Positions 1-64,000 of a stretch of 64,000 bases of DNA are shown here, one piece after another. Source of the stretch: Aurantiacibacter zhengii (GTDB lineage: Bacteria > Pseudomonadota > Alphaproteobacteria > Sphingomonadales > Sphingomonadaceae); the NCBI RefSeq assembly GCF_003584125.1, contig NZ_QXFL01000002.1, positions 248,001 through 312,000 on the forward strand. Reading direction: 5' to 3'. Every line of letters begins with the position of its first letter. The first letter of the stretch is position 1. A model generated the notes under the pieces. The model searched no databases and had not been told where the DNA came from. It saw only the letters and a list, made by a program, of their open reading frames with translations. The translations under genes and the position numbers were made by a program.

Positions 1-1022
1 CGGTGAATCATGACAGCGATCCGGCACTTATGGCTGGCGCATGGTCGGCCAGTTCGATGTGGACAGCCAACGCCGCCACCGTCAGCCCCGCGCCGGACAC
101 CGCGGACGGCAAGTGCCACCTGACGGTCGCCAATCTCGTCACGATGCCGCACCGTTCCCACGAATGGCCCGACACCCTGGCGCAGCTACGACTGGTCTTC
201 GGCGACAGCGATCACTTCGCCGTGCATGCCCCGGTGCCGTCGTGCTTCGGTGACGAAGGTGCGGCCAATCATATGCGCTTTGCCGATAGCCACGGTGGGC
301 CGGGGCTGGAGGTGTTCGTTTACGGCAAGCCGGGCGGTCGTTTCCCCGCGCGCCAGCACGAACAGGCCAGCCGCGTCATCGCCCGCACCCATGGCCTCGA
401 TCCCGACCGTGTCCTGTTCGTGGAGCAGAACGCCCAGGCCATCGAGGCGGGTGCGTTTCACAATGATGTGGTGGCCGTGGCAAACGAACAGGTGCTGTTC
501 ACCCACGAACTCGCCTTCGCCGACCCGACGGGCACCTATGAAGCGATAGCGGCGCGCTGCCCCGGCACGCAGGTGGTGGAAGTCCCCGCCGACCGCGTCA
601 GTCTGGACGATGCGATAAGCTCTTACCTTTTCAACGCGCAGTTGCTTACCCCGCCCTCAGGCGAAATGACGCTCGTCGTGCCGGAGGAATGCCGCGACAA
701 TTCCAACGTGTGGAACTGGCTGCAGGACATGCTGGCCGGCAATGGCCCGATCCGCCACGTCCATGTCGTCGACGTTCGTCAGTCGATGGCCAACGGCGGC
801 GGCCCTGCCTGCCTGCGTCTGCGGGTCGTTGCCGATCCGGCAGCGGTCGACCCCCGTTTCATGCTGGACGAGGCAAAGGCCGACCGGATGGAGGCGGTGA
901 TTTCCAGATATTGGCCGCAGACCATTGAAATTGGCCAGATCGGTGACGAGGAACTGGCATACGCCGTCCTCACCGCGCGGGCTAAACTGCTGGAAATTCT
1001 GGAAATCGACGAGCTGGGTTGA
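1..1022 (+). CDS. astB: N-succinylarginine dihydrolase, 5'-truncated by window edge
   Basis: This is the C-terminal 339 residues of AstB, which hydrolyses N2-succinylarginine to N2-succinylornithine, CO2 and ammonia in the cytoplasmic arginine succinyltransferase pathway. The family is about 420-450 residues long, so roughly the first 100 residues lie left of the window. The GTG at position 3 is internal and is not the start. Visible family motifs are the VPSCFGDEGAANHMR block, FHNDVVAV (carrying the active-site His and a substrate-binding Asp) and NGGGPACLRLRV, whose Cys is the nucleophile in this family and whose Asn binds substrate. The stop is TGA at 1020-1022. Other ast genes would be expected upstream, outside the window. 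No pathway partner is visible downstream. Confidence 0.93.
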   Translation, partial: VNHDSDPALMAGAWSASSMWTANAATVSPAPDTADGKCHLTVANLVTMPHRSHEWPDTLAQLRLVFGDSDHFAVHAPVPSCFGDEGAANHMRFADSHGGPGLEVFVYGKPGGRFPARQHEQASRVIARTHGLDPDRVLFVEQNAQAIEAGAFHNDVVAVANEQVLFTHELAFADPTGTYEAIAARCPGTQVVEVPADRVSLDDAISSYLFNAQLLTPPSGEMTLVVPEECRDNSNVWNWLQDMLAGNGPIRHVHVVDVRQSMANGGGPACLRLRVVADPAAVDPRFMLDEAKADRMEAVISRYWPQTIEIGQIGDEELAYAVLTARAKLLEILEIDELG

Positions 1023-1099
1023 GCGGCGAGACCGGCACCCTGTCGGTCTGCCTTACACTCCCACCTGTCTTAACCATACAAATGGCGGAACTGCGTGCT

Positions 1100-1114
1100 T
1101 GGCACGGTAGTTGC
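1100..1114 (+). promoter_or_regulatory. Sigma-54 (RpoN) -24/-12 promoter
   Basis: The sequence TGGCACG-N4-TTGC matches the RpoN consensus. The invariant GG (1101-1102) and GC (1113-1114) are separated by exactly 10 nt. It sits 25 bp upstream of the ATG at 1139, which would give a leader of about a dozen bases containing the AAAGG ribosome site (1132-1136). The assignment rests on sequence alone; no enhancer-binding-protein gene is visible nearby. Confidence 0.65.
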
Positions 1115-1138
1115 GATAGTGTGGGTTAAGAAAGGTAC

Positions 1139-1393
1139 ATGATGTTCAAGAAGATTTCCCGGCTGTTCGTAATCAAGACCCGTTGGGAAGCCTATCTGAT
1201 CATCTACGCTCTGGCGCTGGGCGCCATGGACCGCGGTACGCACTATCTCGATCGCTTCCCCGGCTGGGGCGGCTGGATGCTGATGGCCGCATGCAGCGGC
1301 GCAGTGTTCCTGGGCGGCGCGAAAATCCTCGACTGCCTGAAGTACGAAAAGGCCGAGAAAGAGGCGCTGAAGGCGATCCCGGAGAAAATCTGA
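1139..1393 (+). CDS. Small conserved-looking membrane protein (84 aa), unknown function
   Basis: This 84-residue protein has a basic N-terminus (MMFKKISRLF), one clear hydrophobic segment at about residues 18-31, a second at about 43-61, and a charged C-terminal tail rich in Lys and Glu. It therefore looks like an inner-membrane protein with two membrane spans. Two consecutive ATG codons (1139 and 1142) are possible starts, with AAAGG a few bases upstream. No catalytic motif or named family is recognised. It is transcribed alone, between astB and the convergent ssrA gene, and is preceded by a strong sigma-54 promoter match, so it is probably expressed under a specific activator. Function is unknown. 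Confidence 0.75.
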   Translation: MMFKKISRLFVIKTRWEAYLIIYALALGAMDRGTHYLDRFPGWGGWMLMAACSGAVFLGGAKILDCLKYEKAEKEALKAIPEKI

Positions 1394-1400
1394 TTGTCGG

Positions 1401-1434
1401 TAAAAGGTGGGGGTTTCTGTTGCTAGCTACCCCC
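1401..1434 (-). terminator. Rho-independent terminator of ssrA
   Basis: On the minus strand a GGGGGT/ACCCCC stem (1409-1414 with 1429-1434) encloses a 14-nt loop and is followed by ACCTTTTA. It lies just past the 3' end of the tmRNA coding piece. The U tract is short (four). Confidence 0.6.
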
Positions 1435-1765
1435 GGAGCCCCGGAATCCGCTTCTGTTGCCCGGTGGGTCCAACCGCGCTTTAGCTTTGTAAATTCAGAC
1501 CGTTAGGTCTTAAAATTACGCAGCGATTGCGAGTGCTTCGTTATCGTTGGCACTTGTGTGTTGTGAACAGTTTTACGGGTTACTCAGCCCGAGCAAAAAC
1601 GCCGTCTTTCAGCACACGTCGATCCTGGTTCGGCCCCGTCAGGACTGGCGGAAAACCGCCGATTCTGGTGGAGCCGCCGGGTACTGCCCCCGGGTCCGCT
1701 GTACCTATTACACGGCGCAATTTATCGCCATAGCCCGCCGAAGCGAGCAACCCCCATATAGGCGA
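1435..1765 (-). ncRNA. ssrA: Transfer-messenger RNA, circularly permuted two-piece form
   Basis: tmRNA rescues stalled ribosomes by adding a degradation tag. Read on the minus strand, the gene is permuted as in other Alphaproteobacteria. The acceptor piece comes first and ends in CCCGGCGGCTCCACCA, with the CCA at 1668-1666. A spacer of about 28 nt follows, to be removed from the precursor. The coding piece then starts at 1637 with GGGGCCGAACCAGGATCGAC, the tRNA-like 5' acceptor/D-arm sequence. The resume codon is GCC at 1551-1549, and the tag ANDNEALAIAA ends with TAA at 1518-1516. The tag resembles sphingomonad tags (ANDNEALALAA type). The outer boundaries of both mature pieces are approximate. 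Confidence 0.93.
1516..1551 (-). other. tmRNA proteolysis tag reading frame (ANDNEALAIAA-stop)
   Basis: Eleven sense codons plus TAA lie within the coding piece of ssrA. The tag ends in hydrophobic -AIAA, as expected for recognition by ClpXP-type proteases. It fixes the strand and frame of the tmRNA gene. Confidence 0.93.
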
Positions 1766-1798
1766 TAATCGCTTAATGTGAAGTGACAGCACGGGTCA

Positions 1799-1824
1799 GG
1801 GAGCGGACAGCAAGTACCGCTCCC
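1799..1824 (-). terminator. Hairpin between mscL and ssrA, possible terminator
   Basis: A perfect 8-bp inverted repeat, GGGAGCGG/CCGCTCCC (1799-1806 with 1817-1824), has a 10-nt loop and lies 12 bp past the mscL stop. No U tract follows, so it may be a weak or Rho-assisted terminator, or an mRNA-stabilising stem. Confidence 0.45.
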
Positions 1825-1835
1825 CATCCAGGGCC

Positions 1836-2312
1836 CTAGCCCATCGGGCCATTGCTCGGGGCTCCGGGCGCTCCGCCCTTCAGTGTATCGCGGATTTCGG
1901 TGAGTAATTCGATCTCTGTCGGACCGGAAGGCTCCACCGCAGCGGCCGCTTCATCTTCCTTCTTCTCGAACCGTTCCTGGACCCGCTTGGTGTAGCGGAC
2001 CAGCAGGAAGATCACGAAAGCCAGGATCACGAAGTTGATCACGGTGGATACGAAGTTGCCCCAGGCGAGCACGTTGGCTCCAGCCTCGCGCGCAGCTTCC
2101 AGCGACATGCCCGGCTCGATCAGGTCGCCGCCCGCTAGCACGACGTACTTGTCGCTGAAGTCGACGTTACCGAAGATCGCCCCGACGATCGGCATGATGA
2201 TATCCGCCGTCATGCTGGCAACGATCAGACCAAATGCCCCGGCGATGATGACCGCCACGGCCAGTTCCATCACGTTGCCCTTGGCGATGAATTCCTTGAA
2301 GTCCTTGAGCAC
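1836..2312 (-). CDS. mscL: Large-conductance mechanosensitive channel MscL
   Basis: MscL is a homopentameric inner-membrane channel that opens under membrane tension to release solutes during osmotic downshock. The 158 residues match the family length. The amphipathic N-terminal helix (MLKDFKEFIAKGN) leads into TM1 (VMELAVAVIIAGAFGLIV, about residues 14-35). A periplasmic loop of about 50 residues follows, then TM2 (about 82-105, FVSTVINFVILAFVIFLLV) and a charged C-terminal bundle with Lys/Arg and Glu runs. The ATG at 2312 is followed directly by the conserved amphipathic helix, which supports the start. A second MscL-like gene lies 75 bp upstream on the same strand. Confidence 0.93.
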   Translation of the reverse strand: MLKDFKEFIAKGNVMELAVAVIIAGAFGLIVASMTADIIMPIVGAIFGNVDFSDKYVVLAGGDLIEPGMSLEAAREAGANVLAWGNFVSTVINFVILAFVIFLLVRYTKRVQERFEKKEDEAAAAVEPSGPTEIELLTEIRDTLKGGAPGAPSNGPMG

Positions 2313-2387
2313 CGTCCAGTCCCCTTTCCTGATCCCGTAGAACGTTTGGCTGTCGATGCCGCAATACAGGCAAATTGGAAAGTGGTC

Positions 2388-2858
2388 TTAGGGCTGCGCC
2401 TTCTCGGCGCGCATTTCCGCGAGGATTTGCTTTAGGACATCCAGCTGCGGATCGGTCGGGATGTCGCCCTCGGCAGAGCTGTCGGCCGCTTGCTTCTGCT
2501 TTTCCTGCATCTCGTCCAGAATGCGGTTCACGGCACGCAGGATGAAGAACAGGGCAAGCGCGATGATGAGGAAATCCACGGTCTGGGTGATGAAATCGCC
2601 GTAGCCGATCATCGCGACGCCAGCCTCTTTCAGCTCGGCATAATTGGTCAGGCTACCGTCGTAGTCGGCAGGGATCTCTCCCAGTCTGATGAACCAGTTG
2701 GAAAAGTCGATATCACCGAAGATCCAGCCGATTACCGGCATGATCATGCTTTCGTTCAGCGATGTGACGATCCGGCCGAAGGCCGCGCCGATGATGACGC
2801 CGATTGCCAGGTCCAGCACGTTGCCGCGGGCGATGAATTTCTTGAATTCGGTGAGCAT
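2388..2858 (-). CDS. Second MscL-type mechanosensitive channel
   Basis: This is a 156-residue MscL paralogue with the same architecture: MLTEFKKFIARGN amphipathic helix, TM1 (VLDLAIGVIIGAAFGRIV), a periplasmic loop, TM2 (FITQTVDFLIIALALFFIL) and a charged C-terminal helix (DEMQEKQKQ). The ATG at 2858 is chosen because it begins exactly at the family N-terminus; the open frame extends 27 codons further, but that extension has no MscL similarity. The two copies differ clearly in loop and TM2 sequence, so this is an old duplication or separate acquisition, not a recent one. They could form homomers or mixed pentamers with different gating thresholds (inference). Confidence 0.92.
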   Translation of the reverse strand: MLTEFKKFIARGNVLDLAIGVIIGAAFGRIVTSLNESMIMPVIGWIFGDIDFSNWFIRLGEIPADYDGSLTNYAELKEAGVAMIGYGDFITQTVDFLIIALALFFILRAVNRILDEMQEKQKQAADSSAEGDIPTDPQLDVLKQILAEMRAEKAQP

Positions 2859-2942
2859 GTCTCGTCCGATCCCCTTTTTGTTGCACAGGGTCGTAACGTC
2901 GATCCTCCAATGAGTGTCCCGCGATTTCGGAGGTGGCATTCC

Positions 2943-2970
2943 TTGAACAGGCCATCAGCCGTGCTATATA
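2943..2970 (+). promoter_or_regulatory. Sigma-70-type promoter for the lemA operon
   Basis: TTGAAC (2943-2948) and TATATA (2965-2970) are separated by 16 bp. They lie 38 bp upstream of the LemA ATG, in the divergent gap between the second mscL gene and lemA. Confidence 0.5.
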
Positions 2971-3007
2971 AACAATACACCGCGTTCATCGGAGGGATTC
3001 CAGGGTC

Positions 3008-3613
3008 ATGTTCACTCGTCTGGCCAAGGTGGCCACACTCATCGTAGGCACTTTTGCGCTGTCTGCCTGCGGCATCAATTCGGTGCCCGCGGCGGAAGAA
3101 AATGCCAAGGCCAAGTGGGCCGATGTGGAAGCCGCTTTTCAGGAGCGCGCGAACCTGCTGCCCAATCTACAGGAAATCGTGATGAGCTCCGCCGAGGAAG
3201 AGCGCGCAACGCTGCAAGGCGTGATCGAGGCGCGTGCTTCTGCCACGCGTCCTGAAATTCAGGTGGATACCGACGACCTGAACAATCCGGAAGCGATGCA
3301 GCAGTATCAGGCCGCGCAGAACGAATTCGGCAGCGCCCTGTCGCGCCTGCTCGTCTCGGTAGAAGCCTATCCGGAGCTGCGCAGCCAGGAGAACTTCGGC
3401 CGTTTCATGACGCAGCTTGAGGGCAGCGAGAACCGCGTGCGCATCGCCATTCGCGACTACAACGAGGCCGTTCGCCAGTATAACACCACGATCCGCACCT
3501 TCCCCGACACCATCGGGGCGAACATCATCCACGGCGCGGAACCCATGGTGCCTTACGAGGCGGCTACCGAGGGCGCCGAAGTCGCGCCCGAACTCGACAT
3601 GCGCAGCGAGTGA
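3008..3613 (+). CDS. lemA: LemA family lipoprotein
   Basis: This 201-residue LemA-family protein has a lipoprotein signal peptide: basic start, hydrophobic core and lipobox LSAC, giving a predicted lipid-modified Cys at about residue 21. The mature part is an alpha-helical LemA domain (about residues 35-175) with the typical ...LLPNLQEIV...E...A...YPELRSQENF... layout and a conserved YN segment (AVRQYNTTIRTFP). The ATG at 3008 follows a GGAGGG ribosome site. It heads an operon in which the next gene (a TPM protein) begins with GTG overlapping the LemA stop. LemA plus TPM genes are a common bacterial pair linked to envelope function, but the biochemical role of LemA is not firmly established. 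Confidence 0.9.
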   Translation: MFTRLAKVATLIVGTFALSACGINSVPAAEENAKAKWADVEAAFQERANLLPNLQEIVMSSAEEERATLQGVIEARASATRPEIQVDTDDLNNPEAMQQYQAAQNEFGSALSRLLVSVEAYPELRSQENFGRFMTQLEGSENRVRIAIRDYNEAVRQYNTTIRTFPDTIGANIIHGAEPMVPYEAATEGAEVAPELDMRSE

Positions 3614-4461
3614 AGCTGGCAGCATACCCTCGCCCGCATTTGCGGCACATCATCGTCCTGCTCAGCGCCTTTATGGCGCTGTGCTCGGCGAGCGTGGCGT
3701 TCGCGCAGCCGAGTTTCCCCGAGCGCGGCACCGCGCCGGTGGTGGACCAGGCGAACATCATCGACGAGGCGACCGAAGCGCGCCTGACGCAGCAGCTCGA
3801 CGCATTCGAGGAAGCGAACCAGCGCCAGTTCGTGATCGCCACGGTCGACAGCCTGCAAGGCTATGACATTGCCGATTACGGCTACCAGCTTGGCCGCGAG
3901 TGGGGCCTTGGCGATGCAGAGAACAACGATGGCATCATCCTGCTGGTCGCACCGAACGAACGCCGCGTGCGCGTGGAAGTGGGCTATGGCCTCGAACCCA
4001 TCATTCCCGACGGCCTGGCCTTCGAATACGTCGAGGGGATGAAGGACTATTTCCGCGACGGAAATTTCTCCGGCGGTATCGAATGGGCCGCGAACCAGAT
4101 CATCACGCAGCTTGAACTGCCGCCTGAAGAGGCTGCGCAGGTCGCGCAGCAGGCCAGCCAGGAACGGCAGAGCAGTGGCGGTTTCCCAATCGGCACGCTG
4201 ATCTGGCTGGGCTTCATTTTCTTCTTCTTCGTCCTTCCCATACTCGGCGGGGGCAAGAAGCGGCGCTATCGCCGCGGCGGCGTTGGCGGCGTAGTGGGCG
4301 ACATCATGCTGTGGGAAGCTGGCAAGGCTATCGCCCGCGGCGCATCCGGCGGCAGCGGCTGGGGCGGCGGAGGAGGCTTCGGCGGCGGCTTTGGCGGCGG
4401 CGGGGGCTTCTCTGGCGGTGGCGGCTCATTCGGGGGCGGCGGCGCCTCCGGAGGTTGGTAA
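3610..4461 (+). CDS. TPM-domain protein with Gly-rich tail (YgcG family)
   Basis: This is a 283-residue exported membrane protein. The start is GTG at 3610, overlapping the lemA stop (GTGA), and it is followed by a signal-peptide-like segment ending in FAQP. The TPM (YgcG-type) domain covers about residues 40-165, with the family signatures VVDQANIID, DSLQGYDIADYGYQLGREWGLG and NNDGIILLVAPNERRVRVEVGYGLE. A transmembrane helix at about 195-215 (IGTLIWLGFIFFFFVLPILGG) is followed by a basic patch (KKRRYRRGG) and a long Gly/Ser-rich low-complexity tail. In this family the TPM domain faces the periplasm. It is translationally coupled to lemA, suggesting a joint envelope or stress role. Confidence 0.88.
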   Translation: MKLAAYPRPHLRHIIVLLSAFMALCSASVAFAQPSFPERGTAPVVDQANIIDEATEARLTQQLDAFEEANQRQFVIATVDSLQGYDIADYGYQLGREWGLGDAENNDGIILLVAPNERRVRVEVGYGLEPIIPDGLAFEYVEGMKDYFRDGNFSGGIEWAANQIITQLELPPEEAAQVAQQASQERQSSGGFPIGTLIWLGFIFFFFVLPILGGGKKRRYRRGGVGGVVGDIMLWEAGKAIARGASGGSGWGGGGGFGGGFGGGGGFSGGGGSFGGGGASGGW

Positions 4462-4462
4462 C

Positions 4463-5137
4463 ATGCCGATTCTCAACGAAGCACAGCACACCATCGTGTC
4501 GAACGCCGTTGGCGAGGCGGAACTTTCCACCAGCGGAGAGATCGTGCCGGTCCTGGCCCAGCGCTCGGACGCATATTCCGATATCGCCCTGATGTGGGCC
4601 GCCGCGATTGCCTTCACCGCGATGAGCGTGTTCGCTGCCCTGCCCGCGCCATTCCTTGACCTGTGGGACAGCCTTGTCGGCGGGTGGGAGCATGAGTGGA
4701 CGACCGGCGAAACGGCCAGCATGACCATCGCGCTGGGGCTGATTGCCTTTGTCGGAACTTGGCTGCTGCTGCTGATCCCCGCCGTGCGGATCGCGCTGGT
4801 CCCTTCACCGGTGAAGCAACAGCGCGTGCGCGAGGAAGCTATCCGCCATTTCAAGGTCGGCGCCGATGGGCGCACCCACGGGCGCACCGGTGTTCTGCTT
4901 TACCTTTCCATGCAGGAACATCGGGCCGAAATCGTGGCGGATGAGCCGATCCATGTGAAAGTGGAAGCCGAGGTCTGGGGCGAGGCCATGGCCGACATGC
5001 TTGATGAAATTCGCAAGGATTGCATTGCCGAAGGTATCGCCGCCGGGGTCCGCGACGTTGGCGCGGTGCTGGCGCAGCACTTCCCCCGGCAGGACGACGA
5101 TCGCAACGAATTGCCGGATCGCTTGATCGAACTCTAA
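4463..5137 (+). CDS. TPM-domain membrane protein (second copy)
   Basis: This 224-residue protein starts at the ATG at 4463, directly after the stop of the upstream TPM gene, with GGAGGT at 4450-4455 as ribosome site. It resembles the second TPM protein often found after LemA and YgcG-type genes. The N-terminal part includes LSTSGEIVPVLAQRSDAYSD. Two transmembrane helices follow (about residues 38-60 and 88-107). The cytoplasmic C-terminal part includes HGRTGVLLYLSMQEHRAEIVAD, a typical TPM core motif split by the membrane segments. It is the third gene of the lemA operon. Its function is not known beyond the family association. Confidence 0.85.
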   Translation: MPILNEAQHTIVSNAVGEAELSTSGEIVPVLAQRSDAYSDIALMWAAAIAFTAMSVFAALPAPFLDLWDSLVGGWEHEWTTGETASMTIALGLIAFVGTWLLLLIPAVRIALVPSPVKQQRVREEAIRHFKVGADGRTHGRTGVLLYLSMQEHRAEIVADEPIHVKVEAEVWGEAMADMLDEIRKDCIAEGIAAGVRDVGAVLAQHFPRQDDDRNELPDRLIEL

Positions 5138-5158
5138 CGCCGCGATAGCGCAGTCATC

Positions 5159-5704
5159 ATGAGTGACACGAACCAGCTCCCGCCCGAACAAATCCTCTGG
5201 GAAGGCGACTGGATCACCGCCCGCAGACGCGGCAAGTGGGAATATGCCACGCGCGTCGGGCATATCCGCGCCGCAGTCATCCTCGCTGTCCAGGACGGCG
5301 AAGTGCTGCTGGTGGAACAGTTTCGCGCAGCCCTGAACCGTCGCAGCCTGGAACTGCCTGCCGGCCTGATCGGCGATGACGATGGCGGGGAAGACGACGA
5401 TCCTCTCAGCGCCGCGAAGCGTGAGCTTGAGGAAGAGACCGGCTACCGAGCTGCGACCTGGGAAGATTGCGGCGCCTTCTACTCCTCCCCCGGCATGACC
5501 AACGAAAGCTTCACGCTGTTGAAGGCAAGCGGGCTGACCAGGGTTTCCGCAGGCGGAGGGGTCGAGGGCGAGGACATCACGGTCCACCGCGTGCGGCTTT
5601 CCGAGATCGAAAGGTTCATCGCCGACTTCCGCAAGGGGGACGTGGCTATTGACACCCGCATGCTGCTGCTGCTCGGACCGAAGTTGCTGGACGCAGGGTC
5701 ATGA
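5159..5704 (+). CDS. NUDIX hydrolase, ADP-ribose-pyrophosphatase-like
   Basis: This is a 181-residue NUDIX protein. The Nudix box is present with its metal-binding core REL-EEETGY (LSAAKRELEEETGY at about residues 83-96), preceded by the Gly-containing half (ELPAGLIGDDDGG) that carries an acidic insertion. The preceding sequence, VLLVEQFRAALNRRSLELPAGLI, is typical of the ADP-ribose/sugar-nucleotide pyrophosphatase subgroup, which hydrolyses ADP-ribose to AMP and ribose 5-phosphate in the cytoplasm. The substrate has not been proven here. Translation starts at the ATG at 5159. The gene is followed after 13 bp by a 2-hydroxyacid dehydrogenase gene and could be co-transcribed with it. Confidence 0.88.
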   Translation: MSDTNQLPPEQILWEGDWITARRRGKWEYATRVGHIRAAVILAVQDGEVLLVEQFRAALNRRSLELPAGLIGDDDGGEDDDPLSAAKRELEEETGYRAATWEDCGAFYSSPGMTNESFTLLKASGLTRVSAGGGVEGEDITVHRVRLSEIERFIADFRKGDVAIDTRMLLLLGPKLLDAGS

Positions 5705-5717
5705 GGCGGTTGCAGTC

Positions 5718-6671
5718 GTGCGTGTCCTGGTAACAAGGCGCTGGCCGCATGTCGTAGAGCGAACGCTCCGTGAGCGGTTCGATGTGGTGCTGAACGAAAC
5801 GGACGTACCGCTTGGGCAGGCCGATCTTGCCGATGCCATGCGCGACTTCGACGTGCTGGCTCCCACCGTCTCCGATCGTATCGACGCCGAGGTAATCGCC
5901 GCGGCGGATCGGTGCAGGCTGATCGCCAATTACGGCGTCGGGTTCGACCATATCGACATCGCTGCTGCCAGTGCGAAAGGCATCGCCGTCACCAACACGC
6001 CGGGCGTGCTGACCGATGCCACGGCAGATCTTGCCCTCACCCTGATGCTGATGACCGCACGCCGCGCCGGTGAAGGCGAGCGCGAACTGCGGGTGGGCCG
6101 GTGGACCGGCTGGCGGCCCACTCACATGATCGGCAGTGGATTGAAAGGTAAGGTGCTTGGCGTGGTCGGCATGGGCCGCATCGGCATGGCCACCGCCAGG
6201 CGCGCCCGAATGGGTTTCGGCATGGACATCATCTATCATTCTCGCAGCGCGAAGCGTGAGGCAGAGGCGCTGGATGCCAAATTCTGCGCCGACCTTCATT
6301 CCCTCTTGGCAAAGTCGGATTTCGTGTCGTTGCACGTGCCAGGCGGGAGGCATACCAAAAACCTGATCGACGCAGCAGCAATCCGCGCGATGAAGCCGGG
6401 TAGCTACCTGATCAATACCGCGCGCGGGGCCGTGCTGGACCATGCCGCTCTGGCACAGGCACTCGCGTCGGGCCATCTCGCCGGTGCGGGTCTCGATGTC
6501 TATCCGGACGAACCGCATGTACCCCCCGAACTGCTCGGCCTGGAGAACCTTGTCATGCTGCCGCATCTCGGCAGCGCCACTGCCGAAGCGCGCGAGGCGA
6601 TGGGCCGCCGCGCGCTGGCCAACATCGATGCATTCGCCAAAGGCGAGCCCTTGCCCGACCCGGTCACATGA
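5718..6671 (+). CDS. D-2-hydroxyacid dehydrogenase (glyoxylate/hydroxypyruvate reductase type)
   Basis: This 317-residue NAD(P)-dependent D-2-hydroxyacid dehydrogenase probably reduces glyoxylate or hydroxypyruvate to glycolate or D-glycerate. The Rossmann motif is GVVGMGRIG. The catalytic triad appears as Arg in INTARGAVLDH, Glu in DVYPDEP and His in LPHLGSAT. I chose GTG at 5718 because it gives MRVLVTRRW, the normal N-terminal strand of the family, with GAGG about 11 bp upstream. An ATG at 5649 would add 23 unrelated, Cys-rich residues inside the NUDIX gene. The next gene, a D-glycerate-kinase-like enzyme, overlaps its stop, so the pair plausibly converts hydroxypyruvate to D-glycerate to phosphoglycerate. 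Confidence 0.9.
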   Translation: MRVLVTRRWPHVVERTLRERFDVVLNETDVPLGQADLADAMRDFDVLAPTVSDRIDAEVIAAADRCRLIANYGVGFDHIDIAAASAKGIAVTNTPGVLTDATADLALTLMLMTARRAGEGERELRVGRWTGWRPTHMIGSGLKGKVLGVVGMGRIGMATARRARMGFGMDIIYHSRSAKREAEALDAKFCADLHSLLAKSDFVSLHVPGGRHTKNLIDAAAIRAMKPGSYLINTARGAVLDHAALAQALASGHLAGAGLDVYPDEPHVPPELLGLENLVMLPHLGSATAEAREAMGRRALANIDAFAKGEPLPDPVT

Positions 6672-7531
6672 ACGATCCCCTCACCGACCTGATCGCTGCC
6701 GAGGGCTTGCCCGCCGACTATATTGAGGTGGTGCAGCAGTTCTGGCAGCCGCTGGCTACGCGCATCGCGCGCCTTCCTGCCTCGCGTGCGCCGCTGGTGA
6801 TCGGCATCAATGGCGCTCAGGGTACGGGCAAGAGCACGCTGTGCCGGTTCCTGGAAGTGCTGCTGGCGCGCCGCCAGATCCGCGCGGTGACGCTCTCGCT
6901 AGACGACCTTTACCTTACCCGTGCCCAGCGGCTGCAACTGGCGCAGGATGTTCATCCCCTACTCCGCACGCGCGGCGTGCCAGGCACCCACGCCGTGGGT
7001 CTGGGCTTGCATATCATCGAGGACATGCTGGCTGGCCGTCCGCTGGAACTACCCCGCTTCGACAAGAGCAGGGACGACCGTGCGGAAGAAGCCGAGCGGA
7101 TCACCGGGCCTGTCGACGTATTGCTGCTGGAAGGCTGGTGCGTTGGGGCAAAGCCGCAGGATGCCGCGGCGCTGGCCGAACCGGTAAACGAACTGGAGCG
7201 CGTCGAGGATCCGGACGGCATCTGGCGCGGTCTCGTCAATCACTGGTTGCAGGAGGATTACGCCCGCCTGTTCGAACAGCTGGACTTGCTGGTGATGCTG
7301 AAGGTGGACGATTTCGATGTAGTCAGCCGCAATCGCGCCCTGCAGGAAGAGAAGCTACGGCGAGACAATCCCGATGCCACGGCAACTATGGATGACGCTG
7401 CGCTGGCGCGTTTCTGCGACCATTACGAACGGCTCACCCATCACATGCTATCGGAGATGCCGGAGCGTGCCGACGTGGTGATCGAGATCGGTCCCGATCA
7501 GAGGCCGATATCTGTACAGGCCCCAAGCTGA
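6668..7531 (+). CDS. P-loop kinase, probable D-glycerate 3-kinase
   Basis: This 287-residue P-loop kinase has Walker A GAQGTGKST (residues 49-57), the LDDLYLT motif after it (about 78-84) and a DVLLLEGWCVG segment. The layout matches the plant-type D-glycerate kinase (GLYK) and related uridine-kinase-like NTPases. The expected reaction is ATP-dependent phosphorylation of D-glycerate to 3-phosphoglycerate in the cytoplasm. Its ATG (6668) overlaps the stop of the upstream hydroxyacid dehydrogenase by 4 nt, and this coupling is the best contextual support for D-glycerate as substrate. A different small-molecule kinase activity cannot be excluded from sequence. Confidence 0.82.
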   Translation: MNDPLTDLIAAEGLPADYIEVVQQFWQPLATRIARLPASRAPLVIGINGAQGTGKSTLCRFLEVLLARRQIRAVTLSLDDLYLTRAQRLQLAQDVHPLLRTRGVPGTHAVGLGLHIIEDMLAGRPLELPRFDKSRDDRAEEAERITGPVDVLLLEGWCVGAKPQDAAALAEPVNELERVEDPDGIWRGLVNHWLQEDYARLFEQLDLLVMLKVDDFDVVSRNRALQEEKLRRDNPDATATMDDAALARFCDHYERLTHHMLSEMPERADVVIEIGPDQRPISVQAPS

Positions 7532-7590
7532 CGGTGAAGGTGCATCGCAGCCGGAGAGGAGGAAATGGGTGCCGAGGCGGAGGGGAAGGA

Positions 7591-7640
7591 AAGAGGGCCT
7601 CGCGCATCCGGCCACGATGCACTTCCGATGTAGGCCTCTT
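7591..7640. terminator. Possible bidirectional terminator between convergent genes
   Basis: Between the convergent kinase and LOV genes lies an inverted repeat (AGAGGGCCT with AGGCCTCT, one bulged G) around a loop of about 31 nt. There is no strong U tract. The remaining gap (7532-7684) shows nothing else. Confidence 0.25.
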
Positions 7641-7684
7641 ATGGGCAAACGAAATACGGGCTTTGGCCCAGTCGGCGGGTGGGC

Positions 7685-8290
7685 CTAAATGCCCGCTTCC
7701 ACGGCGAGACGGATCATCTCGGCAGAGCTTTGCGCACCGAGTTTTTCCATCGCAATGCCGCGGTGCATCTTGATGGTCTTCTCCGACAGGCCGAGCTCCC
7801 AGGCGATCTGCTTGTTGCGCAGGCCACTGGCGACCATCTGCAGGACTTCCAGCTGCCTTTTCGAGAGGTCCTTGATCTTCTCCGCCGCCCTGATCCGGCG
7901 GGTGAGGCTGGGCCCCTGAGCATCTTCCGCGAGTTCGACCTGCGAGCCGAAGAAGTACGACAATTCGCCATCGTCATCGAAAATGGGGGCGACGACCACC
8001 GCGTTGCGAAACGGGGTGCCGTCCTTCTTGTAGTTGAGGATTTCGACCATCACCGGCTTGCGTTCGCGCACGCCCTGGCGGATCGTTTCGGTCAGCCAGG
8101 GTTCCGTTCCCGGTCCAGCCAGAAAGCGGCAATTACGCCCGACGATCTCGCTTTCGTCGTAGCCGGTCAGGTCCATGAAGGGCTGGTTGCAGGCGATGAT
8201 CGGATTATCAGGCAAACGCGGATCGCTGACCACGGATGCAACCGGACTGGTATCGATCAGGTCGACCACTGCCGGATCTGAAGCGTTCAT
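7685..8290 (-). CDS. LOV-HTH blue-light-responsive transcription factor (EL222-like)
   Basis: This 201-residue protein has an N-terminal LOV/PAS domain (about residues 10-115) and a C-terminal LuxR/GerE-type helix-turn-helix (about 140-200). The flavin-binding LOV signature GRNCRFLAG is intact, including the Cys that forms the flavin adduct in light. The [11 protein letters not shown] and GSQVE segments are also typical. The HTH contains [22 protein letters not shown] and [11 protein letters not shown]. The whole layout closely matches Erythrobacter litoralis EL222, in which light releases the HTH for dimerisation and DNA binding. The ATG at 8290 is preferred over GTG at 8305 because AGGAAAG precedes it at good spacing. 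It is divergent from a two-component operon across a 159-bp gap. Confidence 0.92.
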
Positions 8291-8449
8291 TATCTTTCCT
8301 ACCACATCACTCCTTTAGCCCGCATAGTTGCGCAAGGCAAAGACAACAGCCAGACTAATTTTTCACACGGTCAGCATAACGGATTTTGTAACTCCCCAAA
8401 ACAAGCGATCTGTTGCACATTCGACAGAAGCGAGCCGAGCCGGAGACCC

Positions 8450-9130
8450 ATGGAGCAACTGTCTGTCCTTTACATCGAGGATGACGAGGTCATCGCCAAT
8501 GCGACGCGTGATGGCGCCCGCGAGCACGGCGTGGCGATCGAACTGGCACACACCGGGGAGAAAGGCCTGCACCGCGCCGGCTCTGACGAATTTGACGTGA
8601 TCATTCTCGACCGCATGTTGCCCGATCTCGACGGGATCGAGATCGTGTCGCGTTTGCGCGCAGCGGGCGTGACCGTGCCGGTCTTGATGCTCTCCGCGCT
8701 GGGCCGCGCGGAAAACCGGATCGAGGGGCTGGATGCCGGGGTGGACGATTACATGGCCAAACCCTTCGAACCGGACGAGCTGCTCGCGCGGCTTCGCGCC
8801 CTGCATCGCCGCGCAACCAACAGGGAGGCAAGCGCGCTGATCCTGTTCGGCGATTTCGAATGCCACGTGAAGGCACGCACCGTGCACCGGGCGGGCCACC
8901 ACATCCCGCTCAGCCCCAAGGAGTTCAATCTCTTCAAATACCTGATCGAGAACGCGGGAGAGATCGTTACCAAGGACATGCTGCTGCGCAACGTGTGGAA
9001 CCTGAACTTCGACCCCGAGACGAATGTCATCGAAGTGAACATCAACCGCCTGCGCCGCAAGCTAGATGAAGGATTTGAAAAGCCCTGCCTCGAGACTGTC
9101 CGCGGTATGGGCTATCGCCTGACTGCATGA
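8450..9130 (+). CDS. OmpR/PhoB-family response regulator
   Basis: This is a 226-residue response regulator. The receiver domain (residues 1-120) has the acidic pocket EDDE (10-13), phosphoacceptor Asp54 in IILDRMLPDLDG and the conserved Lys in YMAKPFEPDELLAR. The C-terminal winged helix (about 130-226) contains the usual LSPKEFNLFKYLIENAGEIVT and VNINRLRRKLD segments. It most resembles the CopR/QseB branch. GGAG lies 5 bp upstream of the ATG at 8450. The histidine kinase gene starts with ATG overlapping the regulator stop, so the two are a cognate pair. The inducing signal is not evident. The promoter should lie in the 8291-8449 gap shared with the LOV-HTH gene. Confidence 0.93.
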   Translation: MEQLSVLYIEDDEVIANATRDGAREHGVAIELAHTGEKGLHRAGSDEFDVIILDRMLPDLDGIEIVSRLRAAGVTVPVLMLSALGRAENRIEGLDAGVDDYMAKPFEPDELLARLRALHRRATNREASALILFGDFECHVKARTVHRAGHHIPLSPKEFNLFKYLIENAGEIVTKDMLLRNVWNLNFDPETNVIEVNINRLRRKLDEGFEKPCLETVRGMGYRLTA

Positions 9131-10494
9131 TGGGCCTCCCGCTATCTGAAGAACGCGTGTCATTCACGAAATCGCTGTCCGGTCGCTTCACCCTGGCAGC
9201 AATTGCGCTTGCGCTGGCCGTGTTCGCGATGTTGGCTGTTGCTACGGAGTGGTACGTGCGCGAGGCTTCGGACAAGGCACTGACGCAGGCGGTGGACACC
9301 GATCTTGCCGGCCTTGTCGATATATACGCCTCCTCCGGTCGCCAGGAACTGCTCGACCGGATCGAGGACCGCCTGGCCATGAAAGCCTACGACCAGGCAG
9401 ACCGGCACTATCTCGTCGCCGATGCCACCGGGCAGCCTGTCGGAGGCGATATCCCGCGCTGGCCCAACCTCTCGGCCGAAAATTCCGCCAGCGGCACGAT
9501 AATGCTCGAAGATGGGAGCGAAGCGCGCGCCCGCGCCACCCAGCTCGACGAAGGTCTGACCCTTGTCGTCGCCCACGGCGCGGATGAACAGTCGGCGCTG
9601 CTGCGCGACCTTCGCAGCGCTTTCCTGATCGGGCTGGCCATTGCGCTGCTGGCAATCCTGCTGCTGGGCATCGTCAGCTCCCGTGCCCTGCGCGCTCGGG
9701 TGAATGACCTGAACCGCGCCTTCGCGGAAGTGGGCGACCAGTCGGGCAAGATCGAATTTCCCGGCTATTGCAGCGAGGACGAACTGGGCCTGCTCGCCCG
9801 CAACGGCAGCGCCATGGCAGAACGGATCATCGGGCTGATCGCCGCCCACCGCCATGTCTCCGACCAGATTGCCCATGAAATGCGCACGCCGCTGATGCAT
9901 CTCGACATGCGGCTGCGCCAGGCCATTGCCGAAAGCGAGGACTCCGAAACGCTATCCACGCTGGCGCAATCGCGCGAGGATATTCGCGGCGTGGCACGCA
10001 TGCTCGATTCCTTGCTGGATATCGCTTCCAGCGAAGCACGCCGCAGCGACCGGTCCGGCTTCGAATCCATCGACCTTTCCGCCCTCGTGGCCGATCTGGC
10101 GGACCTGTTCGAGGAAAGCGGCGCGGACGCCGATATCGCGTTCGAGGCGCAGATTGCCGAAGGCGTGCAATTCGATGGCGACCGGATGCAATTGACCCGC
10201 ATGGTTTCCAACCTGCTGGACAACGCCTTCAAGTTCACACCCGCGGGCGGCTTCGTCGAACTAACCTTGAAGCCCGGCCCCGAATTGCGCGTGCGCGATT
10301 CCGGCCCCGGCGTTCCTGACGAGGACAAGCCGCGCATCTTCGACCGGTTTGTGCGCGTCGGCGGCCAGACAAAAGGTCACGGCCTTGGCCTTGCCCTCGT
10401 CCGCGCCATTGCCTTGCGCCACGGCCTGAAGGTAGAATGCCAGGACGGTAATCCGGGTGCCGAATTCGTGATCTCCAGGGGAGCGAAAGCGTGA
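9127..10494 (+). CDS. Sensor histidine kinase
   Basis: This 455-residue membrane histidine kinase has TM1 at about residues 20-40, a periplasmic sensor region of about 120 residues, TM2 at about 163-185 and a HAMP-type linker. The H-box is HEMRTPLMHL with phosphoacceptor His250. The HATPase domain has N-box NLLDNAFKFTPAGG, G1 motif VRDSGPGVPDEDKPRIFDRF and G2 motif GHGLGLALV. It should phosphorylate Asp54 of the regulator encoded just upstream, whose stop it overlaps. The MMGLPLSEERV start is plausible, though the TTG/GTG codons shortly after cannot be excluded. The next gene overlaps its stop, so three genes form one operon. Confidence 0.92.
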   Translation: MMGLPLSEERVSFTKSLSGRFTLAAIALALAVFAMLAVATEWYVREASDKALTQAVDTDLAGLVDIYASSGRQELLDRIEDRLAMKAYDQADRHYLVADATGQPVGGDIPRWPNLSAENSASGTIMLEDGSEARARATQLDEGLTLVVAHGADEQSALLRDLRSAFLIGLAIALLAILLLGIVSSRALRARVNDLNRAFAEVGDQSGKIEFPGYCSEDELGLLARNGSAMAERIIGLIAAHRHVSDQIAHEMRTPLMHLDMRLRQAIAESEDSETLSTLAQSREDIRGVARMLDSLLDIASSEARRSDRSGFESIDLSALVADLADLFEESGADADIAFEAQIAEGVQFDGDRMQLTRMVSNLLDNAFKFTPAGGFVELTLKPGPELRVRDSGPGVPDEDKPRIFDRFVRVGGQTKGHGLGLALVRAIALRHGLKVECQDGNPGAEFVISRGAKA

Positions 10495-11090
10495 AGAAGT
10501 TCTCCATGCTTGGCCTGCTGGTACTATCGCCCGGCTGCGTCGCGACGGCGCAGGATGCACCGGTTGAGGAGCCGCACGCGGTCGCGCCCGCGATACCGGC
10601 AGAACAGGTGGCAGAGGCGCTGGCAAGCGGGCACAGGGCTTTTGCCAGCAACGGTTCCGCGCAGGAATTGGCGGACACTGCCGTGCAACTGCAGAACCTT
10701 GGCGCAAGACCTGCCGAGGATGATGAAGATAACCGGGCCACCATATGGCTCTCCGCCGCGCGCGAGCGTGGCCTGGCAGGCGAAACACCGCCGTTCCGCG
10801 GCAGATTGCTAGGACCTGCTTACCGTTCGGGGATGCTCGCGCCGGGCGAAGTAAGCGAAACCTCGCAGTTGTTTCTCGCAGGTGAGCAGGCCGAGGTGGT
10901 CGCCATCCCGGTGGAGCGGACTGATCTGCAACTGGAAATCGTCGAAGGCGAGGGAGAGCGCAATTGCACCCCTCCTGCCACGGCCGCACGATCCGTCTGC
11001 CGCTGGATCCCGATCTTTACCAGCCGGTACAGCATCCGCGTGCGCAACGCGGGCGATCGCGCCAGCGAGTTCTATCTCGTCACCAACTGA
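10491..11090 (+). CDS. Exported protein of unknown function in the two-component operon
   Basis: This 199-residue protein has a short signal sequence (MKKFSMLGLLVLSPGCVATAQ) in which LSPGC could be a loose lipobox, with alternative signal-peptidase-I cleavage after ATA. Start GTG at 10491 overlaps the kinase stop (GTGA), so it is translationally coupled to the sensor kinase. The mature protein has an Ala/Glu-rich helical part and a C-terminal beta-rich part with two Cys residues (ERNCTPPA and RSVCRW) that could form a disulfide, ending in RYSIRVRNAGDRASEFYLVTN. No family is recognised. Being the third gene of the operon, it may be an accessory sensor or the output of the kinase. Confidence 0.75.
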   Translation: MKKFSMLGLLVLSPGCVATAQDAPVEEPHAVAPAIPAEQVAEALASGHRAFASNGSAQELADTAVQLQNLGARPAEDDEDNRATIWLSAARERGLAGETPPFRGRLLGPAYRSGMLAPGEVSETSQLFLAGEQAEVVAIPVERTDLQLEIVEGEGERNCTPPATAARSVCRWIPIFTSRYSIRVRNAGDRASEFYLVTN

Positions 11091-11107
11091 CTTTTGTCAT
11101 CGCCATG

Positions 11108-11141
11108 AAAAAAGGCCCGCCCGCTTTTCCGCGGCCGGGCC
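11108..11141 (-). terminator. Rho-independent terminator of the Slam/FecR operon
   Basis: On the minus strand, 11-nt arms (11114-11124 with 11131-11141, one mismatch) form a GC-rich stem with a 6-nt loop, followed by six T residues (11113-11108). It is placed 60 bp after the stop of the large FecR-domain gene. Confidence 0.8.
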
Positions 11142-11200
11142 AGTCCCCCGTTTCCTCCCCCTCCCCCCGGTATGGCCACCGGGAGGAAGGGGAGCAGAGA

Positions 11201-14200
11201 TCAGTCTATCTGGCTGGCGAGATATGCGTTGAGCCGCTCCATTTGCGCTGCGGAGAACTGGATGCCGCTGTTCGCAAGGGCGTTCAGACCCGGCGCGATG
11301 GGCGGGCTGCCTGCCCCATTGCCACCCGGAACGATGGAACCGGTGGCAGGTACGCTCCAGCGGGCCCAGCTCATGGCCGCAGCATCGGTTGATCCGGCAG
11401 CAGGAGACGTATTTGCTGCACCTTCCTGGCCGAAAATTGCCAGGCCTGACGCGCCGATGGTGCCGTTCTGGGCACTGGCATCCGTCACGTTCATCGCCAG
11501 TGCTGCATAGTCGGCATTGGCGCCGTAGAGCGTGCCCGAGACATTGACGATGCATGACCCGGCGCAGGCTCCGCCGGTCGCGGTGACGGTGTTGTTCGTG
11601 CTGGTGAAAGTCCCGCCGAAGGTCCAGCCAGCACTGCCGATCGAAATGGCGAACTGGCTCGCGGAGGGATTGGCTGCACCCCCGGTGGTGGAAACCGCCC
11701 AGCCCATGCCGCCGACTTCCATCGACAAGTCGTAGCCGACGCCCAGCGAGGCGAAATCGATCGCCAGGTCGCCTGTCAGGGTTCCCGGCGCAGAGCCGCG
11801 ATTGTCGGTGGGAGAGGTGCCGCCAATCAATTCGTAGGCGATGGTGCCGCTCGGCAGGTTCACGGTCGGCGTGCCGGCCATGACATGATAGCCCTCGTTG
11901 CCGCCCAGTACGGTGTCGAAATTACCCACCACGGTGCGCGTTTCGACCGTACCGTTGGTCCAGCGGGCCCAGGCCATGTCGCCAACGTCGCCCGCCTCGA
12001 CCACGCTTGCCGACGCGACATCGACAGTGCCGAGGATCGAGGTAAACTTCGTCAGTCCGCCGTTCACCAGATCGGCGCTGCCGCCAAATCCGCTGGCAAG
12101 GGAACCGTCGAGGTAGGTATAATAGACGATACCGTCTCGCGTGCCGGTGAAATCGCTGGTGGTCGGTCCCCCGCCTGTGTTGCCGCCCGTATCGCCGCTT
12201 TGCGCCGCGAACACAGCGCTGCCGCGCAGCGATGATCCCGGTATGGAAATGAGGTAATCCAGTCCGGCGTAACCCGCACCCTCGCCCGCCAGGAAGCCAT
12301 TGATGCTGGTTGCAGCCACGCCTCCGGTCGGGGTGTTGATGTTGCCCGAGAAGGTGCCGTTGGATGTCAAGCCGAGCCTGCTGGACGGATCGAAGGCATA
12401 GCTGGCACCTTCAAAGCTGACCTGGGCATCGATGCCCACCTGCATCGTGGCAAAATTCACGAGCAGGGACCCCGTGAACGTCCCGAGAATGTCGGCCTTG
12501 CTGGCGAGACTGCTGGTCACCGATGTCGCATAGTGCAGGTCATAGGTAATCTCGCCCGCCGTCGGCCTATTGGTGACCGGCGTGCCCCATAGCAGGTAAT
12601 GGCTATCGTCCAGACGCTGGGCAGTCAGCCGGTTGCCGTTTGTGGCCAGCCGGTCGTACGTCACGCTGCCATCGTCCGGCGCCAGATAGCGCGCCCAGCC
12701 CACGGCGTTGTCCAGCGTCCCGCCTTCGACGGCGAAGTCCGACGTCGAGCCGTTGATGGCGAACGACCGGACCCTGCCGACACTTGCGGAATTTGTCGCG
12801 GCGGTAAGCAGGCTGTCACGCACCGTGGGATCGCTAGCGAAACCGACCGTGCGCGCCGCGTTCTGCATGTAGGTGAACATAAGCCCGTTGGCGCCCAAGG
12901 CCACGTCATCAGCGGTGCTTCCACCGCCAAGATCGATGGCATCGCCCTTGGCAAAGGCCGCAGTGCCGTCGATGAAGGTATTGGGTATGTTGTTCGAGCG
13001 GATCGAATAGGAAAGACCCATGTGGCTTGCCCCGTCGCCTGCAAGGAAACCTTCGACAAAGCCCGTACAGGTCGAGCCGCAGAAAGCGGAGGCCGAGTCC
13101 ACGAACACCGCATTGTCGCTGCCCCGGAACCCGTTGACGATGCCCAGCGTGTGGAACATTCCGTCGAACGGATTGATGGCTAGGGTACTCTGCGTCGGAT
13201 CAGTCAGCTTGCCTGCGGTGTAGAGGTTGAAGCTGTCCGGCCCGCTGATGATGTTGAGATCGAGCGCCACCACTGGGCTTACACCGAAGACCACTGCGGC
13301 ACCGCCAGATACCGATCCGGTAGACGTGCTTTCATCGTGCCGCGTGGGCATGGTGAACCCGATCAGATCGTAGGCCACGGCCCCGCTGGCGGGCATATTG
13401 CTTAGCGGTGCGCCGGCGATTACGTGATAGCCGCCGTTCGGCCCAACCGGCACCAACGTCTGGTTGTACCAGTTGCCGCCGGGTGTGCCGTCGCTCCACC
13501 GTGTCCAGGCGAGAACGCCGTTACCTGCCGTGCCGGTATCCGCCAGCACCATGTTGCCGCTCGTCAGCGCCTCGTTCGGGTCGAGCGACGCCTCGTAACC
13601 GATGGGAATGCCATCGGCATTGTAGGTGACTTTGCTGAGCGTGTGCACATCGTCGCCAATCAACTTGTTGGCAAAGGCGATCGACTGGTTCTGCAGGGTG
13701 GTGGTGACAGGGGCTGGCGACGTTCCCAAACCCGTGATGGGTGTGCCGCCGGTTCCGAACACCGCCACGCCCTGCATTGCGTTATTCGCGGCCTGATCGA
13801 AGATGTTGTAGGTGAAACCGGCTGCCGAGGCACCTGCACCAAACAATCCGCCGAACACCTGTGCCTGGCAATAACCGTTGCAGGTGCTGGCCGTCAGCGA
13901 CGTGATAGCAAGGTTCTGGTTCTCAAACTGGCCGCTTCCATTGACGCCCATGCCGCCTGAAAGCGGGTTGGCCGCGCCGCCGGTGGTCTGCACACGGTAG
14001 CCCTCACTGCCTGTCAGAACATCGAAGTTGAGGCCAACCAGAGGCACGCCGCCGCCAAAGGCAACGGCCAGCTCGCCGGTGAAATAGGCTGTGCTGCCTG
14101 CAACGCCGCGCCGGTCGTTCGGCGCAGTGCCGCCTACCAGATTGTAGGAGACGATGCCGCTGGTAGGCATGTTGGTGGCAGGCGTGCCCACCAGCAGGTG

Positions 14201-17200
14201 TTCGCTGACATTGGTGCCATTCTGACCAGTGCCGACGTAATAGCGGCTCCAGGCGACCGCATTCCCGATGCGGCCGAATTCCCGCAGGTCAGCCGTGCGC
14301 GAACTGTAATCGAATGTCTGGTTACCTGCCTGGCTCTTCAATTCCACCCGCGTGATGCGACCATCGGCGTCGATATCGGCGTCGGTTGCGGTGTTCGTGC
14401 GCAGGGCATCGGTGCCGAAAACCCAGGCATTGATACCGGCAAGCTGCGGTGCCGTACCGTTCTGAAGGCCGCCGAACTGATCCGGCACGCCGCCCGCTGC
14501 AAGGAAGGCGAGGTAGTCGTTGAGGAACGTAAACGCTTCGCCCTGGAAGTTACCCGCCAGCAAGCCCGCGCCGGAAAGCGCGGCGAGGTAGGCTTCCACC
14601 TGATTTTGAGTCAGGGCCGTATACTCGCTTGGCAGTCCGCCATTGGCGAGGAAGGCGTAGAACTGGGCAATCGCGCTAAGGTAATCGGCATAAACGGGAA
14701 TGCCGCCGAACTCTGCCGGATCGCCGCCAGCCTGGATGAAGGCATAGTAGCCGTCGAAGAAATCGTTCAGCCCGGCAAAGGAACCGAAGCCCCCCTGCAC
14801 CTGTGCGAGTGCGGCCAGGTAAGCCTCGATGGTTGCCTGATCCAGCGCGGTGTAGTCACCCGGAAGGCCACCGCCTGCAAGGAACGCGAAGTAGGCGTTC
14901 AGCGCCGTGACGTAATTTGCATAGATCGGGAGACCCGCGAACCCGCCTGCGCTGCCACCGCCCTGCAGGTAAGCGAAGTAGCTGGCGTAGAAAGCCGCGG
15001 CATCGCCGCCAATCTGCAAGTTAAACCCGCCCGCAGCATTCAGGGCCGCGAGATAGGCGGTGATCTGCTGCTGGGTCAGCGCGGTGTAGTCCGCAGGCAG
15101 TCCGCCCCCCGCCAGGAACTCGAAATAGGCCTGCAATGCGCTGGCATAGGTATCGTAAAGCGGCAATCCGGCGAATTCATTCGGGTTTCCGCCAGCCGAG
15201 AGGAAAGCGAAATACTGCGTGTAGAACGTGCCGAGGTTGCCCAGCTGCTGCGACAGCCCGCCCGCCGACGCCAAGGCAGAAAGGTATGCCTGGATTTGCT
15301 GCTGCGTCAGCGCGGTATAGTCGCCCGGCAGGCCACCGTTGTCGAGGAAGGCGAAATAGGTCTGCAGCGCGCCAACGTAATCGGCATAGACCGGCAGCCC
15401 CGCGAACAGGTCCGGATTTCCGCCGCCTGCGAGGAAGGCGAAATAGCCATTCAGCAATCCTGCATTGGCCCCCAGCAGGTTTTCCAGCTGGCCCGACTGG
15501 TCGAGCGCGGCGAGGTAGTTTGCCAGCACTTCCAGCTCGGTCGCGGTAAAGTCGCTGGGCAGACCGCCTGCGGCTAGAAAGTTTGCGTAGGCGTTGAGGG
15601 CATCGGCGAAGACCGGCAGGTTCAACACCGGCAGGCCGGTATAGATGTCGGGATTGCCGCCGCTTGCCAGATATTGCGCATAGGCGGTGTAGAACGCGCC
15701 AAGGTCCGGCAGGAAGGCACCGGTCGCGCCCGCCGCTTCCAGCGCGGCGACATAGGCGGCGATCTGCTGCTGCGTCAGCGCGGAATAGTCGCTCGGCACA
15801 CCGCCGTTCAGCAGGTAATCGTAGTACGCCTGCAACTGCGTGACATAGCCGGCAAAGATGTTCGCATTCAGCCCCGCATAGGCATCGGGATTGCCGCCCG
15901 CTTGTACGAAAGCGAGGTAGTCGGCGAAGAAATCCGCCTGCGCCGCTGGCAGCGTGCCCAGCAAGCCTGCGGCCTGCAACGCTTCGAGATAGGCCTGGAG
16001 CGTGGCAGCATCCTGTGCGGAGAAATCGCTGGGCAGGTTGCCCCCCGCCAGGAAGGCGAAATAGTCGTCCAGCGCGCTACGGTATTCTCTGACGAAGCCT
16101 AGTCCGCCGTTGGCAAGATAGGCCGCCAGCAACGCGCGGTTGGACGCGGAAAGCTGCGCCAGCAGCCCGCTGTCGTCGAGGAAGGCAATATATTCCTCGA
16201 CCACCTGGGCGGAAGCGCCGGTAAAGTCCGCCGGATCGCCGCCATTCCGCACGAAGGCGAAGTAGGCTTCCACCAGGTCGGTGAACTGGCCGGTGAAGGC
16301 ATTGGCATTTCCGCCACCTGCCAGAAAAGCGAGATAGGCGTCGACCAGCACCTGGTCCTGCTCGGCCAGTTGACCTAAGAGTCCGAGACGTGAGCGATAA
16401 GCAAGGAAGGCGTTGATATCGCCCACCCTGGCCGCATCGAAGCTGGATGGGCGTGCCCCGCTGCGCAGCAGGTTCAGGTACTGGCTCACGAAACCAGCGT
16501 AGGACGTAAGGAAATTAGCACCCGAGCCGCCGTTCGCCAGGAATTCCAGGTACGTGCGGATAATATCAGCCTGCGCCTGCGGGAACGGGGTCCCGCCGTA
16601 AACGCCTTCCAGTTGCCCAGCGGCTGCCACCAGCAGCGCCAAGTCTCCGCTGGGGAAGGTCGCGATGTCCGGATTGGCTGCGGCAGCCTCCACGCTGCGC
16701 GCTGCGCCCAGGATGTCACTGGATGCGCCCGCTGCCGCCAGCGCGTCCCCCAGAGAGACGGGCAGGCCGTTCTGCGCTGCCGCAACGGGACCACCTGTAT
16801 CGAGCTGCGCGACACGGACGGGGCCAGTGCGGTTGGTGGCTGACGGCGTGGCCTGCACGCCGCTGGAAACCGCCATGCGCAGGCCGCTGTCACCGGCACT
16901 CGCCCAGTGCTCCCCTGCTCCGAAACTGCGTTCGTTGCGACCGCGTGCGACAGTGACGGCGCCTGTCAGCGTATGACCGGCGCTCTGACCGTCTTCGCCG
17001 ACCCTGAAACTGGCTGCGCTGCCAGCACCGGTAACCGTTCCCTGCACACCATCGGGCATGCGCACGATGCCTGCCGCGCCCTCGGCACCAGCTACGGTTA
17101 CGGATCCTGCGTGCAGGTCCACCGTGCCATCGGACTCGATCGTGTATTCAGCCCTGTCGACGAACGACAGCATGACCCCGCTGGCCAGGCGTACCTGTGT

Positions 17201-17380
17201 CACTCCGTCAAGCTGGGTCGTGCGCTGACCCACGGCGACTGCCGTGGTGCCGTTGTCGCTGAAGATCACCTCCTGCGCGCTGGCCGGAGCCACGGAGAGC
17301 GCGACGCCCGATGCAGACAGGAGCAGCGCCGCGAAGCGGCGGCTGCGGGCGGGACGATTGCGGTTGGTCGTGTGTGTCAT
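11201..17380 (-). CDS. Giant FecR-domain exoprotein with helical repeats and TbpB-like barrels (candidate Slam substrate)
   Basis: This is a 2059-residue exported protein. The ATG at 17380 is chosen because GGGAGA lies about 6 bp upstream; a further ATG is available 7 codons earlier. A signal peptide ends at APASAQE, with no lipobox. A FecR-like domain (about residues 35-190) follows. From about 275 to 970 there are imperfect repeats of about 90 residues built around YFAFLAGGGLPxDYTALTQQQIxAYLAAL and GGNPxxFAGLP. The C-terminal half holds four copies of a beta-rich domain of about 250 residues, each with an AWxRW strand and ending in a pattern like GxLxGxxAxxxGLxYxI...GxAVFG. This resembles the handle/barrel domains of TbpB-like Slam substrates. 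The gene follows the Slam-like gene by 20 bp. Binding target unknown. Confidence 0.8.
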   Translation of the reverse strand: MTHTTNRNRPARSRRFAALLLSASGVALSVAPASAQEVIFSDNGTTAVAVGQRTTQLDGVTQVRLASGVMLSFVDRAEYTIESDGTVDLHAGSVTVAGAEGAAGIVRMPDGVQGTVTGAGSAASFRVGEDGQSAGHTLTGAVTVARGRNERSFGAGEHWASAGDSGLRMAVSSGVQATPSATNRTGPVRVAQLDTGGPVAAAQNGLPVSLGDALAAAGASSDILGAARSVEAAAANPDIATFPSGDLALLVAAAGQLEGVYGGTPFPQAQADIIRTYLEFLANGGSGANFLTSYAGFVSQYLNLLRSGARPSSFDAARVGDINAFLAYRSRLGLLGQLAEQDQVLVDAYLAFLAGGGNANAFTGQFTDLVEAYFAFVRNGGDPADFTGASAQVVEEYIAFLDDSGLLAQLSASNRALLAAYLANGGLGFVREYRSALDDYFAFLAGGNLPSDFSAQDAATLQAYLEALQAAGLLGTLPAAQADFFADYLAFVQAGGNPDAYAGLNANIFAGYVTQLQAYYDYLLNGGVPSDYSALTQQQIAAYVAALEAAGATGAFLPDLGAFYTAYAQYLASGGNPDIYTGLPVLNLPVFADALNAYANFLAAGGLPSDFTATELEVLANYLAALDQSGQLENLLGANAGLLNGYFAFLAGGGNPDLFAGLPVYADYVGALQTYFAFLDNGGLPGDYTALTQQQIQAYLSALASAGGLSQQLGNLGTFYTQYFAFLSAGGNPNEFAGLPLYDTYASALQAYFEFLAGGGLPADYTALTQQQITAYLAALNAAGGFNLQIGGDAAAFYASYFAYLQGGGSAGGFAGLPIYANYVTALNAYFAFLAGGGLPGDYTALDQATIEAYLAALAQVQGGFGSFAGLNDFFDGYYAFIQAGGDPAEFGGIPVYADYLSAIAQFYAFLANGGLPSEYTALTQNQVEAYLAALSGAGLLAGNFQGEAFTFLNDYLAFLAAGGVPDQFGGLQNGTAPQLAGINAWVFGTDALRTNTATDADIDADGRITRVELKSQAGNQTFDYSSRTADLREFGRIGNAVAWSRYYVGTGQNGTNVSEHLLVGTPATNMPTSGIVSYNLVGGTAPNDRRGVAGSTAYFTGELAVAFGGGVPLVGLNFDVLTGSEGYRVQTTGGAANPLSGGMGVNGSGQFENQNLAITSLTASTCNGYCQAQVFGGLFGAGASAAGFTYNIFDQAANNAMQGVAVFGTGGTPITGLGTSPAPVTTTLQNQSIAFANKLIGDDVHTLSKVTYNADGIPIGYEASLDPNEALTSGNMVLADTGTAGNGVLAWTRWSDGTPGGNWYNQTLVPVGPNGGYHVIAGAPLSNMPASGAVAYDLIGFTMPTRHDESTSTGSVSGGAAVVFGVSPVVALDLNIISGPDSFNLYTAGKLTDPTQSTLAINPFDGMFHTLGIVNGFRGSDNAVFVDSASAFCGSTCTGFVEGFLAGDGASHMGLSYSIRSNNIPNTFIDGTAAFAKGDAIDLGGGSTADDVALGANGLMFTYMQNAARTVGFASDPTVRDSLLTAATNSASVGRVRSFAINGSTSDFAVEGGTLDNAVGWARYLAPDDGSVTYDRLATNGNRLTAQRLDDSHYLLWGTPVTNRPTAGEITYDLHYATSVTSSLASKADILGTFTGSLLVNFATMQVGIDAQVSFEGASYAFDPSSRLGLTSNGTFSGNINTPTGGVAATSINGFLAGEGAGYAGLDYLISIPGSSLRGSAVFAAQSGDTGGNTGGGPTTSDFTGTRDGIVYYTYLDGSLASGFGGSADLVNGGLTKFTSILGTVDVASASVVEAGDVGDMAWARWTNGTVETRTVVGNFDTVLGGNEGYHVMAGTPTVNLPSGTIAYELIGGTSPTDNRGSAPGTLTGDLAIDFASLGVGYDLSMEVGGMGWAVSTTGGAANPSASQFAISIGSAGWTFGGTFTSTNNTVTATGGACAGSCIVNVSGTLYGANADYAALAMNVTDASAQNGTIGASGLAIFGQEGAANTSPAAGSTDAAAMSWARWSVPATGSIVPGGNGAGSPPIAPGLNALANSGIQFSAAQMERLNAYLASQID
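14470..16560 (-). repeat. Tandem protein repeat of about 90 aa within the FecR-domain exoprotein
   Basis: About seven to eight imperfect units of roughly 270 bp encode alternating helical segments with the recurring cores F-A-F-L-A-G-G-G-L-P, A-L-T-Q-Q-Q-I and Y-L-A-A-L. The units are rich in Tyr, Phe, Ala and Gly and are diverged at DNA level, except for short conserved stretches such as the one encoding ALTQQQI. I do not recognise a named repeat family. Confidence 0.75.
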
Positions 17381-17400
17381 GTCAAATCTCCCGGTCGGCA

Positions 17401-18693
17401 TCAGAATTCGAAGCGCAGGCCGGCAGAAGCGGTCCAGCGTTCATAGTCGTAGAGGGCGATGTTGCTCCAGTTGCGCGTGTAGGTGACACGCGGCTGGAGG
17501 AAGATATTGCGTGTTAGCGCCACTTTCAGGCCTCCTTGCAGGTCCAGCCGCTCGTCCGATCGCGAGACGAGGAAGAGCGGGTCCGGCGCGTCGTAACGGC
17601 GCAGGTCGAACGATCCGCCCGCTACCAGCGCCAGCCGCTGCGACAGCGGCAGTTCGGCGCCGAGGGAAGCTGTTGCGAACCAGTTGGAGTAGTGATCCCC
17701 GGCAAGCCGCCGCGTCTCCTCGACCCCGCCCTGCACGCTGGCGGAAAGGTTCTTCGTGACATAGCCGATCGCAATGGCTGCGCGGTCTGCATCCAGCAAC
17801 GGCTGGCCCGAATAGTTCAGGCGATTGTACTGCGTGGACACGGTCAGCGCCTGCCCCCCGCCGGTCATGTGGGTATATTGCAGAATGGCGCCCACGCTGT
17901 CGCGGTAGCCATCCCAGTCGAGAGCGAACACCTGCGCCTGCGCGCTGAGCGAAATCACGTCGCGATTGGCGAAGGAATGCGCGTAGCCCGCCGTTGCGGT
18001 CAGGCTTTCCTGGCTGAAAGCGGAAACATCGAAATTCTCGCGGGCATTGCCCAGCAGGCTGCCGAAGATGCGGTCCTGCCGACCGACTGCATGAACGCCG
18101 GAAATGCCGAGGCTGAGCTCGGCAAATTCGTCATCCTGCGCGCGGGCCCCTGCCCCCAGCGTACCGGGCCCCAGGAAGCTGAACAGCGGAATGGTAAGCG
18201 TGGTGAGGTCGGTGGCGGCGTTGACGTTGCTGTCGTGCCCCACGCGCGCATCGACGAAGCCCGAAACGCTGCTGCCGCCGCCCGAAATCTGTTCCTCGAA
18301 CTGGCGGACGAATCCGGTAAAACGCTGGCGCACGGGATCGGGCAGGCTGGGATCGTCCACCACAGTGGCGAATTCCTCGCGCGCTGTGTCGATATCGCCC
18401 GCCATGGCATAAGCCCGGGCCAGCTCGGCGCGCGCCGCGGCGTTATCCGGTTGCACGGCCAGCACGCGCTGGAGGGCGATAATCGCTTCCCCGTAGCGCC
18501 CGGTGTCGATGGCCGCGATGGCCAGCGCATAGTCGAACTCCGGATCGCCTGCGCGGCTGTCGACCTGCGCGGAAAGCTCGCTCCAGCTTCGCTCGGCATC
18601 GCCGCCCGATTGCGCCGAAGCTGGCGAGGCGAGCGCGATCAGCAAGGCTGCCGCAATCCCCGTGTGAGTGCGAAAACCCGGACTTCTTTTCAT
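17401..18693 (-). CDS. Slam-like outer-membrane protein (TPR plus beta-barrel)
   Basis: This 430-residue outer-membrane protein has a signal peptide (MKRSPGF...ASPASAQ), an N-terminal TPR-type helical region (about residues 30-140; FDYALAIAAIDTGRYGEAIIALQRVL, then DNAAARAELARAYAMAGD) and a C-terminal beta-barrel of about 290 residues made of alternating strands that ends in the outer-membrane signature LRFEF. This matches the surface lipoprotein assembly modifier (Slam, DUF560) layout. Slams move TbpB-like lipoproteins, and in some cases soluble hemophilin-like proteins, to the cell surface. The next gene, 20 bp downstream, encodes a protein with TbpB-like domains, which supports the assignment. 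A plain TPR-porin with another role is the main alternative. Confidence 0.78.
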   Translation of the reverse strand: MKRSPGFRTHTGIAAALLIALASPASAQSGGDAERSWSELSAQVDSRAGDPEFDYALAIAAIDTGRYGEAIIALQRVLAVQPDNAAARAELARAYAMAGDIDTAREEFATVVDDPSLPDPVRQRFTGFVRQFEEQISGGGSSVSGFVDARVGHDSNVNAATDLTTLTIPLFSFLGPGTLGAGARAQDDEFAELSLGISGVHAVGRQDRIFGSLLGNARENFDVSAFSQESLTATAGYAHSFANRDVISLSAQAQVFALDWDGYRDSVGAILQYTHMTGGGQALTVSTQYNRLNYSGQPLLDADRAAIAIGYVTKNLSASVQGGVEETRRLAGDHYSNWFATASLGAELPLSQRLALVAGGSFDLRRYDAPDPLFLVSRSDERLDLQGGLKVALTRNIFLQPRVTYTRNWSNIALYDYERWTASAGLRFEF

Positions 18694-18700
18694 CTAACTG

Positions 18701-18737
18701 CCCCCAAGCATTGGAAAGTTCCACCAATGCTGGGGGG
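18701..18737. promoter_or_regulatory. Inverted repeat in the 5' leader of the Slam-like gene
   Basis: Arms of 14 nt (18701-18714 and 18724-18737) pair with one mismatch around a 9-nt loop. The structure begins near the predicted transcription start and ends 7 bp before the ATG at 18693. It could act as a repressor operator or as an mRNA stem controlling translation. Confidence 0.6.
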
Positions 18738-18740
18738 CCT

Positions 18741-18771
18741 ATTATACTCCGGGCCGCGAACTGAATGACAA
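18741..18771 (-). promoter_or_regulatory. Promoter of the Slam/FecR operon
   Basis: On the minus strand TTGTCA (18771-18766) and a perfect TATAAT (18746-18741) are separated by 19 bp, slightly long. The predicted start point lies near 18734, just inside the leader inverted repeat. Confidence 0.5.
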
Positions 18772-18810
18772 TTGCGTTAGGTATATTACAAATACCGTAA
18801 CGCAGTTGTC
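18767..18810. promoter_or_regulatory. Long inverted repeat upstream of the Slam promoter
   Basis: Arms GACAATTGCGTTAGGTAT (18767-18784) and its near-perfect complement (18792-18810) differ by one mismatch and one extra base, with a 7-nt loop. It overlaps the -35 element of the Slam operon and also lies 6 bp past the MFS stop. It may be an operator, a terminator for the upstream operon, or both. Confidence 0.55.
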
Positions 18811-18816
18811 GGCCAC

Positions 18817-20094
18817 CTATTCGTCAACCCAGTCCTTGCGCAGGGAGGGTCCGGCAAATGCCATTAGCAATGCTGCCAATCCATAAAGGGCAAGCGCGTA
18901 GAGCATCGAATATCGCAGTGCCTCATCCCCGTAGATCGGAGCGAGGAAGTCCGACAGGGCACCCAGCGCGTAGATCCCGCCGCCCAACCCGATCAGGTTG
19001 TTGATCAGCAGGAACAGCGCCGAGGCAGTCGAACGCGCTGCGGGCACGACGAGGTGCTGTACTGCGGAGAGGACCGGACCGAGCCAGATATACGCGAGAG
19101 CCTGCGGCAGGAGGAACAGGACGAATGCCAGCTTCCAGTCGCTGCTGGTGATCCCCGCGGCGAACAGGGGCGCACCGAGAAAAAAGGCCACGCCCGGAAG
19201 CCATGCGTAGAACGCGCGGTCGCGTCCGCCCAGGCGATCGGCCAGCAGCCCGCCCGCCAGCACGCCGACTACACCGCCGAGAAGCAGGATGGCGCCGAAG
19301 AACTGCGACGCGCCCACAAGGTCGAATCCGAAGCTGCGGATCAGCAGGCTGGGCAGCCAGAAGGCAATGCCGTAACCCAACATGGAGGACGTGGCCGCGC
19401 CGAACGCGAGGAACCAGAAGCTCTTCTTGCGCGCGAGGACTGCGGCGGTTTCCTTTAGCGTCGGGGTTTGCGGCAAGGGCGCGGGATTGTCTGCCGCGAC
19501 CTTGGGCTTGGCCCTGTCGCGCACCAGCAGCTTAAAAACCGGCACGATCACGACGCCCGTCAGGCCCACGGCAAAGAACGCCGCGCGCCAGTCCACCGTG
19601 GCCGCGATATAGCCGCCCATCAGCACGCCCAGACCGGAGCCGATGGGAATGCCCAGCGAGTAGATCGAAAGCGCCGTGGCGCGCTGCTTGCTGGGGAAAT
19701 AGTCGCCGATCAGGGCATAGGAGGGGGCAACCCCGCCCGCCTCGCCGATCCCTACGCCAAGGCGCGCGAGGAAGATGTGCCAGAAATTCTGCGCCAGTCC
19801 GCACAGGGCGGTGAACCCGCTCCATGCAGCCAGCGAAACCGCTATCACCCAGCTGCGACTGGTCCTGTCCGCCAGTGCCGCCAGGGGCACTGCCATCGTG
19901 GAATAGAGCAGCGCGAAGGAAATTCCGCCCAGCAGGCCCATCTGCCCATCGCTGAGATCGAGATCGGCCTGGATGGGCGCTGCAAGGATCGACAGGATTT
20001 GCCGGTCGATGAAGTTGAAGATGTAGACCACCAGCAACATGGCAAGCACCACGTTGCGGTTGGGGTCGGCCCTGCTGACAGCGGCTGAACTCAT
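18817..20094 (-). CDS. MFS transporter
   Basis: This is a 425-residue major facilitator superfamily permease with 12 predicted membrane helices. The N-terminal half contains VVYIFNFIDRQILSILAAPIQADL and the loop 2-3 type motif LADRTSRSWV. A FPSKQRATALSIYSLGIPIGSGLG segment is typical of the spinster-like / hexuronate-ACS subgroup common in sphingomonads. Its substrate is not predictable from sequence. The ATG at 20094 overlaps the stop of the alpha/beta hydrolase gene (ATGA). Together with that gene and the TonB receptor it forms a three-gene uptake cassette, suggesting inner-membrane import of the compound taken up by the receptor or of its hydrolysis product. Confidence 0.9.
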   Translation of the reverse strand: MSSAAVSRADPNRNVVLAMLLVVYIFNFIDRQILSILAAPIQADLDLSDGQMGLLGGISFALLYSTMAVPLAALADRTSRSWVIAVSLAAWSGFTALCGLAQNFWHIFLARLGVGIGEAGGVAPSYALIGDYFPSKQRATALSIYSLGIPIGSGLGVLMGGYIAATVDWRAAFFAVGLTGVVIVPVFKLLVRDRAKPKVAADNPAPLPQTPTLKETAAVLARKKSFWFLAFGAATSSMLGYGIAFWLPSLLIRSFGFDLVGASQFFGAILLLGGVVGVLAGGLLADRLGGRDRAFYAWLPGVAFFLGAPLFAAGITSSDWKLAFVLFLLPQALAYIWLGPVLSAVQHLVVPAARSTASALFLLINNLIGLGGGIYALGALSDFLAPIYGDEALRYSMLYALALYGLAALLMAFAGPSLRKDWVDE

Positions 20095-20951
20095 TTTAGG
20101 TGTTCGCGCAGGAAGTCGTCGATGGCTGCCAGCGCCGCCGGCTCATCGAGCATGGGTGCGTGGCCCCGGTCAGGAACGTTCACGTAGCTGAAGGCGCCCT
20201 TGTGCCGCTCTTGCATGGCTTCCACGGTATCCACGGCCAGCAGGTCCGACAAGGCGCCGCGGATCACCAGCACCGGGGTTTCACCAAGTGCTTCCCACAA
20301 GGGCCACATATCCGGCTGCGGCTCGTCACCGATATCGGCAAAGCCATCGGCGATGGCGGGATCGTAGGCGAATGCCACGCGCCCGTCGGGCAATTCGCGG
20401 CAGGTACGCCGCGCCCACGCCTGCCAGTCCGCTTCTCCAAAATCGGGAAAGGCGTCAGCGTTGATGGAAGCACAGGCGTCTGCAGCAGCGTCCCAGTCGG
20501 CGAACGGCTCCCCGCCGCCGACGTAACCCCCGATGCGCGCAAGGCCTTCCGGGCTTAGCACGGGGCCGACATCGTTGAAGACGATGGCAGGGAAGTGACC
20601 CGGCTTCATGGCATTCATGACCATCGCCATGAGCCCGCCCATCGAGGTGCCGATGAGGCCGGGCCGTTCGATGCCCAGGCTTTCCAGCAGCGCGAACATG
20701 TCGCCGGCATAGACATCCGGACGATAGCGGGAGGGGTCGGTTTCATCCTGCGACAGCCCCCTGCCCCGCTGGTCCGGCACGATCAGGCGGTAACGGACCG
20801 CCAAATGCCGGGCCAGGGGTTCGAAATCGCCGCTGTTGCGGGTCAGCCCGTGCATGAGCAGCAGCGGGGGACCGTCCGAGGGGTAGTCGCGTGCGAACAG
20901 CTCAAGCCGTCCGCACGCGCTGCGATAGCGATGCTCTTTATGATCCATCAT
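20091..20951 (-). CDS. Alpha/beta hydrolase
   Basis: This 286-residue alpha/beta-fold hydrolase has the oxyanion-region motif LLLMHGLTRN (about residues 29-38), the nucleophile elbow GTSMGG (Ser at about 104), a late acidic residue near VLVIRGALSDLL and the catalytic His in DRGHAPMLDEP. No signal peptide is seen, so it is probably cytoplasmic. The start is the ATG at 20951, preceded by AGGA; the open frame upstream merely overlaps the TonB receptor gene. It lies 26 bp after the receptor stop and overlaps the MFS start. It may cleave an ester or lactone imported by its neighbours; the substrate is unknown. Confidence 0.88.
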   Translation of the reverse strand: MMDHKEHRYRSACGRLELFARDYPSDGPPLLLMHGLTRNSGDFEPLARHLAVRYRLIVPDQRGRGLSQDETDPSRYRPDVYAGDMFALLESLGIERPGLIGTSMGGLMAMVMNAMKPGHFPAIVFNDVGPVLSPEGLARIGGYVGGGEPFADWDAAADACASINADAFPDFGEADWQAWARRTCRELPDGRVAFAYDPAIADGFADIGDEPQPDMWPLWEALGETPVLVIRGALSDLLAVDTVEAMQERHKGAFSYVNVPDRGHAPMLDEPAALAAIDDFLREHLK

Positions 20952-20977
20952 CGAAGTTCCTGTCCGCAGGATGCGGA

Positions 20978-23290
20978 TCAGAATTCGATGGTGGCGGTGG
21001 CGTATACCTGGCGCGGGTTGCCGTAGTAAGCGGTCAAGGTACCCTCGGTGCCCAGCGTCGGCACCGGCGGGTTGCCAGCCACGAAGTTGTAGCCGGAGGT
21101 GATGTATTCCTTGTCCGTCAGGTTGCGACCGTAGAGGCCGAGGCTGAAGCCGCCATCCGCGCTGGTCCACACGATGCTGGCATCCACCAGAGCATAGCCG
21201 GGCTGGTCGAGGAACTCGTTGGGAACCTCGAACTGGTTGGTGCTGCTGCGGTAGGAAACCGTGCTGCCCAGATAGAGATCGCCGCTCCCCACGGGTGTGG
21301 TGTAGCCCAGCGTTGCGCTGCCGCTCCACTCCGGCGTGTTCTGCACTTCGCGCAGGTCCGAAACGTCGGTCGGCACGCCGCCGATATTGGTGATGAACTG
21401 CGTGTATTCGGCATCGATCCAGCCAAGTGAACCCTGGAAGCGCAGCATGTCACCGGGGGCGAGCATGTCACGGCCCAGGCGGGCGTTGGTTTCGAGTTCG
21501 ACACCCTTGAACTCTGCAGCTCCCGCATTCGACACGACGCCGCAGAAAGTGGCGATCCCGCCCACGTTACAGGCTACCGAGCCGGGAATTTGCACGTCGG
21601 TATATTCGGCGTAGAAGCCGGCAACCGCGATGTAAACCGCATCGTCCAGGAGGCTGCCCTTGTAGCCCACTTCGTAGCTGTCGACCGATTCCGGCGCGAA
21701 GCTGAGGAAGTCCGCAACCTCGTCGTCGGTCGGCATGCCGGGCGTTGCGGCAGGCGCGTTCACGCCCACGCCGCGCGGGTCGAAACCGCCGCCCTTGAAG
21801 CCCTGCGAATAGCTGGCGTAGAGGTTGTGATCAGGCGTCGGCTGGAAGCTGAGCGAGACGCGCGGAGTGAACTTGTCGAAGTCCGCGGTTCCCTGGAAAT
21901 CGGTGCTGGGGGCGCCGAAGGGAATGCCTGCACCGCCGAAAACCGGCGAACCGCCACCCAGATAGTTCTGGCGCAGGATATCTGCCGTGCGTTCGTCCCA
22001 GGTGTAGCGACCGCCGAGCGAAAGGCTGAGCTGGTCGGTAAGTTCGTAGGTGAAATCGCCGAAGACCGCGAAAGTCTCGGTATCGACGTCGGCCTGGGTA
22101 AAGGCGGTGAAGCCGGCGAACGTGGTGAACAGGCGAACATCGAATTCGGTATCCGCCGTCGCGCTGAGGAAATAGCCGCCAAGCAGGCCGGTGAACGGGC
22201 CGCCATCGTCCCAGATGAGCTGCAGTTCCTGGCTCACCTGGGTGTTGCGGTAGAAGGCAGGCACGTCGACGTCGACAGCGGGCAACGCATCGAAATCGAT
22301 CGGGGATGAACTGTCATCCTCGCGGTATGCAGTAATGGAGCGCAGTGTCAGCGCGTCGGACAGGTCGACGCGAGCATTCAGCGCCAGACCAAAGGCTTCC
22401 ACGTCCTGCGCCGGATCGACCAGGCCACCGCGCGTGTCGAAAACATCGTCGAGCACCGGTGCGCCCGATACGGCACCCGGAATCAGGCGATGGCCGCCGC
22501 GCGCGTTGGAGCGGTCGTGCGTGTAATCGCCGGTGAAGCGCAGCAGGTAGGGCCCACCATTGCCGCCCACCTCGATGGTGCCGCGCGCGGCCCAGATATC
22601 CTTGTTGTAGTTTTCCTCGCCCGTGGTCAGATTCTCGCCGAACCCATCGCGAGAAAGGCGCGCGACGGAACCGCCAACGCGGACAACGTCGGTCAGCGGC
22701 GTGGAGGCGGTGACGACGCCCTCGGCGCGGCCGTAGGTGCCTACCGTTCCGCGCAGACGCAGGCTGGTTTCGTCGGGCAATTCGCGGGTCACATATTTCA
22801 CCGCGCCGCCGATGGTGTTGCGGCCGTAAAGTGTGCCCTGCGGACCGCGCAGCACCTCGATCCGCTCCACATCGTAGATGTCGAGAACAGCAGCCTGCGG
22901 GCGGTTCAGGTACACATCATCAAGATAGATGCCCACGCCCTGCTCAAACCCGGAAACCGGATCCTGCTGTCCGATGCCGCGGATGAATGCCGACAGGGTG
23001 GAGTTGGTACCGCGCGATTCCTCCAGCGTGGTGTTGGGCGTGATCTGGGCAATGTCGGTGATATCGACAGAACCGCGCTGTTGCAGTTCTTCCGCTCCGA
23101 AGCTGGACACGGCGACCGGCACGTCGACGAGGCGTTCCTCGCGGCGACGGGCCGTCACGATGATCGTGCCGCCCTGCGCTTCTTCAGCCTGAGGAGCAGT
23201 TTCCCCGCCTTCCTGGGCATGCGCGGGAATGGCCAGCGCACCAAGAACAGCAGCAACGGCAGCGGATTGCCAGAGAATGGCCTTCGACAT
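20978..23290 (-). CDS. TonB-dependent outer-membrane receptor
   Basis: This 770-residue TonB-dependent receptor has a signal peptide (MSKAILWQSAAVAAVLGALAIPAHAQE), a TonB-box-like segment GGTIIVTARRREE, a plug domain (about residues 45-165, VPVAVSSFGAEELQQRG, LRGPQGTLYGRNTIGGAVKY) and a 22-strand-type barrel ending in ATIEF. The ATG at 23290 is preferred because GGGAGA precedes it. It belongs to the large sphingomonad receptor class named for siderophores but often importing other substrates; no Fur-like box is obvious. It leads the receptor-hydrolase-MFS cassette and is divergent from a TetR gene across 110 bp, which is the likely control region. Confidence 0.93.
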   Translation of the reverse strand: MSKAILWQSAAVAAVLGALAIPAHAQEGGETAPQAEEAQGGTIIVTARRREERLVDVPVAVSSFGAEELQQRGSVDITDIAQITPNTTLEESRGTNSTLSAFIRGIGQQDPVSGFEQGVGIYLDDVYLNRPQAAVLDIYDVERIEVLRGPQGTLYGRNTIGGAVKYVTRELPDETSLRLRGTVGTYGRAEGVVTASTPLTDVVRVGGSVARLSRDGFGENLTTGEENYNKDIWAARGTIEVGGNGGPYLLRFTGDYTHDRSNARGGHRLIPGAVSGAPVLDDVFDTRGGLVDPAQDVEAFGLALNARVDLSDALTLRSITAYREDDSSSPIDFDALPAVDVDVPAFYRNTQVSQELQLIWDDGGPFTGLLGGYFLSATADTEFDVRLFTTFAGFTAFTQADVDTETFAVFGDFTYELTDQLSLSLGGRYTWDERTADILRQNYLGGGSPVFGGAGIPFGAPSTDFQGTADFDKFTPRVSLSFQPTPDHNLYASYSQGFKGGGFDPRGVGVNAPAATPGMPTDDEVADFLSFAPESVDSYEVGYKGSLLDDAVYIAVAGFYAEYTDVQIPGSVACNVGGIATFCGVVSNAGAAEFKGVELETNARLGRDMLAPGDMLRFQGSLGWIDAEYTQFITNIGGVPTDVSDLREVQNTPEWSGSATLGYTTPVGSGDLYLGSTVSYRSSTNQFEVPNEFLDQPGYALVDASIVWTSADGGFSLGLYGRNLTDKEYITSGYNFVAGNPPVPTLGTEGTLTAYYGNPRQVYATATIEF

Positions 23291-23400
23291 CGATAATCTC
23301 CCAAGAACGATTCTTATTGGCGCCCCTGATATTGAAACATGAACCACCTTTCAACTTTTAGTTTTTGCTCTTCGCACCGAAAGCGGTTAGCCATTGCAAA

Positions 23401-24021
23401 ATGGCAACATCCAAGCCCCCGGCCCCACGCAGCGACACCAAGGCTCCGCGCACAGAACGCGGGCGCCAGACGCTGCGCAAGCTGCTGGATGCGGCGGCAA
23501 AGGAGTTTGGCGAAAAGGGTTTTCACGAGGCGTCGATCAGCGGGATCACCCGCCGCGCGGGCACTGCGCTGGGCAGCTTCTACACCTACTTCGACAGCAA
23601 GGACGAGATTTTCCGCGCGCTGGTGAAGGATATGAGCGGGCAGGTCGCCGCCCATGCAGGCAAGGCGGTTACCCCCGAGCTTGCGCCCTTCGAGGTGGAG
23701 CGGGTTGCTCTCCACGCATTCCTCGAATTTGCGCGCGACAACAAGGAGATCTACCGCATCATCGACGAGGCGGAGTTCGTCGACCCCGCCAGCTTCCGCG
23801 AACATTACGAGACGACCGCGAGGCGTATCCTCGAGCGCCTGAAAAAGGGCGAGGCCGCGGGCGACCTGCGGGAAGGAATGGACGAGGCCCACGCATGGGC
23901 CATCATGGGAATGAACGTATTCCTGGGCCTGCGCTATTCGGTGTGGGACGAGGGCAGGGAATCAGACCGCGTTGCCGATCTTGCCAACGCCATGTTGCGC
24001 CATGGCATCGGCCGGGACTAA
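23401..24021 (+). CDS. TetR/AcrR-family transcriptional regulator
   Basis: This 206-residue TetR-family regulator has an N-terminal HTH at about residues 20-65 (RQTLRKLLDAAAKEFGEKGFHEASISGITRRAG then GSFYTYFDSKDEIFRAL) and a helical ligand-binding C-terminal part. The ATG at 23401 gives MATSKPP; a possible ATG 36 bp upstream would add residues with no family similarity. It is divergent from the TonB receptor gene. The 23291-23400 gap should contain both promoters and its operator, though I see no clean palindrome there. It most likely represses the receptor-hydrolase-MFS cassette, with an imported compound as ligand. The gene faces mmsB convergently. Confidence 0.9.
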   Translation: MATSKPPAPRSDTKAPRTERGRQTLRKLLDAAAKEFGEKGFHEASISGITRRAGTALGSFYTYFDSKDEIFRALVKDMSGQVAAHAGKAVTPELAPFEVERVALHAFLEFARDNKEIYRIIDEAEFVDPASFREHYETTARRILERLKKGEAAGDLREGMDEAHAWAIMGMNVFLGLRYSVWDEGRESDRVADLANAMLRHGIGRD

Positions 24022-24032
24022 TCCGCTCCCGC

Positions 24033-24905
24033 CTATTTTAGCGTCTCGATGATCGAGGAGAAATCGCGGGCGCCGTTGCCTTTCTCATCGAACTCTTCGT
24101 ACAACTCGCGCGCGCGCCGACCCATTTTGGTGTCGACGCCGGCGGTGTCCGCCGCAGCCATCGCAAGCTTCAGGTCCTTCAGCATCAGGCCCGTGGCAAA
24201 GCCGCCCTGGTAACCGTTGTCGGCAGGCGACTTCGGTCCCACGCCGGGGACCGGGCAATAGCTCGTCATGGACCAGCATTGGCCGGAGGAAACGCTGGAG
24301 ATGTCGTAGAAAGTCTGCGGGTCCAGCCCCAGCTGCTGCGCCATGGCAAAGGCCTCGCAGGTACCGATCATCTGCACGGCGAGCAGCATGTTGTTGCAGA
24401 TCTTGGCGGCCTGTCCGTTGCCGGCCTGGCCCGCATGGATCACCGCCTTGCCCATGCCTTCCAGCACCGGCTTCGCCTTGGCGAAAGCTTCATCGCTGCC
24501 GCCGACCATGAAGGTGAGCGTACCCGCCTCTGCTGCCGCGATCCCGCCCGACACGGGCGCATCGACCATGGCATAGCCCGCAGCCTCGGCAGCCTCGGCC
24601 ACTTCGCGCGCGGTCGCCACGTCGATGGTGGAGCAGTCAAGGAACACCGCGCCCTGCGGCGCCTTGCCGATCACGTCGCTGGTATAGACCGATTTCACGA
24701 TCTCTCCGTTCGGCAGCATGGAGACGACCGCATCCACGCCCTCGCATGCTTCGGACGCCGAAGAGAAGGTCTCGCAGCCGTGCTCCTTCGCGGTGGCCAG
24801 CGCCTGTTCGCTGAGATCGAAGGCGCGAACGTCATGGCCCGCATTCGCCAGGTTAGCGGCCATCCCGCCGCCCATGTTGCCGAGGCCGATAAATGCGATC
24901 TTCAT
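24033..24905 (-). CDS. mmsB: 3-hydroxyisobutyrate dehydrogenase
   Basis: This 290-residue enzyme oxidises 3-hydroxyisobutyrate to methylmalonate semialdehyde with NAD in valine degradation. The Rossmann motif GLGNMGGGMAANLANAGHDV is at the N-terminus. The substrate-binding signature DAPVSGGIAAAEAGTLTFMVGG and the catalytic-Lys region GQAAKICNNMLLAVQMIG are intact. The length fits the family. Its ATG (24905) lies one base after the stop of the enoyl-CoA hydratase gene. It is the last gene of the minus-strand series mmsA, lipoprotein, enoyl-CoA hydratase, mmsB, which covers three successive valine-pathway steps. Confidence 0.93.
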   Translation of the reverse strand: MKIAFIGLGNMGGGMAANLANAGHDVRAFDLSEQALATAKEHGCETFSSASEACEGVDAVVSMLPNGEIVKSVYTSDVIGKAPQGAVFLDCSTIDVATAREVAEAAEAAGYAMVDAPVSGGIAAAEAGTLTFMVGGSDEAFAKAKPVLEGMGKAVIHAGQAGNGQAAKICNNMLLAVQMIGTCEAFAMAQQLGLDPQTFYDISSVSSGQCWSMTSYCPVPGVGPKSPADNGYQGGFATGLMLKDLKLAMAAADTAGVDTKMGRRARELYEEFDEKGNGARDFSSIIETLK

Positions 24906-24906
24906 G

Positions 24907-25692
24907 TCAACGTCCTTTCCACTCGCCGTCGCGTTTCTCGACGAAGGCCTTCATGCCTTCCACCTTGTCCTCGCTGGCGGTGAGGATCTGGAAGAGGCGG
25001 CGTTCGTGGCTGAGGCCGTGCTCCAGCGTCGTTTCAAACGCGGAGTTGACCATTTCCTTGTTGGCGATCGCGGCCATCGGCGGCTTGGAGGCAATTGTCT
25101 CGGCGGTCTTCATCGCGTCGGTAAGCAGTTCGTCATGCGGCACCACGCGGGCCACCAGCCCGGCGCGCTCTGCTTCCTCGGCATCCATCATGCGACCCGT
25201 CAGGCACATTTCCATCGCCTTTGCCTTGCCGACAGCGCGGGTGAGACGCTGCGATCCACCCATGCCGGGCGCAACGCCGAGGTTGATTTCCGGCTGGCCG
25301 AATTTCGCCTTGTCGCTGGCAAGGATGATGTCCGCCATCATCGCCAGCTCGCAACCGCCGCCAAGGGCAAAGCCGTTCACGGCGGCGATCCAGGGCTTGC
25401 GCGTGCCCTTCACCACCTTTGTCTGCCAGCCGGAGAAGAAATCCTCGAGGTAGAAGTCCACCGCGTCCTTCTCGACCATTTCCTTGATGTCCGCGCCCGC
25501 GGCAAAGGCCTTTTCGCCCGAACCCGTCAGCACAAGACAGCGCTGGCTCTTGTCTGCATCGTAGGCAGCGAATGCCTCGCCCAGTTCGCGCAGCACGTCG
25601 CTGTTAAGTGCGTTCAGCGCCTTGGGCCGGTTTAGCGTCACCAGCGTCACGGCGCCGCGTTTCTCGACTAGAATGTTGTTGAATTCGCTCAT
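24907..25692 (-). CDS. Enoyl-CoA hydratase
   Basis: This 261-residue crotonase-family hydratase adds water across the double bond of enoyl-CoA, here probably methacrylyl-CoA in valine catabolism. The oxyanion-hole and substrate segments AAGADIKEM and ALGGGCELAMMADIILAS are present. Both catalytic Glu residues are there, in GGGCELAMM and GQPEINLGVAPGMGG. The ATG is at 25692. It is flanked by a small lipoprotein gene (17 bp upstream) and by mmsB (1 bp downstream). A 3-hydroxyisobutyryl-CoA hydrolase, needed between this step and mmsB, is not recognised in the cluster. Confidence 0.9.
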   Translation of the reverse strand: MSEFNNILVEKRGAVTLVTLNRPKALNALNSDVLRELGEAFAAYDADKSQRCLVLTGSGEKAFAAGADIKEMVEKDAVDFYLEDFFSGWQTKVVKGTRKPWIAAVNGFALGGGCELAMMADIILASDKAKFGQPEINLGVAPGMGGSQRLTRAVGKAKAMEMCLTGRMMDAEEAERAGLVARVVPHDELLTDAMKTAETIASKPPMAAIANKEMVNSAFETTLEHGLSHERRLFQILTASEDKVEGMKAFVEKRDGEWKGR

Positions 25693-25709
25693 AGTTTTTC
25701 GTCTCCTGT

Positions 25710-26195
25710 TCAGGATGCGCAGCGTTTGCGGATGTTGGTCGGGTCCGAAGGATAATCGACATTCTGCATTACCAGCCGCTCCGGATTGCCTTGCAGGCTG
25801 AGCCGGAAACGGCTGTTCCAGTTCTCACCTTCGCCCTCCATGGCGAGCGCCACGTCCGCGCCGTCCGCACCGATGGACACGTTTTCCACCTCGCCAACGG
25901 ATTCGTAGAAAATCACCTGGTCGGCGGAAATCTCGACCCGCAAGTCCGATGCGGGATTGCAGTTGCCATCCACGTAATCCCATGCCCCGTGGTACCGCGC
26001 CGGGATACCATCGTCTTGCGCCAGGTCGTCCGTCTGGGTCAAGGAAGGTGCCCCGTCACCGATGCCGCCGTTCGGCTCGACCGGTATCGCCGTTTCGGCA
26101 GCGTCTGGCCGTGGCTCGCTCGGCTCGTCCTGCGAGCCGCAGGCAGCGAGTGTCAGCAGCGCCACCGGCAGGGCCAGCTTCGCACGCATCGACAT
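25710..26195 (-). CDS. Small lipoprotein inside the valine-catabolism cluster
   Basis: This 161-residue predicted lipoprotein begins MSMRAKLALPVALLTLAAC, with lipobox LAAC (Cys at about residue 19). A linker rich in Pro, Glu and Asp follows, then a beta-rich domain of about 100 residues with YHGAWDYVDGNCNPASDLRVEI and a C-terminal Cys (RKRCAS); the two Cys may form a disulfide. The start ATG overlaps the mmsA stop (TGATG), giving translational coupling. I do not recognise a named family. Its placement between catabolic enzymes that act in the cytoplasm is odd for an exported lipoprotein. Confidence 0.75.
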   Translation of the reverse strand: MSMRAKLALPVALLTLAACGSQDEPSEPRPDAAETAIPVEPNGGIGDGAPSLTQTDDLAQDDGIPARYHGAWDYVDGNCNPASDLRVEISADQVIFYESVGEVENVSIGADGADVALAMEGEGENWNSRFRLSLQGNPERLVMQNVDYPSDPTNIRKRCAS

Positions 26196-27694
26196 CACCC
26201 CATCGTGGGAATGACGAAAGCGTTGGAGCCATCGCCGCCGCCATCGGGCCAGCGTTGGGTCACCTTCTTGGACTTGGTCCAGAAGCGCAGCCCTTCCATA
26301 CCATACTGGTCGATGTCGCCGAAGCCGGAACGCTTCCACCCGCCGAAGGAGTGGTAGCTCACCGGTACCGGAATCGGCACGTTGATGCCTACCATGCCCA
26401 CGATTACCCGGTTCGCGAACTCGCGCGCGGCGTGGCCGTTCCGGGTGAAGATGGCAACGCCGTTGCCGTACTGGTGTTCGCTCGGCAGGCGCAGCGCGTG
26501 CTCGAAATCCTTGGCGCGCACGATCTGCAGCACGGGGCCGAAGATTTCTTCCTTGTAGCTTTCCATATCGGGCGTGACCCGGTCAAGCAGCGTCGGGCCG
26601 ACGAAGAAGCCATCTTCGTGCCCCTGCAAGCTGAAGCCGCGCCCGTCGATCACCACTTCGGCGCCCTCGGCCTCGGCGGTGTCAATCCATTTCTCGATCC
26701 GCGCCTTGTGTTCCGGCGTCACGACCGGGCCGTAATGCGCATCGGGGTCGTTCGACACGCCGACGCGCAGGGCGTTGATTGCGGGGATCAGCTTTTCGCG
26801 CAGGCGGTCTGCCGTCTCATCGCCCACCGGCACGACCACCGGCAGCGCCATGCAACGCTCGCCCGCCGAGCCGAATGCGGCCCCTGCAAGGTCATTCACA
26901 ACCTGCTCCAGATCGGCATCGGGCATGACCACGCCGTGGTTCTTGGCTCCGCCAAAGGCCTGCACGCGCTTGCCGTTCGCCGCGCCGCGTTCGTAGATAT
27001 ACTGCGCGATATCGCTCGAACCCACGAAGCTGACCGCGGCGATGTCACGGTGATCGAGGATGGCGTCGACCATTTCCTTGTCGCCGTTGACCACCTGCAG
27101 CAGCCCCTCGGGCGCGCCTGCCTCAACGAAGAGTTCAGCCAGGCGGATCGGAACGCTGGGATCGCGCTCGCTGGGCTTGAGGATGAAGGCGTTGCCCGCC
27201 GCGATCGCCATGCCGAACATCCACATCGGGATCATGGCGGGGAAGTTGAACGGGGTGATGCCGGCGCCAATGCCAAGCGGCTGGCGCATCGAATAGACAT
27301 CGATGCCCGGCCCTGCGCCGTTGGTGTATTCGCCCTTGAGCGCCTGCGGAATGCCACAGGCAAACTCGATCACTTCAAGCCCGCGCTGCACGTCGCCGTG
27401 CGCGTCGTCCACCACCTTGCCATGTTCGCTGGAGAGCAGTTCGGCGAGTTCCTGCTTGTGCTGTTCTACCAGCCGCTTGAACTCGAACATCACCCGTGCG
27501 CGTCGCTGCGGATTGGTGGCTGCCCATTCGGGCTGCACCTTCTTCGCCTGAGCGATCGCGCGATCGAGCAGCGCGGCATCGCCCAGCGCGACCTCGGCCT
27601 GCACTTCACCCGTCGATGGGTTCCATACCTGATGTGTGCGGCCCGTCCCGCCAGAGCCTGCGCCGCCGGCAATGAAATGATCGATCTGTCGCAT
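26195..27694 (-). CDS. mmsA: Methylmalonate-semialdehyde dehydrogenase (acylating)
   Basis: This 499-residue aldehyde-dehydrogenase-superfamily enzyme converts methylmalonate semialdehyde, CoA and NAD to propionyl-CoA and CO2 in valine and pyrimidine degradation. The signature GITPFNFPAMIPMWMFGMAIA, the NAD-binding SFVGSSDIAQYIYE segment and the catalytic Cys in FGSAGERCMALPVVV are all typical of MmsA, as is the family length of about 500. The ATG at 27694 gives MRQIDHFIAGG. It is the first gene of the minus-strand valine cassette, and the lipoprotein gene overlaps its stop. The gap 27695-27803 separates it from a further crotonase gene on the same strand. Confidence 0.95.
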   Translation of the reverse strand: MRQIDHFIAGGAGSGGTGRTHQVWNPSTGEVQAEVALGDAALLDRAIAQAKKVQPEWAATNPQRRARVMFEFKRLVEQHKQELAELLSSEHGKVVDDAHGDVQRGLEVIEFACGIPQALKGEYTNGAGPGIDVYSMRQPLGIGAGITPFNFPAMIPMWMFGMAIAAGNAFILKPSERDPSVPIRLAELFVEAGAPEGLLQVVNGDKEMVDAILDHRDIAAVSFVGSSDIAQYIYERGAANGKRVQAFGGAKNHGVVMPDADLEQVVNDLAGAAFGSAGERCMALPVVVPVGDETADRLREKLIPAINALRVGVSNDPDAHYGPVVTPEHKARIEKWIDTAEAEGAEVVIDGRGFSLQGHEDGFFVGPTLLDRVTPDMESYKEEIFGPVLQIVRAKDFEHALRLPSEHQYGNGVAIFTRNGHAAREFANRVIVGMVGINVPIPVPVSYHSFGGWKRSGFGDIDQYGMEGLRFWTKSKKVTQRWPDGGGDGSNAFVIPTMG

Positions 27695-27803
27695 GGGTTT
27701 CCTCTCTTCCTGCGGTTACAGCGCATGTCAGTTGGAAAAGTTGCAGGCAACAGAAAAGTTTCACCTGCAACCTTATCGGCTCCAGACCGGATTTGCTCGC
27801 GGG

Positions 27804-28556
27804 CTATTTCCGCCTGGCGAAGAACGCCGCGATGGCTTGTTGCACCTCGGCGCCTTTCAGTGCTCCTGCGAACACCTCGGCTTCTACCTCGATCTGCGCC
27901 AGCATGGCCTCGCGGTTGTCGGCCAGCAGGTTGCGCGTCTTGGCCAGTGCCTGGGGTGGACGCTGGAGCAGGTCATCAACCCGGCTGCGGGCGTAGTCCT
28001 GCACCTCGGCTACGGGCATGACGCGGGTGACGAAGCCGCTGGCCTCCCCGTCCTCGGCGGAGAGCGGTTCGCCGAGCATCAGCAGTTCCGCAGCCTTGGC
28101 ACGGCCGAAGATGGCCGGCGCGGCGAGGCTGGATCCCCCCTCCGGCACCAGGCCGAGGTTCACGAAGGGCATGACGAATTGCGCATCGTCCGCCGCATAG
28201 ACTAGGTCGAAGTGGAACAGCATGGTCGTGCCCACACCGATACAGGCGCCGTGCACCGCGGCGACCAGCGGCTTGTCGAAAGTGGCGACCGCGCGGATGA
28301 AGTTGATCGCCTCCGTCGCGCCGGTATCGGCAACGGCGAGGAAATCCTTGAGATCGTTACCCGCGCAAAAGGCTTCGCCCTCGCCGGTGAACAGCACCAC
28401 GCGGATATCGTCGGAGGCAGAGGCACGCTCCAGCGCGTCGATCATCGTCCGGTACATCGCCAGCGTCAGAGCGTTCTTGCGATCCGGGCGATTAATGCGG
28501 ATTTCGAGGCATCCCGGCGTTTCCCGAAGCTGGATTTCCTGATCCGGCACATGCAT
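27804..28556 (-). CDS. Enoyl-CoA hydratase/isomerase family protein
   Basis: This 250-residue crotonase-fold protein has an oxyanion-hole segment FCAGNDLKDF and the GACIGVGTTMLFHFDLVYA helix. The two Glu residues of classical hydratases are replaced (Thr-Thr where GGGCEL is usual, and FVNLG for PEINLG). A Glu in VPEGGSS matches the position used by delta3,delta2-enoyl-CoA isomerases. An isomerase or another crotonase reaction is therefore more likely than hydration. The ATG at 28556 touches AGGGAG with no spacer, so GTG at 28550 is an equally good start. It is divergent from the paoABC-like operon and lies upstream of mmsA with a 109-bp gap. Confidence 0.85.
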   Translation of the reverse strand: MHVPDQEIQLRETPGCLEIRINRPDRKNALTLAMYRTMIDALERASASDDIRVVLFTGEGEAFCAGNDLKDFLAVADTGATEAINFIRAVATFDKPLVAAVHGACIGVGTTMLFHFDLVYAADDAQFVMPFVNLGLVPEGGSSLAAPAIFGRAKAAELLMLGEPLSAEDGEASGFVTRVMPVAEVQDYARSRVDDLLQRPPQALAKTRNLLADNREAMLAQIEVEAEVFAGALKGAEVQQAIAAFFARRK

Positions 28557-28570
28557 CTCCCTATAACTGA

Positions 28571-28589
28571 AGCCATGCCAGACATGGCT
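28571..28589. promoter_or_regulatory. Short perfect palindrome upstream of the crotonase gene
   Basis: AGCCATG-CCAGA-CATGGCT is a perfect 7-bp inverted repeat with a 5-nt spacer. It lies 15 bp upstream of the crotonase start, in the divergent gap (28557-28757) shared with the oxidoreductase operon. It could be an operator. Nothing else is evident in this 200-bp gap. Confidence 0.3.
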
Positions 28590-28757
28590 CCGCCAATTTA
28601 TTCGATTGCCCGCTGCTAGGGCCATCCTTCCCGGCATTCAAGAACATGCTTCCCCTATGGCGACGCCGGAGCGGGTCGGGCTCTGCCCCTCGCCCGCCGT
28701 CACGCGGACACATTGGGCAAGTCGTGCGTTGGCAGCACAAGACAGAGGAGCATCCTT

Positions 28758-29258
28758 TTGCCGATCACCATCAACGACACGCCCCACGACCTGCCCGATG
28801 ACCCCAGGGTCAGCCTGCTCGATTTCCTGCGCTCCCATGCGGGCCTCACCGGTACCAAGAAAGGATGCGATCACGGCCAGTGCGGTGCCTGCACCGTGCT
28901 GGTGAACGGCGTGCGGATCAATTCCTGCCTGTCGCTCGCGGTGACCCACGATGGCGACGAGGTGACGACAATCGAAGGCTTGGGCTCGCCCGTGTCGCCC
29001 AGCGAGATGCAACAGGCCTTCCTGCGTCATGACGGGTTCCAGTGCGGTTACTGCACGCCTGGCCAGATCTGCTCGGCCACGGCCATGCTGAAGGAGATTG
29101 CAGCAGGCTGGCCCAGCGACGCCACCGACGACCTGGAGGCATCGCCGAAACTCACGGGCGAGGAAATCCGCGAACGAATGAGCGGCAACCTGTGCCGCTG
29201 CGGCGCCTATGCCAATATCGTCGCCGCTATTCGCGATGTCGCGGGAGAAAACGCATGA
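28758..29258 (+). CDS. Aldehyde oxidoreductase [2Fe-2S] subunit (PaoA type)
   Basis: This 166-residue iron-sulfur subunit belongs to a xanthine-oxidase-family molybdoenzyme. The plant-ferredoxin-type cluster Cys residues are in GCDHGQCGACTVLVNG and INSC. The second [2Fe-2S] cluster is in CGYCTPGQIC and GNLCRCGAY. I choose TTG at 28758, which gives MPITINDTPH, because GAGGAG lies 7 bp upstream; the ATG at 28713 has no such site. No Tat signal peptide is present, unlike E. coli PaoA, so a cytoplasmic enzyme is implied. The FAD subunit gene overlaps the stop by 4 nt. Confidence 0.9.
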   Translation: MPITINDTPHDLPDDPRVSLLDFLRSHAGLTGTKKGCDHGQCGACTVLVNGVRINSCLSLAVTHDGDEVTTIEGLGSPVSPSEMQQAFLRHDGFQCGYCTPGQICSATAMLKEIAAGWPSDATDDLEASPKLTGEEIRERMSGNLCRCGAYANIVAAIRDVAGENA

Positions 29259-30235
29259 GGCCCTTCGACTATCAACGCGCCGAGAGGCTTGAACATGCTG
29301 CGCAGCTCGCTGCCGACGATGACACGATGGCGTTGGCAGGTGGTACCAACCTCATCGACCTGATGAAACTGCAGGTTGAAACCCCGCAGACGCTGGTGGA
29401 CATCGGTCGCCTGTCGCTGGGTGAAATTGCCGACGAGGGCGATGGTCTGCGTATCGGCGCACTGGCAAGCAACACCGCCACGGCAGCGCACGCCCGTGTC
29501 CGCTCCGACTATCCGGTACTGGCGCGCGCCATCCTTGCTGGCGCTACCCAACAGTTGCGAAACAAGGCCACCACCGGCGGGAACCTGTGCCAGCGCACGC
29601 GCTGCTATTACTTCACCAATATCGACCAGCCCTGCAACAAGCGTGAGCCCGGCACTGGCTGCGGTGCGATCGACGGTATTGCTAAGCTGCACGCCGTGCT
29701 CGGCACCAGCCCGCATTGTATCGCCACCTATCCTGGTGACATGGCCGTCGCGCTCGCTGCGCTGGATGCCACGGTCGAGATTGCCGGAGACAGCCATGAA
29801 CGCAGCGTGCCGGTGCGTGAGTTCCACAGGCTGCCCGGTGACACGCCGGAACGTGACAACGTGCTGGAAGCCGGCGAGATCATCACCTCGGTCACGCTTC
29901 CCGCACCCGTGGGTGGCACGCAGATTTACCGAAAGGTGCGCGAGCGATCGTCCTATGCCTTTGCCCTGTGCTCGGTGGCCGCGGTGATCGACATGGCAGA
30001 CAACCGCTTCACCCGCGCGGACCTTGCCTTCGGCGGGCTGGCGCACAAGCCCTGGCACGATCCGCGCATTGCCGACCTTCTGGTTGGCAGCGAACCCTCT
30101 CCCGCCTTGTTCGACAAGGCTGCCGACCTGCTGCTGGAAGATGCACGAGGGTATGGCGAGAACGATTTCAAGATACCGCTCGCGCGCCGAACGCTGACCG
30201 CGGTGCTGTGCGAAGCGACAGGAGTTGAAGCATGA
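29255..30235 (+). CDS. Aldehyde oxidoreductase FAD subunit (PaoB type)
   Basis: This 326-residue FAD-binding subunit belongs to a three-subunit molybdenum hydroxylase. The pyrophosphate-binding motif LAGGTNLIDLMK (about residues 25-36) and the second FAD segment TTGGNLCQRTRCYYF are present. The Cys-rich insertion (NLCQRTRCYYF...QPCNKREPGTGC) matches the extra [4Fe-4S] cluster that distinguishes PaoB-type subunits from ordinary xanthine dehydrogenase FAD subunits. Electrons should pass from the Mo site through the Fe-S subunit to FAD. The ATG at 29255 overlaps the previous stop, and the next gene overlaps its own stop, giving tight coupling. Confidence 0.92.
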   Translation: MRPFDYQRAERLEHAAQLAADDDTMALAGGTNLIDLMKLQVETPQTLVDIGRLSLGEIADEGDGLRIGALASNTATAAHARVRSDYPVLARAILAGATQQLRNKATTGGNLCQRTRCYYFTNIDQPCNKREPGTGCGAIDGIAKLHAVLGTSPHCIATYPGDMAVALAALDATVEIAGDSHERSVPVREFHRLPGDTPERDNVLEAGEIITSVTLPAPVGGTQIYRKVRERSSYAFALCSVAAVIDMADNRFTRADLAFGGLAHKPWHDPRIADLLVGSEPSPALFDKAADLLLEDARGYGENDFKIPLARRTLTAVLCEATGVEA

Positions 30236-32430
30236 GCGTGCATTGCAAGCAGGATGCTCCGGACGAGCGCAACGTGCTCGATTCAACGAAGCAGGGCGTA
30301 CTGGGCGAACCGCTGGAACGGCCCGAGGGGCTTCTCAAAGTCACCGGAACGGCCACCTACGCCGCCGAGTTCGACGCGGAAAGCTGCCTGGAAGGCGTGC
30401 TCGTCACCCTTCCTGTTGTGCGCGGCACAATAACGTCCATCGACCGCGAAAGCGTGTTGCAGATGCCGGGCGTGGTGGCGGTGATAACCGACGAACGCCT
30501 GACCGGGCGCGCCGCGCAAGGCATGGCAGGCGAAGCCCCGTTCCAGCCTGCGCAGCAGGTCTGCTACTGGGGCCAGCCCGTTGCCCTTGTGGTGGCCGAA
30601 AGCTTCGAGGAAGCGCGCGATGCGGCAAAGCACCTGTCGGTCGAATGCAACGCGGACGAAGGGGATGCCCCCCTCGATCCCGATACGGTGGAGGCGGAGC
30701 AGCGCAAGCCCACGAAGAATGGCGATCTGGCCCATGCGATGACGCAGGCGGCCCACAGCGTCGATGCGACCTTCACCACCGATGGCCACGCCAGCGCCGC
30801 CATGGAACCGCATGCCGCAATGGCACAGTGGGATGGCCAGTCACTGACCGTCCACGCATCATTGCAGATGCTGAAGTTCAACCGGGCGGAACTGGCGGAT
30901 TCGCTGAACCTGAAGGAAAAACAGGTCCGTCTGATCGCGCCCTATGTCGGCGGTGGTTTCGGTTCCAAGCTGGGTATCAGCCAGGAGACCGTGGGTGCGT
31001 CTCTCGCCGCCATGAAGCTTGGCAAGCCGGTGCGTGTCGTCATGAGCCGCCAGCAAGTGTTCCAGACGATTATGCGCCGCTCGGAAACGACTCAGCGCGT
31101 TCGCCTGGCTGCCGATAGCGAAGGCCGCCTGACAGGCTTTGGACACGAGGCGCGGGTATCGAACCTGCCCGGAGAGGAATTTGCCGAGCCGGTGCTGCAG
31201 TCGAGCCAGTTCCTCTACGGCGGCGACAACCGGCTGTTGCAACTGGAAGTCGCGCGTATCCACCGGATGACAGCCGGATCCGTTCGCGCGCCGGGCGAGG
31301 CCGTGGGCGTCCAGACCGTCGAACAGGCGATGGACATGCTGGCCGAAAAGGCTGGTATCGACCCAGTAGAGCTGCGCCTGCGCAATATTCCTGAAAGACA
31401 CCCCGCGAAGGACAAGCCCTACAGTTCGCGCAAGCTTGCCGAGTGCCTGCGCGAAGGGGCAAGCGCCTTCGGTTGGAAAGATGGCCCGCGCAAGCCGCGC
31501 CACACCCGCGAAGGCGAATGGTGGATCGGCAGCGGTGTTGCCAGCGCCGCGCGCATTCACGCGGTCGTGGAAGCCAAGGCGCGCGTTACGCTTCGGCCCG
31601 ACGGCACCGCGCTGGTCGAAACCGATATGACCGACATCGGCACAGGCACTTACGCCATCCTGGGTCAGGTCGCGGGCGAGATGCTGGGCTTGTCGCTGGA
31701 CGATGTCGAGGTGCGCCTTGGCGATACCGACATGCCCCCCGGCTCCGGCTCGGGCGGCAGCTTTGGCGCATCGTCGTGCGGTTCGGCCGTGTTCCTGGCC
31801 TGCGAAGGGCTGCGTGATACGCTCGCCGAAAAACTGGGCATCGAGGCGAGCGATCTTTCGTTGAAAGATGGCTTCGCCCTGTGGGAAAACGAGAAAAAGT
31901 CGATCGCCGAGGTGCTGGACGGAAAGGCGATTGAGGAGATCGGCCATTTCGAGCCGGGTAAATCGACCGAGGACTATGCCGTGGCCAGCTTCGGCGCTTT
32001 CTTTGCCGAAGTCGCCGTCAATCACTGGACTGGCGAAACCCGCGTGCGCCGTATGACAGGGGCATTTGGGTTCGGGCGCGTCCTCAACGCGCGCACGGCC
32101 CGTTCGCAATGCCTTGGCGGCATGACCTGGTGCATCGGCAATGCGCTGACCGAAAGCCTGTTGTTCGATCCTACCGACGGCCACCTGGCGAACTGCGACC
32201 TGGCAGAATACCATGTCCCGGTGCACCGCGACGTACCCGATCTTGAGGTCGTGCTGCTGGAAGAACGCGACGCGGCGGCCAGCCCCATCCAGGCGAAGGG
32301 CGTGGGCGAACTCGGCTTGTGCGGCGGCGCCGGTGCCATCGCCAATGCCATCTACGATGCCTGCGGAGCGAGGGTATTCGCCTATCCGATGACCCCCGAC
32401 CGCGTGCTGGCGGCAATGCCCGATAAGTAA
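30232..32430 (+). CDS. Aldehyde oxidoreductase molybdopterin-binding subunit (PaoC type)
   Basis: This 732-residue molybdopterin-cytosine-dinucleotide-binding subunit of the xanthine dehydrogenase family carries the active site. Family segments include GTATYAAEFDAE near the N-terminus, APYVGGGFGSKLG (molybdopterin contact), MDIGTGTYAILGQV-like TDIGTGTYAILGQ, and the C-terminal AKGVGELGLCGGAGAIANAI, which carries the base Glu. The role is probably oxidation of aldehydes to acids; the natural substrate is unknown. The length fits PaoC (about 730). No XdhC/PaoD maturation factor gene lies next to the operon, so maturation must rely on genes elsewhere. Confidence 0.92.
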   Translation: MSVHCKQDAPDERNVLDSTKQGVLGEPLERPEGLLKVTGTATYAAEFDAESCLEGVLVTLPVVRGTITSIDRESVLQMPGVVAVITDERLTGRAAQGMAGEAPFQPAQQVCYWGQPVALVVAESFEEARDAAKHLSVECNADEGDAPLDPDTVEAEQRKPTKNGDLAHAMTQAAHSVDATFTTDGHASAAMEPHAAMAQWDGQSLTVHASLQMLKFNRAELADSLNLKEKQVRLIAPYVGGGFGSKLGISQETVGASLAAMKLGKPVRVVMSRQQVFQTIMRRSETTQRVRLAADSEGRLTGFGHEARVSNLPGEEFAEPVLQSSQFLYGGDNRLLQLEVARIHRMTAGSVRAPGEAVGVQTVEQAMDMLAEKAGIDPVELRLRNIPERHPAKDKPYSSRKLAECLREGASAFGWKDGPRKPRHTREGEWWIGSGVASAARIHAVVEAKARVTLRPDGTALVETDMTDIGTGTYAILGQVAGEMLGLSLDDVEVRLGDTDMPPGSGSGGSFGASSCGSAVFLACEGLRDTLAEKLGIEASDLSLKDGFALWENEKKSIAEVLDGKAIEEIGHFEPGKSTEDYAVASFGAFFAEVAVNHWTGETRVRRMTGAFGFGRVLNARTARSQCLGGMTWCIGNALTESLLFDPTDGHLANCDLAEYHVPVHRDVPDLEVVLLEERDAAASPIQAKGVGELGLCGGAGAIANAIYDACGARVFAYPMTPDRVLAAMPDK

Positions 32431-32464
32431 TCCGGCAAGTCCCTCGCCAGCAAGGCATTAGCGA

Positions 32465-35341
32465 TCAGCGGAACGACAGTTCCACCGCACTGCCATCGTA
32501 GGCGATTGTCGTCGTCGGCTGTGCGGAGAAAACCTCCATGCCGCCGTCGCCATCGTGGACCACAATCCCGATCTGGCGTGTGGCGTGCATGCCGGGATAG
32601 CTCCCGCTGCGCTCGCCGATTACCAGTTTGCGCGCGCCTTCGTCCCACGACACTGGTATGCGCGTGAACTCGCCGTCGCGGTAACCCATGTCGGTGCCTT
32701 CGTCTTCGTATAGCGTGAAGCTGCCATTGGCTCCCGCGAACACATGGACGGTCAGCACCCCTCCGGTATCCTGCGCAGTCGACTGAATTACGGGACCGGT
32801 CGGAACGATCGCTCCTGCGCGTACGAACAGCGGCATCCTTTCGCGCGGTGCGGCTGCCGTTACCGATTGGCCGCCCGCCAGTCGCTGGCCGTTGTTTGCA
32901 TCGAACCAATTGGCATCTGCGGGCAGATAGACCTCGCGCTCACGCGCCTCGAACTGCGTGACGGGAGCCACCAGGAATGATGGACCGAACAGGTATTCGT
33001 CATCGATCTCCCATGTTTCGCGGTCGTCCTCGAAATCCATCACCAGCGGGCGCATGATCGTGCCGTCGTCGAAATGCGTGCCCGCTGCGACGGTGTAGAT
33101 GTAGGGCATCAGCGCGTAACGCAGGCGGTGATAGTAGGTGAGACTTTCCATCATCGCCGGATCGTCGGCTGCTATTACCGGCGTCTCGCGGTGCGGGAAT
33201 TCGCCATGACTGCGAAACAGCGGGCTGAATGCGCCGAACTGGAACCAGCGGGTATAAAGCTCGCGCCATTCGGGCAGATGCTCGGGGTCTTCCTGGCTGT
33301 AACGGTTCTCCAGCGAGAAGCCGCCGATATCGTGCGTCCAGTGTGGCACGCCCGCCAGCGATAGGTTGAGGCCCGCGCTGATTTGGTCGCGCAGGTCGTC
33401 CCACCGCGCAGCCACGTCGCCGGACCAGAGCGCTGCCGACGCGCGCTGTACGCCGCCGAAGCCGCTGCGGGTGAGGATGAACGGCCGGGTGTCCGGCTGC
33501 GCTTCCCGCAGGCCCTCCGCCACGCCCTCTGCATGGGGGAGCGGGTAGGAATTGAAGATCGCCGCGCCCGGAACGCCGGTGGCGGGGCTGGTCATCTGGT
33601 ACTTGCGCTCCTCGACGGAGAGGTTGGAATGCCAGTCCGGCTCTGTCGCATCCATCCACCATGCATCAAAGCCCATCGGCAGCAAGGTATCGCGCACCTG
33701 CCGCCAGTAGATGTCGCGCGCCTCGGCGGTGTAGGGATCGTAGAAGGTGTTGGCATAGCCCGGCCCCACCCAATCCAGCTGGCCTGCTTCCAACGGGCGC
33801 TCGTAGAGGTAGCCGCCAGCCGCCAGTTCCTGCGCGTGGGCAGTGGTCGGATAGAATTTCGGCCAGACGCTGATCATGATCCGCGCGTCCTGATCGTGCA
33901 CCTCGCGCACCATGGCGGTGGGATCGGGGAAGCGGGCAGGATCGAAGCAGTGACAGCCCCAGCTGTCCTCGGGCCAGTAAAACCAGTCCTGCACGATATT
34001 GTCGATGGGGATTTGCGCCGCGCGATAGGCACTGACCACGTCTAGCAATTCGGCTTGCGTGTTGTAGCGCTGGCGCGATTGCCAGAAGCCAAAGGCCCAT
34101 TCGGGCATCATCGGCGCCTTGCCCGTCAGGCGGCGGTATCCGGCAATCGCGTCGTCCATGTTAGGCGCGGGGACGACGTAATAGTCGATGGCCTTGCCCG
34201 CCTCGCTTGCGAAGCTGACCGAATGGCGATCGGCATCGGGCAGCGGGTCTGCATGTTCGAGCGCGATGTAGCCCTGGTTCGGCTCCCAGTCGATTTTCAG
34301 TTCGACTGACTCGCCAGCCGTCAGTTCGAGTTCAAAATTGTGATACCACGGGTTCCAGTTCTGCCGCCACCGGTTGAGAACCTCCTCCCCATCGGCGGTG
34401 ACGGTGACATAGCTGGAGGAATAGAGCCGGAATTTGTGGGTGCCGCTGACTTCGGGCGTGAAGCTGCCGGTCCACAGGACACGCTGCGTTTCCACCGCAT
34501 TGCCCTGCGTATTCTGCCCCGTTGTCGCAGCCTCCACCGCAGCAGTTGCTTCCTCCGGCCAGTCGGCCTGATTGCGCAGATACTGGTAATCGATGGTATC
34601 TTCGTAGCGGCTCAGGACAAGCTCATCGCCGAGGAAATACTCTGCTCGCCACCCCGGGATCACATCCCCCATCTGGTGATCCGGACTGTTTACCCGCATC
34701 ATCCCGTAACCCCTATCGGCCACGAGCTTCTCGTAGGGCTCCGGATCGCCGACGCGGGTAATGGAATTGTTGTCCCACAAGAGGCCGTACCCGCGCGTGG
34801 AGACAAGGTAGGGCACGGCAATCGCCATGTTGTGCTGAGCGAGTTCCACGTCTTCGCCGTTGTAGTTCATCTGCCGGTTCTGGTGTTGGCCCAAGCCGTA
34901 AAGACCCTCGTCGGTGCCGCGGTTGAACTGCACGCGGGTGGCGAACCACCCCTGCCCTTCCAGCTCGACCGGCGTAATCGAGCGCGCCGAAGCATTCTCG
35001 TCGAGCAGCAGCTCCCCCTCGCGCCCGTAGACGACCAGCCGGCCGTCGGTCAGCTGCACCATCGCCGTCCCGCCGGATGAAACGAGGCTGGCCCACCCAT
35101 CGTCGGTCGAAAACCGTGGCAAGCCATCGGGCTGGGCGATCACCATCAGGCTTTCTGCCGCATCGGTTACGTCATCGGCAACGGTCACCCGGAAGCTGCC
35201 GTCCGCAAAGGCAAGCACGCGCACCTCTTCGCCGTTATCGGTGCTCACGATCATCCCGTGATCGACTTGCCGGGCCTCTCCCGCCAGGGCCGAACTCGTC
35301 AGCGCCAGCAGGCTGGCTGTTGCGGCTAGTGCAAGTCTCAT
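32465..35341 (-). CDS. GH31 alpha-xylosidase with PA14 insert
   Basis: This 958-residue exported glycoside hydrolase of family GH31 has a signal peptide (MRLALAATASLLALTSSALAG). The N-terminal beta-domain includes YGLGQHQNRQMNYNG. A PA14-type domain (about residues 240-360; WTGSFTPEVSGTHKFRLYSSS) is inserted before the catalytic barrel. The GH31 catalytic Asp residues are seen in AWWMDATEPD (nucleophile) and ALWSGDVAARWDDL (acid/base). The PA14-containing GH31 layout matches Cellvibrio Xyl31A, which removes alpha-xylose from xyloglucan oligosaccharides. The start at 35341 overlaps the GH35 stop (ATGA); upstream open frame inside the GH35 gene is not coding. Confidence 0.9.
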   Translation of the reverse strand: MRLALAATASLLALTSSALAGEARQVDHGMIVSTDNGEEVRVLAFADGSFRVTVADDVTDAAESLMVIAQPDGLPRFSTDDGWASLVSSGGTAMVQLTDGRLVVYGREGELLLDENASARSITPVELEGQGWFATRVQFNRGTDEGLYGLGQHQNRQMNYNGEDVELAQHNMAIAVPYLVSTRGYGLLWDNNSITRVGDPEPYEKLVADRGYGMMRVNSPDHQMGDVIPGWRAEYFLGDELVLSRYEDTIDYQYLRNQADWPEEATAAVEAATTGQNTQGNAVETQRVLWTGSFTPEVSGTHKFRLYSSSYVTVTADGEEVLNRWRQNWNPWYHNFELELTAGESVELKIDWEPNQGYIALEHADPLPDADRHSVSFASEAGKAIDYYVVPAPNMDDAIAGYRRLTGKAPMMPEWAFGFWQSRQRYNTQAELLDVVSAYRAAQIPIDNIVQDWFYWPEDSWGCHCFDPARFPDPTAMVREVHDQDARIMISVWPKFYPTTAHAQELAAGGYLYERPLEAGQLDWVGPGYANTFYDPYTAEARDIYWRQVRDTLLPMGFDAWWMDATEPDWHSNLSVEERKYQMTSPATGVPGAAIFNSYPLPHAEGVAEGLREAQPDTRPFILTRSGFGGVQRASAALWSGDVAARWDDLRDQISAGLNLSLAGVPHWTHDIGGFSLENRYSQEDPEHLPEWRELYTRWFQFGAFSPLFRSHGEFPHRETPVIAADDPAMMESLTYYHRLRYALMPYIYTVAAGTHFDDGTIMRPLVMDFEDDRETWEIDDEYLFGPSFLVAPVTQFEAREREVYLPADANWFDANNGQRLAGGQSVTAAAPRERMPLFVRAGAIVPTGPVIQSTAQDTGGVLTVHVFAGANGSFTLYEDEGTDMGYRDGEFTRIPVSWDEGARKLVIGERSGSYPGMHATRQIGIVVHDGDGGMEVFSAQPTTTIAYDGSAVELSFR

Positions 35342-37002
35342 CGGTAGGTCCCCATTTCCACGCGCAGCCAAACGGGCTGCTCTCCAAAGTTGAATCCGTA
35401 ATCCACCTGGTCGCCGTTCCACCGCCGCCGCATAACCCATTCGCCGTCGACGAAGGTGCCCTCCTGCGCCTCGATGATCTGCGCCTGTTCGCCAGGAGAA
35501 CCATCGGCGAGTGCGAAGCGCACTCGTACGTGCTGCCCGGCAAGGAGGAAGGTGTGTGTATCGAGCTGCGCAACCATCATGCCGCCGGTAGGCACGTCCT
35601 TCAGCGGATGCTCCTGCTGGCCATCGAACGACCAGTCGTCCTCGCCGAACATCCAGCGCCCGTACTGGACGTCGATCTGCCAGCGGCCCATCTCGTGAGA
35701 CTGGTCGCTTCCATCCTGCCCGCGTGCGGTGCCCCAGGTCGGACGGTCCATCGCAATACGCGCCCAGTCGCGCGCAGCGGGCGCAAGGAAACGGTAAGGG
35801 GCTGCGAAGGCCTCTAACGTCTCTTCGTCCAGCACCGCCGCGCCGAGCGGATGATTGATATAGCCGGACCTGTCCATGCCGAATGGGCTGAACATCACGC
35901 CGCCGCGCCCCAGCGCGGGCCAGATAAAGCGGGCGTAGTCCCGCGCGTTGCCGATTTCGGGGACCAGCAGGGGCCATCCACCCTCCCCATAGCGATCGAG
36001 GTAGCGGACCACCGCATCTGCATTGCGGTTGTAGATGTCGGGTCCGTAGGCATCCACGCTGGGCGCCGCGATCCGCCAGATTGGCAGCGCATTCCAGTTG
36101 GGACCGCCAGAAGGGCCGACATCGCCGCTCCCGTCGGTAAAGGCATCGCCCAGGGCGGCATTGACCAGCACCGGCAGTTCCCACTCCGCCAGCCCGGTGC
36201 GCGCCACGGCTTCGACATAACTGGCCATGTGCCAGCTCATGAAATATTGCTCGGCACGAGGGCCGAAGGCATCGGACCACGTGCCACGCGCTATGCCCAG
36301 CCCGTCGGCCAGTTCCTGCGGGATCGGCTGCGCAAACAGGCGCGCGGGGCCATCGGCGTGATCCCGCGCCAGCCGGTAGCTGCCGGTTTCGTTCTCCACT
36401 TGCACCATGATGACCGTGTGCTGGCGGTCGATCCGCGCCAGGTGTCGCATCACTTGCGCAAAGGCGCGCGCGTCGGCCTCACGGGTCGCTGCGGCGTGGG
36501 GAGAGAGCGCGTAGTGCGCACTGCCCTCGGGCGTGCGCATGCGCGGAAACCGCTCCCCGTCGCGCTTTACCCAGGCGGGCGCGTAGCCTGGTGCGGTATT
36601 CTTGAACGCGCCATACCACAGCAGCACCAACCGCTTGTCGTGCGCCCGCGCCTGTTCCAGTAGCGTATCCAAAAAAGTCAGGTCGAACAGTCCCTCCTCC
36701 GGCTCAACCTGCTCCCATGCGACCGGCATCAGTAGCGTATTCGCGTGCAAACGTTCCACCATGGGCCACACGGTTTCCAGCATGGCGGGATAATTGGAAG
36801 AATTGTTCGCCTGCACCGCGAGGGCAAGGTAGGGCTCGCCATCGACCACGAGCGCGGTTTGGGTGCCGCTCCGGTCGAAATGCGGGGCTTGCGACCAAGC
36901 CGGAATCGCTGGCAAGCACATCAGGGCCACGCCAGCCAATGCTGAAAATAGTCGCAGGACTCCCTCCCATGTTTGCGCTACCATCGCAAAAATGCGACGC
37001 AT
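35338..37002 (-). CDS. GH35 beta-galactosidase
   Basis: This 554-residue exported glycoside hydrolase of family GH35 has a hydrophobic signal segment at about residues 18-37 (LFSALAGVALMCLPAIPAWSQA), preceded by a rather long N-terminus; a start at the ATG at 36984 or later is possible. The catalytic Glu residues are in VQVENETGSY (acid/base) and LLVPEIGNA (nucleophile). The C-terminal part resembles the extra domain of bacterial Bgl35A-type enzymes. Such enzymes remove galactose from xyloglucan side chains. It is translationally coupled to the GH31 alpha-xylosidase, so the pair would strip galactose and then xylose from xyloglucan oligosaccharides in the periplasm. Confidence 0.9.
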   Translation of the reverse strand: MRRIFAMVAQTWEGVLRLFSALAGVALMCLPAIPAWSQAPHFDRSGTQTALVVDGEPYLALAVQANNSSNYPAMLETVWPMVERLHANTLLMPVAWEQVEPEEGLFDLTFLDTLLEQARAHDKRLVLLWYGAFKNTAPGYAPAWVKRDGERFPRMRTPEGSAHYALSPHAAATREADARAFAQVMRHLARIDRQHTVIMVQVENETGSYRLARDHADGPARLFAQPIPQELADGLGIARGTWSDAFGPRAEQYFMSWHMASYVEAVARTGLAEWELPVLVNAALGDAFTDGSGDVGPSGGPNWNALPIWRIAAPSVDAYGPDIYNRNADAVVRYLDRYGEGGWPLLVPEIGNARDYARFIWPALGRGGVMFSPFGMDRSGYINHPLGAAVLDEETLEAFAAPYRFLAPAARDWARIAMDRPTWGTARGQDGSDQSHEMGRWQIDVQYGRWMFGEDDWSFDGQQEHPLKDVPTGGMMVAQLDTHTFLLAGQHVRVRFALADGSPGEQAQIIEAQEGTFVDGEWVMRRRWNGDQVDYGFNFGEQPVWLRVEMGTYR

Positions 37003-37040
37003 TGCAAGCGTTTCGGTTACGATGGGAAAGGGGTGAGGAA

Positions 37041-38321
37041 TTGGTTAGACACGGTCTTGTATTGGCGAGCGTCTTTGGAATGGCGGCATGTGCCACGGTA
37101 CCGGTAACACAACCGGCCGATGTCTCCACTTTCACCCCGGACTGCCCGGCGATTGGCAGCTTTCTCGACACAGCGGTATCGCAAGGTCGCACGGTCGGTG
37201 CATCGGCGCTGGTCTGGAAGGATGGCACCGAAGCCTGCTTTGAACGCGCTGGCTTGGCATCGCGCGAGGAAAACAGACCGTTCGCGCGCGACACGCTCGT
37301 CCAGATATTCTCGATGACCAAGCCGGTAACCGGCGTAGCGCTGATGCAATTGTGGGAACAGGGCGAGTTCGGGCTCGACGATCCGCTGTACTGGCATCTG
37401 CCGGAATACCGGGACCTGCAGGTCGCCACCGAAATGGGCAGCGACGGCGACCTCGTGCTGCGCGACCCGTCCCGCCCGCCAACCATGCGCGACGTGATGC
37501 GCCATACCGCGGGCTTTACCTACGGCGGATCGGACGAACCGGCGGACATCGTGTGGGAGCGGCTGCAACCGCTTTCGCCCGACAACACTCTCGCCCAGTT
37601 TTCCGAGGAGATGGCCCAGGTACCCCTGATCGCCGATCCGGGCACCCGCTGGTTCTATTCCGCCGGTGTCGATGTGCAGGCGCGGCTGGTAGAGGTTCTG
37701 TCCGGCATGGCTTACGACGATTACGTTGCCGCCAATATCTTCACGCCGCTGGGCATGACCGACAGCGCATGGAAGCGCGACAGCGAGGATCTGGACCGGC
37801 TGGCCCGCATATATGTCGCCGACGAGAACGGTGCCCTCGTACCGATGCCCCGCGAAGAATGGCTGGAGCCGAATTTTGCGGGAAAGCCGATGACCATGGG
37901 CGGTTCCGGCATCGTGACCACGGTGGACGATTACATGCGCTTTGCCCGCATGCTGCTGAACGAAGGCGAGCTTGACGGCCAGCGCATCCTGCAGCCGGCG
38001 ACAATCCGGATCATGGCAACGAACATGCTCGATGCCCGCATAACCCCGGAAAACCGCCTGTGGCTGCCAAGCAAGGGATCGGGCGGTTTCGGTCTGAATT
38101 TCTTCGTTCGCACTTCGCCGCCAATGTCGCCGGAAGAGAACAGGGGAACGGTCGGCGAATTTTTCTGGGACGGCTATCCCTCTATGCTCTTCTGGGTGGA
38201 CCCGGCACAGGACATGGCAGTCGTCTTCGCGACCCAGAAGGTGCCGTTCGACAACGCGCTGCACCACGATTTTCGCGACGCCGTTTATGGCGCGGACTAT
38301 GTGGGGCTTCCGCCAGAATAG
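37041..38321 (+). CDS. Class C beta-lactamase-family serine hydrolase, lipoprotein
   Basis: This 426-residue serine hydrolase has the beta-lactamase/PBP fold. The start is taken as TTG at 37041, with AAAGGGG about 8 bp upstream; this gives MVRHGLVLASVFGMAAC with a lipobox (MAAC). The active-site SxxK is FSMTKPVT, the Tyr motif is FYSAGVDV, and GSGGFGLNF could serve as the third motif. The family includes esterases, D-aminopeptidases and EstB-type enzymes; a true beta-lactamase is unlikely. It is divergent from the GH35 gene across 38 bp, so the two promoters overlap. The substrate is not known. Confidence 0.85.
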   Translation: MVRHGLVLASVFGMAACATVPVTQPADVSTFTPDCPAIGSFLDTAVSQGRTVGASALVWKDGTEACFERAGLASREENRPFARDTLVQIFSMTKPVTGVALMQLWEQGEFGLDDPLYWHLPEYRDLQVATEMGSDGDLVLRDPSRPPTMRDVMRHTAGFTYGGSDEPADIVWERLQPLSPDNTLAQFSEEMAQVPLIADPGTRWFYSAGVDVQARLVEVLSGMAYDDYVAANIFTPLGMTDSAWKRDSEDLDRLARIYVADENGALVPMPREEWLEPNFAGKPMTMGGSGIVTTVDDYMRFARMLLNEGELDGQRILQPATIRIMATNMLDARITPENRLWLPSKGSGGFGLNFFVRTSPPMSPEENRGTVGEFFWDGYPSMLFWVDPAQDMAVVFATQKVPFDNALHHDFRDAVYGADYVGLPPE

Positions 38322-38401
38322 CGATACCGGGTCACGCCGCTCGTTTGCGACCCCGGCCACGCGAAACCGGAACTGTCTGTCTCACGACGGGTTGGTGTTC
38401 C

Positions 38402-39205
38402 ATTGGCTATACCAGGAAAAGCGCAATCGAAACGAGCACCCAAGGAAGCGGATCGAAGCTCCTGCTGGTTCATGGACTGGGGGGTAGCGGCCGTTCTTGG
38501 GCGCCGATCATCCCGCTTCTGACCGAGCAGAGAGAGGTAATCACCGTCGACCTGCCCGGACACGGCAATACCCCCGCGCGCGCCGACAGCGGAACATTCG
38601 CCGGCCTCGCCGACGACCTGCAGGAATATATCCAGCAAAACGATCTTGGATCGAACGATATCGCCGGCTTCTCGCTGGGCGGAAGGCTGGTGCTGGAGAT
38701 GGCGCGCCGTGGCTGCGCCGGGAATGTCGTCGCTCTTAATCCGGGCGGCTTCTGGCGTGGGTGGGAACGGACGTATTTCAAATGGACCCTGACAGCTTCG
38801 CACAAATTGTTGAGTGCACTGAAGGACCAATTGGGAACGCTGAGCGGTTCGGCGGTTTCCCGCACCGCGCTGCTTGCCCAGCTTTCGGCAAGACCCTGGG
38901 CGCTCGACGGGCCGATGGTGGAAAAGGAACTGGTGACCTTTGCTGAAACATCGACGGTCGTACCGCTGATCAAGGACCTGGCGAAAGGTCCGGCACAGAA
39001 AGGCCCCTCATCACCGCATGCTGGCCGGGTTTCTATCGCCTGGGGTGAAAAGGACCGCTTGTGCCCTCCGCGCCAGGCGCCGCGTGCCCGCACCGCATTT
39101 CCGCTGGCAGCGTTTCACTGGATCGAGGACAGCGGACACTACTCGCTGTGGGACAGGCCGGAAGAAGTCGCGGATATCATATTGGAAGGCACAGGGTCCG
39201 ACTAA
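38402..39205 (+). CDS. Alpha/beta hydrolase, start codon unresolved
   Basis: The reading frame encodes an alpha/beta-fold hydrolase: LLLVHGLGGSGRSW near the N-terminus, DLPGHGNTPA, nucleophile elbow GFSLGG, a late Asp in AWGEKDRLCPP and the catalytic His in DSGHYSLWDRPEEV. The core is complete, but no ATG, GTG or TTG is found in frame between the end of the serine hydrolase gene and the LLLVHGL strand. ATT at 38402 is given as a placeholder. A non-standard start, a small frameshift (TTG/GTG at 38392-38397 lie in another frame) or a sequencing error are the options. It follows the serine hydrolase gene on the same strand. Confidence 0.7.
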   Translation: MGYTRKSAIETSTQGSGSKLLLVHGLGGSGRSWAPIIPLLTEQREVITVDLPGHGNTPARADSGTFAGLADDLQEYIQQNDLGSNDIAGFSLGGRLVLEMARRGCAGNVVALNPGGFWRGWERTYFKWTLTASHKLLSALKDQLGTLSGSAVSRTALLAQLSARPWALDGPMVEKELVTFAETSTVVPLIKDLAKGPAQKGPSSPHAGRVSIAWGEKDRLCPPRQAPRARTAFPLAAFHWIEDSGHYSLWDRPEEVADIILEGTGSD

Positions 39206-39237
39206 GTCCACTGGCCAAGCGCTTGCGGATTATCGGG

Positions 39238-40002
39238 CTAAGGGAGAACGGCGGTTAGGCTCTCGCCCAGCACTTGCGCCATGCGCTCTATTCCCGCTTC
39301 GTCGGCCAAGTGGTCCTGACGCACCTCTACCTCGATATAGGGGAGGCCCAGAGGATAGGCATGGCGGGGCACGGTGTAATCGGTGTCGTCCATTTCGTAG
39401 GGCTGGTTGTCACCGATGCACAGCCCCTCCACCCCGCGCAGGTACTTCAGCACATCAAGCGCATAGGCGTCCTCGCGTCCGTCGTGCAGGATGCCGATGT
39501 CCCACGGGCGCTGCTCTCCCGACATGTTCGGTGTAAAGCTGTGCAACGAGACGAGGATCGTCGGCGCGCCTTTCGCCGCCCTCGCTTCCAGCGCTGCCGC
39601 GATCGCTGCATGATAGGGCTCGAAAATCGCGGCACGGCGGGCCTGCGTATCCTTTTCGGTAAGGTGCCTGTTTCCCGGAATCGGCGTCCCGTCACTGATC
39701 GCAGGCGCCCATTCGGGATCCCCAGGGTGGCGATTGCAGTCGCATACGAGACGCGAGAAATGCTGCCGGACAAACGGTGCCTGCAGGCGCTCTCCCAGCG
39801 CCTCCCCCAATTCCCTCACGCCCAGGTCGAGAGCAATGTGCCGGCGCCGGTCCTCGGCCGCAAGGCCGAGGTCGCCGAGTGACGCGGGAATTGCCGAGCC
39901 GGCATGATCCCCGATCAGCAGAAACGGACTTTCGGTGACAGGCAGGCGATTGAATCGGACCGGATTTCCATCCGAGGCGTTGAGAAGAGAATCGTCATCC
40001 AT
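39238..40002 (-). CDS. N-formylglutamate amidohydrolase family protein
   Basis: This 254-residue protein of the N-formylglutamate deformylase family comprises zinc-dependent amidohydrolases related to M14-type folds. Visible motifs include LLIGDHAGSAIP, FSRLVCDCNRHPGDP, TILVSLHSFTPNM and LPYIEVEVRQD, which together carry the expected His, Asp/Glu and Arg residues. In histidine degradation the enzyme releases formate from N-formylglutamate, but family members in sphingomonads often lie outside hut clusters, and no hut gene is visible here. It is therefore a family assignment only. It is convergent with the hydrolase upstream and divergent from the transglutaminase-like pair. Confidence 0.85.
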   Translation of the reverse strand: MDDDSLLNASDGNPVRFNRLPVTESPFLLIGDHAGSAIPASLGDLGLAAEDRRRHIALDLGVRELGEALGERLQAPFVRQHFSRLVCDCNRHPGDPEWAPAISDGTPIPGNRHLTEKDTQARRAAIFEPYHAAIAAALEARAAKGAPTILVSLHSFTPNMSGEQRPWDIGILHDGREDAYALDVLKYLRGVEGLCIGDNQPYEMDDTDYTVPRHAYPLGLPYIEVEVRQDHLADEAGIERMAQVLGESLTAVLP

Positions 40003-40037
40003 CCATCGCCAAACGTCTGGTTAGCTAGCACCGTTCC

Positions 40038-40955
40038 ATGCCCACCGTATCGATCAACCATGTGACCCGCTATCGCTACCAGCGCGAAGTGGCTTTCGGC
40101 GAACACCGCATTCTCGTGCGCCCGCGCGAGAGTTACGATCAGCGGGTCCTGAGCGCAGAGCTGACAATCGATCCCGAACCCCGCGAACTTCGGTGGCTGC
40201 AGGACGTATTCGGGAATGCGGTGGCCATAGCCCGGTTCGACACGCGCGCCGACGAGCTTGAAATTCACGCGACGGCAGAGGTCGAACACCTGCCGATCAG
40301 GCCAGACGATATCGCCATCGAGGAATACGCACGGCAGTATCCCTTCACCTATTCGGCAGAAGACATGCCCGACCTCCTCCGGTCGATAGAACGTCGTTAT
40401 CCGGATACCGACCGCGAGATAGACCGCTGGGCGCGCTCCTTTCTTTCGGACAAGGCGACCGACACGCTTGGTCTGCTGCGCCGCATGACCGATGCTATCT
40501 ATACCGATTTCGAATACGAACCACGGTTCGAGAAGGGTGTCCAATCACCGCTTGCAACACTGAACCTTCGCAAGGGCACCTGCCGTGATTACGCCGTCCT
40601 GATGATGGAAGCCGTAAGGGCGCTGGGCTTCGCTGCACGCTTCGTATCCGGCTATCTCTATTCCGCTGGCGACGATCACGCGCCTGTCGGAGGACATTCC
40701 ACCCATGCATGGTTGCGCGTTTTCATTCCGGGATCGGGATGGATCGAATTTGACCCGACGAATGGCATCGTGGGCAATCGCGGATTGATCCGCGTCGCCG
40801 TCGCGCGGGAACCCTCGCAGGCGCTCCCGCTATCGGGAACATGGGTGGGCCAGCGAGGAAGCCATATCGACATGGACGTCGACGTACGAATTACGCGGGT
40901 CGACCTGGAGACCAGTCATCCCGCCGCCCCACGAAAGGACAACCAGTCATGCTGA
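40038..40955 (+). CDS. Transglutaminase-like cysteine protease-fold protein
   Basis: This 305-residue cytoplasmic-looking protein has the bacterial transglutaminase-like N-terminal beta region (MPTVSINHVTRYRYQREVAFGEHR) and a transglutaminase core. The catalytic triad is visible as Cys in RKGTCRDYAVLMME, His in GGHSTHAWLRVF and Asp in WIEFDPTNG. The family includes protein crosslinkers and proteases of unclear substrate. Start ATG 40038. Its stop overlaps the start of the next gene, which encodes a second member of the same superfamily (ATGCTGA), so they are co-translated. The pair may act as one complex or on one substrate. Confidence 0.88.
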   Translation: MPTVSINHVTRYRYQREVAFGEHRILVRPRESYDQRVLSAELTIDPEPRELRWLQDVFGNAVAIARFDTRADELEIHATAEVEHLPIRPDDIAIEEYARQYPFTYSAEDMPDLLRSIERRYPDTDREIDRWARSFLSDKATDTLGLLRRMTDAIYTDFEYEPRFEKGVQSPLATLNLRKGTCRDYAVLMMEAVRALGFAARFVSGYLYSAGDDHAPVGGHSTHAWLRVFIPGSGWIEFDPTNGIVGNRGLIRVAVAREPSQALPLSGTWVGQRGSHIDMDVDVRITRVDLETSHPAAPRKDNQSC

Positions 40956-41809
40956 TACGCGCGGGATACGATATTCGCTTCGAGACCGAGGTCGAAGTTC
41001 CGATGCTCGCGCTCTTGCATGTTCGCCCAGAAAGGCAGCGCGATTTGCGAACACCGGAAGTGCTGAACGCGCAGCCCCACCTGCCCATCCGGACGCATAT
41101 CGACCATTTCGGTAATGTCTGCAGCCGTTTTACCTTGCCGCCCGGCTCGACAACGCTCACCGCCGATTTCGTGATCGAGGATAGCGGCGAACCCGACGAG
41201 GTCGCACCCGACGCGCCGCAGGTACCGGTCGACGAGCTGCCCGACGACGTGATCCAGTTCCTTCTGAGTTCGCGGTACTGCGAGGTTGGAAAGCTGGCGG
41301 AAGAAGCGTGGGACATCGCCCGGCATACCGAGCCCGGCTGGCAGCGCGCGCAGGCACTGGTGACGGCAGCCCACGAACGGATCGAATTCGATTACATGAA
41401 GGCCAGTACCGAGCATACCGCACGCTCGGCATATGACGAGGGGTTCGGCGTCTGCCGCGACTTCGCCCACCTCGGTATTACCCTGTGCCGCGCCGCCAAT
41501 ATCCCGGCCCGCTATTGCACCGGTTACCTCGGCGATATCGGCATCGAACCGGTGGACTACCCGATGGATTTCAGCGCCTGGTTCGAAGTCTACCTGGGTG
41601 GCCGCTGGTACACGTTCGACGCACGGCATAACACGCCTCGCATCGCCCGGATCGTCATGGCTAGAGGGCGCGATGCTACAGACACCGCTCTTACGACCCA
41701 GTTCGGCCGGGCACGGCTGGCCCACTTCCATGTCCATACCGATGAAGTGGCCGACACGGACCTGTCGAAACCGCCGGAGCAGACTGCCCTGCCACAGCCA
41801 CGCGGCTAA
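40949..41809 (+). CDS. Transglutaminase-like protein (second of a pair)
   Basis: This 286-residue transglutaminase-superfamily protein starts at ATG 40949, inside the end of the upstream paralogue. The N-terminal beta domain begins MLIRAGYDIRFETEVEVPMLALLHV. The core triad is Cys in DEGFGVCRDFAHLG, His/Trp region FSAWFEVYLGG (a His is not in the usual place) and Asp in WYTFDARHN. In this subfamily the sequence order resembles the first gene but with clear divergence. It ends convergently with the SecA-like gene, separated by an imperfect hairpin. The absence of an obvious HAW-type His deserves note; FDARHN contains a candidate His. Confidence 0.85.
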   Translation: MLIRAGYDIRFETEVEVPMLALLHVRPERQRDLRTPEVLNAQPHLPIRTHIDHFGNVCSRFTLPPGSTTLTADFVIEDSGEPDEVAPDAPQVPVDELPDDVIQFLLSSRYCEVGKLAEEAWDIARHTEPGWQRAQALVTAAHERIEFDYMKASTEHTARSAYDEGFGVCRDFAHLGITLCRAANIPARYCTGYLGDIGIEPVDYPMDFSAWFEVYLGGRWYTFDARHNTPRIARIVMARGRDATDTALTTQFGRARLAHFHVHTDEVADTDLSKPPEQTALPQPRG

Positions 41810-41824
41810 TTCTGCCATTTCGGG

Positions 41825-41872
41825 CCTAGGCACCTTGGACTGCGGTCGAATACGACAGTCCTGTGGCTTAGG
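41825..41872. terminator. Imperfect hairpin between convergent genes
   Basis: Imperfect arms of about 17 nt (41825-41842 and 41856-41872), with a perfect GGACTG/CAGTCC core, lie between the transglutaminase-like gene and the stop of the SecA-like gene. There is no U tract; this is a possible bidirectional terminator. Confidence 0.35.
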
Positions 41873-43892
41873 CTGATCCGCTGAAGGCCAGCTGCTCGCG
41901 CAGCTTGTCTTCCGACACCTCCACCTGCCTTCGGACCGATGCATGCTTGCGTTCGGCAGCGCCCTGCGCCCATTGGCGCAACCATTCCGCCGGGCCATTT
42001 TCGATCGGCCAGACCTTGGCAGATCGCCCGACTATCTTCGCAACGGTCCCACCGTAATGGCGATAGAGCTCATCATCGAGAGCCGTGATCGCCTCCGCAC
42101 TGCCAGGGTCGCCTTGCCTGCCCGCGCGCCCGTAAAGCTGGCGGTCGATGCGGGCAGTCTCGTGGAAAGCCGTGAGGATGACGTGCAATCCGCCAGCCTT
42201 GCGCGCTTCCTCCGACAATTCGATATCGGTGCCCCGACCCGCCATGTTGGTGGCGACGGTAACCGCCCCAAGCTGCCCGGCCTGCGCAACCACTCCGGCT
42301 TCCTCCCCGTCCTGCCGCGCATTCAGCAGCCGGTAGGGAATGCCGCGCGCATCCAGCACTGCGGCGACGCTTTCTGAATCGGCGACGGAGCGCGTCCCGA
42401 CAAGGATCGGACGCATGCCTTCCCCCTGCCGGATCACGGCAACGCTGTCTGCCACGGCATGCCATTTCGCTTCCTGGTCGCGGTGCATGGCGTGGCCGCG
42501 ATGCTCGCGGATGCGTGGACGATTGGTGGGCACGGGTTTCACTTTCAGACCGAAGTCGGCCCACAATTCGCCAGCCACTTCGCGCACCGTCCCGCTCATG
42601 CCTGAAAGGCGGCGATAGCGGCGGAAAAATCGCTGGTAGGTGATGCGGGCAATGGTGTTGCGCATACCGGTGAGTTCCACCTGCTCTTTCACTTCCACGA
42701 GCTGGTGCAGGCCGCCTTCCCATGATCGGTCGGCCATGGTGCGCCCTGTGCTTTCGTCGACGATGCTGACCTTCCCGTCCACCACCACGTAGTCGCGGTC
42801 GCGCTGAAAAAGCAGGAGCGCCGACAGTGCCTGGCTGGCCAGTTGTTCGCGCGCCTGGCGGATGCGCCACATACGCTGCGGCAGGCCGGCGGCAAGCTGC
42901 TGCACGGCACGCTTGCCCCGCTCGGAAAGTTCGATGGCGCGATCCGCCATCTTGACCGCGTAATCGCGTCCTTCCTCCAGATGGGTGACCAGTTCCAGTG
43001 CAGACAGATAGAGGCCGTCGTCGTCTGCCGGGATTTCCTGCGAGAGGATCAGCGGCGTGCGCGCCTCGTCGATGAAGATCGAGTCGGCTTCATCCACGAT
43101 TGCGAAATGCAGGCCGCGCATGGTGAGCGGAGATTGCGCCCGTCCGGCCAGCCGCGCGACCCTGCGCCGCGCTGCTCCGCGCGCCTTGCCCAGTTGCGCC
43201 TGGTCGCGCAGGTAATCGAAAGCGATCTCCTTGTTGGTGCCATAAACCACATCGGCCCGGTAGGCGGCCTGGCGCTGCGGTGGCTCCATCCCCTCCACGA
43301 TCAGGCCGGTGGTGAGGCCGAAAAGGTGATAGACAGGCTCCAGCTTGGCAAGGTCTCGTGTCGCCAGATAGTCGTTCACGGTGAACACATGCACCGGGCT
43401 GCCTGCCAGCGAAGCGGTGATCGCGGGCAGCAGCGCGGTGATCGTCTTGCCCTCTCCGGTCGCCATTTCTGCGATACCGCCGGACAGCATCACCAGCCCG
43501 CCCATCAGTTGCACCGGGTAATGTGACAGGCCCAGTTCGCGCCGGGTCGCCTCGCGGATCAGCGCAAGGCATTCATCCACCAGAGGTTCTGCAAGCCCTT
43601 CCCGGCCCAGCTTGCGGCGCATGTCGCGACAGCGGATACGGAACGCCTCGTCACCCATCTCGGCAAGGTCGGTAAAGCCTTCCGCAATCGCAGTTGCGCG
43701 TTCCAGCAGGCGCCCCCTTCCCAGTGGCGGATCGACCATCAGGCGGCCCAGCAGCTTGTCCAGCGGGCGATCCCACTTCCATGGTTTCAGCGGCGCGGCC
43801 TCGGCATAGGGTGCGATACGTGGTCGCTCGTCACTGCGAATCTCGCGCCAGATGTGGGCTGCGCGTTCCGTGAAGGGGGTAGGCTCAGGCAT
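41868..43892 (-). CDS. Short SecA-like translocation ATPase
   Basis: This 674-residue SecA-family DEAD-type ATPase has Walker A EMATGEGKT (about residues 142-150), TVNDYLATRDLA, the VVYGTNKEIAFDYLRD block, Walker B IVDEADSIFIDEARTPLI (about 266), a PPXD-like insertion, and motif V/VI blocks ATNMAGRGTDIEL and YGRAGRQGDPGS. Housekeeping SecA is about 850-900 residues. Here the protein stops about 75 residues after motif VI, so the helical scaffold, two-helix finger, wing domain and zinc tail are largely absent. The ATG at 43892 overlaps the M50-HlyD stop by 8 nt. It looks like a specialised motor for the giant exoprotein encoded in the same operon (inference). Confidence 0.88.
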   Translation of the reverse strand: MPEPTPFTERAAHIWREIRSDERPRIAPYAEAAPLKPWKWDRPLDKLLGRLMVDPPLGRGRLLERATAIAEGFTDLAEMGDEAFRIRCRDMRRKLGREGLAEPLVDECLALIREATRRELGLSHYPVQLMGGLVMLSGGIAEMATGEGKTITALLPAITASLAGSPVHVFTVNDYLATRDLAKLEPVYHLFGLTTGLIVEGMEPPQRQAAYRADVVYGTNKEIAFDYLRDQAQLGKARGAARRRVARLAGRAQSPLTMRGLHFAIVDEADSIFIDEARTPLILSQEIPADDDGLYLSALELVTHLEEGRDYAVKMADRAIELSERGKRAVQQLAAGLPQRMWRIRQAREQLASQALSALLLFQRDRDYVVVDGKVSIVDESTGRTMADRSWEGGLHQLVEVKEQVELTGMRNTIARITYQRFFRRYRRLSGMSGTVREVAGELWADFGLKVKPVPTNRPRIREHRGHAMHRDQEAKWHAVADSVAVIRQGEGMRPILVGTRSVADSESVAAVLDARGIPYRLLNARQDGEEAGVVAQAGQLGAVTVATNMAGRGTDIELSEEARKAGGLHVILTAFHETARIDRQLYGRAGRQGDPGSAEAITALDDELYRHYGGTVAKIVGRSAKVWPIENGPAEWLRQWAQGAAERKHASVRRQVEVSEDKLREQLAFSGSA

Positions 43893-46038
43893 CGAACCGT
43901 GACAGCAACACTTGGCGCAGGCGACGGGTGATCTGCCAGCCCAGCGGTTCCCAATCGAGCTGGAAGCGCACGTGAACGCGCGTGCCGAAGGGCACATCGG
44001 CCAGTTCTGGCGGCAGGGCGATATCGTACAGGAACACCCGTTGCAGCGCCGTGCGCCCCTGCTGGTCACGCGGATCGAGCGGGAACGGTCCGCCATTGCT
44101 GGATGCCAGCGCCGGGCTCGGCAATTCGTGCGTGGCACCGGGAACGGCCCGGATGATCGCGCTTTCGAATGTTTCGCCCGGACGGTTCGCAAGGCGGAAT
44201 TTCACCCCGTTCAGGTGGCCACGGATCAGCTCGAAATCGTCCTGCGAAACGGCGATGCGCGCCATGTCCGCATGACCGGGCGTGACATAGCCGATCAGGT
44301 CGCCGTTCTTCACGAAACGCCCCGGCATGTCGGCCGCCGGTCCTGCCGCAAGGACGAACTGGCCAGACACGCCCGCGTGCAGGTCAAGCTCGCCCAGCCG
44401 CTGCCGACCAACCGCCAGCCGCTCTCCCACTTCCTGTAATTGCAGCGTGCTCACCTCGCGCTCCACCCGGTCGCGGCGAAGCTGGGCATCGGCCTCATGG
44501 CGCAGTTCGGCCATTCGCCAACCAAGGCGCTCCACCTCGGCCTCCAGGATGGGATGCGCGGTCTCGACCAGCAGCTCTCCGGGTTCGACCTGCTGCCCTT
44601 CTCGCGCCGGGATGGCGACGATGGTGCCATCGCCCCGCGCGCGGACCTGCGCGTCCTCCGGCAGCCAGACCACACCCTGCGTGTTGGCATGGTGCGGCGC
44701 GGGCACCACGAACAACATCATTACGCCCGCCGCCACCGCGCCCATCGACCACTGCACGGCCCGGCGGCGGTTGCGGTGCAGTTGCGGGCTGGTGAAGACG
44801 TGGGCGAACATCTTCCAGATCGGCAGGCCGAGCCCCGACCAGATCGTCCACAAGGCGATCAGCACACCGACGATGAAGAACTTTTCCGCCACCATCAGCG
44901 CGATGCCGATCATCATCACCATCCGCGCCACGAAAGCGGCAGGAGCGTAGAAGACGAACCACCATTTCTCGCCGCGGGTGGCGGCATAGGGTTTGTTGGA
45001 ATGGGTGCGAAAAACGTACTTGTCGATCAGGTGCGACCAGTACTTGTTCGAACGCGAGGCGAGATTGGGGATCTCGATAAGGTCGGCCAGGATGTAATAG
45101 CCGTCGAAGCGAAGCAAGGGATTGCCGTTCACCAGCAGCGTCGAAATGCCTGCCACCACCATGGTATTGAACGCCACCGCACGGGCAAAGCCGGGTTCCA
45201 GCAACACCCAGGCAAACATCGCCAGTGCGGCGATGAACACCTCTACGATCATGCCTGCCGCACCGATCAGCGCGCGCTGCCACTTGTCCTTCAGCGCGGC
45301 AGCCGACGACGCCTCTACATAGGGAACCGGGAACATCACCAGTAGCATGATGCCCATCTCGCGGATTTCGCGCCCGTTGGCCTTGGCGACATAACCGTGC
45401 CCCAGCTCGTGCGCGGCTTTCACCACCGGGTAGACAAGTAGCATGATCAGCAGGTTGTCGGTCGCCAGCACGCGGTCCCACAGGTTGCCGGTCAACTCGT
45501 CGTAGTGCTGCCCGGCAAGGAGGATTGCGGGCAGCACCACGGCGAGCCACAGGACCAGCCCCGGCCAACCGAAGACGGGCCTGATCCAGTTTATCGTGCG
45601 GTTGAGAAACGCGTCGGGGTCGATCAGCGGTATGCGAAAGCTCATTGGGCTTTTCAGGTTCTGCATCCACACCTGCCGCCGCTGCTTCTTGCGCCGCTTG
45701 AACAGTTCGGCGGTTTCGGGGGTGACATCGGTGGAGAGCAGGTCGGCAGCGTGCAGCTGGCCCAGCGCGGTGATGATCTCGTCCTGCGTGGGCGCGTCCT
45801 CGCCCAGCCGGTCGACCAGCCCCTCCCACAGCGCGTTGACGGTACTGGTACCGTCGAGCTTGCCGATAAGCAGGTACGCGCCACGCGGGAAACGGTGACC
45901 CCGGCCTGCCGCGCCGTCGTCCAGCACGTACCACACCTCCTTGCGATAGACGTGGCGGCGCACGCGCACGTGACTGCGCAGCCGCGGCTTCAGGTGGGCA
46001 ACGTTGAACCAGCTCGCGCTCTGGAAAGGATTCGCCAT
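43885..46038 (-). CDS. PqqD-like / M50 site-2 protease / HlyD fusion membrane protein
   Basis: This 717-residue protein begins with a PqqD-like winged-helix region (about residues 25-110; WYVLDDGAAGRGHRFP, LLIGKLDGTSTV, LGQLHAADLL). A multi-spanning zinc metalloprotease core follows, with HELGH (His210) inside VVKAAHELGHGYVAKANG and the second metal ligand in NPLLRFDGYYIL (about 311). Several membrane helices run to about residue 450. The C-terminal 260 residues form a HlyD-like adaptor (VVWLPEDAQVRARGDGTIVAI, biotinyl-lipoyl half motifs, long helical hairpin). PqqD-like domains bind peptides, M50 enzymes cut inside membranes, and HlyD domains link inner and outer membrane. The neighbours suggest a processing and export role. 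Confidence 0.88.
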   Translation of the reverse strand: MANPFQSASWFNVAHLKPRLRSHVRVRRHVYRKEVWYVLDDGAAGRGHRFPRGAYLLIGKLDGTSTVNALWEGLVDRLGEDAPTQDEIITALGQLHAADLLSTDVTPETAELFKRRKKQRRQVWMQNLKSPMSFRIPLIDPDAFLNRTINWIRPVFGWPGLVLWLAVVLPAILLAGQHYDELTGNLWDRVLATDNLLIMLLVYPVVKAAHELGHGYVAKANGREIREMGIMLLVMFPVPYVEASSAAALKDKWQRALIGAAGMIVEVFIAALAMFAWVLLEPGFARAVAFNTMVVAGISTLLVNGNPLLRFDGYYILADLIEIPNLASRSNKYWSHLIDKYVFRTHSNKPYAATRGEKWWFVFYAPAAFVARMVMMIGIALMVAEKFFIVGVLIALWTIWSGLGLPIWKMFAHVFTSPQLHRNRRRAVQWSMGAVAAGVMMLFVVPAPHHANTQGVVWLPEDAQVRARGDGTIVAIPAREGQQVEPGELLVETAHPILEAEVERLGWRMAELRHEADAQLRRDRVEREVSTLQLQEVGERLAVGRQRLGELDLHAGVSGQFVLAAGPAADMPGRFVKNGDLIGYVTPGHADMARIAVSQDDFELIRGHLNGVKFRLANRPGETFESAIIRAVPGATHELPSPALASSNGGPFPLDPRDQQGRTALQRVFLYDIALPPELADVPFGTRVHVRFQLDWEPLGWQITRRLRQVLLSRFDA

Positions 46039-46045
46039 GTTCGCC

Positions 46046-47920
46046 TCAGGGCAGCCATTTCCAGAAAAACAGCCGCAGCCAGTCGCGCAGTCCGCGCGTC
46101 CAGATCCACAGGCGGCTGCGGCGATCTACGTCCACCTTGGCCACCCCTTCCAGGCCGGGGCGCAGGATTTCCTTCGCGCCATCGGCCAGTTCGCCTTCCA
46201 CCCGAAAAGTGTTGCTGCCATCCTCCTGCGAGGTGACGGATGTCAGCTTGGTAACCGTGAAGGGCACCGTGCGACCGGCTAGCCCGGTGGGGGCAAAACG
46301 TCCTTCCTGCCCGGGCTGGAGGTAGGAGATATCGCTTTCCGCCACCTGCAGCACCACGCGGAAATCATCCATCGGTGCGACCTCGAACAGTGTCTCGCCC
46401 TCTTCAACCGGAGAGCCGATGAGCTGGCTGACGTCGCCAGACACCAGCACCCCGTCAATGGGCGCGACGATGTTGACGCGTTCCAGCTTGTATTCGATCA
46501 GCCGAAGCTCTGCCTGCGCCTGCCGCAGCTGCGCCCCGAAAAGGTTCATCTCCGAGCGCTCATGGCTGGCCAGCGCCTGGCGATAGCGGCGGTCGAACTG
46601 CTGCACTTCGCTCTGCGCGCGGGCATGGTCCAGCCGCAGGTCGCGGTCGTCCAGCCTCGCAAGAACCTGGCCTGCCACCACCTCGTCCCCCGCCCGCGCA
46701 TCGGAACTGGCGATGAAGCCGGAGAATGGCACGGCAGCGGTGCGCTGCACACGACCTTCCAGCGCGGAATCGGCGCTGACGCGGAACTGCGCAAATGGCA
46801 GCAGCAGGAACAGGAGCAGGATGATAGCAAGCCCGCCCAGCGCCTTTGCCAGCGGGCGGCGCGGGCCGAACATGGCCTTGGCACCATCCATGCCTTTCTT
46901 GCGGATGCGACCGCTCAGCAGCCGCTCCTCGCGGCGCTTTAGCGCGATGGTGGGCGCCACCAGTGCCGCGGCGGTTTCGCACAGTAGCAGTTCTTCCTGC
47001 GAGAACGCTTCGCCTTCCTTGTCCCGCTCCAACAAGAGCACTCCTGTGGGCATGCCGCGATCTTCCAGCATTACCGAGGCAAGCGCCCGGCTGCCCAGCG
47101 CAGTGGCGAGCCGTGCGTGCTGGATGGTGATGTCGGCAGCATCTTCTTCCGCTGCTGGGCAGGCGATGGTGGCACCTTGGTCGAAGGCTTCCTCCATTGC
47201 CGCTTCCAGCGTTTCGGCAAAGTCCGACTTCTTCCGAAACCACGCACCGTGCGACATCGCGGCAAGCTTCACCTTGTCGCCCGCCACCAGGCCAACGGCA
47301 GCGCGATCGGCCTTCAGGATGCGGCATGTCTCGTTGCACAGGGCGAGCACCGCCTCGTCGAGGCTTTCCTCTTCCTGCACGGCGGCAAGAAGCTCCATCG
47401 CCAGAGCCGCGCGTTCACCGCCGTGTTCACGCTCTGCCGCGCGGTATTGCCACACCAGCGAAAGGATCCAGCCGACGCCCCAGTGCAATTCGCGCAGGGC
47501 GGTTTGCAACACGGCGGCGTGGGCTTCCTGCAGGGTCATCACGATGGCGCCATGCGTGCCCTCCCCTGAAACAACCGGATAGGCGATCACCGTCAAACCG
47601 GGCGCATCGGCAACCGGGCCGATCATAGGCTCGCGGTTGTTGAGAACGGCCTCGCCCGCCAGCCGCAGGGGCTCGATGTCGGTTGGCTTGGCAGGCCAAG
47701 CCGCTGCCGGGGCGTAGGCACCGGCCGAGCTTTCGAGAAGGATCAAACCACCCCTGACCCCCGGCGTGCGCGCACATTGCAGCGCCAGCCAGGCGCGGCA
47801 GAACTCGGCAGGCCCGGTGGCGGACGCGAGTGCTGCCCAAAGCGCAGCGTCGTTCCCGGATGAAGAAGCCGTGCCCTCCGCCCGGTTGCCGCCGACAGTC
47901 TGGGCCTTCACTTCCGTCAT
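46046..47920 (-). CDS. GAF-domain HlyD-type membrane fusion protein
   Basis: This is a 624-residue protein. The N-terminal half is cytoplasmic, with one clear GAF-like domain at about residues 185-335 (CNETCRILKADRAAVGLV, VLLLERDKEGEAFSQEE) and probably a second, more diverged one at about 30-160. A transmembrane helix follows at about 360-380 (LGGLAIILLLFLLLPFAQF), then a HlyD-type periplasmic adaptor (about 390-610) with lipoyl half motifs (VPFSGFIASSDARAGDEVVAGQVLARLDD and IVAPIDGVLVSGDVSQ) around a helical hairpin. It lies 72 bp after the giant gene and 7 bp before the M50 gene. The GAF part could sense a ligand and control export; this is inference. Confidence 0.87.
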   Translation of the reverse strand: MTEVKAQTVGGNRAEGTASSSGNDAALWAALASATGPAEFCRAWLALQCARTPGVRGGLILLESSAGAYAPAAAWPAKPTDIEPLRLAGEAVLNNREPMIGPVADAPGLTVIAYPVVSGEGTHGAIVMTLQEAHAAVLQTALRELHWGVGWILSLVWQYRAAEREHGGERAALAMELLAAVQEEESLDEAVLALCNETCRILKADRAAVGLVAGDKVKLAAMSHGAWFRKKSDFAETLEAAMEEAFDQGATIACPAAEEDAADITIQHARLATALGSRALASVMLEDRGMPTGVLLLERDKEGEAFSQEELLLCETAAALVAPTIALKRREERLLSGRIRKKGMDGAKAMFGPRRPLAKALGGLAIILLLFLLLPFAQFRVSADSALEGRVQRTAAVPFSGFIASSDARAGDEVVAGQVLARLDDRDLRLDHARAQSEVQQFDRRYRQALASHERSEMNLFGAQLRQAQAELRLIEYKLERVNIVAPIDGVLVSGDVSQLIGSPVEEGETLFEVAPMDDFRVVLQVAESDISYLQPGQEGRFAPTGLAGRTVPFTVTKLTSVTSQEDGSNTFRVEGELADGAKEILRPGLEGVAKVDVDRRSRLWIWTRGLRDWLRLFFWKWLP

Positions 47921-47992
47921 GGCTGCGCTGGTTGCCCCCTTCGCTTGTACTAACCCGTCAGGGAAGTAGGCGACGCCGGCGCGCGCAGGGGA

Positions 47993-50900
47993 TCAGCTTT
48001 TGGCGGGCTTTTGCTCCTTCGTCCGCTTGCGCTGCGACAAGGCTTCGCGCCCCAGTATCGGCATGGCGACTGCAAACAGGCCAGCGGCACCGATCGCCGT
48101 TAGCGTATCCTCGTCCCCTGCCAGCAACCGCGCGAGGGCGCTTTCCTTGTCCGCGCTACCCGGCAAACTGGCCTGTGCCAGGAAACCGAGAGGCGCTGCA
48201 TCCATGTCGACCACCGATATGTCGGCTGTCGGCGTACTGGCCGCAGGCGCGCCATCGGGCGGCGTCTCGCCCTGATCGGGCATTGCGTCGCTATCTGGCG
48301 CATCGGCGGACGAACCTGCCGCTTCCTGCACCTCGTCTTCCCCGGCGTCTTCTGCATCCGGCTGTTCCGGCATGGTGGATTCGGTCGCGTAGATGGATCC
48401 GCCCCAGGCCGCCACCGCATCCGCCGTGCCGTAAGTGATCTCTGGCATGTCCGCCATCGGTGCAGAACGGGTGATCACCATCGGGCGATCGTCCAGCCCC
48501 AGCGGCTCGATATCGGGCAGCAAGGGATTGGCGAACTGGCGATGATCGACGATGTTGGCAATGAATTCGGGCGGCAAGCCAGACCATGCAGCAAAATCGC
48601 CGTCCATGCCCACGGCCACGCGGGTGATCCACCACAGGTCGGTCGTCGTAAGTACAGCGTCGCCATCGGCATCGCCGTAATAGCCAACCAGTTGCAGCGC
48701 CTCGTCTTGCTCGCTCTGCGTCGGCTGGGCGGCATTGATCATGGTGACATCGACCACCAGCGTCTCGCTGGCACCATAGGGCGCATCGTCTGGAACGCTG
48801 GCATCCAGGCTTACCAGGTGCACCGTACCCGCAGCTATCGGGTCGTCGCTGACAAGCGTGACTGTCAGCAGCGATTTGCCGCCAGCAGCCGGCGATACGC
48901 TCCAGTCCAGCGTCGCGCCCTCGGGCAGGTCGGCCCCGCGTAGCACGCCATCCAGATCGAGCAGCGCCGGATCGAACGTAACGGTGAAGCGCATCGTCTT
49001 AACGCCGCCATCGCTCTGGAAACGGACCTGCAAGCCGTTCTGGTCCTCCAGCGGCACGTCGATATGTTCACCCGGACCGCGCATGAAGTCTGGCAAGCGT
49101 GCGGTGCCCGGTGCCTGCGCGATGTAGCGCAGCGTGGCCATGTAGGCGCCGCCCTGCACTCCATCGCCATCGCCATCCAGCAGGCTTCCGCGATTGGAAG
49201 TGAAGGCGTTGTCGGCCAGCACGAGCGAATACGTATCGTATTGCAGCGCCACGCCATCCGCGCGGGTGATCACCAGCTTGCCCTGCGCCATGTCCATGGC
49301 CACCAGCACGTCGATCTCGCCCGTCAGATCGCCGACAAGCGTGATCTCGGTCGCATCGGCAAGCGGCGGACCAAGCGCCTGGCTGAATTCCACAACCAGC
49401 GCGCCTTCGACAAAGCGGGCGTCCTCTACCTGCAACAGCGGGGCGGGCAATACTGTGACACCCAGCGGATCGGCTGTGAATGTGCCATCCTCGTTACGCA
49501 GCGAGGCGGTGATGGTAACATCGCCTGCACTGGCAAAGACATGGGACAGCACGGTTGCATCGCCGCTGACTGTCTGCACCGCACTGCCATCGCCCCAGTC
49601 GATGACCCACGCCTGCGTCACATCGGCACCGGGATCGCTCGCGCCCAGCGTGATCGAATATGCAAGTCCGGCATCGGCCTCGGCAGCTCCCACCAGTGAC
49701 AGGCTGGGCGCGACATCGGTTACGGCAATGGCAAACGATACCTCGTCGCTATCGCCATCGGGATCGGTCACCCGTATGCGAACGAGGTTCTCGGCATCGC
49801 CATCGGGGGCGAACCAGCTGAATGCGCCGGTCTGGGAAAGCGTGGCACCTTGCGGTGCCTCCACCAGTGTCCACTTTAGCTCGTCCAGCGCGTCGTCCGG
49901 ATCGCTGGCCAGCAGTGAAAGGTTTACCGTCTGCCCCTCGGCCACGGTAACGTCCGGTTGACTGTCCAGTACCGGCGCCTCGTTCGGGATGGCGGCGACC
50001 GATACCGTGAAATTGCGCTGCGAGAACGCTCCGTCAGGATCGGTGACGCGAACCGTAAAGCTTGCATCGCCAAGGGCGTTGGCCGTCCAGGTTACGCGAC
50101 CCTGTGGCGATACTGCGGCACCTTCCGGTCCGCTCACCAGCGTAAAAGTGAGGTCGTCCAGCGCATCGTCCACATCCGAAGCAACAAGCTGCAGATCAAT
50201 TGCAGCGTCTTCGAAGACTTGAATATCGGCGACCGGTGCGAGGATCGGAGCGACATTGGGAACGGGCGCGACCGCAATGATAAAGCTGCGTTCGGCGAAG
50301 GCACCATCGGGATCGGTCACGCGCACGGTGACGGGCTGCTCGCCAAGCGTGTCGGCGGCCCAGATGAAGGAGCCGTCAGCCGATACCTCCGCACCTACAG
50401 GGCCGCTCACCAGAGTGAAGGTGAGATCGCCAAGCGCGTCGTCCGGATCGCTCGCCACCAAGGAGAAGCTTACCGCATCGCCCTGTGTCACGGCAATATC
50501 GGCAACCGGAGCAAGCGACGGCGCCTCGTTCGGGATGGCGGCTACCGATACCGTGAAGCTGCGCTGCGAGAACGCCCCGTCGGGATCGGTCACGCGCACG
50601 GTCACGGGCTGCTCGCCAAGCGTGTCGGCGGTCCAGCTGAAGGTGCCGTCAGCCGATACCTCCGCACCTACAGGGCCGCTCACCAGAGTGAAGGTGAGCT
50701 CGCCAAGCGCATTGTCCGGATCGCTCGCCCCGAGAGCGAAGCTGACCGCATCGCCCCGTGTCACGGCAAGATCGGCAACCGGATCGAGTACCGGCGCTTC
50801 GTTCGGAACGGGCGCAACCGCGACGACAAAGCTGCGTTCGGCAAAAGCACCATCGGGATCGGTAACGCGAACGGTGACGGGTTGCTCGCCCAGCGTGTCG

Positions 50901-53900
50901 GCGGTCCAGCTGAAGGTGCCGTCAGCCGATACCTCCGCACCTACAGGGCCGCTCACCAGAGTGAAGGTGAGCTCGCCAAGCGCATTGTCCGGATCGCTCG
51001 CCCCGAGAGCGAAGCTGACCGCATCGCCCTGTGTGACGGCAAGATCGGCAACCGGATCAAGCACCGGTCCTTCGTTCGGAACGGCGGCGACGGTGACGAT
51101 AAAGCTACCCTCATCCAGCGCGCCGTCGGGATCGGTCACGCGGACCGTAAAGGCGGCATCGCCCAGGCCGGCGGCGGTCCAGGTAAGGCGACCTGTCGGA
51201 GAGACTGCTGCACCTGCCGGACCCGATACGAGTGCGAACGTGAGATCACCGATCGCATCGTCTGCATCCGAAGCGGCAAGCTGGAATTCCAGCACGTCGC
51301 CCTGTGTGGCGTTCACATTGCCAATTGGCGCGAGCACCGGCGCTTCGTTCGGTACCGGTGCCACCGATATGACGAAGCTGCGCTCTGCCGTGTTGCCCGC
51401 CTGATCGCTCACGCGGACCGTCACCGGCTGATCGCCCAATATGTCCGCCGTCCATGTGAAGCGGCCATCGTTCGATACAGCTATGCCAGCAGGGCCGGAA
51501 ACGAGGCTGAATACCAGCGTGTCCAGCGGATCGTCGGGGTCGCTCGCCTCCAGGTCGAAGGCAATTTCATCTCCCTGCGTCACGGCCAGGTTGCCCACAA
51601 CTGAAAGCACGGGTGAAGCATTCACCAGTTCAGCGACACTTATGGTGAAGGTCACCGTATCGCTTGCGCCGTCGGGATCGGTGACGCTGACCGTGAACGA
51701 CTGATCGCCTACGGCATCCGCAGTCCAGGCGAACTCGCCAATAGGCGTAACCGTGGCACCACCGGGACCGGAAACGAGAGCGAAAGTAAGGTCACCCGCA
51801 TCGTCGTCGGGGTCGCTGGCGGAAAGCGAGAACGCGATTGCGTCGCCTTCGGTCACAGCGCGGTTGGACACCGCGTCGATCACCGGGGGCTGGTTGGCAG
51901 GTGCGGCCACGGCGATGACGAAGGTACGCTCGGCGAAGAGTCCCTCGCTGTCAGTCACACGCACGGTCACGGCGTTGTCGCCCGTCCCGCTCGCCACCCA
52001 GCTGAAGGTTCCGTCGGCAGAGACCGCCGCACCCGCTGGACCGGTGACGAGCGAATAGGTCAGCGTCGTATCGTCGTCTTCGGCATCGCTGCCGGTCAGC
52101 ACCAGGATCACAGTATCGCCCTGCACCACGGCTGCGTCATTCACCGGCGCCAGGGTGGGCGGCGTGTTCGTGGCAAGCAACGTAACGGCGATATCGAACG
52201 TGGTCTGGGCGAAAGCACCATCAGGGTCGGTGACACGAACCGTCACCTGCTGCGCCTCGGCGGTGCCGGTGGCAGTCCAGCGGAACGTGCCTGAGGGCGA
52301 CACGGTCGCCCCGGCGGGACCGGAAACCAGCGAGAAGACGAGATCGCCTTGCGCGTCGTCCGGGTCGCTGCCGGTCAGGACAACAACCAGTTCATCACCC
52401 TCGGTCACAGCCTGCTGCGCCACCGGATCGATGGCGGGCGGCTGGTTGTCGGGCGGGGTGACGGCAATGACAAAGCTCGTCTGCGACACCGCACCCGCCG
52501 CGTCCGCAACCTGGACTGTTACGGTCTGCGGGCCGGTACCCGTGGCAGTCCAGGCGAATTGCCCTTCGGGCGATACCGAAGCCCCCGCAGGGCCATCGAT
52601 CAGCGTGTACACCAGCGCGGCTGGCGCATCGTCTATATCTGTTGCGGTGAGCGTCAGATTGACGTCATTGTCGCGCAAAACATTCAGGTCCGCCACGGCG
52701 CCGATCACGGGATCATCGTTCACCGGGTTGACCGTGATGGTCACATCCGCGCTCGCGCGGCCGCCAATGTTGTCGGTCACGGAGTAACTGAAGCTATCGG
52801 TGCCGAAGAAGTTCTCGTCCGGCGTATAACGATAAAGCCCGCCTTCCAGCACCAGGGTGCCGTTGGCCGGCTGCGTATCGACCGTCAGCGCCAGCGGATC
52901 CCCTTCGGGGTCGGTATCGTTGGCCAGCAGGTCGAGCAGGACCGTACCGTCCTCGTCCAGGCTGGCGGAATCGTCCAGCGCGATGGGCGGGAAGTTCACT
53001 TCGGTCGTTCCGAAGGCGATATTGTCGACGGTGACAAGGCTGTCGAGCGCACCCTGTGCGATCAGGTCGAACGACAGCAGTGCGCCATTGACCGCATCTA
53101 TGGCACCTAGCGAAATGGTTACCACGACCGGGCCAGCAAGCGGATCGCCCGACACCGCCACGCCCGGCGCCACGTAGAGCGAGCCATCGGCCTGGAGATT
53201 GAGGAAGGCATCGGACAGGTCCAGCCCGCCCATCGCGCCAAGCAGCGACTCGCCCGTCACGGGATCGATCAGCGCGACTTCGAAGGCATCGGGGGGCAGC
53301 CCCTCTTCGCTGCCGAGACCGGCGACATCGAGCGTGAAGCTAAGCGTCTGCGCATCGGCCGGGATAGCGAATCCCTGCCGCAGCGAGGAGAAGAAGCGGC
53401 TATCTTCCGCCAGCACCCCTGCCCCGCCGGATACCGAGCCACCGCCAACAGCTTGCCAGCCCTGCGCGGCGGAGAAATCGCCGTTTTGCAATGGTGTAAC
53501 GGCGGGTGCCCCCAGGGTATAGAGCGGCGCGATCTGAGGAGCGCGCGGCGCGCCCGCAAGAAAACCGCCCTGCCCGCCCTGCAACTGCACCAGTGGATTG
53601 TCGCCCGGATCGAATGTCATGGTTTCCCCGACGACACCGACTTCATCCAGTTCGGAATAGAAGCGTCGTTCACCCAGGCCGATGGTTGCGCTCATCAGGC
53701 GCGCATCCAGCGTGGCGGGAATATCCTCGATACCCACGGCGTGACCCAGTTCGTGCAGCACCACGGTGAACAGGTCCACCCGGCCTGCCGCCTCGCTGCT
53801 TTCCAGCGCATCGAAGAGGTGGCCTGCGGCGCCTTGTGTGAACTCGCTGCTCTCGGCCGGAGTGGCATCGATGAACCAGCCGTAGCCACCGGCATCGTCA

Positions 53901-56900
53901 TCGATCACCAGCAAGCCGTCTTCGAACGTGGCGAGTGCGTTGTCGCCAAGATCGCGCACCTCGAAAGTGATGTTGTCGAAGATGTTTTCGAGGTTGGCGT
54001 AGACACCATCGTCGAGCCATTCCTGCTTCGCAGCCTCGATCACCGCCTCCATCTGGGCCAGCGTGCTGGATGTGACATCGACAGGCACTTCACCAGCCGG
54101 ATCAAGCTCCAGCGGGCTGCCGCTGGTGACCAGTGTGAAGCGCACCTTGTCGAGCAGGAAGACCTGGCTGATCGCATCGCCAATTGCGAAACTGGGATCG
54201 GGGTCGGCGCTGATAATTACCTGGCGTTCGCGTACCAGCATCTCGGTGCGTCTCTCGACCGCGTAGTCCTCCACCGTGCCGCCGGGGATTTCCACCGCGT
54301 TCGTTTCGCCAAAGGAAACCGGGTCGAGCACGCGGGACGGATCGTCACCGCGGTCAATCAGGTACTGGCGGATGTAGTGGGTCACGGCCTGCGCGCGGTC
54401 CGCAGCAAGCTGCTTGTTGTATTCGTAAGTGCCGTTCGGGTCGGCATAGCCGAATATCTGCACCTGCGCATCGGGGTGTTCGAACACCCATTTCGCCTGT
54501 TGTTCCAGTGCAGCAAGCTCACCGGGCTTGTCGGCCAGCTGCGCCAGGGTCCGCTCGTCGTTCTCGAAGAACACCTTGTTGTCGACACCGGCGGGGTAGG
54601 ACCAGGGATTGAATTCCTCGAGGATTTCCTCGGCCGCGACCGAGATGATTTCCAGCTTCACGACCTGTCCCCGCAGCGCCGCGGGGACATCGACGACGAT
54701 GTTGTTGGTCTTCCAGAAGCCAAGGTCGAGTTCGATCGGCTGTTCCACCACTACCTGGTCGGTGGTGGCATTGGTCATGCGCACCAGCACGCGGGCATTC
54801 GGGGTCAGCAGCCAGGGCGTCTTGATCTCGAGCTGCAGCTTGTTGGCAGTCGGCGGCACCACCATGCGGTTGTGCGTCAGGGTGGAGAAATCGCTCGTCT
54901 CGTCGATGAACTTGTTGAGCGCCTGGGTAACCTTCGCCGCCAGGCCGGATGTCTCGCTGCCGATCTGGAAGCCGATAATTTCGACAATGCCGTTCAGGAT
55001 TGCCTTCACCGCCGCCGTGCCGCCGAACATCAGGGCATAGTTGCTCGTCTGCTCGCCGATCAGGGCCTCGAACGCCTTCTTGATGACCTCTCGGAAGCCG
55101 TCGAATTCATCCGACGATGGGTTGGAGGATTTGCCGATGAACCCGGCGACATCGAAATCGCCAAACACCGCGCCTGCATCGATGGCCGCCTTGATGAGAT
55201 CATCCACCACGTTCACGACCTTGAGCAGGTGCTCGTAGGCCGAACGCTTGGCGATGGCGTCGGGGTTGGTAACCAGCATTTCCAGCTCCCACCGATTGTA
55301 GGCATCGGTGCCCGGCTCGGACGGAGGTGGCTTGAAGCCGGTTTTCTGCAGCATCTTGCCGCGTAGGTAATCGTCGAGGAATTTCTTGCCCGCCGTATCC
55401 ATCAGGCGGGCGAAAACATCCGCACCCAGCTGGCCGGGGTTGGTTTGGACGGCGAACATGCCGGTCACGTCGACCTCGCCGATCCAGTCGCCGAAATCGA
55501 TCTTGAACCCGCCGCCGCCATGGAACGACCAGCCCGGCAGTTCATAGGCCAATGGATAGCGGCCAAAGGTCGCTTCCTCGAACACCGAGTTGTTGGCGTT
55601 GCCGCCCTGGACGAGAAAGTTGTAGAAGGAATTGCGGATTCCGAGCTCGAAATCGCCGTTGAACACCGTTGGAACCGCGGCATCGCCGCGCGGGGCCTGC
55701 GAGTTGTCGTAAGCCACGTTCACACGTTCGCCCGTGCTGGTGCGATAGGGCGCGCCGCCCCCGGCCGCACTGTAATACCAGCCGGTTCCGATCCCTTCCC
55801 ACACATTCTTGTTCGGCGTGGACTCGTAAGTGGTCGCGGGCCTTCCGGCGGTCACCTTCGAAGGCACCACCTGGTACCATGGCACCTGGCCGAAATTCTC
55901 GGTCGGGATGATAAGCGAGAGCGTGCCCTTCCCGTCGTCGGTGACGCGGCGATAGATGGGATAGCCATTCAGGTTGTCGATGCTGGTGTCGATCGTGCCG
56001 GCATACCATTCGAAGACGCGCGAGTGCGGTCCGCCTACACCGATCGAGAACGGGCCGAAGCCGACATCGTCCTGGGTGAAACCGGAACGCCCGTTGAGGT
56101 GGATTTCCAGGTCGGCACTGGTGGCGGCAGCGGCCGGGTTTTCCTGCCTGAACTTCAGCAGGTCCTCGTTGCTGGCAAAGCTGGAGAATGGATTTGCCGT
56201 CAGTGAACGCCCGTTGGCCGTCAGCGTGAAGCTTAGGCGTCGCAGGGTATCCCCAACCGGCAGGTCGGTCGTCTCTGCACGCGCCAGCGTCTGGTAATAG
56301 TTGTCGGCAAAGGTGACGTTGTTCCAGACCTGGACCGAGGGATCGCTGAAATTCTGGAACTGGATCGGATTCAATTTCAGGCCAAGGAACGCCGCCAGGT
56401 CGAACAGTTCGGGCACCTTGTTGCCGAATTCGATCAGTTTCTTGCCCACGCTGGGCGCCAGCAAGCTGACGATCACGCCTGCTCCCTGCACCGCCAGCTG
56501 AGCTAGAGTATCCAGCGGCACGGCGAGCGTTTCCTGCAGGAAGTCATGCGGATCAAGCGTGGTCATGTGAATGCCGTATTCGCCACCGGCATTCGGGAAG
56601 TACGTTCCCAGCCGCTGGATGATCTCGGAATTCACGACAGCGCCGCGTCCGTGCCCGATGAAGTGCAGCGGCGACTTGAAGATGTTGCCCCCGCTTTCCT
56701 GGTTAAGGGCGACCAGCGAGGCGAAGAACGCATCCCCTGCTGCTTCCGCGAAGCCGGTATCGGTGATGTCCGATTCCTTGTTCCAGTCGGTGAGGAGGAC
56801 CACCGCCTGTCCCGGCACCAGCGCACCGGCGTTCCGGCGGCTGCTGTCGGAAATGTCCACCCAGTCGCCGGTTTCCTTCTCGTATCGCAGTACCACGCCG

Positions 56901-59900
56901 CCGCCACTGGCACGCGCTATCATCTGGGCGACCTCGGTATAGGCCCCGCCCTCTTCCTCGAATGCCACGTTGTCGAGGCCAAAGCCCAGCTGCATATCGT
57001 GGCTGAGGATGGTGACGCCGTTGTACGGCGCATCGATGGCCTTGGGCTGCAACTGGAACGCGGCGGCTTCGCGCACGTCCTTGCCGACCATCTCGACGCC
57101 CCAGAAATAGTCCTGCCCGCCTGTCATCGCCCGCGCATATTCGGCCGAAACGAAAACCTTCCAGGTCTTGTTGTCGGTATCGCCGGTGCGGATGATATTG
57201 CCGCTTGGCTGCACCAGGTAGGCGCCCGGTTCCAGATCCTGTGATGTGATGATCCGGTTGGGGTTATTGTCGCCCGCTGCCAGCAGCGCCGCGCTGGGAT
57301 CGTCGTCGAAGAAATATCGCGGCGACGGGTCATCGTCCGGCCACATGCCACGACCCGGCGGCAGCGCGCTTACAAAGAAGCGCGTCTTGAGCGGGGTGCC
57401 GTCAGTCGGCAGTTCTATCAGGTTGGTATCGATGTCCCAGTGGAACGTCAGCAATTCCGAATTCTGGTTGAACACGTCTGCCTGCGCGGTGGGCGTGATC
57501 AGTCGCAGGGCATTGATATCCTGCAAGGCGAGGCCTCGACCGTGGCGGGGCACGTCCACCGCCGGCTCATAGAAATCGACCCCGAATGACGGATGATCGA
57601 GCACCACCGTCTTCCACTTGTCGCGCTGGAGCGTGGGAGCGGGATCGATCGCGCGCACCTTCTCGATGTCGAGGATGACGATGTTCCCGACCCCGCGGTA
57701 ATTGGCGTAGAGCTTGTCACCCGAACTATCGATGCGCAGTTCTTCGAGGAAGGCGAGCGGGATCGGGGTGGTGACGCCCACAAGCTCTGCCGCACCAAAC
57801 GGATCGCGAATAACGAGGATTTTCGAACCCCAGGAATAGAGGCTATCGATCGCCTGACCCTTGGCCAGATCGCTCTGCCAGTACTGCGGGGGCAGGCCCC
57901 AGTCGGCGACGAAGGCGTATTCACGGTCCGGCGTAACAGCCACGCCGGAGGCATGGTGGAGGTTTAGGTCGTTGACCCGTCCGATCGAGAAACTTCCCGA
58001 ATCGGTGGTCCGCTTGAGGTCTACTGCCAAGGTGTAGCCGGCCACGGTGAACGGGCGTTCCACAACGCCGGTAGGCTGATCCGTGACACGAGTGGAAACC
58101 GCACGCGGCTTGTTCCCCTCGATCAGAAAATTGAGCGGGTTGTCGCTCAGCACTTCAATGATCTTGAGGCCGGCATCCATGTCCCCGCGCGAAACGAACA
58201 CCATCTTGTCGGGATCGGTAGTGGCCTGGATGTCATAAGGGTCCACGCCGCCATCGATCTTGGCAATAACCTTTCGCCATTTGCGCGAATTGGCGTCCTG
58301 GGAGGCCGGGCGGTCCCCTTCGTCGGTGTTGATGACGATAATCAGGCCCTTGTCCTGATTGCTGCCGTAAGCCCACGGCCGTTTGCCGAACAGTTCGGAC
58401 ACCGGCACCGCAACATACAGGCGGGTGCCATCGGCATTCAGAGACATGCTCGTGATGTGGCCGAATTCATCGCCCTGACTGGTGATGCCCACATCTATGG
58501 CATGGGCGGAATCGCTCAGGACCTTGAGGTAGTTCGGCGAACCGGGATCGATGTCGATCACGTGAACCTTGCCGTACCCGCCAGCGTAAAGGAACTTGTT
58601 GTTCGGATCGACCGCCAGCGCGGTGACATTGCCGCCGGGGATCTCGATCATCTGTATGCCGGGTTTGGTGGCATCGGCATCGTGCTGCTGCAGCGCCAGC
58701 GTATCGATAACCGCGATGCCCTTGTTCGTCGCAGCGAAAGCAGCGCCAAGATCGGTCGTGGTGACGATCTCGTTCACCGAGGCACCAAGGTCGATGTAGT
58801 GGAACAGATAATCCCGTTCCTGCTCGTTCTCGAAATTGCGCTTCAAGTCGATCACTTCGACGCCGCTGGTCGTCCCGGCGAAGCCGAAGGACGCCTTGTT
58901 GTCGACCTTGATCGGCACGCTGCGGATCGTCTCACCCGATCCCGCAGGCGCATCGGTGCGCGGCCTCTCGATGAAGATCTCGCTAGACCCCAGCAGGATG
59001 TTGGGACTGACATTGATCGTGACGACGGCGACGCCGAGGCCCGGTTGGATCGTGACCTGCTCATCGGTCAGTTCGAGTTCGAAGGTCCCTTGGCGTATGA
59101 CGACTTTCAGGTCGTCGATCGGTGCAGTCCCGTTGTCGACAACCATCACCACCTTGGAGCCGCCGCCATCCTGCAGGACCGGGTCGGCGCTGATGATGAC
59201 CGGGGCAAGGTCGCTGCTGGACTGGCTGGAGGGGAACTCGGCAAAGATCGTCCGGTCCTTGCGCAGGGTATTCGCGGTCGGCTCGAGCTGGACGCGCTCG
59301 TATGTGCCGTCTCCCGCCTTGCGGAAGATCTGGATGGCTGCCTTCGTGGCCAGGTCCGGCAACTGCGCGATGGCAAGTCCCAGCCCGGCAAGTCCAAGCC
59401 CCACCGCCGTTCCGGCAAGGCCCCCAGTCGCCGCTATGCCCAGTGCGGGGAAGAAGCAGAAGAAAGTCGCCAGCTTGAACCCGGCATTCACCGACAGTGT
59501 GGGCACCGGTTCGCCGATGCGGCCCACCAGGATGCGACCGTTCTGGGACAGACCCGGGAACGGCGGCGATTTCACACGCGCCATGCCGTCGGCATCGATC
59601 GTGCCGGAATCCAGCACATTCCAGACTTTCACAAGTTCGCCGTTTTCGCCAACCGGCAGTTCCTGCTCGACGAAAATCCACACCTGGTCGCCCACTTCGC
59701 CAGCGCCCGAGGGCACGGGAACGGCGAGTTGCAGGGCATCGGTTATCTCCGCACCCTCCACGGAAAGGTCGAAGGCGCCGACGAAATCGAACAGGTCTGG
59801 CGCGGGCATCGGAATGTCGAGATCCGCTTCGGCCACGGTCTCCACGGTCACCGTGGCATCGCCGGAAAGGGCACCGGGACCGAATGCCAGCTGGATGCCA

Positions 59901-62900
59901 CCAGTATTTTCGATAATGCCACCCTCGGCGGCATTGATGGCCACCGTGTCGCCAACTGCCGCAGGCTTCACCGACACCTGGATCACGTCCTCCCCGCGAG
60001 CGTGGATCACCGTTACCGTCGTGCGCCCTTCGCGAAGGCCGGTCATCATGCCGTTCTCGTCGACGGCTACGATCGAGCTGTCGCCGGAGAGATACAGAGT
60101 GCCTTCTTCCGGATAGTCATCGACATACATGGACCGGGCCGGATCGAGCGAGGCGATGATCTGGCGCGTGCCGCCCGCAGGCAACAGCGTGACGGTGTCG
60201 GGATAGGCATCGAGACCGTAAACCGAGGTGAGGATTTCACTCAATGTCTCGGGCAGGCCCGCGCTGACCACGGTGGCGGCAGAGATATTCCCCCGGCTGA
60301 CCTGGAGATAGGTGGAGCCCGGCCCCACCGGGCGAAGCAAGCCGCCTTCATCCAGCGTTGCCACGGCGGTGTCGCCAACCTTTGCCTCGACATAGGAGTA
60401 GGGCAGGAAGACTTCCGCCTGATCCGCGAATGTGCCGACGAGGCCGATGCGGAACTGCTCGCCGATGGAATTGAATTCCAGGTCGCGCACCTCGAAATCG
60501 ATAGCTGTCAGCGGCGCATCGGAAACATTGATATCGATGACGCCGGCAGCAGATGTGCCGTAACCGTCGTCCGCCGAAACCCGGACGCTGGCCGCCCCAT
60601 CGTAGCCCGCATCGGGCGTAAAAATCAGGCCTCGACCATCGGTGGTAAGCCGGGCCGTGCCGCCGGTCACATCGACGATGCGATAGTAGAGCCGGTCGCC
60701 ATCGGGATCGGTGGCTACCTCGGAAAGGTCTATCCAGGCAGGCAGGTCGATATGGGTCAGGACGTCGGCCAGCTCTTCCGCCAGTTGCGGCGGCAGGTTG
60801 GCAAGGAAGCCGTAGTTGGCCGCCAGCAACTGCCGGTCGGATGCCCCGATCTCGCCGTCACCGTCAATATCACTGCCCTGGGCAGCTGCCGCAAGGGCAG
60901 TGCTGTCGGCGCCGTCCACCCGCCCATCGGCGGTGATGTCGCCTGCAATGCGCAGGTCGAGCGAATAGCCCCCGCTGCCAGTCAGTGTCAGCAGGTTCAG
61001 GCCTGCCGCCTCGATAGCGAAGAGCGATACGGTTTCGCCGCTGCCTTTCTCGCGCGAGAGCAGCCGTGCCCCGGCGATGGCCGCATCGGTATCGCCGGTG
61101 GTCACCACCCTCAGCACGACGATGCCACTCTGGGTCTTGGAAATCTCGCTACTGCGGATCGTGAAGGCAAAAGTTGCCTCGCCTTCCGTCGGTAAGTCGC
61201 CTGTCAGCGGATTACCGGTGAACGCTGCCGCCGTCCCGAGATTGCCGATGATGGGCGCGGTGCTTACCTCGCCATCGGTGCCGTAGGAGATACTACGCCC
61301 GCTGCCCGCACCCGGCAATTCGAGCTCCAGTCCACTCTCGCCATAGGCATAGCGCGTGCCCTCTCCGGTGGAGAGGTTGCGCGTGCCCGCCAGCTTCCCG
61401 GCAGTGTCGTACTCGAACACCACGCTGACCCCGTCGGGCGACGTCAACCGGGTGATGTTCCCTGCCTGGTCGCGTACGAAGGAAAGGGTCTCCCCGCCTA
61501 GCGCGGTGATGCCGCTGTCACCGACAAGCAATGTGCCCGAGGTGGTTTCTATGGCCACGGTGCCGCGGCGGGAATCGATGATAAAGGCCGTGCCGTCGGG
61601 CGATACCAGGCGATAGTCGCTCTCACCGAAGATCGCGGCAGCCGGGTTGTAGGCGATGCCGCTTTCGACGGAGAAGAACTTCGCCCCCACCTGGCGAAGC
61701 TGCACATTTGCGCTTTGTAGCACGTAACCGTGATCGCCATCAGCGACGAAAGCCGGGCGATAGAAGGTCTGCCCGCCGATCACTTCTGCAACTGGTGCAA
61801 AAGTGAATCCGGCACGTTCGCCCGTGGGCAGGGTTAGGTAGACGCGGGTGCCCAGCTCGAATGCGGGCGCGCTGCCATCGGCCGCCAGGCGGTCACCCGC
61901 TGCGCTCTGCACATCCATGTCGATGCCCAGGTAGGACCATTCGCCCGAAATCGAGTCGTAACGGCGCACGAGGTCGAACGGGATGCCGCCAACGGTGCCG
62001 CTGAAATCCGTGCCCTGCGTCACGAGACGGCCGATCTTGTCCTCTCCGGTCAGCAGTTCGATATCGGCGCTGGCCACGCTGGTGCGCCCGGAAATGTCCT
62101 GCGCGGTAAGCCGCAGGGCGTAGAAACCATCGGACAAGCGACGCGGATCGAGATTGCCCAGCACATCGGCCTGGGGACTATCGCCGCGCGCCAGTTCGAC
62201 CACGCTGCCATCGTCGCCCAGCAGTTCGAGCGTCCAGAAATCGAGGTTGGTATCCGCAATCGAGCCGGAAATCGCCAGCGGCTCGCGCACCAGTGCGTCA
62301 GACAGCGTCGTGGCAAGCGAGACGACAGGCGCACTCGTATCCTCCGGATCGCGGACCTTGAGTTCGCGCGTCACGGTGCGTTCGCCGCCATCGGCATCCC
62401 GCACGGTGGCCACCAGCACGTATTTGCCCGGCGCATCCGGCGTGATCGTGGCGCGGCCATTCTCACCGATGGTGACCGGCTGCCCGTCAAGTTGCAGGGT
62501 GGTTTCCACGATCTCGGACAGGCTGTCGGCCTGTACCGTAACCAGAACATCCTGGCTGGGCACCGGTGCGAAGCTGGGTGTCAGCTCGATCCGTACCACC
62601 GGGTCTACCGGTTCCAGCAGCGCGCGCAGCAGGATCACCTTCGGTGTCGTAGTCTTGCCGTCGTCCACCTTCAGGCGGACGACATAGTCGCCAATCTGGC
62701 CGGGCCCCGGTGTCCAGGCAAACTCGCCGGTTTCCGGGTCTATCGTGGCACCTTCGGGCAGGTCGTCGGCGGTGAAAGTCAGCACGTCGTTTACGTCGGC
62801 ATCAGCGGCATCGATGAAGAAGCGCTTTTCCTCACCGATCACGAAGGCATGGAAACCTTCACTGACTACAGGCGCGCGGTTGATGTCCGCCACCCGGATG

Positions 62901-64000
62901 AGGATCTCGATCTCGTCGGTCGCGCCCGACGGATCGACGGCGCGCAATTTCAGCACATGGTCGCCCTGCTGGTCATACCCCGGTGTCCATTGCACTTCGC
63001 CGCGACTGGCGACGAACAGTGCACCTTCGGGAAGGCCGCTGACCACCGAGAGCTGGACCGGATCGCCATCAGGATCGCTGGCAATCGCACGGAACACCAG
63101 GTCGGATCCCTCGCGCACCAGTTGCAGGCCCATGGGAACGAAAATCGGCGCCTGGTTGACGTCCTCCACCGTCAGTTCGACGGTTTCGCTGCTCGACATG
63201 TTGCCGTCGCTTGCCGTGAAGGTCACTTGGTACACGCCGGAGGCGTTGCCAGCAGGCGTCCACGAGAATTCGCCGGTGGCGGGATCCAGAACCGCGCCCG
63301 CCGGCGCACCTGCCATGCTGAAGGTCAACACATCGCCATCGGGATCGCTGCCGCGCAGGGTGAAGGCCAGTTGCTCTCCCTCGAGCACGCTCCTGTTACC
63401 AACCGGTGCAATCTGCGGCCCCGCATTGGCGGCACGCACGACCACGTTGAATACGGCGTTGTCGCTGGCAGGGTCGGTCAGGCCGTTGCCACTGTCGGTA
63501 ACGGTTACGCCGACGGTATAGGTCCCTGCATCGCCAGTGCCGGGGGTGAAACTGAGCAGCGCCCGGCCATAGACCGCAGTGGGCGCGATGGTGGCCCCAG
63601 GCAGGCCGGATACCGCATAGGCCAGCGCATCCTCATCCATGTCGGAAACATCGACGAGAATTTCCGTCGTCTGGCCTATCAGCGCCACGACATCGCCCAG
63701 GTAGGCGATTTCGGGTGCCTCGTTGTCGCTGGTGACGGAGATGTTGAAGACATAGCCACCCGTCAGCGGCTCACCCGTGCCATCGCCATCGTCCGTGGCC
63801 AGCAGAACGATGGTGTAATCGCCGCGCGTGTTCGCGCCGGGGGAAAGGTGCAGCAGGCCGGTGCCATCACCGTTGTCGGTGAACTCGATGAAACCGGGAA
63901 GCGGGCGATAGGGGCTTTCGTTGATCGCCTGCAGCACCAGCGGGTTGCCGTCTGCATCGGTCGCGCTGACGGGGATGTCCACTGTGCTGCCACGCGCGAT
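47993..64000 (-). CDS. Giant multidomain exoprotein, 5' end beyond the window
   Basis: At least 5335 residues, with the frame open to the window edge; the GTG at 63982 is internal. From the N-terminal side: cadherin/Ig-like repeats (62400-64000), an RHS-like region (61200-62045), a dockerin-like EF-hand pair (60800-60960), Big_2-like (59960-60260) and ZU5-like (59500-59950) domains, an internal hydrophobic stretch (about 59340-59480), a YVTN-type propeller (57550-58850), a hydrolase-like region with GHGRG (56400-57000), a jelly-roll-like region (55500-55700), an OmpA-like domain (54230-54600), a metzincin-like HELGHAVGIED site (about 53735-53765), a tandem-95-type repeat (52725-52995), eleven Ig-like repeats, PKD, cohesin-like and dockerin-like domains, an acidic linker, a hydrophobic segment and a basic tail. 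The native ligand is unknown. Confidence 0.88.
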   Translation of the reverse strand: MARGSTVDIPVSATDADGNPLVLQAINESPYRPLPGFIEFTDNGDGTGLLHLSPGANTRGDYTIVLLATDDGDGTGEPLTGGYVFNISVTSDNEAPEIAYLGDVVALIGQTTEILVDVSDMDEDALAYAVSGLPGATIAPTAVYGRALLSFTPGTGDAGTYTVGVTVTDSGNGLTDPASDNAVFNVVVRAANAGPQIAPVGNRSVLEGEQLAFTLRGSDPDGDVLTFSMAGAPAGAVLDPATGEFSWTPAGNASGVYQVTFTASDGNMSSSETVELTVEDVNQAPIFVPMGLQLVREGSDLVFRAIASDPDGDPVQLSVVSGLPEGALFVASRGEVQWTPGYDQQGDHVLKLRAVDPSGATDEIEILIRVADINRAPVVSEGFHAFVIGEEKRFFIDAADADVNDVLTFTADDLPEGATIDPETGEFAWTPGPGQIGDYVVRLKVDDGKTTTPKVILLRALLEPVDPVVRIELTPSFAPVPSQDVLVTVQADSLSEIVETTLQLDGQPVTIGENGRATITPDAPGKYVLVATVRDADGGERTVTRELKVRDPEDTSAPVVSLATTLSDALVREPLAISGSIADTNLDFWTLELLGDDGSVVELARGDSPQADVLGNLDPRRLSDGFYALRLTAQDISGRTSVASADIELLTGEDKIGRLVTQGTDFSGTVGGIPFDLVRRYDSISGEWSYLGIDMDVQSAAGDRLAADGSAPAFELGTRVYLTLPTGERAGFTFAPVAEVIGGQTFYRPAFVADGDHGYVLQSANVQLRQVGAKFFSVESGIAYNPAAAIFGESDYRLVSPDGTAFIIDSRRGTVAIETTSGTLLVGDSGITALGGETLSFVRDQAGNITRLTSPDGVSVVFEYDTAGKLAGTRNLSTGEGTRYAYGESGLELELPGAGSGRSISYGTDGEVSTAPIIGNLGTAAAFTGNPLTGDLPTEGEATFAFTIRSSEISKTQSGIVVLRVVTTGDTDAAIAGARLLSREKGSGETVSLFAIEAAGLNLLTLTGSGGYSLDLRIAGDITADGRVDGADSTALAAAAQGSDIDGDGEIGASDRQLLAANYGFLANLPPQLAEELADVLTHIDLPAWIDLSEVATDPDGDRLYYRIVDVTGGTARLTTDGRGLIFTPDAGYDGAASVRVSADDGYGTSAAGVIDINVSDAPLTAIDFEVRDLEFNSIGEQFRIGLVGTFADQAEVFLPYSYVEAKVGDTAVATLDEGGLLRPVGPGSTYLQVSRGNISAATVVSAGLPETLSEILTSVYGLDAYPDTVTLLPAGGTRQIIASLDPARSMYVDDYPEEGTLYLSGDSSIVAVDENGMMTGLREGRTTVTVIHARGEDVIQVSVKPAAVGDTVAINAAEGGIIENTGGIQLAFGPGALSGDATVTVETVAEADLDIPMPAPDLFDFVGAFDLSVEGAEITDALQLAVPVPSGAGEVGDQVWIFVEQELPVGENGELVKVWNVLDSGTIDADGMARVKSPPFPGLSQNGRILVGRIGEPVPTLSVNAGFKLATFFCFFPALGIAATGGLAGTAVGLGLAGLGLAIAQLPDLATKAAIQIFRKAGDGTYERVQLEPTANTLRKDRTIFAEFPSSQSSSDLAPVIISADPVLQDGGGSKVVMVVDNGTAPIDDLKVVIRQGTFELELTDEQVTIQPGLGVAVVTINVSPNILLGSSEIFIERPRTDAPAGSGETIRSVPIKVDNKASFGFAGTTSGVEVIDLKRNFENEQERDYLFHYIDLGASVNEIVTTTDLGAAFAATNKGIAVIDTLALQQHDADATKPGIQMIEIPGGNVTALAVDPNNKFLYAGGYGKVHVIDIDPGSPNYLKVLSDSAHAIDVGITSQGDEFGHITSMSLNADGTRLYVAVPVSELFGKRPWAYGSNQDKGLIIVINTDEGDRPASQDANSRKWRKVIAKIDGGVDPYDIQATTDPDKMVFVSRGDMDAGLKIIEVLSDNPLNFLIEGNKPRAVSTRVTDQPTGVVERPFTVAGYTLAVDLKRTTDSGSFSIGRVNDLNLHHASGVAVTPDREYAFVADWGLPPQYWQSDLAKGQAIDSLYSWGSKILVIRDPFGAAELVGVTTPIPLAFLEELRIDSSGDKLYANYRGVGNIVILDIEKVRAIDPAPTLQRDKWKTVVLDHPSFGVDFYEPAVDVPRHGRGLALQDINALRLITPTAQADVFNQNSELLTFHWDIDTNLIELPTDGTPLKTRFFVSALPPGRGMWPDDDPSPRYFFDDDPSAALLAAGDNNPNRIITSQDLEPGAYLVQPSGNIIRTGDTDNKTWKVFVSAEYARAMTGGQDYFWGVEMVGKDVREAAAFQLQPKAIDAPYNGVTILSHDMQLGFGLDNVAFEEEGGAYTEVAQMIARASGGGVVLRYEKETGDWVDISDSSRRNAGALVPGQAVVLLTDWNKESDITDTGFAEAAGDAFFASLVALNQESGGNIFKSPLHFIGHGRGAVVNSEIIQRLGTYFPNAGGEYGIHMTTLDPHDFLQETLAVPLDTLAQLAVQGAGVIVSLLAPSVGKKLIEFGNKVPELFDLAAFLGLKLNPIQFQNFSDPSVQVWNNVTFADNYYQTLARAETTDLPVGDTLRRLSFTLTANGRSLTANPFSSFASNEDLLKFRQENPAAAATSADLEIHLNGRSGFTQDDVGFGPFSIGVGGPHSRVFEWYAGTIDTSIDNLNGYPIYRRVTDDGKGTLSLIIPTENFGQVPWYQVVPSKVTAGRPATTYESTPNKNVWEGIGTGWYYSAAGGGAPYRTSTGERVNVAYDNSQAPRGDAAVPTVFNGDFELGIRNSFYNFLVQGGNANNSVFEEATFGRYPLAYELPGWSFHGGGGFKIDFGDWIGEVDVTGMFAVQTNPGQLGADVFARLMDTAGKKFLDDYLRGKMLQKTGFKPPPSEPGTDAYNRWELEMLVTNPDAIAKRSAYEHLLKVVNVVDDLIKAAIDAGAVFGDFDVAGFIGKSSNPSSDEFDGFREVIKKAFEALIGEQTSNYALMFGGTAAVKAILNGIVEIIGFQIGSETSGLAAKVTQALNKFIDETSDFSTLTHNRMVVPPTANKLQLEIKTPWLLTPNARVLVRMTNATTDQVVVEQPIELDLGFWKTNNIVVDVPAALRGQVVKLEIISVAAEEILEEFNPWSYPAGVDNKVFFENDERTLAQLADKPGELAALEQQAKWVFEHPDAQVQIFGYADPNGTYEYNKQLAADRAQAVTHYIRQYLIDRGDDPSRVLDPVSFGETNAVEIPGGTVEDYAVERRTEMLVRERQVIISADPDPSFAIGDAISQVFLLDKVRFTLVTSGSPLELDPAGEVPVDVTSSTLAQMEAVIEAAKQEWLDDGVYANLENIFDNITFEVRDLGDNALATFEDGLLVIDDDAGGYGWFIDATPAESSEFTQGAAGHLFDALESSEAAGRVDLFTVVLHELGHAVGIEDIPATLDARLMSATIGLGERRFYSELDEVGVVGETMTFDPGDNPLVQLQGGQGGFLAGAPRAPQIAPLYTLGAPAVTPLQNGDFSAAQGWQAVGGGSVSGGAGVLAEDSRFFSSLRQGFAIPADAQTLSFTLDVAGLGSEEGLPPDAFEVALIDPVTGESLLGAMGGLDLSDAFLNLQADGSLYVAPGVAVSGDPLAGPVVVTISLGAIDAVNGALLSFDLIAQGALDSLVTVDNIAFGTTEVNFPPIALDDSASLDEDGTVLLDLLANDTDPEGDPLALTVDTQPANGTLVLEGGLYRYTPDENFFGTDSFSYSVTDNIGGRASADVTITVNPVNDDPVIGAVADLNVLRDNDVNLTLTATDIDDAPAALVYTLIDGPAGASVSPEGQFAWTATGTGPQTVTVQVADAAGAVSQTSFVIAVTPPDNQPPAIDPVAQQAVTEGDELVVVLTGSDPDDAQGDLVFSLVSGPAGATVSPSGTFRWTATGTAEAQQVTVRVTDPDGAFAQTTFDIAVTLLATNTPPTLAPVNDAAVVQGDTVILVLTGSDAEDDDTTLTYSLVTGPAGAAVSADGTFSWVASGTGDNAVTVRVTDSEGLFAERTFVIAVAAPANQPPVIDAVSNRAVTEGDAIAFSLSASDPDDDAGDLTFALVSGPGGATVTPIGEFAWTADAVGDQSFTVSVTDPDGASDTVTFTISVAELVNASPVLSVVGNLAVTQGDEIAFDLEASDPDDPLDTLVFSLVSGPAGIAVSNDGRFTWTADILGDQPVTVRVSDQAGNTAERSFVISVAPVPNEAPVLAPIGNVNATQGDVLEFQLAASDADDAIGDLTFALVSGPAGAAVSPTGRLTWTAAGLGDAAFTVRVTDPDGALDEGSFIVTVAAVPNEGPVLDPVADLAVTQGDAVSFALGASDPDNALGELTFTLVSGPVGAEVSADGTFSWTADTLGEQPVTVRVTDPDGAFAERSFVVAVAPVPNEAPVLDPVADLAVTRGDAVSFALGASDPDNALGELTFTLVSGPVGAEVSADGTFSWTADTLGEQPVTVRVTDPDGAFSQRSFTVSVAAIPNEAPSLAPVADIAVTQGDAVSFSLVASDPDDALGDLTFTLVSGPVGAEVSADGSFIWAADTLGEQPVTVRVTDPDGAFAERSFIIAVAPVPNVAPILAPVADIQVFEDAAIDLQLVASDVDDALDDLTFTLVSGPEGAAVSPQGRVTWTANALGDASFTVRVTDPDGAFSQRNFTVSVAAIPNEAPVLDSQPDVTVAEGQTVNLSLLASDPDDALDELKWTLVEAPQGATLSQTGAFSWFAPDGDAENLVRIRVTDPDGDSDEVSFAIAVTDVAPSLSLVGAAEADAGLAYSITLGASDPGADVTQAWVIDWGDGSAVQTVSGDATVLSHVFASAGDVTITASLRNEDGTFTADPLGVTVLPAPLLQVEDARFVEGALVVEFSQALGPPLADATEITLVGDLTGEIDVLVAMDMAQGKLVITRADGVALQYDTYSLVLADNAFTSNRGSLLDGDGDGVQGGAYMATLRYIAQAPGTARLPDFMRGPGEHIDVPLEDQNGLQVRFQSDGGVKTMRFTVTFDPALLDLDGVLRGADLPEGATLDWSVSPAAGGKSLLTVTLVSDDPIAAGTVHLVSLDASVPDDAPYGASETLVVDVTMINAAQPTQSEQDEALQLVGYYGDADGDAVLTTTDLWWITRVAVGMDGDFAAWSGLPPEFIANIVDHRQFANPLLPDIEPLGLDDRPMVITRSAPMADMPEITYGTADAVAAWGGSIYATESTMPEQPDAEDAGEDEVQEAAGSSADAPDSDAMPDQGETPPDGAPAASTPTADISVVDMDAAPLGFLAQASLPGSADKESALARLLAGDEDTLTAIGAAGLFAVAMPILGREALSQRKRTKEQKPAKS
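48570..49100 (-). other. Cohesin-like plus dockerin-like module in the giant exoprotein
   Basis: Towards the C-terminus, a beta-sandwich region with LQVRFQSDGGVKTMRFTV and DPALLDLDGVLRG resembles cohesin. It is followed directly by an EF-hand-type segment DADGDAVLTTTDLWWITRVAVG, typical of one dockerin half. The combination in one chain could allow self-association or calcium-dependent assembly. Confidence 0.6.
49711..52720 (-). repeat. Eleven tandem Ig-like (He_PIG-type) repeats of 91 aa
   Basis: The repeats share NxAPVLxPVxDxAVTQGDxVxF, LTFTLVSGPxGAxVSxxGxFxWTA and TVRVTDPDGAFxxRSF cores, with a period of about 273 bp. Conserved Asp residues (SDPDD, VTDPDG) suggest calcium-bound rigid linkers. 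The array would form a stalk of about 1000 residues. Confidence 0.88.
50258..51076 (-). repeat. Three nearly identical 273-bp units inside the Ig-like array
   Basis: Units starting at 51076, 50803 and 50530 (minus strand) share long identical stretches. For example, a block of over 70 bases around 50624 recurs at 50897, exactly 273 bp away, and in slightly altered form at 50351. This indicates recent duplication or gene conversion. Confidence 0.85.

Follow-up and report, generated by a model that had tools for sequence, protein, structure and literature searches.

A probable type I-like secretion system with a short SecA-family ATPase for a giant LEPR-XLL protein of Aurantiacibacter zhengii

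An operon on the minus strand of the Aurantiacibacter zhengii genome (3.8 Mb) is likely to be a dedicated type I-like secretion system, working by the mechanism proposed below, for a LEPR-XLL protein of 12,886 aa that it encodes. The window, i.e. the whole stretch of DNA that was analysed, comprises 64,000 nucleotides (G000:C12:248001-312000). The features of the operon and its surroundings are as follows (positions refer to the window except in the last line; the basis of each assignment is given in parentheses):

47993..64000, minus strand: giant LEPR-XLL exoprotein gene, 3' part, residues about 7552-12886 (frame and Pfam)
53741..53755, minus strand: HELGH zinc-protease-like motif in the giant protein, residues 10967-10971 (sequence motif)
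48050..48121, minus strand: C-terminal hydrophobic stretch and basic tail of the giant protein, about residues 12845-12868 (sequence)
46046..47920, minus strand: GAF-HlyD membrane fusion protein, 624 aa (Pfam)
46949..47365, minus strand: GAF domain of GAF-HlyD, residues 186-324 (GAF_3 34.5 bits, GAF 33.2 bits)
46154..46756, minus strand: HlyD adaptor region of GAF-HlyD, residues 389-589 (HlyD_3 58.1 bits, HlyD_D23 50.4 bits)
43885..46038, minus strand: PqqD-M50-HlyD fusion, 717 aa (Pfam, alignments, Foldseek)
45715..46038, minus strand: PqqD/RRE-like N-terminal domain, residues 1-108 (predicted fold)
45397..45411, minus strand: HELGH of the M50 protease, residues 210-214 (conserved in alignments)
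41868..43892, minus strand: short SecA-family ATPase, 674 aa (Pfam, alignment)
L006:8723-11820 (contig 334723-337820), same strand as the giant gene: ECF sigma factor and Ser/Thr kinase between TolC and the giant (neighbourhood search)

Frames recomputed from the sequence confirmed the giant, GAF-HlyD, PqqD-M50-HlyD and short SecA genes on the minus strand. The arrangement described in the sequence-only reading (four genes on one strand, with gaps of 72 bp and 7 bp followed by an overlap of 8 nt) was reproduced exactly; in the overlap the M50-HlyD gene and the short SecA gene share ATGCCTGA. The domains which that reading had assigned to the small genes were likewise recovered, GAF, HlyD, M50 and SecA by Pfam and PqqD from the predicted fold only. 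Two transglutaminase-like genes (40038-41809) lie on the opposite strand, convergent with the SecA gene.

The giant gene, followed along the contig beyond the window, is a single unbroken frame of 12,886 aa with its 5' end at contig position 334653, 22.7 kb past the window edge. Met41 of this frame is probably the true start; it is followed by a basic stretch and then by the motif IEALEPRLLLNAE. Frame residues 86-106 match the NCBIfam model of LEPR-XLL proteins (NF012209) with 20.5 bits, above the curated cut-off of 17, and in a genome-wide search this was the only LEPR match over the cut-off. No Sec-like hydrophobic N-terminus was found within residues 41-130 (19-residue maximum 0.62). Pfam detected He_PIG, Big_9, Cadherin, PKD and OmpA domains in the part of the protein encoded in the window and CARDB, Laminin_G_3 and PPC domains in the upstream part. 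The domain scan, which covered the protein apart from about residues 7551-7887 (Pfam) and about 2885-7887 (NCBIfam), counted three Laminin_G_3 and ten CARDB stretches, many Ig-/cadherin-like domains and an OmpA domain. The protein also has one HELGH motif, and the frame contains three cysteines, two of them before Met41.

The association of such giants with the small genes was analysed in 398 Pseudomonadota genomes searched with the M50-HlyD protein and the LEPR model. M50-HlyD was detected in 94 of them (E-value <= 1e-5) and LEPR in 84 (E-value <= 0.05; 82 over the cut-off). When M50-HlyD was required at E <= 1e-30 and LEPR at E <= 0.05 with a frame length of >= 600 aa, 64 genomes had both, 25 only M50-HlyD, 3 only LEPR and 306 neither (p = 3e-49). 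A LEPR threshold of E <= 0.003 combined with frames of any length gave corresponding numbers of 48, 41, 2 and 307, and after collapsing the genomes to 212 genera they were 37, 9, 0 and 166. In a sample of 245 genomes of the Nitrospira phylum around G470 (M50-HlyD at E <= 1e-20, any frame length), LEPR was found in 28 of 40 genomes with M50-HlyD and in 7 of 205 without it. Among 14 control genomes, Deinobacterium chartae alone gave a LEPR match that exceeded the cut-off.

In terms of position, 42 pairs of M50-HlyD and LEPR were located at most 60 kb apart in the Pseudomonadota sample. A scan of genome contigs with an M50-HlyD alignment as query recovered at least 583 relatives, of which the best 80 were kept. 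Of these best 80 loci, 47 were traced to 46 whole genomes, and 42 of the 46 had LEPR over the cut-off; one of the four negative genomes carries a variant LEAR frame in its own locus (L115). A giant or LEPR frame adjoins the cassette in 30 of the 45 loci that extend >= 7 kb to either side of M50 (a strict count, which includes the same 26 hand-picked giant frames as the C-terminal motif analysis described below). Some of the other 15 loci have an uncounted long frame farther upstream, with TolC in between (L101, L119, L120). The strict LEPR pattern occurred 11 times in the 1.55 million residues of the frames from the best 80 of at least 583 loci, each time in a long or locus-truncated frame and at a distance of 16-116 residues from its start. 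Altogether, we are highly confident that LEPR giants are genetically tied to the cassette. The sequence-only reading had named, as an observation that would count against it, homologues of the small genes found mostly without a giant neighbour; the counts of 42 of 46 genomes and 30 of 45 loci go the other way. Gene association supports its proposal of a service of the small genes to the giant; secretion and processing of the giant are inferred.

The small genes themselves form a conserved cassette. Among the best 80 of at least 583 loci, GAF-HlyD precedes M50-HlyD in 77 and short SecA follows it in 76, and both neighbours are present in 73, which we regard as more than chance. Of the seven exceptions, six are truncated by a contig end; the seventh, L110, has room for a SecA gene, and none was found there. 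Weak SecA scores were obtained for L136 (104 bits), L139 (89 bits) and the contig-cut L082 (115 bits). The third HlyD was detected in 54 and TolC in 14 of these best 80 of at least 583 loci by a single-sequence search, which misses divergent TolCs. Of the 20 upstream stretches that precede LEPR starts, seven contain the third HlyD, six contain TolC and seven contain neither. The closest named M50-HlyD among the matches listed is from Sphingobium indicum (62%). The same four genes are found in the congener G012, where the giant measures 12,889 aa (95% identity) and is preceded upstream by two frames whose ends match the kinase (its C-terminal end) and TolC. Within the genus, no more than 3 of 37 genomes, including our own, carry a close M50-HlyD, which makes the locus patchy. 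One M50-HlyD frame, from a Desulfuromonas MAG (L132:5440-7548), contains one in-frame stop.

Analysis of the genomic neighborhood beyond the window revealed, upstream of the giant gene and on the same strand, genes for an HlyD protein (324 aa, matching HlyD_D23/HlyD_3), an OEP/TolC protein (494 aa; C12:338021-339226), an ECF sigma factor and a Ser/Thr kinase (809 aa), in this 5' to 3' order. Since the OEP gene precedes the giant on that strand, TolC is linked to the operon. The statement that no TolC gene is present is therefore correct for the window (C12:248001-312000), in which no OEP/TolC match was found, and does not extend to the locus, where TolC and a third HlyD are linked just beyond the window edge; a locus devoid of TolC was rejected on these grounds. 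The ECF sigma factor and the kinase were not found in the 20 upstream stretches or in the best 80 of at least 583 loci (single-sequence search) and were therefore left out of the core.

The absence of an ABC transporter from the window was confirmed, as no ABC ATPase (PF00005) matched inside the window or less than 78 kb from the operon; the contig has its nearest matches at 57.7-59.1 kb and 418.8 kb. This argues against the idea that transport of the giant falls to a conventional type I ABC exporter encoded elsewhere, with the role of the cassette limited to processing or anchoring, as does the fact that the locus supplies its own TolC, adaptors and ATPase. The genome does have other OEP genes and ABC ATPases, including OEP and ABC matches (589-aa frame) only 1.4 kb apart on contig C10, and we consider such an exporter improbable. 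Giant adhesins such as LapA are known as cargo of type I secretion systems. With the systems for giant adhesins such as SiiE, our locus shares HlyD adaptors, TolC and a repeat-rich giant cargo devoid of a Sec signal. It has an HlyD-type membrane fusion protein and a linked TolC, and no co-encoded ABC motor; it differs in having a SecA-family ATPase and an M50 membrane protease in place of a linked ABC transporter, and in a signal that is apparently N-terminal.

The short SecA matches the Pfam families SecA_DEAD (320 bits), SecA_PP_bind and P-loop_SecA, with no SecA_SW match at E <= 0.01. It could be aligned to the SecA core structure 3jv2 over residues 34-609, and it ends 232 residues before the end of the canonical SecA of the same genome. 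The comparison set consisted of 71 short SecAs (our own and 70 of the 76 found at related loci). Walker A, the DEAD/DEVD box and the paired arginines are retained in 70-71 of them, and 69 of the 70 others stop within two residues of the end of our protein (one stops earlier). It scored a median of 494 bits (range 373-813) against the 70 other short SecAs and 380 bits against the canonical SecA of its own genome. The fixed truncation combined with an intact ATPase would fit a motor that makes no conventional use of SecY.

Instead, a SecA2-like short SecA could feed the giant to the housekeeping SecYEG, with HlyD and TolC serving only the route from the periplasm to the outside. As in SecA2-only systems, there are two SecAs and one SecY: a genome search revealed a separate canonical SecA and a single SecY, and no second SecY. 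SecA2 models gave 379-519 bits on the short SecA, all below their curated cut-offs (the best 518.6 bits against 1085, three other SecA2 models likewise). However, the lost 232 residues include regions by which canonical SecA reaches into SecY, the truncation is fixed across the set, and the giant has no Sec-like hydrophobic N-terminal stretch. In the tree of Kamneva, Poudel and Ward (2015; PMC4452313), a multi-phylum clade of secondary SecAs adjoins actinobacterial SecA2, which would speak for the SecYEG route. On balance we regard this route as unlikely. The locus resembles accessory Sec in having a second SecA-family ATPase beside the housekeeping copy and differs from it in that this ATPase is C-terminally truncated and encoded with HlyD and TolC, with no SecY2.

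The GAF-HlyD protein matches the Pfam families GAF, GAF_3, HlyD_3 and HlyD_D23, and the PqqD-M50-HlyD protein matches Peptidase_M50 and HlyD_3. The HExxH motif and the downstream aspartate motif by which M50 members are recognized are both present in the latter, and H210, E211, H214, N306, P307 and D312 are invariant in alignments of 32 and 47 sequences. No Pfam match to PqqD was obtained at E <= 0.01. As a Foldseek search with the model of the full protein listed adaptor proteins (MexA, MacA and AcrA among the matches), the N-terminal domain was folded separately. It is predicted to comprise three strands and three helices, and this model matches RRE and PqqD structures (Foldseek, VIA-align), including RREs whose structures were solved with a leader peptide.

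More distant M50-HlyD genes (25-31% identity) define a second class of loci, represented by 20 stretches of 14-19 kb (L235-L254). A further HlyD-like frame stands beside M50-HlyD in 17 of the 20, LEPR-like starts are found inside about half of them, OEP in five (four by Pfam, one by search) and an ABC-like frame in one (L236); no SecA was found in these 20 stretches. The LEPR motif of this class ends with D-A or D-G instead of S-A-D, and the form of the motif matches the class of the M50 protein (as compared with one pattern; another filter gave 1/5 vs 10/10). The adjacent LEPR frames have a median length of 3246 aa (n=17) vs 8068 aa (n=18) in the first class (p = 6e-5), values that contig breaks may affect. 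Two readings present themselves: SecA serves larger cargo as an additional motor, or the second class relies on an unlinked SecA. The second class has no linked SecA, which counts against SecA being essential to LEPR export generally.

PqqD/RRE and M50 domains also occur in RiPP systems, and the M50 part scored 136.7 bits (cut-off 300) with the daptide metalloprotease family (NF041824). The small genes might accordingly serve regulated export and maturation of a peptide or RiPP-type product, the giant being a neighbour and not the cargo. Against this stand the link to LEPR, observed genome-wide in two phylum samples and by genus, and the correspondence between motif form and M50 class, which ties the cassette to LEPR proteins; we find a peptide product hard to believe. 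The likeness to RiPP recognition elements and the daptide protease lies in the joining of a PqqD/RRE-like domain to an M50 protease, while here HlyD is fused as well and the partners are proteins of thousands of residues, not small peptides.

For the dedicated type I-like system we propose the following mechanism, to whose details we give an even chance. The giant would lack a Sec signal peptide and bear the LEPR-XLL motif in a short basic leader, and the PqqD/RRE-like domain of the PqqD-M50-HlyD membrane protein, which we place in the cytoplasm, would bind this leader. The short SecA, with an intact ATPase core and without the end that includes the wing and two-helix finger, might dock in the place of an ABC transporter and push the giant chain. 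The M50 part may form or line the passage through the inner membrane and would probably cut the leader, and the three HlyD-type adaptors and the linked TolC could carry the chain across the periplasm and the outer membrane, to the cell surface or the outside. GAF, the ECF sigma factor and the kinase are likely regulators.

The cassette is not new, and the idea that this gene set had not been seen before was rejected: loci of a secondary SecA with M50/HlyD and GAF/HlyD were reported by Kamneva, Poudel and Ward (PMC4452313). The secondary SecA of these loci lacks all or most of SecA_SW, they contain a further HlyD/biotin_lipoyl protein and sometimes an OEP gene, their carriers include Planctomycetes, Verrucomicrobia and Chlorobi, and their spread was ascribed to probable horizontal transfer. 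Those authors proposed that SecA might provide the ATPase activity and M50 the pore, called the broader role of the locus "completely unknown" and named no cargo; their main text does not contain the terms LEPR, cadherin, adhesin or "large protein". The SecA_SW-less second SecA, M50/HlyD, GAF/HlyD, a third HlyD and OEP are all found here too. The remark in the sequence-only reading that no named system has this set holds as far as a name is concerned, and has to be amended in that the cassette was published in 2015, its cargo unstated in the main text. Relative to that text, the differences are the LEPR giants as likely cargo, the predicted RRE-like fold and the description of a second class lacking a linked SecA. 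A full-text search of the open-licence literature found no paper linking the cassette to a cargo and no export route in print for LEPR-XLL proteins; LEPR-XLL itself turned up in two papers, once in each.

Our results thus suggest a likely cargo for the gene set reported in 2015; joining a locus of no known role to the LEPR-XLL proteins makes both testable in common laboratory strains. We tentatively speculate, at somewhat less than even chances, that this is a widespread one-step secretion without ABC transporters: a truncated SecA would push proteins as long as about 15,000 residues through RRE-M50-HlyD and TolC, a RiPP-type domain would read the LEPR-XLL leader (a secretion signal of a kind not assigned before), and a related branch lacking a linked SecA would handle smaller cargo. 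If true, Gram-negative bacteria have SecA-family motors that act outside the Sec channel, and the recognition of leaders in RiPP fashion has been recruited for the export of some of the largest bacterial proteins.

The C-terminus of the giant, with its hydrophobic stretch and basic tail (48050-48121), resembles a sorting signal, and similar tails are present in the congeners G012 and G034. As a general trait such a tail was rejected, since it is seen in our own genus and most other carriers are devoid of it. Of 26 hand-picked giants, 11 carry an I/V/M-D/N-W motif close to the C-terminus, compared with 31 of 503 internal windows; we treat this as no more than a lead, because the motif was picked post hoc and 8 of 34 upstream frames were omitted (those ending far from the GAF gene or seemingly spurious). 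It is possible that C-terminal motifs of the giants adjoining the cassette constitute a second signal. Recurrent I/V-D/N-W and W-x-x-D-F-V motifs, also noticed post hoc, occur near the C-termini of giants from, e.g., L102, L104 and L142. The longest LEPR-XLL frame among the matches listed, 19,427 aa, is from a member of the Pseudomonadota (G121:C115:112865).
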